21,074 nucleotides of DNA from a virus: positions 1 through 21,074 of IMG/VR virus record IMGVR_UViG_3300037054_000262; one strand, given 5' to 3'. The notes below the pieces were generated by a model. The model was not told the DNA's origin. It worked only from the letters and a program-made list of their open reading frames with translations, and made no database searches. The translations under genes were made by a program, and so were the position numbers. Positions within the stretch are counted from its first letter, which is position 1. Each line of letters begins with the position of its first letter. Below, in pieces: positions 1-21,074 of the stretch.

Positions 1-1
1 G

Positions 2-796
2 ACCCTTGGTCAGAACGCGAGTCTCCCGCTTCACAATGAAGGGACATTTGCTGTTTCCTTCACGGGCAGCAACCTGCTGATGACCGATGTAATGGTCCAG
101 GGGTTTGAGACTTCTATCATCATCGACGGCAGCAACAGCAACGACCAAGTCAGTACGCTGCTAAACGTGGAGTGCACGCTGAATCCGGTAGTGGGACTAT
201 CGCTAAAGAACTACGCCCAAGTATTCTGCTCTGGGCTGCAAGTGTCCAACTCGACCTCGGTTGGCGTGAAGGTGGATTCCGGGGCTAGCGTGACGCTCGA
301 CGGGGGGTTCGTGACGTGGAGCGCGGGCTTCGGCGTTCACGTCCTAAGTCCAGACAGCAGAGCGTTTGGCGTGCATGGTTTTTCGGTTGCACAGTACCGG
401 GTAGTTATGGCGCCAACCGATATCGGTTGCATCGTCATCGACGCAGACCCGTACGGGTGTGACTTTACTGAATGTCAATACGGCGGGATGATCGTCGATA
501 ACAACGGCAACAATTTTCCTACGATGCTCAGCCCGGACAACCCGATCGCTAGTGCGTCAACGATCGCTCCGGCCGGGCTCGTTTTCCACGTGAGCGGGAC
601 GACAACGATCGAAACAATAACCCCAAGCGGAACAGCACTGAACCAGTCCGCCCCGATCACGCTGCGAATCATCTTTGACGGTGCGTGCGCGGTGGGGACG
701 TCCGGCAACATCTCGCGCGCGGCAACATTCGCCGCGGGGCAGCTCGTCACTTTCGTCCTTGACCCGACGGCCGTCACGCCGAAGTGGTCGTTCTAG
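2..796 (+). CDS. Beta-helix tail fibre/spike-like protein, 3' end (partial)
   Basis: The reading frame is open from the left edge of the window to a TAG stop, so the start codon lies upstream and about 264 C-terminal residues are visible. An internal ATG at 80 exists but nothing marks it as the true start, because coding-like sequence continues upstream of it. The first two thirds are rich in short alternating G/N/S/V/T strands (for example GLSLKNYAQVFCSGLQVS and VGVKVDSGASVTLDG). This is the pattern of right-handed parallel beta-helix proteins such as pectate-lyase-like tail spikes. The last 90 residues form a separate, Thr/Ala-rich beta domain, possibly a trimerisation or capping domain. 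No catalytic residues can be assigned. The inferred role is host-surface recognition in a tail fibre, spike or appendage; a decorating head fibre is the main alternative because the portal gene follows. Confidence 0.6.
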   Translation, partial: TLGQNASLPLHNEGTFAVSFTGSNLLMTDVMVQGFETSIIIDGSNSNDQVSTLLNVECTLNPVVGLSLKNYAQVFCSGLQVSNSTSVGVKVDSGASVTLDGGFVTWSAGFGVHVLSPDSRAFGVHGFSVAQYRVVMAPTDIGCIVIDADPYGCDFTECQYGGMIVDNNGNNFPTMLSPDNPIASASTIAPAGLVFHVSGTTTIETITPSGTALNQSAPITLRIIFDGACAVGTSGNISRAATFAAGQLVTFVLDPTAVTPKWSF

Positions 797-873
797 AACG
801 AACCCTCGTTCGTGCCGGTGGTTGGAAGACAGCGCTATCGAGCCTGCCCCAAAATTGGGGTAATGCTGGGAAC

Positions 874-1197
874 ATGAGCCCTCTAGTGTTGGTCCTGGCG
901 GTCGCGAATCGCGCGCGTCTCAAGCTCGCGCTCCTGTTGATGCACTGCGGGGCCGCGTTGGCGAACGTCGATTGGCCGGCCGCCGCTCGGGAAGAATCGG
1001 GGAACGAAGCCGATCGGGATCCCCCGGAGGTTCCGAATGCCGCCGGGTTCGGACAGACCATGACCGAGGAGGCGCACCGGATGCTGCAGGACGGGCGAGT
1101 GCGTCGGATTGCGCGAAACCAGTCGGAAGACGAGCCGCCGCTTCGCGGGAGCGCTCGTGACCAGATAGAGTCCGCGCGACGAAAGGCTGGGCAGTAG
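874..1197 (+). CDS. Hypothetical protein upstream of portal
   Basis: This predicted 107-residue protein lies in the gap between the fibre-like gene and the portal, and its TAG stop is 2 nt before the portal ATG. I chose the ATG at 874. The same frame is open from a GTG at 784, but that start would overlap the fibre gene. The Shine-Dalgarno is weak. The N-terminal 25 residues are hydrophobic with basic residues. The C-terminal half is hydrophilic and charged, with a predicted helix around TMTEEAHRMLQDGRVRRIARNQ. I do not recognise the family. A small gene directly before the portal can be a small terminase, a head-tail joining protein or a portal-associated factor, but no motif supports any of these. 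The tight coupling to the portal gene is the best evidence that it is expressed. Confidence 0.4.
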   Translation: MSPLVLVLAVANRARLKLALLLMHCGAALANVDWPAAAREESGNEADRDPPEVPNAAGFGQTMTEEAHRMLQDGRVRRIARNQSEDEPPLRGSARDQIESARRKAGQ

Positions 1198-1199
1198 CG

Positions 1200-3341
1200 A
1201 TGACGATGAAGAATTTGACCTCGGTCGGGCAAAGCCAGTGGATGGGGACCATGGGGCCGGGGGAAGGGGACGCGCGCGGTCAGTTCATCCTCAACAGCCA
1301 GCGGTTCCGAGTTCTGGATCGAAAACAGAGTTACTTCGATTGCACGCAGCACGATCAGAAGGGGTACGACTTCGACGGTCGAATCATCAACACCGACACG
1401 GGGTCGGGCGTGCAAGCGGGGCAACCGCTGATCGGCGAGTCCGCGAGTTGGGCGGTCCCGTTGAAGCTTCGCCGACCGAGCAAGCCCTATCGACTCGCGC
1501 GCGTCATCACGAACTCGTTCACGGCGCGGTTGTTCGGCGACCAGCGGTTCCCGACGTTGAACGTCCCGATGGACCCGAAGACGCAAGATTACGTGCAGAC
1601 CATCAGCACGGTCGCGAATCTTCCGATCCGGATGATTCAGGCGCGCAACATGGGGGGATCGACCGGAACGGCGTGCATGTCGTGGGCGTACATCGACGGG
1701 AAGCCCCGCGTGCGGGTTCACAATCCGAAGTTCTGTTACGTGCACGAGTGGGAAGACCGCGACGAGTTCATCCCGCGGCACGTCATCGAGTGCTTCAAAT
1801 ACTCGGTCGAAGAGTGGAACTCTGGAAAGCGAAAGCTCGAGCCCGTCGAGTACTGGCACCGGCGAGACTGGTTGCCCGAGGCCGATCTTGTGTTCGCCCC
1901 ATGCAGGGTCGAGCGTGGTACAGCGCCGCAGTGGGTGCCCGATCTCGCGAAGTGCGTTCAGCACAACGACGGGGTCGCTCACTTCGTGTGGATCCAGAAC
2001 CTCCCGAGCGATGGGATCGACGGGGAATGCGACTACGAGGGGCTCTTCGACAACTTCGACACGCTCGACGTCATGGCGTCGGTGTTGTCACGGGGAGCTG
2101 TTCTGAACCTCGACCCGACGCTCGTACTGAAGGTCGATCCGGACGCCATCAACGACACTGTCCTGAAAGGGTCCGGGAACGCGCTCAAGGTCGGGACCGA
2201 TGGTGATGCGAAATACCTGGAGCTCGTCGGGTCCAGCATCACGGTCGGGATTAACCTTTTCAACCGTGATCGGGAAACGACCCTCGAGGTCGCGCAGTGC
2301 GTGCTCCCAGACCCGGACAAGATCGCGGCCGCGGGGACGTCTTCGATCGCGATGAAGATTATCTACACGCCGATGCTGGGCAAATCCGACATCTTGCGGG
2401 AGCAATACGGGTCAGGGCTCCGGCGGCTGCTCGAGCCGGCGCTCGTTGTCGCGCAAAAGGCGTCGCGGACGCGCGTCATCTATCTGGACCCCGAGACCCT
2501 CCAAGAAAAAGAAGAGTACCGGGTGCCGGTATTGCCGCCGAAGGTCGTGAAGACCATCGGGCCCGACGGGGAACCGAGCGTCAAGCTAACGCCGCGTGAA
2601 CCGGGGGTTGGAACTCTGGTCGAGCTCACGTGGGGCCCCTATTTTCAAGCGACACCTCAAGACCGGCAGATCACCGGAGGCATGCTGTTTCAGGCGACGG
2701 GGCAGAAACAATACTTGTCGGTCCAGACCGCATCAGAGGAACTGGCAAAGGTCCTCGACCGCGATTCCGCCGAAGAATGGCAACGCATGCAGGCCGAGAC
2801 GCAATCGGCGGAGTCGAAGCAAAACCAGATGTTCGCGGACGCGACCGGGGCCGCGGGCGGGAAGGTCCAGCATACGATGCCGACCGCGGGCGGGGGGCAG
2901 ATGACGCGAACCATCGCGCCGCCGATGCCCGAGGCGTCGGTGTCGAGCAGTAGCGACAGCAGTTCGTCCGAAGAGCAGCTCCCGTTGACGCCCACGACCG
3001 CGAGCGCGATCATCACCGTCAACGAGGCGCGAAAGAGTCTTGGGCTGGACCTCATGCCAGAACCAGACGGGCACCTTTCGCTCGCGGCATTCCAAGCCAA
3101 GTACGCGACTCCGATCGCACAAGCGGCGAATGCGGCGCTCGGGAAGGTCGGGACCTCGCCGGCGGGGGATGCGCCCCCGAAGCCTGTCGGGATCACCACA
3201 CCCGGCGCTCCAGGGGCTTCGCTGGTCCCAGGACAGCCTACCGCGCATCCTGTGCCGGGAAGCGCGCCACAGGCCATCCCTGGCGCGGCCGCGGCGCCTC
3301 CTCCCCCGAAGCCTCCCGTCGGGTTTCCGCCGAAGTTCTGA
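1200..3341 (+). CDS. Phage portal protein
   Basis: This 713-residue protein is the candidate dodecameric portal at the capsid vertex, through which DNA is packaged and to which the neck attaches. The middle section (roughly residues 290-420) has the mixed helix/strand pattern of portal crowns and stems, including GTSSIAMKIIYTPMLGKSDI and a helical LRRLLEPALVVAQKA. Length and position (directly before a gpF-like head morphogenesis gene, then scaffold and major capsid) fit a portal. From about residue 560 the chain turns low-complexity: a Ser-Asp-Glu stretch (SSSSDSSSSEEQ, near residue 582) and, after about 640, a Pro/Ala/Gly-rich tail ending PPPPKPPVGFPPKF. These are probably flexible tails. 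The ATG at 1200 follows a purine-rich GAAAGGCTGGG region. I cannot assign a specific portal subfamily from sequence alone. Confidence 0.8.
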   Translation: MTMKNLTSVGQSQWMGTMGPGEGDARGQFILNSQRFRVLDRKQSYFDCTQHDQKGYDFDGRIINTDTGSGVQAGQPLIGESASWAVPLKLRRPSKPYRLARVITNSFTARLFGDQRFPTLNVPMDPKTQDYVQTISTVANLPIRMIQARNMGGSTGTACMSWAYIDGKPRVRVHNPKFCYVHEWEDRDEFIPRHVIECFKYSVEEWNSGKRKLEPVEYWHRRDWLPEADLVFAPCRVERGTAPQWVPDLAKCVQHNDGVAHFVWIQNLPSDGIDGECDYEGLFDNFDTLDVMASVLSRGAVLNLDPTLVLKVDPDAINDTVLKGSGNALKVGTDGDAKYLELVGSSITVGINLFNRDRETTLEVAQCVLPDPDKIAAAGTSSIAMKIIYTPMLGKSDILREQYGSGLRRLLEPALVVAQKASRTRVIYLDPETLQEKEEYRVPVLPPKVVKTIGPDGEPSVKLTPREPGVGTLVELTWGPYFQATPQDRQITGGMLFQATGQKQYLSVQTASEELAKVLDRDSAEEWQRMQAETQSAESKQNQMFADATGAAGGKVQHTMPTAGGGQMTRTIAPPMPEASVSSSSDSSSSEEQLPLTPTTASAIITVNEARKSLGLDLMPEPDGHLSLAAFQAKYATPIAQAANAALGKVGTSPAGDAPPKPVGITTPGAPGASLVPGQPTAHPVPGSAPQAIPGAAAAPPPPKPPVGFPPKF

Positions 3342-3355
3342 GGTAGGCTCGCGGG

Positions 3356-4378
3356 ATGGCGATCAACAGGTCCGCGGAAGCCGCGAAGGCGGCGTTAGAG
3401 CAGAGTCGGCGGGCCGCGATGGCGATCGTGCAAGGGAAGGGCGCGGTCGCTACGGATGAATTCTTGCAAAAGAGCATCAGGGAACTCGAGTCGAGGATCG
3501 CCGGGATCGCACCGTCGCTTGGCGAGGACACGTTCACGATCGTACAACTTCGGGCGACGTTGGAGCAGTTGAAGCACGTCCTCCGGACCGTGACGCTCCC
3601 GGGCCTCAAAGCGACGGTCGTAGACTCGACCGAGCGAGCGTCCGTCCAGGGCGCGCAACACACGATCGATTACTTGAAGAAGGCCGACCGGGCGTTCCGG
3701 GGCGTGGGCGAGCAACCGTTGGCGCTCCGGGAAGCATCGATGCTCGACAAGGGAATGCAGGGTGCGAGGGCGTCGGTGTTGCGTCGCCTCGCGACCGGTG
3801 TCGAGGTCCGCAAGGGGTCGCCGGCCGCTCCCGGGATTCTCTCACGGTATGGGATCGAGACCGTGGGCGCGTTCGAGGAAGTGCTGCAACGGGGGCTCGT
3901 GCAGAAGAAGTCGTGGATCACGATGCGGAATGAGCTCACGACCAAGAGCCCCTGGCTGCAGGGGAAGCCGAAGTATTGGTCGCAACGGATCGTCCGGACC
4001 GAGGTCATGGGGGCCTACAACGCCAGTAGTCACCATTCAATCGTCGAGGCATCCAAGACGCTCTCAGGGATGATCAAGATCCTGTCGGCGGTATTCGATG
4101 ACCGAACAGGCGCCGACAGTTACGCGGTGCACGGTCAGGTTCGCCGACCCGAAGAGCCGTTCGAGAGTTGGTTCGGGGAGTACCAGCACCCGCCGAATCG
4201 GCCGAACGATCGCGAGGTCGTGGTTCCGCACCGGGTGCGGTGGGGGGCGGTGGAGTACCTGAAGCAGAAGACCGAGGACGAGATCGCGGAAGCGTGGAAG
4301 CGAGACGGTCGGAAGGGGGAGCCTCCGGAACGGCCTTTGATGAGCACCGTCCCGGAGTTCGGGAACGATGAGGATTAG
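3356..4378 (+). CDS. Head morphogenesis protein, Mu gpF/SPP1 gp7-like
   Basis: This 340-residue protein follows the portal by 14 nt, the usual place for minor head proteins of the Mu F/SPP1 gp7 family, which enter the procapsid with the portal. The C-terminal half carries the family layout: an Arg-Thr-Glu in VRTEVMGAYNASSHHS (near residues 213-215), a DDRTGADSYAVHGQVRRPEEPF block (about 246-268) matching the usual D-x-R-T...H-x-x-x-x-G-Q...F signature, and a final Pro/Asn/Arg block (HPPNRPNDREVVVP). Many family members have a Cys-x-Cys pair in that last block and this one does not. The N-terminal third is helical and charged. The start has a GAGGTAGG Shine-Dalgarno. Its TAG stop overlaps, tail to tail, the TAA stop of the minus-strand KTSC gene by 4 nt. 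Confidence 0.75.
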   Translation: MAINRSAEAAKAALEQSRRAAMAIVQGKGAVATDEFLQKSIRELESRIAGIAPSLGEDTFTIVQLRATLEQLKHVLRTVTLPGLKATVVDSTERASVQGAQHTIDYLKKADRAFRGVGEQPLALREASMLDKGMQGARASVLRRLATGVEVRKGSPAAPGILSRYGIETVGAFEEVLQRGLVQKKSWITMRNELTTKSPWLQGKPKYWSQRIVRTEVMGAYNASSHHSIVEASKTLSGMIKILSAVFDDRTGADSYAVHGQVRRPEEPFESWFGEYQHPPNRPNDREVVVPHRVRWGAVEYLKQKTEDEIAEAWKRDGRKGEPPERPLMSTVPEFGNDED

Positions 4379-4788
4379 GGTTTCGTAGCGAGCGGGTGCT
4401 GGCGGTAAGCGTCGACGGCTTCGCCCAAGGCCATCTCGGCAGCGGGGTCGCCCTCCGCCGCATCTATCCACAAACCCGCGGCGGCGATGATGGTCCGCTC
4501 GAGCTCTCGGAGAGACGCTAGCGATTCGGCGTGCATAGCCTCGTTGGCTTTTGCGGTTTCCTTGTCGGGACCCCCTTCGATCTTGATGCCCTTGAACGCT
4601 GCTTTGAAGGCACCGTTGAATTGCTTACCGACCGACGGAGCATTTCGAAGGGTTTCGAAGTCCAGCGTTGGGACGTTTTCGTACCGGTACTCGGACCCGT
4701 TGGCGAAGCGCACGCGCGCTTCGAGTGTATCTGGGCAATGTCCGATCGCGACGAGGTTTGCAGAAGTGACGGGGTGCATGGTCATCAT
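4375..4788 (-). CDS. KTSC-domain protein (antisense accessory gene)
   Basis: This 137-residue gene is the only complete minus-strand gene supported here. Residues about 5-68 match the KTSC domain (Pfam family named for a Lys-Thr-Ser-Cys-like C-terminus): a V-x-S-x-x-L-x-x-I-G start, an F-x-N-G-x-x-Y-x-Y-x-x-V-P core, and the A-P-S-V-G-K-x-F-N helix before AFKAAF. The remaining 70 residues are mainly helical with acidic patches. KTSC proteins are small and common in phages and plasmids; no reaction is established that I can name. I place the start at ATG 4788 because AGGAGA lies 9 nt upstream on the coding strand; the same frame is open 27 residues further. Opposite orientation inside a head operon, with one of the four palindromes just upstream of its start, suggests an independently acquired and regulated moron-type gene. 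Confidence 0.75.
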   Translation of the reverse strand: MMTMHPVTSANLVAIGHCPDTLEARVRFANGSEYRYENVPTLDFETLRNAPSVGKQFNGAFKAAFKGIKIEGGPDKETAKANEAMHAESLASLRELERTIIAAAGLWIDAAEGDPAAEMALGEAVDAYRQHPLATKP

Positions 4789-4865
4789 TGGGGGGCGTCT
4801 CCTGACGCGCAATATACCGTAGGCGATCGTTCGCAAGAGAGAATCAGTCCACGGGCGAGTATCCG

Positions 4866-4897
4866 TCAAAAGACGATCCCCGGGGATCGTCTTTTGA
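4866..4897. repeat. 32-bp perfect palindrome, copy 1 (candidate bidirectional terminator)
   Basis: The left arm TCAAAAGACGATCCCC is followed at once by its exact reverse complement. The right side ends in TTTT and the left side in AAAA, so RNA from either strand gives a GC-rich stem followed by a U-run. This copy lies in the divergent gap between the minus-strand KTSC gene and the plus-strand gene at 4993. Three further copies with the same 26-bp core are in this window. A second short hairpin (GGGGG, then TGCGAGG, then CCCCC) follows near 4901-4919. The palindrome is seen directly; its function is inferred. Confidence 0.9.
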
Positions 4898-4992
4898 GTC
4901 AGGGGGTGCGAGGCCCCCCGGGTTGTTGCGTGGCCGTGGGATGCCCGTTATGGCTCAGGAGACGGATCCCGGGGGTCCAGACCAGGAGCAAC

Positions 4993-5202
4993 ATGGCGAT
5001 CAATGGATCCTTCAAGATTTCGGACGGCGAGACCTCAGCACCTCTGCCGCCCGTGCAGCCGCCACAGAGACTCCCGCTCCCGAGCTCCGAGAACTCAAAC
5101 GGGCGCGAGCACTCACCGTCGATCCCGTGGCCGCCTGCGCTCGACACTCCCGCGGGGGAGACGATTCCCGGCCCCGCAAAACCGTACAAATCTCTGCGCT
5201 GA
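4993..5202 (+). CDS. Small proline-rich hypothetical protein
   Basis: This 69-residue protein is supported by a clear Shine-Dalgarno (AGGAG, 6 nt before the ATG at 4993), although the same frame is open far upstream. The composition is low-complexity: a short N-terminal KISDGETSAPLPP segment, then a Pro/Ser-rich middle. It ends in KPYKSLR. The next gene, also tiny and disordered, ends in TPFKNLR, so the two share a C-terminal P-[YF]-K-x-L-R motif and may be paralogues or clients of one partner. The position, between the portal/gpF genes and the decoration and scaffold genes, suggests a virion or assembly role. I do not recognise a family. Confidence 0.6.
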   Translation: MAINGSFKISDGETSAPLPPVQPPQRLPLPSSENSNGREHSPSIPWPPALDTPAGETIPGPAKPYKSLR

Positions 5203-5250
5203 CGCGCGAAACGTCTCCGCTCAACCTATCGAAAGGCCACAGGTAACATC

Positions 5251-5517
5251 ATGGCAATGCAGAATGGTCTCCCGAACAACGACTCCCCCCCGTTCGCGAC
5301 AAGCGGCGGATCTCCCTCGGTGAATAGTGGCGGCGGCGGTGGAACCCACATGCCGAAAGACCGTCCCCAATCGGAGGCGCGACCCGAGTGTGAACCGTCC
5401 CCCGCCGAGATCCCGGCCGGCGGCAAAGTTCTGTTGGCGGATCCGACAGGGTCCGCTGGGCAGTCTGGGGCGGTTGTGGGCGTGAACGGCGAGACCCCGT
5501 TCAAGAACCTTCGCTGA
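5251..5517 (+). CDS. Small Gly/Pro-rich hypothetical protein
   Basis: This is an 88-residue protein starting at ATG 5251, preceded by a GAAAGG purine stretch about 14 nt upstream and ACAGGT closer in, so the Shine-Dalgarno is modest. The N-terminal half is disordered, with a GGGGG run; the C-terminal 35 residues are less disordered (IPAGGKVLLADPTGSAGQSG) and end in TPFKNLR. The last five residues echo those of the preceding gene. The TGA stop is 2 nt before the start of the next gene, so translation is probably coupled. There is no recognised family. A flexible decoration or cement protein, or a scaffold accessory, are possibilities only. Confidence 0.6.
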   Translation: MAMQNGLPNNDSPPFATSGGSPSVNSGGGGGTHMPKDRPQSEARPECEPSPAEIPAGGKVLLADPTGSAGQSGAVVGVNGETPFKNLR

Positions 5518-5519
5518 AG

Positions 5520-5939
5520 ATGGACGGCCCCTCCGGATACCAGATCACTTTTTCGGACGTTCTGACGGTCGGGCCGGCGCAGTCTTCCGATTGCACGTTT
5601 CCGGCGGGCGCGAGTTTGATCCCGTTCGCGACGAACCCGAACCCAAAGTTCGTCGCGGTTTCGACCGGCGACATGCAGGCGGCGCTCAACAACCTCACGT
5701 TCACGGCGCTCCCGGGTGTCGGCGCCGGCGGGGTCGTGACCCAGGGGACGTTCCTCTACTTCCGGTGCAACGCGGCGTTGCAGGTCCGGACCACGACATT
5801 CAACTCGGGCGGGAACGTCGTCGCGGTCGAGGTCGTGAACGGACTGAAGGTCGTCGAGTACGACCCCGGCGCGTACTTGGTGCTGCTGGAAGTGCTCGGA
5901 CAAGGCCAAGTCGAATATTTGGTCGCGGGCCCGGTATAG
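5520..5939 (+). CDS. Beta-rich putative virion protein
   Basis: This 139-residue protein starts 2 nt after the previous stop (TGAAGATG), with no strong Shine-Dalgarno, which points to translational coupling. It is built of alternating short hydrophobic strands and glycine turns throughout (YQITFSDVLTVGP, LTFTALPGVGAGGVV, VVAVEVVNGLKVVEYD, YLVLLEVLGQGQVEYLVAG). It has no signal peptide or membrane segment. The compact beta composition and location ahead of scaffold and capsid genes fit a head decoration or spike-base protein. I do not recognise the family, so the role is inferred from context. Confidence 0.65.
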   Translation: MDGPSGYQITFSDVLTVGPAQSSDCTFPAGASLIPFATNPNPKFVAVSTGDMQAALNNLTFTALPGVGAGGVVTQGTFLYFRCNAALQVRTTTFNSGGNVVAVEVVNGLKVVEYDPGAYLVLLEVLGQGQVEYLVAGPV

Positions 5940-6009
5940 AAACGAGACACCTGAACGCCGGACAGATAGCTTCGGCGGTTGAATCCCCACAATTGGAGAA
6001 CCTACGAAG

Positions 6010-6726
6010 ATGATCACAACGCTCTCGAACAACCTCGTCGCTGCTTTCAACCGTGCCAACCTGAACAGCCTCTCGGGTATGTTCGCGTCCGTTGGGCTCG
6101 GGACTCAGCTCCGGCAAAAGCTTCATCACACGCTCCGGAACGTCGTCCCGACGACCGACCCGAACGAAGTCGCGTCGAACGTCTCGGTCGTGCTTCCGGA
6201 CGACGCCAAGGCTTCGACGCTCGTGGCCGTGTATGCACGCGCGGGGAGCGGTACGGCGGGCAACCTCACCGTCGAGGCTCCAGGATCGTCGCTCTCGGCC
6301 GGGCAGTGCATGTTGAGCCCGAACGGAAACGTAATCTTCTACGCCGCCGACGCGTGGACGCTCGTCGATATTGAGTATCGCCCGATGGCGCAGGATTGCG
6401 TCGAGGCAACGCTCCCGTGTGTGTCTGGAGTCGTGACGCTCCCCCCGGGTCTCATCGCCCCGTACAGCAACGCCGCGGGGGTCGCGGTCGCGGGCGGAGC
6501 CGTGACGCTCATGGAAGCGCAGCGCGCCGACACCTCGACCGCGAACCTCACCGTTGCGGCACCGGCGGCGACCAACACCTCGACCGGTACCGCGCACTTC
6601 AACCTCGCGAAGACGACCGTACTGCTCGACTCGGCGGATTCCGCGACGATGGTCCGGGTTAAGCTCGGGATCGTGAGCCAATACGACCTAAACGGTCTCC
6701 TCGAGGCCGCATCGCTCTTCATCTGA
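6010..6726 (+). CDS. Putative head decoration/structural protein with internal duplication
   Basis: This is a 238-residue protein starting at ATG 6010. A GGAG about 12 nt upstream and a closer CGAAG are the only ribosome-binding candidates. Residues 1-50 are helical and polar. The rest is beta-rich and contains two similar units, about residues 71-124 and 165-219. Each has an NLTV-x-A-P strand, a Ser/Gly turn, an N-x-x-x-V strand and an AD-x-x-T-x-V-x-[IV]-x-[YL] end. This strand pattern is common in phage proteins encoded just before scaffold and major capsid genes, which supports a decoration or structural assignment without proving it. A hairpin terminator follows the stop after about 20 nt, so this is probably the last gene of its transcription unit. 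Confidence 0.65.
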   Translation: MITTLSNNLVAAFNRANLNSLSGMFASVGLGTQLRQKLHHTLRNVVPTTDPNEVASNVSVVLPDDAKASTLVAVYARAGSGTAGNLTVEAPGSSLSAGQCMLSPNGNVIFYAADAWTLVDIEYRPMAQDCVEATLPCVSGVVTLPPGLIAPYSNAAGVAVAGGAVTLMEAQRADTSTANLTVAAPAATNTSTGTAHFNLAKTTVLLDSADSATMVRVKLGIVSQYDLNGLLEAASLFI

Positions 6727-6746
6727 TCGACTGAAACGCGCACCCG

Positions 6747-6783
6747 GAGGGCAAGCTGGCGATAGGCCGCCTTGCCCTCTTTT
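6747..6783 (+). terminator. Intrinsic terminator before scaffold gene
   Basis: The stem GAGGGCAAG (6747-6755) pairs perfectly with CTTGCCCTC (6771-6779) across a 15-nt loop, and TTTT follows. It lies 20 nt after the upstream stop and just before the scaffold ribosome-binding site at 6789-6793. It may be leaky and set the ratio of scaffold to upstream proteins. Confidence 0.75.
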
Positions 6784-6804
6784 CGTTTGGAGGCAAAGGA
6801 CATC

Positions 6805-7686
6805 ATGACGACTGCAAACACGGAACAGAACCCCACCGGAGCACTCAACATTCCCTCGCCCGAGGTAGGGGCGCCGATCACGGGGCCGATCAGGGCGCCA
6901 CAATCGGGCATTAGCGATGCCGAGGTGGCGGCCGCGCTCGCGGGAACCCCGGCCGCCGCTCCTGCGACTTCGGCGCCTGCTCCCGCGCAGACTTCGGTAC
7001 CGGTGATCGACGTCGACGGCGACGCCGACATCCCGCAGGACGCGGAGTTGATTCGCCTCTCGCGCCACGCGCTGAAGAGCCGACTCGAGCGCAACACCCG
7101 AAGCGAATTGAAGTCGCGATTCGGCACAGACAACGTCGACGAGATTAAGGGGAAGCTCGAACGTCTTTCGAAGTTCGAGGCCGAACAGGAGACGCAACGG
7201 GTCGCGCAACTCTCGGAGATCGATCGCGAGCGCGAACTTCGCACGAAGGCCGAGGGTGAGCGGGACCAGTATCGAAAACAAGTCCTGGAGATCAAGACCG
7301 GGCATTCGTTGCGACAGGAGCAGACCCGGGTCGAGCGTATCGCGGGCGAGCACATGAACCCGCTGTACATGAAATACGAGATCCCCGAGTTCGCGCGTTA
7401 CCTCAAGAACACGTTTTCGCGCGAAGAACTGAAGAATCTGTCGGACGACAAGATCGCAGAGTACTTCAGCAAGCTCGCGCGCGAGCGCCCCGAGACCGCC
7501 AAGGTCGCGGCGGCCGTCGTGGCTCCCGTGCCGCGCGTCGCTCCGCTGACCAACGGTGCTCGGACGACCGGTGAAGCTCCCCCGCGGGGGCCAGAGCAAC
7601 CCCAGAGTCTGAGTCCCTCGGCTCCAAACGCGCTAAGTTCTGCGGCCGCGCGTGCAGAGGCTCGCCGCCAGGGATACAACTACTAG
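6805..7686 (+). CDS. Capsid scaffolding protein
   Basis: This 293-residue protein is encoded directly before the major capsid gene. Scaffolds organise capsid subunits into a procapsid and are then removed. Residues about 1-75 are low-complexity Ala/Pro/Thr-rich. Residues about 90-185 form a long charged, coiled-coil-prone helix (RHALKSRLERNTRSELKSRF through FEAEQETQRVAQLSEIDRER). A conserved-looking MNPLYMKYEIPEFARYLKN segment follows, then a disordered Pro/Ala tail ending in a basic ARRQGYNY, the type of C-terminus that contacts capsid protein in other scaffolds. I start at ATG 6805 because GGAGG and AAAGGA precede it; an upstream in-frame ATG at 6772 lies inside the terminator hairpin. No protease motif is visible. 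Confidence 0.75.
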   Translation: MTTANTEQNPTGALNIPSPEVGAPITGPIRAPQSGISDAEVAAALAGTPAAAPATSAPAPAQTSVPVIDVDGDADIPQDAELIRLSRHALKSRLERNTRSELKSRFGTDNVDEIKGKLERLSKFEAEQETQRVAQLSEIDRERELRTKAEGERDQYRKQVLEIKTGHSLRQEQTRVERIAGEHMNPLYMKYEIPEFARYLKNTFSREELKNLSDDKIAEYFSKLARERPETAKVAAAVVAPVPRVAPLTNGARTTGEAPPRGPEQPQSLSPSAPNALSSAAARAEARRQGYNY

Positions 7687-7709
7687 GCGGGGCGATAATC
7701 GATCCGCGA

Positions 7710-7743
7710 GGGGGGAAGCCGTTCCGACAGCTTCCCCCCTTTT
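7710..7743 (+). terminator. Strong intrinsic terminator after scaffold gene
   Basis: The arm GGGGGGAAGC (7710-7719) pairs perfectly with GCTTCCCCCC (7730-7739) over a 10-nt loop, followed by TTTT and a second T-run. It is 24 nt after the scaffold stop, so scaffold and capsid are probably transcribed from separate starts. Confidence 0.85.
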
Positions 7744-7752
7744 CATTTTGAA

Positions 7753-7781
7753 TTGACGCGTGCGGTAGTGGCACGTAGGTT
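7753..7781 (+). promoter_or_regulatory. Candidate sigma70-type promoter for the major capsid gene
   Basis: TTGACG is followed by a 17-nt spacer and TAGGTT. The -35 matches consensus at five of six positions; the -10 keeps T1, A2 and T6. It sits directly after a strong terminator and before the capsid leader, where a promoter would be needed. Predicted transcription start is near 7788. It is inferred from sequence only. Confidence 0.5.
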
Positions 7782-7785
7782 CAGT

Positions 7786-7833
7786 GGGCCGGGGCATCCC
7801 CAAAACATCCCCTGTCTGGGGGTGCCCTGGCCC
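7786..7833 (+). other. 16-bp leader hairpin at the 5' end of the capsid mRNA
   Basis: GGGCCGGGGCATCCCC (7786-7801) pairs over all 16 positions with GGGGGTGCCCTGGCCC (7818-7833), using two G-U pairs, around a 16-nt loop. G-U pairs in an otherwise perfect helix point to an RNA rather than a DNA structure. The predicted transcription start of the promoter at 7753-7781 falls at the base of the helix, so the capsid transcript would begin with it. The remaining leader, 7834-7984, has no convincing gene. A protective 5' stem that raises mRNA half-life is the simplest inference. No T-run follows, so it is unlikely to be a terminator. Confidence 0.6.
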
Positions 7834-7984
7834 TACATCAGAAGCCCCGATACGCGGCACACCGGCGGTAACAGGTGGGATTCCCGGGAACGAAGATGTT
7901 GGAGGACGGCACGCCGAAGGTTCGCGCGATGAGCGCTCGAGCTGGACGGCCAACAACCTCTGACGAACGTTTTGGAGATTCCAC

Positions 7985-9379
7985 ATGGCTGACATCATTC
8001 TTGGCATTCCGGCGAGCATCCTCGCGCTGAATCAGAAGGGCTTGCTCGAGCGCGCCTTTCACGACGGGCTCTTCCCTAACCTCGCGTATCGCGCTGAAGC
8101 GATGCCCGAGGAATGGCCGGCCAACACCGGAACGCAGCAGTTCCAGACCCGCCCGGGCCTCTTGGCGCCGTCGGTGCTCCCGATCACGCCTGGTCAGGAT
8201 CCTTCGAGCTCGCAGGTCCCGTACGAGCAGTGGGTCGCGCAACTCGCGCAGTTCGGTGGGTCGATCGACACCCACATGCCGACGTCCGTCACGAGCTCGG
8301 CGAACCTGTTTCTTCGAAACATCAAGCAGCTCGGGCTCCAGGCTGGCCAGTCGGTCAACCGTATCGCCCGCAACGCGCTCTTTCAGGCGTACCTGAGCGG
8401 GCAGACGGTTTCGATCGCCGCCACGGGGTCTAGCGACACGACCCTTCGAGTGGCGTCGCTCAACGGATTTACGGACGTTATCATCCTGGGCTCCAACGTG
8501 GCACCGCAGCCCGTCAGCACCCAGTACCCGCTTCCGATCACGATCGGGACCGGTTCTGCGGCGGCATCGAATACCGTCGTCGGGTTCTCGCCCGACACCC
8601 AGAGTGACCCGACGGGTCCCGGGACCCTGACGCTTGGTTCGACGGTCGGGGCCGTGTTTGCGGCTCGCTCGACCGTCATGTCCGCGTACGCGCCGATCAT
8701 CGTTCGGTCGGCTCCCGGCAACTCGGTCGACGCCATCAGCGCCGCTGACGGCATCACGCTCCAGCAGTGCATCAACGCGGCGGCGTTCCTTCGTCGCGCG
8801 AACGTGCAGCCCCACGATGACGGCTTCTTCCACGTGCACGTGAGCGCGCTCGGGGCCGCGCAGTTCTTCGCCGACCCCGTGTTCCAGCGATTGAACCAGT
8901 CGCTGCCCGAGTACGTGATCTACAAAGAAGGATTCATGGGCCAGATGGCCGGCATGCTTTTCTTCCTCAACCTCGAGTCCCCCGAGTCTTTCAACACGGG
9001 CGCGCAGGTCGCGACCTCGGGTCTCGGTATCCTGGGTTCGGAAATCGGCGGCGAAGTCGTGAACGGAACAGGCGTCAACATCGGGCGCGCGATCATCACC
9101 GGGAAGGGCGCGATCTACGAGCGCTATCTCGACGAGTCCGCGTACATGACCGAGGCTGGGACGACCGGCAAGACCGGTGAGTTCTCGGTCTCGAACTCGG
9201 GCCTTCAGATCCTCACGGAGCGAATCCGCCTGATCCTCCGCGCACCGCTCGACAAGCTGCAGCAAGTCGTCTCGACGTCCTGGTCGATCTCGACATCGTT
9301 CCCGACCCCGTCCGACATCACGGCCCCGAGTGGGGCACAGCGGTTCAAGCGCTCAGTTGTGCTAGAGTACGCAACCTGA
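7985..9379 (+). CDS. Major capsid protein
   Basis: This 464-residue protein follows the scaffold and has its own terminator-promoter-leader arrangement, as expected for the most abundant virion protein. The ATG at 7985 has GGAG 7 nt upstream. Features typical of HK97-fold capsid proteins are the N-terminal helix-turn region (LLERAFHDGLFPNLAYRAEA), a mid-chain beta insertion rich in T/S/G (about residues 140-235), and a helical P-domain with HVHVSALGAAQFFADPVFQRL. Next comes a strand/loop segment, MGQMAGMLFFLNLESP, that resembles the histidine-containing region of the N4 gp56-type capsid family. The C-terminus ends in SVVLEYAT. I see no sign of a cleaved prodomain or a protease gene. Subfamily is uncertain; the role is well supported by context and length. 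Confidence 0.8.
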   Translation: MADIILGIPASILALNQKGLLERAFHDGLFPNLAYRAEAMPEEWPANTGTQQFQTRPGLLAPSVLPITPGQDPSSSQVPYEQWVAQLAQFGGSIDTHMPTSVTSSANLFLRNIKQLGLQAGQSVNRIARNALFQAYLSGQTVSIAATGSSDTTLRVASLNGFTDVIILGSNVAPQPVSTQYPLPITIGTGSAAASNTVVGFSPDTQSDPTGPGTLTLGSTVGAVFAARSTVMSAYAPIIVRSAPGNSVDAISAADGITLQQCINAAAFLRRANVQPHDDGFFHVHVSALGAAQFFADPVFQRLNQSLPEYVIYKEGFMGQMAGMLFFLNLESPESFNTGAQVATSGLGILGSEIGGEVVNGTGVNIGRAIITGKGAIYERYLDESAYMTEAGTTGKTGEFSVSNSGLQILTERIRLILRAPLDKLQQVVSTSWSISTSFPTPSDITAPSGAQRFKRSVVLEYAT

Positions 9380-9427
9380 AGTACTCGATTTTAGATCGGA
9401 CTAGCTCAAGTAAGTCATAGCTGCCAG

Positions 9428-9465
9428 CGAGGGGGGTTCCGGGTTTCGATCTGGCGCCCCCCTCG
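9428..9465 (+). terminator. GC-rich hairpin after the capsid gene
   Basis: CGAGGGGGG (9428-9436) pairs perfectly with CCCCCCTCG (9457-9465) around a 20-nt loop, 48 nt after the capsid stop. No T-run follows, so it may be a weak terminator, an attenuator, or an RNA-processing or stability element that separates high capsid expression from the neck genes. Confidence 0.45.
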
Positions 9466-9500
9466 GCACGTCTGTAGATTCGCCGGTGGAGGCCGCACCA

Positions 9501-9890
9501 ATGGCACGGAACACACGGACGATCAGGCAGCAGGAAACAGGATACGGGGCCGGCGAGGCACCGCCGATGCCCGGGGGTTCCCCGGGGGTAGTTCCGTCGG
9601 AGCAGAAGAAGCTCTCCCCCGCGGGGGTCGTGCACGGGCATGGTGTCTCGAGGGCATCGCTATCGCGCGTCGCTGGACCGGAGCCCCGGCGCTATATGGT
9701 CGCCGGGGGACCGACGTCGGTGATGTACGGGGGATGCCGGACAAAGCTTCCGCTTGGAAAGGTCTTGAGCGAGCAGGCGTTCGACATCGACGCGATCCGC
9801 CGGCAGGGTGTGAAGCTCGAGGAGATCGCGCGCGTTCCGGTTCCGGTCGAGCCGACCGTGGAAGTGGTGCCGCCCCCCGAGGCCGCGTAG
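9501..9890 (+). CDS. Hypothetical protein after capsid gene
   Basis: This is a 129-residue protein. I chose the ATG at 9501 because GGAGG lies 8 nt upstream; a GTG at 9486 in the same frame overlaps that ribosome-binding site. Residues 1-60 are disordered (Pro/Gly/Ser). About residues 63-110 look ordered: a PRRYMVAGGPTSVMYGGCRTKLP strand-turn region followed by a helical LSEQAFDIDAIRRQGVKLEEI. The tail is Pro/Val-rich. The gene sits between the capsid and connector genes and is separated from the next gene by only 9 nt, so it is likely a small virion or head-completion protein. I do not recognise the family. Confidence 0.6.
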   Translation: MARNTRTIRQQETGYGAGEAPPMPGGSPGVVPSEQKKLSPAGVVHGHGVSRASLSRVAGPEPRRYMVAGGPTSVMYGGCRTKLPLGKVLSEQAFDIDAIRRQGVKLEEIARVPVPVEPTVEVVPPPEAA

Positions 9891-9899
9891 GGGTAGAGC

Positions 9900-10304
9900 A
9901 TGATTACTGAGGCGGAGAAGGTCTGTGCACGCTCGCATTTGGGGTACCTGAATGTGGCGCAGTCGAGCACCTTCTCGCTCGGGGTACCGGCGGGGGTCCA
10001 GACCGAGTTCACAATCGAGGGTGCGTTCTCGCGCATCCTCCCGCAAGCGGAGCCGCTCTTTCGACGGCACCTGGCGATCCTGGACGCGCTCGAGAGTCAG
10101 CTTCTCGAAAACGCGCCCAACGTGGCGGTGAAGAAGATCGGAACGATCGAGATCGACCCCAAAGCGTTCCGGCAGACGGTCGAGCAGTACAGGTTTTGGG
10201 GGCGTGGCCTCGCGAACCTGATGGGGATTGCGCCCAACCCGTTCGATCAACGGTTCAGCCAGTGGACGAGCGGTGGGGGCATCAACGCGAAGGTTTCGGG
10301 TTAG
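9900..10304 (+). CDS. Putative neck/head-completion protein
   Basis: This 134-residue protein begins 9 nt after the previous stop, with AGGGG and AGAG ahead of the ATG. It opens with ITEAEKVCARSHLGYLNVAQ, continues with a beta segment (STFSLGVPAGVQTEFTIEG), and then a long helix (PLFRRHLAILDALESQLLENAPN), followed by KKIGTIEIDP and a C-terminal helix with RFWGRGLANLMGIAPNPF. No signal peptide or catalytic motif is seen. Size, helix content and position between capsid and tail-completion genes fit a connector or adaptor protein binding the portal; this is inferred from context, and I do not recognise a named family. Confidence 0.6.
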   Translation: MITEAEKVCARSHLGYLNVAQSSTFSLGVPAGVQTEFTIEGAFSRILPQAEPLFRRHLAILDALESQLLENAPNVAVKKIGTIEIDPKAFRQTVEQYRFWGRGLANLMGIAPNPFDQRFSQWTSGGGINAKVSG

Positions 10305-10314
10305 GAGGCATCGA

Positions 10315-10650
10315 ATGAAGAAGAAGATCGGTTTCATCGGGTTGGCGGTGCTCGCGATGTCGGGGTGTCTCACGCCCTCGCAGGTTCAAGCGGTGTTCAC
10401 GGACGCGCAAGTCGGATGCGAAACGCTCGTGCTCGCGACGTCGGTGATCCCGGCCGGGACGCTAGTGTCGGTCGTGGCGTCCGACATCCAAGTCGCATGC
10501 AACATTGTGGTCGGGCTCATCCCTGACATTGAAGCGATCGTGCAGTCGTTCGAATCCGGGCAGGCGGCCGCCGGGGTTGCTCCCTCGGGCCAGTACGTGC
10601 CGTCGCCGCTCGTCGTCAAAGCTCGAGCGCACAACACCGTGAAGCTGTGA
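10315..10650 (+). CDS. Phage-encoded lipoprotein
   Basis: This 111-residue protein starts at ATG 10315 with a strong AGGAGG 7-8 nt upstream. It has a textbook bacterial lipoprotein signal: MKKK, a hydrophobic IGFIGLAVLA core, and lipobox-like M-S-G-C with Cys18 as the predicted lipidated residue. The mature part has two hydrophobic Ala/Val-rich segments with two further cysteines (near CETLVLATSV and VACNIVVGLI), and a polar C-terminus. It would be exported and anchored in a bacterial membrane. Phage lipoproteins known elsewhere include outer-membrane spanin subunits (Rz1-type) and superinfection-exclusion proteins such as T5 Llp. Nothing here resembles the Pro-rich Rz1, and no lysis genes are adjacent, so exclusion or host-surface modification seems more likely. 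Its place inside the neck cluster, overlapping the next gene, is odd. Confidence 0.7.
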   Translation: MKKKIGFIGLAVLAMSGCLTPSQVQAVFTDAQVGCETLVLATSVIPAGTLVSVVASDIQVACNIVVGLIPDIEAIVQSFESGQAAAGVAPSGQYVPSPLVVKARAHNTVKL

Positions 10651-11378
10651 TGGTGTGCGAGTGCGGGAAGGAATGCGGAGGGGTGTGCCGAGAGTCGGGC
10701 GCTCTATCGCGCTTCCCGCGCTCGCCCGCAGAAGCGGCGGAGTCGGTCGAGCCCCCGGGGGAGCGGCGTGACGCCGTGACGCTGGGCCGTCCTGGGGGCG
10801 TGGGGGCGCTCGGGCGGGGCGAGGCTACCAAGACGTTAGCGAGCCGCCTCACCCCCTTGGCGGACCGAATGCGGCAACTCAACACGCGATTCGGGATTCG
10901 GCCCTACCGGGTGTTTATGAACTGGACGCTTTGGACCGGGACCGAGACCGGGCAGGGGTACGAGCAGTTGAAGCGCCGAGTCGAGCTCTTGCCGACACCG
11001 AAGGTCGAGAGTTTGGATGCGCTCGCGTTTTCGGCGTGGCACGCCGGGACGTTGCAGGTCGGGTCCGTGAAGGTTTCGGAGGTGTCGTTGGTCCGGTACT
11101 CGGAGGACATGTTGCGAGGGTTGGACGCGGGAGTGATCCCGGGGTTGGATCTCCTGGGTCCTCAACCGACGATCCCTGAGCCGTGGGATTTCTTTTACGA
11201 AGTCGTCGAGGACGGGCGCGCGGGACCGATGCCGGATCGGCCGCGGTTCAGGCTCGCCAACACTCCGTTCCGCCGCGCCGAAGACCTCCAGTGGACGTTC
11301 ATGCTGGAACGGACCGACCGGCAGAGGATGCGGACAGACCAAAGTGTGTTCGGGATGCCGCGACCCGAGGAGCGCTGA
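10650..11378 (+). CDS. Putative neck protein with Cys-rich N-terminus
   Basis: This 242-residue protein has its ATG overlapping the lipoprotein stop (TGATG), a translational-coupling arrangement; a GTG at 10647 is a possible alternative start. The first 13 residues contain four cysteines (MVCECGKECGGVC), a compact pattern that could bind a metal. Residues about 15-60 are low-complexity Gly/Arg/Ala. From about residue 65 the chain looks well folded: LADRMRQLNTRFGIRPYRVFMNWTLWTG, then beta-rich segments through ESLDALAFSAWHAGTLQVGSVKVSEVSLVRYSED, and a C-terminal section ending in LQWTFMLERTDRQRMR. It is followed directly by the HK97 gp10-like gene, so a head-tail connector role is likely. I recognise no specific family. 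Confidence 0.6.
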   Translation: MVCECGKECGGVCRESGALSRFPRSPAEAAESVEPPGERRDAVTLGRPGGVGALGRGEATKTLASRLTPLADRMRQLNTRFGIRPYRVFMNWTLWTGTETGQGYEQLKRRVELLPTPKVESLDALAFSAWHAGTLQVGSVKVSEVSLVRYSEDMLRGLDAGVIPGLDLLGPQPTIPEPWDFFYEVVEDGRAGPMPDRPRFRLANTPFRRAEDLQWTFMLERTDRQRMRTDQSVFGMPRPEER

Positions 11379-11924
11379 ATGCTGACGTTCCGGATCCAGG
11401 ACGCCGGGAAGCTCACGGATCATCTGAAGAAGACGATCCACACCGCCGCGATGCAGGGGGTCGTCAGTGCCGCGTTCCGGATCGTCGGGATCATCCAGAA
11501 CGAGATCATCCCCGAGGAGAAGCCGCAGCCGGTCGATCAGGGCGCGTACCGCGCGGGGTGGATCGTCGGGTACACGGCCAAAGGCGCGGACGTGTACAAC
11601 GTCGCCCCCCATGCACCGATTATTGAATTCGGGGCACGTGCTTCGAACATCAAGATCGGTCGCGCGATGATCGAAGCCCTCTCGGAGTGGGTGGTGCGCA
11701 AGGGGTTGGTCGCCAAGAGCGCGGGCAACATCCAAGCGTCGGCGCTCGAGAACGAAGCTCAACGCGCCGCGTGGGCGATCGCGATGTCGATGAAGAAGCG
11801 CGGGATTTTCAACCGGGAGGGGAACGCCGGGCTCGGAGTTTTGAAGAAAGCGAAACTGCGTATTCCGGCAGTTCTCGCCGAAGAGGTCGCGGCCGAGATA
11901 CGAGAGGCACTGGGGTCACGCTGA
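11379..11924 (+). CDS. HK97 gp10-like neck/tail completion protein
   Basis: This 181-residue protein starts at the base after the previous stop (TGAATG), with an upstream GAGG. The segment VDQGAYRAGWIVGYTAKGADVYNVAPHAPIIEFG (about residues 51-84) is the hallmark of HK97 gp10-like proteins: a D-x-G-x-[YL]-R-x-x-W followed by beta strands and an A-P-H/Y-A-x-x-x-E-x-G motif. These proteins sit at the head-tail interface and are usually encoded just before the tail terminator, as here. The N-terminal helix (KLTDHLKKTIHTAAMQGVVSAAFRIVGIIQNE) is also typical. The C-terminal 90 residues are helical and longer than in minimal family members. Confidence 0.75.
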   Translation: MLTFRIQDAGKLTDHLKKTIHTAAMQGVVSAAFRIVGIIQNEIIPEEKPQPVDQGAYRAGWIVGYTAKGADVYNVAPHAPIIEFGARASNIKIGRAMIEALSEWVVRKGLVAKSAGNIQASALENEAQRAAWAIAMSMKKRGIFNREGNAGLGVLKKAKLRIPAVLAEEVAAEIREALGSR

Positions 11925-11937
11925 AGAGGAGCCGTCG

Positions 11938-12690
11938 ATGCCGCTGAATCTGTACGAACTGCCGACGGCTCTCCGGTCGTTGATCAAAGGCTTCGTCTGG
12001 GGGACCGTGTGGCCGCCACGCCTTAGTCCTCTCCCGCTTCCCGAAGACGGGAGGACGATCGCGCTCCGGACGCTCGCCCAGTACATCGCGGCGCTAAACT
12101 GCTACCGGGTCGGGACCGCGGGCGAACCATCGACCGTGCAGTTCAACATCCCGGAGGACCGGTTCTATATCGAGTGGCCCGACGCCAAGGAATCGATGGT
12201 GTTCCCCTGCATCGCGGTCGTGCACGACACTGGAAAATATGACGTCATAGGGCTCGTGAGTTACGTCGAGGAGGACTCGTTCAACGAGTTCTCACCCGGG
12301 ACGGTCGTGCAGTGGCAGGGCGAGTACGTCGAGACGATCCAGCTCGAGATCTGGTGCAACTACAAGGCGGAGCGGCGCGCGATTCTGTCCGCGCTCGAAA
12401 CCGCGATGTCGCCGACCGAGCAGATGAGCGGGGTCCGGTTCAAGATGCCGACCTACTACAACCAACTTGTGTGTTTCACGCTCAACAGTCGGAAGATCAT
12501 CGACGAGCCCGATTCCGCGAAAGGGCGGCGCCGCGCCACGATGGAGATCCAGATGCGGTTCAACGTCGTGGCGCTCGTGAACGCGACCACGATGAACCCC
12601 GTCTTCACGAACAACGTCGATTCCGCGCAGGACGGGACCCCGGTCAATTTGACGACGGACCCGAACGCGCAATTTCCGCAAGGCCGGTAG
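11938..12690 (+). CDS. Putative tail terminator/neck protein
   Basis: This 250-residue protein begins 13 nt after the gp10-like gene with AGAGGAG ahead of the ATG. It lies immediately before the tail sheath gene, the expected slot of the tail terminator that caps the tube and joins it to the neck. The central region resembles such proteins: FPCIAVVHDTGKYDV, a beta stretch with the V-x-x-I-x-L-E-I-W pattern, then KAERRAILSALETAM and strands through MRFNVVALVNAT. It is longer than the common 130-190 residue terminators, with an extra N-terminal helical segment and a disordered C-terminal tail. The fold cannot be confirmed by eye. One of the four palindromes follows after only 8 nt. Confidence 0.5.
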   Translation: MPLNLYELPTALRSLIKGFVWGTVWPPRLSPLPLPEDGRTIALRTLAQYIAALNCYRVGTAGEPSTVQFNIPEDRFYIEWPDAKESMVFPCIAVVHDTGKYDVIGLVSYVEEDSFNEFSPGTVVQWQGEYVETIQLEIWCNYKAERRAILSALETAMSPTEQMSGVRFKMPTYYNQLVCFTLNSRKIIDEPDSAKGRRRATMEIQMRFNVVALVNATTMNPVFTNNVDSAQDGTPVNLTTDPNAQFPQGR

Positions 12691-12698
12691 GGTCGGGG

Positions 12699-12730
12699 TC
12701 GAAAGACGATCCCCGGGGATCGTCTTTCGA
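12699..12730. repeat. 32-bp perfect palindrome, copy 2
   Basis: The arm TCGAAAGACGATCCCC is followed by its exact reverse complement, starting 8 nt after the upstream stop. Compared with copy 1, one A-T pair in the arm is replaced by G-C on both sides, so the symmetry is kept by a paired change. A GC-rich stem followed by TTT on either strand fits an intrinsic terminator ending the capsid-neck unit. Confidence 0.9.
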
Positions 12731-12746
12731 GGGGATCTGGGAGTTA

Positions 12747-12776
12747 TCGACAAGGGACGCGCGCGACCAATAGGCT
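12747..12776 (+). promoter_or_regulatory. Candidate promoter for the tail sheath gene
   Basis: TCGACA, an 18-nt spacer and TAGGCT lie between palindrome copy 2 and the sheath start. The -35 differs from consensus at one position; the -10 keeps T1, A2 and T6, like the candidate capsid promoter (TAGGTT). Placement after a likely terminator supports it. Confidence 0.35.
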
Positions 12777-12834
12777 CCGCTCGTTAGGTCAATCTGCCCT
12801 CGGAGTTCCCCGGGCGCCCAAGGAGATCCCCTGT

Positions 12835-15258
12835 ATGTACACCCGAAGGTTTCTGAGCGATCCAGGCGACGCGGTCCTGCTCAACATTGAGTCCGTCAAC
12901 ATCTTGGACCAGACGCCCCCCTCGTCGATCCAGGGAGTCGGGACCGGGTCGGTGCTGTTGGTCGGTGAGTTCGAGAACGGGCCGTACAACACCCCCCAGC
13001 AGTTGCTCGGCACGAGCGACCTCGCGCGAACCTGGGGGACGCTCGGGTACCAGTACGGCGGGCTGCCCGCGCAGTACCCGTCGGCGCCGGTCCGCAAAGC
13101 GGATTCCGCGATCGCCCCCGAGTACTGGAACGGAAACGCGTTCGTGCAGATCTCGGGTCAGACCTACGCGTCGCTGATCCTGGTGCGGGTCAACACTTCG
13201 ATCGGGGCCGTGGCGTTCGACCCATGCGCCTACATCGAGGGAATCGCCGAGTTCTCGTACCAGTTGACGACCGGGCAAGTGCTGCAGCTCTCGCTATCGC
13301 CGTACTCGACCGCGGTCGCGACCGCGGTGGCGCTCCCGGCCGCGATCATCTACGCGACTTCGACCACGGGGTTCCCATCCTCGGGCAACATTACGATCGA
13401 CGGTCAGACGATCGCCTACACGGGCGTGACGGCCGGATCGAAACCGTCCTTCACGGGATGCACGGGGGGCACTGGTTCGATCAACGTCGGGGACACCGTC
13501 CTCGGGGCCCTCACGACCACGTCCGCGACCTTCACGGGCGTGCCGGCGACCGTGGACGCTTCCGGGGGGACGTTCCCCACGACGTTCGCGGGCGGGAACA
13601 CACTCACGCTCGCGTACGACAGCAACCAGAACTTCACGACCACGTTCCAGGCTACAGACCAGTCGGCACTTCAGGTCGCGGCGCGAATCAACAGCTTCGC
13701 GGGATTCGCGTTCGTGACTGTCTCGGGCGGGCAGCTGGTCCTCACGGGGCGTCAGCCGGGGACCGGCGGGTCCGTTCAGGTCGTCGGCGGCTCCGTGGGG
13801 GTCTTGGCGGATCTCGGGCTCACAGCCGGCGTCACGGCCGGGACAGGCAACGTCGGGAACCTCAACCAGATCAAGTTCGCCGAGATCGCGACGGTCGTGC
13901 AGGGCGCGATCTCCGGGACCGCGGTACAGCTCAACAGCTCGGGAGCGATTCGGATTTCCAACGTCGGGACTCCAGGGACCGGCGGGCTCTTGGTCGCGGC
14001 TGGCACGACCGCGCAGAACCTCGGGTTCACGATCGGGCAGGTCAACGGCGCGGGCGCGTACCAGGGCGGGACGCTTCCGGCCGGGACGGTCGTGCAGAAC
14101 TCGGCCGGGACGGTCGTGTTGGTGACGACCCAGGACGTGGTAATCCCCGCCGGCACCGCCGGGCCGTTCTCGGCGCCGGTCAGGTTCGCGGTCGATGATG
14201 GGAGCGGGGTCGGGTCGGCATCAGCCACCATTACGGTCATGGCCGTCACGCCTGCGATCGGAAGCTTCGCGTGCACGAACCCTCTCCCGATCAGCAACGC
14301 GATGTCGGAGTCGCAGATCGACGCCGCGTACTCGGCCGCGATTCAGTCGACGACCGACATCAACACGATCGCGAAGGTCGCGAACATCATCGTGTCGGCT
14401 CGCCAGAGCAATACCGTTCGAAGCCAACTGAAACAGAACGCCCTCTACGCGTCCGCGAATGGGTGTTACGGCCGCGTGGCGTGCGTGAGCCCCCCGCTCA
14501 ACACCCCCCCGCAGGTTGCCCTCAGCACCATCGCGGCGCCGGGCGTGGGCGCGACGTCGGACCAGCGGGTCATATACTGCTACGTCGGGGCCAACACGTA
14601 CGTTCCGCTGATCGGTCAGGTCGGGCTCGCGGGCGGGACTGGGTTCACGGCAACGGGCAACGTGGACGTCCATTCCGATACCCTGATGGCGTCGATCCTG
14701 AGTCAACTCAACCCGGAGGAGAACCCCGGGCAGGAGACGACATTCACGGCCAACGTGAACGGGATCGAGACTGGCGCGAACCTGCAGGGGTTCGACGTTC
14801 AAGATTACACCGCGTTCAAGGCGGCGGGGATCGCGGCACTTCGGATCGACGAGGGGATCGCGGTCTTCCAGTCGGGTGTCACGTCCGTCAACCCGCTCAT
14901 GTTCCCGTCGCTCGTTCGAATCAGTCGCCGCCGGATGGCAGACTTCATCCAGGACAGCAGCGCGATCGCGGCGAAGAAGTTCGGAAAGAAGCTCTCGACC
15001 GCGATGCGGCGGAACGCGCTCAAGAGCGAACAGAGCTCGTTCCTTGAGGGGCTCCTGTCGCGCAACAACCCGGGGGCGCAGCGGATCGGCGGGTACACGA
15101 TCTCGGACGTGGATGGGAACTCGGACACGAGTCTCGCGGCCGGGCAGTACCGAATCACCCAGAACGTCCGAACGCTCGCGAGTTTGGACTCGATCACGAT
15201 TCAATCGACGATCGGCGAGAACGTCGTCGTGACCGAAATCCTCCCGCAGAAATCCTGA
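12835..15258 (+). CDS. Contractile tail sheath protein with inserted beta domains
   Basis: This 807-residue protein has AAGGAG 9 nt before its ATG. The sheath forms the contractile cylinder around the tail tube. N-terminal residues 1-155 contain the usual sheath opening (SIQGVGTGSVLLVGEFENGPYN, then a DLARTWG strand-helix). The C-terminal part, about 480-807, has the conserved ending: RRRMADFIQDSSAIAAKKFGKK, an SFLEGLLS helix, and the final strands LASLDSITIQSTIGENVVVTEI that mesh with neighbouring subunits. Between them lies about 320 residues of insertion: an FPSSGNITIDGQTIAYTGV segment (about 184-202), a flagellin/hook-IN-like unit (about 253-330), and a segment near 412-460 resembling the baseplate gpJ-type A-G-T-x-V...F-x-T...I-P-A-G domain. 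The insertions probably project from the sheath surface. This gene makes the phage a myovirus. Confidence 0.85.
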   Translation: MYTRRFLSDPGDAVLLNIESVNILDQTPPSSIQGVGTGSVLLVGEFENGPYNTPQQLLGTSDLARTWGTLGYQYGGLPAQYPSAPVRKADSAIAPEYWNGNAFVQISGQTYASLILVRVNTSIGAVAFDPCAYIEGIAEFSYQLTTGQVLQLSLSPYSTAVATAVALPAAIIYATSTTGFPSSGNITIDGQTIAYTGVTAGSKPSFTGCTGGTGSINVGDTVLGALTTTSATFTGVPATVDASGGTFPTTFAGGNTLTLAYDSNQNFTTTFQATDQSALQVAARINSFAGFAFVTVSGGQLVLTGRQPGTGGSVQVVGGSVGVLADLGLTAGVTAGTGNVGNLNQIKFAEIATVVQGAISGTAVQLNSSGAIRISNVGTPGTGGLLVAAGTTAQNLGFTIGQVNGAGAYQGGTLPAGTVVQNSAGTVVLVTTQDVVIPAGTAGPFSAPVRFAVDDGSGVGSASATITVMAVTPAIGSFACTNPLPISNAMSESQIDAAYSAAIQSTTDINTIAKVANIIVSARQSNTVRSQLKQNALYASANGCYGRVACVSPPLNTPPQVALSTIAAPGVGATSDQRVIYCYVGANTYVPLIGQVGLAGGTGFTATGNVDVHSDTLMASILSQLNPEENPGQETTFTANVNGIETGANLQGFDVQDYTAFKAAGIAALRIDEGIAVFQSGVTSVNPLMFPSLVRISRRRMADFIQDSSAIAAKKFGKKLSTAMRRNALKSEQSSFLEGLLSRNNPGAQRIGGYTISDVDGNSDTSLAAGQYRITQNVRTLASLDSITIQSTIGENVVVTEILPQKS

Positions 15259-15404
15259 AAGGTAGATGTGCCGTTATCGCGAATGACGTTTCGATATGCC
15301 GGGGAGATTCTTTTCAGACCAGGAGTTCCGTCACGTTCGACAACTGTCCATCTGCCAAAGTGCTGCCTCACGAGATTCACTGTTCTCATGGGCGAGCGTA
15401 ACAT
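15259..15404 (-). pseudogene. Possible remnant of an HNH/AP2-type endonuclease N-terminus
   Basis: On the minus strand an ATG at 15404 opens a frame reading MRTVNLVRQHFGRWTVVERDG near its start. The F-G-R-W-T-V-V-E core resembles the short segment at the N-terminus of many phage HNH and AP2-domain homing-type proteins (usually G-x-R-F-G-R-[LW]-T-V-x-x). The similarity then fades and the frame runs into the sheath gene's 3' end. The region is about 50% GC while its neighbours are above 60%. No Shine-Dalgarno precedes it. I read this as a possible decayed insertion, or chance. Confidence 0.3.
15376..15404 (+). promoter_or_regulatory. Candidate promoter for the tail tube gene
   Basis: TTCACT, a 17-nt spacer and TAACAT lie 28 nt before the tube start codon. 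Each hexamer matches four of six consensus positions. The AT-richer gap and the high copy number needed for tube protein make a promoter plausible here. Confidence 0.35.
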
Positions 15405-15431
15405 GAATACAGTGGGAAACTAAGAGGGCGA

Positions 15432-15869
15432 GTGACCGCACAAAGGCTGAAAGGGCAAGAAGTTTCAATCGTCATCTCCGCGGGAGGTGAGGTGCAAAAC
15501 ACCTTGGTGGACATCCAGGACTTCCACGTTACGGCTCAGTTCGAGATCATCTCGAAGGGGTACCTGGGTGAGAAGACCGAACGAAAGGACATGATCTTCA
15601 AGGGGGTCAAGTTCGAGATGCAGTTGAACGTCCATACTCAGGACTACCTGTCGTTTGTGAAGGACGTGCACGACAAGGCTCAGCGCATCACGCCCGACAC
15701 GATCTTCAACATCACGGCGACGTTGAACTTCCCGAACGGCGATACCCCGTCGGTGCTGTTGAATGACGTGTCGTTCGGCGAGCTCCCGACCGACATCGCG
15801 TCCCGGGGGGATTACGTGGCGATCAAGATTCAGGGGGAGTGCCCGGATCAGACGATCCAGCTCTCCTGA
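15432..15869 (+). CDS. Tail tube protein
   Basis: This 145-residue protein follows the sheath, the standard position of the tube protein in myoviruses. Its hexamers stack to form the channel for DNA. It is beta-rich with the characteristic layout of tube subunits: an N-terminal strand (EVSIVISAGGEVQ), a loop and strand with GYLGEKTERKDMIFKGVKFEMQLNVHT, a short helix (YLSFVKDVHDKAQR), and C-terminal strands through DVSFGELPTD and YVAIKIQGEC. It has no cleavable signal or membrane segment. The start is a GTG at 15432 with AGAGGG only about 3 nt upstream, a tight spacing; no in-frame ATG close by is better placed. Confidence 0.75.
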   Translation: MTAQRLKGQEVSIVISAGGEVQNTLVDIQDFHVTAQFEIISKGYLGEKTERKDMIFKGVKFEMQLNVHTQDYLSFVKDVHDKAQRITPDTIFNITATLNFPNGDTPSVLLNDVSFGELPTDIASRGDYVAIKIQGECPDQTIQLS

Positions 15870-15872
15870 TTG

Positions 15873-16001
15873 AACGGTAGGAGGCGCGCGACCGTTCCCG
15901 TTGCAAACGGGTAGCGGTCGTCATCATGAGGGGGGACCGTTGGGTTTCCGGGTTTTGCAGACCCGGTGGGTGCGCCTCCTATCGGCCCCGCGGTCCCCCT
16001 T
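15873..16001 (+). other. Structured leader RNA region before the chaperone genes
   Basis: This gap between tube and chaperone genes holds no gene but several clear helices. Helix A joins TAGGAGGCGC (15878-15887) with GCGCCTCCTA (15972-15981). Inside it, CGACCG/CGGTCG (15889-15894 with 15915-15920) encloses CCCGTT/AACGGG with a 3-nt loop. CCGGGT/ACCCGG (15948-15953 with 15961-15966) forms another hairpin. Helix B joins GGGGGACCG (15931-15939) with CGGTCCCCC (15991-15999). B begins inside A and ends outside it, so the two together make a pseudoknot or are alternatives. A competing pair, AACGGT/ACCGTT, exists at 15873-15878 and 15891-15896. Function is unknown; control of chaperone expression is possible. 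Confidence 0.55.
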
Positions 16002-16023
16002 CGCCATTCAGAACGAGGCGCAC

Positions 16024-16635
16024 ATGACCGAGCAGAGAACAGCAGGGCCGCGTAATTTTGCCGACGCGATTAAGTCGGCGTCCGCGAAAGACGTCGAGGT
16101 CAACCGGATGACCGACGAGGAAGCGGAGCTCGCCGAGCAATCCGCGGAATCGATCGACCTCACGGGAGGAGACGATTCCCCGTTGGGCCGGAAGGCCGCG
16201 GACCCTCCGGACGAGAACGCGGTCCCCACGTGGGCGAAGATTCCCCCGGACCTCGTTTTTCCGAAAGGGAAGCAAGTGGGGTTTGTGCTGTTTAGAGCCG
16301 AGTGGACGGATCGTCCGGACCTCGGGGACCGGATGATCCTCACATGGGGGCTGACGGACGCGGAAGAGAAGCTGGCCATCAAGGCGACGCGCGGCGAGAG
16401 CGGCAGGACCCTATCCGAGTCGGCCAAGCGGACGATTCGCGCGATCGATGGCGTGCGTGCCGATTGGACCGGGAAGGTCGGGCCGGGGAACGTGGATCGA
16501 TTCTGGAATGAGGTCGGTCCGAAGTGCCGCCCGTTAATCATCAACGCGTATTGGAAGACACACTCGTTGACCCAGGAGGAGACCGCCGATTTTTTCGTCA
16601 ATTGCTTCACCTTCAGGAGTGCCGTGGCTCAGTAG
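16024..16635 (+). CDS. Tail assembly chaperone, short form (lambda G-like)
   Basis: This 203-residue protein is read in the zero frame and stops at TAG 16633-16635. ACGAGG lies 6 nt before the ATG. Residues 1-65 are acidic and disordered. The folded part begins around residue 68 (VPTWAKIPPDLVFPKGKQVGFVLFRAEWTD) and ends with a helical segment, LTQEETADFFVNCFTFRSAVAQ. Its identification as the short tail assembly chaperone rests on the layout: it lies between tube and tape measure genes, and a second frame overlaps its 3' end in the -1 direction with a slippery heptamer. Such proteins bind the tape measure protein and guide tube polymerisation, and are absent from the finished virion in lambda. 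Confidence 0.7.
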   Translation: MTEQRTAGPRNFADAIKSASAKDVEVNRMTDEEAELAEQSAESIDLTGGDDSPLGRKAADPPDENAVPTWAKIPPDLVFPKGKQVGFVLFRAEWTDRPDLGDRMILTWGLTDAEEKLAIKATRGESGRTLSESAKRTIRAIDGVRADWTGKVGPGNVDRFWNEVGPKCRPLIINAYWKTHSLTQEETADFFVNCFTFRSAVAQ

Positions 16636-16943
16636 AGGACCCGTGGGAGACCCCGGACCCGGACGACGTCGAAGACTCGCTGAAAGGGGTCGCGGGGGAG
16701 CCGGGGTTGATGGTGACGTGGACCGAGACTCCCGTGCAGGCGTGCTGGAATTCGATCATCCAGATCGACCCGGTGGAGCTCGAGAAGCTCCGGATGCACC
16801 AGAAGATGGCGCTGGCGCGGTACGGTCGTCAGTCGCTCCTGCAGTGGGGAGACACCGACGTGATCGAGATCCGGGGATGGTACGAAGCGCTCCGCGACCT
16901 GATGAAGATGGAAGTCGCGGAACCCGGGGGGGAGGACCGATAA
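16024..16943 (+). CDS. Tail assembly chaperone, frameshifted long form (lambda GT-like)
   Basis: A -1 shift at T TTT TTC (16590-16596) joins the first 191 residues of the short chaperone to 115 residues read from CGT at 16596 to the TAA at 16941-16943, giving 306 residues. The downstream part continues with an acidic linker (SVEDPWETPDPDDVEDSLKG), then a folded-looking helical region, TETPVQACWNSIIQIDPVELEKLRMHQKMALARYG and IRGWYEALRDLMKMEV. In the -1 frame an ATG occurs at 16524, but it has no convincing ribosome-binding site and the peptide before the shift would be out of the coding register of the upstream gene. By analogy with lambda gpGT, the extension recruits tail tube subunits. The stop codon overlaps palindrome copy 3. 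Confidence 0.7.
16574..16596 (+). promoter_or_regulatory. -1 programmed frameshift signal
   Basis: The slippery heptamer T TTT TTC is in the correct phase: zero-frame codons GAT, TTT, TTC can re-pair as TTT, TTT one base back. AGGAGG at 16574-16579 lies 10 nt upstream, a Shine-Dalgarno-like element at the distance known to stimulate -1 shifting in E. coli dnaX. No convincing stem-loop is seen just downstream. The zero-frame stop is 36 nt after the heptamer. Confidence 0.75.
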
Positions 16944-16967
16944 AGACGATCCCCGGGGATCGTCTTT
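16942..16967. repeat. 26-bp perfect palindrome, copy 3
   Basis: AAAGACGATCCCC is followed by its exact reverse complement and then one more T. It begins inside the TAA stop of the long chaperone form, so the stop codon is part of the left arm. This is the shortest copy because the next outer pair is T-T. As with the other copies, a stem followed by TTTT fits a terminator, here before the tape measure gene. Confidence 0.9.
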
Positions 16968-16989
16968 TGGCGTGACCCGGCGGGATCGT

Positions 16990-17018
16990 CGCCGCCGGGG
17001 TGGCGGCGCGGTAGGCTC
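16990..17018 (+). promoter_or_regulatory. Hairpin and TAGGCTC box before the tape measure gene
   Basis: CGCCGCC and GGCGGCG (16990-16996 with 17002-17008) form a tight hairpin with a 5-nt loop. GGTAGG just after it is the only ribosome-binding candidate for ATG 17024. The same TAGGCTC plus 5 nt plus ATG arrangement precedes the gpF-like gene at 3344-3358. The box could serve translation, or be a TANNNT-type -10 for a leaderless transcript. Confidence 0.3.
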
Positions 17019-17023
17019 TGCGG

Positions 17024-18958
17024 ATGTCTGACGAATCCGCAGAGGTGAAGGTTAAGTTAGTCGTCGATGACACGTCGGCGGCGACGCTTGATTCGGTCAA
17101 GCACGGGTTCGAGGGTGTCGACGGCGAGGCCAAGAAGACGACGGCCGACCTCGAGAAGCTGAAAGAACAACTCCAACAGATCCATCACCAGACGCCGCCG
17201 TCGAATCCGTTCGCGGGACTCGCGGAGGAGATCGCGAAGCTGCAGCCGAAGCAGCATGATTCGAGCGCCGGGATCGCGAAAGAGGTCCTGAAGGGGAACA
17301 TCTACTTTGGAATCATGAAGGAAGCGGTCGGCCTCGTCGGCGAGGGGATCGAGCAAGCGTGGCACTTCACCGAGCAGCTCGTCGGGAGCTCGGTCGAGGC
17401 CGCGGAGGCGCAAGAGAAGCAAGAGAAGCAGATGGCGAATTTCCTGTCATTGATGGACGGCGGGAAGCACTCGATGCAGGACATGCGGCAGTACACGGGC
17501 GAGCTCCGGGAGGAGTTCGCGCGGTTCGGCACAACCGCGGGAGTCGCGACCAAGGATCTCGTCGAGGGGTTCGATCACTTGGTCGCGCGCGGGACGATGT
17601 CGAGCGAGAAGGCCAAGGAGCTGACGGAGCAGATGGCGATCGTCGGTCGGGTTGTGCCCGGGGGGATGTCGGCGCTCACGCAGGGGATGTCGGGGGTCGA
17701 GATGGGGATGGTGAGGGCCCGTAACCCGATCGTTCAGCTGATCGCCGCCACCCATACGCTCGAGGGGAACGCGAAGTCGGTCGCGAGCGCGATGCAGAAG
17801 ATGACGCCCGAGAAACAGATGGAGTTGGCCGAGAAGGCGATCGCCAAGCAGGCGGAGTCGATGAAGCGGATGGGGGCGGTCCCGCCCGACCTGGGGCAGT
17901 TGAAAGCGTCGTTCGGGAACGTCGGAGAATCGTTCCGGGAGTCGATGGGGCAACCCATGATGGCGGCGTTGATTCCGAATCTGGTCAAGCTTCGGGACTT
18001 CCTGATCAAGCACGCGGACGAGATCAAAGCGTTCGGGCAGAAGATCGGGGACGCGGCCGCGAGTGCGATCGAGTACGTCAGCATCGCGATCGACGGAATC
18101 TATGCCGGCATGACGGAGAACTGGGAGTCCTTCCGAGACACGTTCGAAAAGATCTACGGTGGATGGAAAGACGCGTGGTTGAACGGGGAACAATCCACGA
18201 CCGAGATCAAAAAGGACTTTGAGACCGTGGGGCACGTGCTCCGGGATGTCTTCGAGGACATCCTCAAGTACACGAAGGCGGCGGTCGAGGTCGCGATGAA
18301 GGGGAATGACATTCTCCACCTCAACCCCATCGGGACTACGCAGGCGGGGGTCGCGTCAGAGGCGCTCGAGCACGCGGCCAGGACCCCGGAATCTGACGAG
18401 GCATTCAAGAACCGCAAAGACGAGTACAGCGCGAGCGCGACCGCGATGGGCGCGGACCCGGAGAAGATCGACGCGTACGTGAATTCGATGAACACGCTTC
18501 ACGACGCGTTTAGTGCCGCGGCGCAAGATGACAAGTCCGCCGTGATGGCGGATTCCTGGGGGAAGGTCAACGAGTCGATTCAGTACAACATCCAGAACCA
18601 TCGGGAGGGGCTGAACGAGTACATCCTCGCGACCATCCAGGGGAGCGCTGCCGCCAAGAAGGCGTTGCACGACGGAGCGGCCGACATCGGGAACGGTGCC
18701 GACGCGTTGATGAAGTTGATCGCCGAGAAGGCGCCCGCGCTCGCGAAGGAGATCGCCAACATCGGGAAGACGGCGATCTCGGCGTCAGGGGGAGTTCACG
18801 CTAAACAGCCGGTCCAGATCTTCAATGGTGGGATTCACATCAAGCAGGATTTCAAAGACAACGACCCGGACCGGATCGCGATCATCTTCCGGAAGGAATT
18901 GTCGAACGCCGCGGCGTCGCGGACGGTCTCGCGGAACTCCCCGTACGGGAGCCTATGA
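17024..18958 (+). CDS. Tail tape measure protein
   Basis: This 644-residue protein, directly after the frameshifted chaperones, is the expected tape measure, which sets tail length and is ejected with the DNA. At the roughly 0.15 nm per residue found for lambda-type tape measures it would correspond to a tail under about 100 nm. The sequence is mostly alpha-helical and charged, with coiled-coil-prone stretches (residues 30-50, EAKKTTADLEKLKEQLQQI; and 120-145). An Ala/Met/Gly-rich middle runs about 165-310 and includes GMSALTQGMSGVEMGMVRA and ASAMQKMTPEKQMELAEKAI. More amphipathic helices lie near NLVKLRDFLIKHADEIKAF. No peptidase or lysozyme motif is apparent. The C-terminus ends in a short beta segment (HAKQPVQIFNGGIHIKQDF) and a Ser/Arg tail. 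It is relatively short for a myovirus tape measure. Confidence 0.8.
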   Translation: MSDESAEVKVKLVVDDTSAATLDSVKHGFEGVDGEAKKTTADLEKLKEQLQQIHHQTPPSNPFAGLAEEIAKLQPKQHDSSAGIAKEVLKGNIYFGIMKEAVGLVGEGIEQAWHFTEQLVGSSVEAAEAQEKQEKQMANFLSLMDGGKHSMQDMRQYTGELREEFARFGTTAGVATKDLVEGFDHLVARGTMSSEKAKELTEQMAIVGRVVPGGMSALTQGMSGVEMGMVRARNPIVQLIAATHTLEGNAKSVASAMQKMTPEKQMELAEKAIAKQAESMKRMGAVPPDLGQLKASFGNVGESFRESMGQPMMAALIPNLVKLRDFLIKHADEIKAFGQKIGDAAASAIEYVSIAIDGIYAGMTENWESFRDTFEKIYGGWKDAWLNGEQSTTEIKKDFETVGHVLRDVFEDILKYTKAAVEVAMKGNDILHLNPIGTTQAGVASEALEHAARTPESDEAFKNRKDEYSASATAMGADPEKIDAYVNSMNTLHDAFSAAAQDDKSAVMADSWGKVNESIQYNIQNHREGLNEYILATIQGSAAAKKALHDGAADIGNGADALMKLIAEKAPALAKEIANIGKTAISASGGVHAKQPVQIFNGGIHIKQDFKDNDPDRIAIIFRKELSNAAASRTVSRNSPYGSL

Positions 18959-19021
18959 AGTAGCGTTTTCGCACGCCTGCCGCGAGAGTGGTGTGGCTCA
19001 ACAGGAAGGAAGCTCTCAACC

Positions 19022-19282
19022 ATGCCCTCAGCGAACCCATTTGCTCCGTCAGAATCGTCGTCCAGCAGCTCTTCGAGCTCGTCCAGCGACTCCAGCTCAT
19101 CTTCGAGCTCCGGCTCTTCCTCGAGCGACTCTAGCTCGTCCAGCGGCTCTTCGTCGTCGAGTAGCTCGAGTTCAAGTTCGTCCAGCGGCTCTTCGTCATC
19201 GAGCAGCTCCAGCGATGACGGGGGGGGTGCCCTGGCGATGTGGGCTCATCGGATGGGGGGGAATGGCGCGCCCCCGATGTGA
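19022..19282 (+). CDS. Poly-serine low-complexity protein
   Basis: This is an 86-residue protein with 50 serines; residues 12-64 are serine broken only by single Asp or Gly residues. A good Shine-Dalgarno (GGAAGGA, about 10 nt) precedes ATG 19022. The tract uses both unrelated serine codon families, about 31 TCN and 17 AGY codons. The serine content is therefore kept at protein level and is not just DNA repeat expansion, although a 20-nt unit starting TCGTCCAGCGG is repeated exactly at 19136 and 19178. The N-terminus is SANPFAPSE and the end is DDGGGALAMWAHRMGGNGAPPM. The portal has a similar Ser/Asp stretch. It lies between tape measure and baseplate genes; a flexible linker, chaperone or host-kinase substrate are all conceivable. 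No family is recognised. Confidence 0.7.
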   Translation: MPSANPFAPSESSSSSSSSSSSDSSSSSSSGSSSSDSSSSSGSSSSSSSSSSSSSGSSSSSSSSDDGGGALAMWAHRMGGNGAPPM

Positions 19283-19351
19283 TTAGAGGCACTTCTGTTC
19301 GGTTGAGTGGTAGGGTGCGGCATCGCGATCTTCTCCGTCGGTTGCGGTCAG

Positions 19352-19381
19352 GGGCCGGGGTGCTCGCACTACCGCCGGCCC
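19352..19381 (+). other. Hairpin in the leader of the LysM gene
   Basis: GGGCCGG (19352-19358) pairs with CCGGCCC (19375-19381) around a 16-nt loop. The 145-nt gap from 19283 to 19427 holds no gene that I can support. No Shine-Dalgarno is visible before the ATG at 19428, so this hairpin and its surroundings may influence initiation. Confidence 0.35.
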
Positions 19382-19427
19382 GCTTTCGATTCTAGCGTCG
19401 AGCGCCTCTTCCGGGCGACGCTGCGGC

Positions 19428-20678
19428 ATGTCGTACAGCAGCACGATCGCGATCGAGGAGATCGACGCCAACGGGTCGACGGTCATGCGGAGCGTGATGC
19501 TCGTCGGCCCTTCGCTCCCGTTGATGGAGACCGAGTGGTCGGCCAAGAACCAGCTCGCGACGACGTGGTATCCCGGGAACTCCGCGGAGGCGACGCAACA
19601 GAACCTCGGTCCACGGCTGCTTCCCAGCACCTGGAAAGGCGATTGGCGCCGGACCATGATGGGCGGGACTCCCGCGCAGTATTGGGATGAGAACGGGACC
19701 TACCAGCCGATCGTGGACCCGTCGGTGTTGAGGGACGCCCTCGAGGGAATCTTCACCGCCGGGAGACGACTGCGCGTCACGTGGGCGACCCAGCAGCAGC
19801 CCGACGGGTCCGCCGCGGGTCAGTACGCGATCGCGGGGTCGATCGTTCGCGAGGGTCGGGCCGACACGTGGAAGTTCACACACCGGACGATCCACGACAT
19901 CACGTGGGAGATTACGTTCGATTGGGTGAGCCGCGGTGGAGCCGTGACGCCCCGGGTCGTGAGCACGCGCGACGATACCCTGGTCAAGACCGCGGCGCCC
20001 TACGCGGCGGCGATCCAAGGGCTCATCACCGCGAGTCGCGCGGCACAAGTTCAACAACTCGCGCCGTCGGCGTTGACGCTCGGGAACCTCGAGGGGGTCG
20101 CGCCCGCGCCATTGGCCGCCATGACGACGCTCTCGGTCACGACCGTGCAGCTCCAGAACGATCTTGTGTCGATCGCCGGCATCGGGGCGAACCTCGCCGC
20201 TCAACCGATCCAAGTCGCCCAGATGGCGCTCGCGCATGCCGCGAACGCGTTGGCGGTCACGCAGACCCAGTACCAGGAGTTTTCGGCGATCCCCGCGGAG
20301 GTCATGACGTCTCAGGATGATGCGATCTCGGTCTTGTCCGCGTACGCGCTCTTTGGAGCGGTGCAGGACCAGGCGCAGCAAGCCGAGATCGCCGCCTACA
20401 CGTTCTATCGGCAGATGCGGCGCGCGGTCCCGACCCACACGTCGGCGTTGAACGGGTTGAACTCGGTCGCGCAGACGCCTGCCCCGGACACGATCCTCGC
20501 CTATTACACGACCCGAGATCGTGATACCGCGCAGCGAATCTCGATGACGTTCTACGGGACCCCCGACCACGCGGCCGACATCCTTCGCGCGAATCGGTTA
20601 CCTTGGTATCAGGCGACGTTCCCCTCGGGGAAACAACTCGTGATTCCTGTGATCTCATCTTCGACCGCGACCGTCTGA
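19428..20678 (+). CDS. Baseplate/tail protein with C-terminal LysM-like domain
   Basis: This 416-residue protein follows the tape measure region, where myoviruses encode XkdP- or gp53-like baseplate proteins. Residues about 360-410 (YYTTRDRDTAQRISMTFYG, then ILRANRLPWYQATFPSGKQLVIP) match a LysM-type module: a start of D-T-A-x-x-I-[SA], a central Y/F-G, an N-x-L and a final G-x-x-L-x-I-P. LysM domains bind peptidoglycan. The N-terminal 180 residues are beta-rich with many tryptophans (STWKGDWRRTMMGGTP, RLRVTWATQQQ, ITWEITFDWVSRG), and the middle, about 195-345, is Ala/Gln-rich helix. It probably joins the tube end to the baseplate. The start has no clear Shine-Dalgarno. Another palindrome and a pentamer repeat follow the stop. 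Confidence 0.65.
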   Translation: MSYSSTIAIEEIDANGSTVMRSVMLVGPSLPLMETEWSAKNQLATTWYPGNSAEATQQNLGPRLLPSTWKGDWRRTMMGGTPAQYWDENGTYQPIVDPSVLRDALEGIFTAGRRLRVTWATQQQPDGSAAGQYAIAGSIVREGRADTWKFTHRTIHDITWEITFDWVSRGGAVTPRVVSTRDDTLVKTAAPYAAAIQGLITASRAAQVQQLAPSALTLGNLEGVAPAPLAAMTTLSVTTVQLQNDLVSIAGIGANLAAQPIQVAQMALAHAANALAVTQTQYQEFSAIPAEVMTSQDDAISVLSAYALFGAVQDQAQQAEIAAYTFYRQMRRAVPTHTSALNGLNSVAQTPAPDTILAYYTTRDRDTAQRISMTFYGTPDHAADILRANRLPWYQATFPSGKQLVIPVISSSTATV

Positions 20679-20698
20679 TGTGTCCCGAAGGACCCTAG

Positions 20699-20773
20699 CC
20701 TTGCCATGCCTTGGCGCGCCCTGCCTCGCCTCGCCTTGCCCCGCCGTGCCCGGCCAGGCCCCGCCCCGCCCCG
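20699..20773. repeat. Degenerate CCNNG pentanucleotide tandem repeat, 15 units
   Basis: Exactly 75 nt divide into 15 units of 5: all 15 end in G and 14 begin with CC (the exception is GCGCG). The middle two bases vary freely: TT, AT, TT, CT, TC, TC, TT, CC, GT, CG, AG, then CC three times. Drift is greatest at the left and the last three units are identical CCCCG. The array abuts palindrome copy 4 with no gap. Reading on the minus strand gives a repetitive R-G-x-A-R peptide, but I see no support for it as a gene. Confidence 0.85.
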
Positions 20774-20807
20774 CTCAAAAGACGATCCCCGGGGATCGTC
20801 TTTTGAG
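20774..20807. repeat. 34-bp perfect palindrome, copy 4
   Basis: CTCAAAAGACGATCCCC is followed by its exact reverse complement; this is the longest copy. It lies between two convergent genes, the LysM-type gene (stop at 20678) and the minus-strand gene ending at 20815, exactly where a terminator serving both strands would be useful. The core is identical to the other three copies. Confidence 0.9.
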
Positions 20808-20814
20808 GGTGCCC

Positions 20815-21074
20815 CTAGAGGGTTGGCGCGGGAAGACGTGCCTTCAACCGGTCGAGTTCTCGCGTGACGGACATGATCATCGAATCCAACGTGAGAACGA
20901 CCGACCTCGGCGTGGCAATATCCCACCACAATCGTTGCACGACTTCCGCCAGCAGTTGATCTGACCCGCCGGCTGACACGCCCGCGCACATTTTCACGCA
21001 ACGGGGATCGTACGCCACAGGGGGGCGCTCGCTGCCGAGAGCGATCACGAGCGCCCGCTCTCGATCGAGGTACC
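20815..21074 (-). CDS. Hypothetical protein, C-terminal part (partial)
   Basis: A minus-strand frame is open from the right edge of the window to a TAG at 20815-20817, so the start lies outside. About 85 residues are visible: LDRERALVIALGSERPPVAYDPRC, a cysteine-containing CVKMCAGVSAGG, a helix with DQLLAEVVQRLWWDIATP, and a final VVLTLDSMIMSVTRELDRLKARLP. A GTG at 21048 could be an internal start but the frame continues upstream. I do not recognise the family. It converges on the structural module and ends 8 nt from palindrome copy 4, so it probably belongs to a different transcription unit. Confidence 0.5.
   Translation of the reverse strand, partial: YLDRERALVIALGSERPPVAYDPRCVKMCAGVSAGGSDQLLAEVVQRLWWDIATPRSVVLTLDSMIMSVTRELDRLKARLPAPTL

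Follow-up and report, generated by a model that had tools for sequence, protein, structure and literature searches.

Perfect palindromes without a loop recur at nearly even intervals along the genomes of most phages in a large, uncultured group that forms one family of large phages, and four copies of one such palindrome were recognised in a viral fragment of 21 kb. The sequence of the palindrome is private, or nearly so, to each phage, is conserved as sequence and not as structure, and changes in concert at all sites of a genome, while the positions of the sites drift. The palindromes are probably recognised by a dimeric DNA-binding protein of phage origin; that a protein binds them, that the phage encodes it, and what its job may be are the parts of this reading that we infer.

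Palindromes of the window and its relatives

The window, an entire virus record of 21,074 bases, contains the 26-bp core AAAGACGATCCCCGGGGATCGTCTTT exactly four times (Table 1), and both the positions and the gene context given in the original prediction were borne out, with one copy in a divergent gap, two in co-directional gaps and one in a convergent gap. The core was found in none of 100 dinucleotide-preserving shuffles with three mismatches allowed, so the four-copy repeat is not due to chance. Copy 2 is flanked by the stop of a head/neck gene (12690) and the start of the tail sheath-like gene (12835), copy 3 overlaps the TAA stop of an ORF ending at 16943 and is followed by a gene starting at 17024, and copy 4 is placed after a LysM/baseplate-hub-like gene. 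At copies 2 and 3 the hexamer TAGGCT stands ~57 bp downstream of each centre. Searches with 24-mers and 18-mers found the core in no other IMG/VR record, a 20-mer of the core had no match in 84,980 GTDB genomes, and Rfam gave no match in the window. The window also encodes a lipoprotein-like protein (MKKKIGFIGLAVLAMSGC; 10315-10650, + strand) within the head/neck module, and a low-complexity, serine/aspartate-rich ORF with ~42-bp imperfect repeats (19022-19282, + strand).

Table 1. Palindrome copies and query genes in the window (positions in the 21,074-base record)
Feature	Coordinates	Strand	Description
Palindrome copy 1	4866..4897	strandless	core 4869-4894; arms 16 bp, loop 0; divergent gap
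Palindrome copy 2	12699..12730	strandless	core 12702-12727; arms 16 bp, loop 0
Palindrome copy 3	16942..16967	strandless	core = whole copy; arms 13 bp, loop 0
Palindrome copy 4	20774..20807	strandless	core 20778-20803; arms 17 bp, loop 0; convergent gap
Major head protein gene	7985..9379	+	phrog_1357, E=2.5e-9; query for relatives
Large tail protein gene, sheath-like	12835..15258	+	assigned from position and relatives; query for relatives

Because the window is the whole record, its genomic neighbourhood had to be taken from relatives, which were found with the major head protein (20 related loci) and the large tail protein (68 related loci). The latter, of 807 aa, matched no PHROG profile and is taken to be a sheath protein from its position and its relatives. 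A scan for loop-less inverted repeats revealed in many of these loci a repeated perfect palindrome of their own, with another sequence, and whole contigs of 25 relatives were examined. A repeated perfect palindrome was present in 24 of the 38 records scanned, the window counted, giving 306 sites, and 3 further palindrome-bearing records were found by sequence search. The window's relatives have genomes of ~85-100 kb, and near-complete genomes carried 8-34 copies each, with loop-less cores of 14-26 bp that were mostly private to one phage. Palindrome 12-mers typically occurred 5-30 times per genome, compared with 1-4 times in shuffled genomes.

The palindrome was CCCAAACCCGGGTTTGGG in G001 (26 exact copies), GATTCGAAAAGCGCTTTTCGAATC in G003, GATTGGAAACCCGGGTTTCCAATC in G004, ACCGCAACACGTGTTGCGGT in G006 (34 copies, 15 of them exact), GACGCCGGATCGATCCGGCGTC in G009 and ACCGCGCCGCGCGGCGCGGT in G024. 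That of G007 was of odd length with a one-base centre, G017 had a near-palindrome, and the scan detected no repeated palindrome in G016, G018, G026 and several short contigs. Three side observations were made in these genomes: a dozen or so promoter-like elements (GACTGGCGCGGGTTCGGGTTTCGGTTTATGGT) lie within 12 kb, at ~26-38 kb, of the palindrome-less G016 (L168); AAACCTTGACAGAAA is present in 8-9 gaps of G014; and many unrelated proteins of G001-G004 open with M(R/K)KRSEV or a comparable basic stretch, which would be in line with a common N-terminal tag or start context.

Privacy extended to the database searches. The G004 20-mer was found in only 3 IMG/VR contigs, all in the window's family and all multi-copy, and the G009/G010 pattern was likewise confined to multi-copy contigs of the family. 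Two genomes, G028 and G029, were recovered by palindrome sequence alone; they share the GGAAACCC half-site with G004 and are distant from it nonetheless, at ~38% (G028) and ~33% (G029) amino-acid identity to their relatives in this set. Cultured relatives were represented by distant capsid matches only (Kromp 32%, phiKX1/2 29%). The sole repeated palindrome of Kromp was GTCCTCGAGGAC, in four copies, and the first 50 kb of phiKX1 contained no repeated palindrome.

Sequence, RNA structure and concerted change

The original prediction preferred orientation-neutral terminators as the function of the palindromes. Bidirectional intrinsic terminators would require RNA hairpins, and every core can form one (-4.2 to -16.4 kcal/mol); in the window the outer arm additionally gives TCTTTT. 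However, a T-run after the stem (at least 5 T in 8) was present at 0/197 co-directional sites, and a terminator scan of window positions 1-20000 returned no terminator-like match at copies 1-3. Convergent gaps were not enriched, all gap types being occupied alike (0.25 for co-directional, 0.22 for divergent and 0.19 for convergent gaps), and copies occur within genes. When copies of one genome were compared within the core, 3058 pairs were unchanged, 124 were changed on one side and 7 showed paired changes, and the centre, which would form the hairpin loop, matched the arms in conservation and symmetry. The lack of a T-run, the conserved loop and the one-sided changes without compensation thus disfavour intrinsic terminators of the ordinary kind in this family and remove the argument from covariation, which leaves the terminator reading highly improbable.

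That argument had been drawn from a paired change in the arms, taken as a sign of selection for structure or symmetry, and covariation among relatives had been proposed as a check. The replacement of A-T by G-C in copy 2 is real (TCGAAAG...CTTTCGA versus TCAAAAG...CTTTTGA), but the extra-core symmetry of the window reached only P=0.08 (n=4) and is not general to the element: over 22 genomes, symmetric extension beyond the core amounted to 240 pairs versus 227.5 expected (z=0.69), with no excess, and a few genomes, the window included, show slight extra-core symmetry. The cores change mostly on one side, as counted above. A non-complementary flanking pair (C..C or G..G) was present in 16/17 G022 sites, in an orientation independent of gene strand, and most imperfect sites of G029 carry exactly one GTAAACCC half; the unequal half-sites of these two genomes hint at polarity or ongoing change.

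Comparison of genomes with related palindromes showed how the sequence evolves. The palindromes of G009 and G010 (68-71% aa identity), GACGCCGGATC and GACGTCGGATC, are one symmetric base pair apart, and the consensus of each holds across its own copies; G021, G022 and G024 also have related palindromes. In orthologous gaps, the site was kept in 4/4 versus 0/30 cases at identities of at least 60%, and in 11/23 versus 7/81 cases at 50-60% identity (P=8e-5), and the correlation was near background below 40% identity. Close relatives therefore have their sites in the same gaps, with the sequence changed at all sites together, and such concerted change at conserved gaps is the pattern expected of sites that follow a changing binding protein. 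Since it is altered at all sites in step, the palindrome looks like a place where a DNA-binding protein of the phage docks, and not like a terminator. Binding by a dimeric regulator or a nucleoid factor, an alternative reading in the prediction, has the best support.

Mobile or selfish short palindromes of the REP/REPIN type, or recombination linkers spread by copying, would also be near-identical within a genome and different between genomes, as the copies are. Against this, the window's family differs from REP/REPIN systems in that no Y1 (RAYT-type) transposase was found in 20 genomes, the flanks of copies are mostly unrelated, the spacing is even and not clustered, and orthologous gaps retain their sites while the sequence changes. 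We consider spread by copying very unlikely.

Placement of the sites and their possible role

Approximately 76% of the palindromes lie in intergenic gaps and 74/306 in called genes, though ~90% of the genomes is coding. In the relatives, exact or one-mismatch copies occur inside conserved genes such as the SbcC-like G004_69 and the portal G012_81, at positions that homologues from many genomes align across; one false gene call was seen, and some in-gene sites may be gene-calling errors.

The sites are ~3-8 kb apart and cover the whole genome, more evenly than by chance. The coefficient of variation (CV) of the spacing was 0.40-0.74 versus ~0.9 expected under a uniform-placement null (Fisher P=3.5e-15 over 13 genomes), and in most genomes spacing was also more even than under a null drawn from real gaps (null CV 0.75-1.03). 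Evenness was confirmed in the held-out genomes G028 (P=0.002) and G029 (P=0.0005). In-gene sites were tested as fillers of holes in the spacing and were not. Even spacing could come from a minimum distance, e.g., through recombination deleting the DNA between close repeats. A tie of sites to particular genes was considered and rejected, because enrichments were weak (best P=2e-3 among many tests) and positions drift.

An even, genome-wide spread that follows neither gene class nor strand nor promoter, together with tolerance of the sites in conserved genes, makes a genome-scale job the most likely one. Under the binding-site reading, each palindrome would be a double-stranded DNA recognition site in which two inverted half-sites of 7-13 bp are contacted by one dimeric protein. 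The specificity of the protein would be private, or nearly so, to each phage, and its drift would drag all 8-34 sites along. The sites might then be loading or anchoring points, with the protein organising, coating or marking the phage chromosome during infection, much as Noc or ParB does from its palindromic sites. Tentatively, and as one possibility among others, the whole may be a code of palindromes, private to each phage and evenly spaced, that a co-evolving dimeric protein reads; this protein, perhaps of ParB/Noc fold, would load every few kb and coat, compact or mark the DNA as self, with specificities so diversified that sister phages would be unable to read each other's mark.

The main functional alternative within the binding model is a stoperator-like or operator array, in which a similar dimeric protein would block elongation or regulate promoters at unit boundaries. 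Scattered genome-specific sites in short gaps typify the stoperators of Cluster A mycobacteriophages (PMC6550527). TAGGCT, which resembles a promoter -10 element, was found 15 times downstream and 3 times upstream of sites, and -10-like elements adjoin some sites of G009, G006 and G028. This enrichment counts against a purely genome-scale reading and fits regulation; with the element downstream at a variable distance (mostly 10 to 57 bp), an effect of some sites on transcription is possible. On the other side, the sites are symmetric and show no strand preference, the three gap types are occupied alike, the TAGGCT distance is not fixed, exact copies lie in conserved genes, 18 genomes lack an integrase, no prophage relatives were found in GTDB via MCP, and an array of this kind does not require even spacing. 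Taken on its own the stoperator-like array is rather unlikely, and a genome-organising job stands about even with the transcription alternative.

Candidate proteins and comparison with known systems

ParB/Noc-fold and sigma-like proteins are the candidate binders. A ParB_N-fold relative was detected by HMM or Pfam in all complete palindrome genomes (G028 and G029 left out): PF02195 was present in 10/18 genomes, and the HMM recovered relatives in the remaining complete ones. In G004 the ParB-fold protein is encoded at L104:6795-7457 on the - strand. The best fold matches of an AlphaFold model of the ParB-like protein were Noc, ParB and KorB. In the modelled ParB/Noc-type fold a strand-like stretch is followed by two C-terminal helices, possibly forming a ribbon-helix-helix, and the C-terminal part differs in some ParB-fold proteins. 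HTH_ParB was over cut-off in none of 20 genomes, with one weak match in G024, and ParA was not found over cut-off. A sigma-factor-like protein was encoded in every complete palindrome genome (PDB FliA E=1.5e-4), in G004 at 59842-60504 on the - strand.

In a partial test of covariation with palindrome similarity, the top families were the all-helical c27, the ParB-like and the sigma-like proteins (P=0.008-0.04 uncorrected), none being significant after correction for 46 families; c27 was modelled at pLDDT 90 and had no fold match. The candidate proteins are also present in the palindrome-less G016. A search for repressors found HTH_3 over cut-off in 2/20 genomes. A dCTP deaminase-like protein common to G004, G005 and G029, which have the same palindrome, was dropped, as its sequence is not that of a DNA binder. 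G003 and G004 encode Tet/JBP oxygenase, amino acid:DNA transferase-like, P-loop kinase and dCMP deaminase genes, whose predicted functions suggest that the DNA of these phages may be hypermodified.

Scattered dyad repeats of unexplained function, until now an oddity known from a single mycobacteriophage cluster, can thus be widespread and fast-diversifying across a whole phage family, and their even spacing points to a genome-scale role. The ~20 natural site/genome pairs are usable for decoding specificity, and the palindromes are a ready signature to bin and type uncultured phages. The question that this raises is directly testable: what is the protein that recognises the mark, and why does the mark recur every few kilobases?

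Noc-binding (NBS) and ParB-binding (parS) sites are loop-less palindromes of 14-16 bp, and Noc sites are dispersed over a genome. The window's family is like these systems in its loop-less palindromes and in encoding ParB-CTPase-fold proteins with Noc as the best fold match, and differs from them in that no canonical HTH_ParB or ParA was found over cut-off and in that the sites are mostly longer and private to nearly each phage. SPBRE, a repeated intergenic element of phage SPbeta, is bound by one phage protein, MrpR, a repressor of tyrosine-recombinase fold, at about ten sites in promoter regions (PMC10516654). The family resembles SPBRE in having a repeated intergenic element within one phage genome and one, here putative, phage-protein binder, but a PF00589 protein was absent from all 18 genomes searched. 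Cluster A stoperators are 20-30 dispersed, asymmetric repressor sites oriented with transcription in temperate phages, with a consensus that varies from phage to phage together with the repressor (PMC6550527). Many dispersed genome-specific sites are common to both; in the window's family these are symmetric and strand-neutral, and neither PF00589 nor ParA was found over cut-off.

The closest known system is the dyad repeat of 17 bp in the Cluster O mycobacteriophages (Corndog and Firecracker). These phages carry ~34 copies of a single symmetric site, often within short gaps and sometimes inside genes, made up of two 7-bp half-sites and a 3-bp spacer with one sequence for the whole cluster; the repeats are absent from the host and from other mycobacteriophages, and the phages have no integrase and encode a ParB-like protein (PMC4351075). 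A role in transcription initiation was judged unlikely, because the repeats are symmetric and not associated with promoters, and no function was settled on (PMC4351075). In Firecracker (L192/L195), the centres of the repeats are mostly TTT/AAA, and the 34 sites are not evenly spaced (CV 1.02 versus null 0.96). Many copies of one symmetric site in gaps and some genes, the lack of an integrase and a ParB-like protein are thus shared with Cluster O, whereas the window's family has loop-less cores of 14-26 bp, nearly one sequence per phage, and even spacing.
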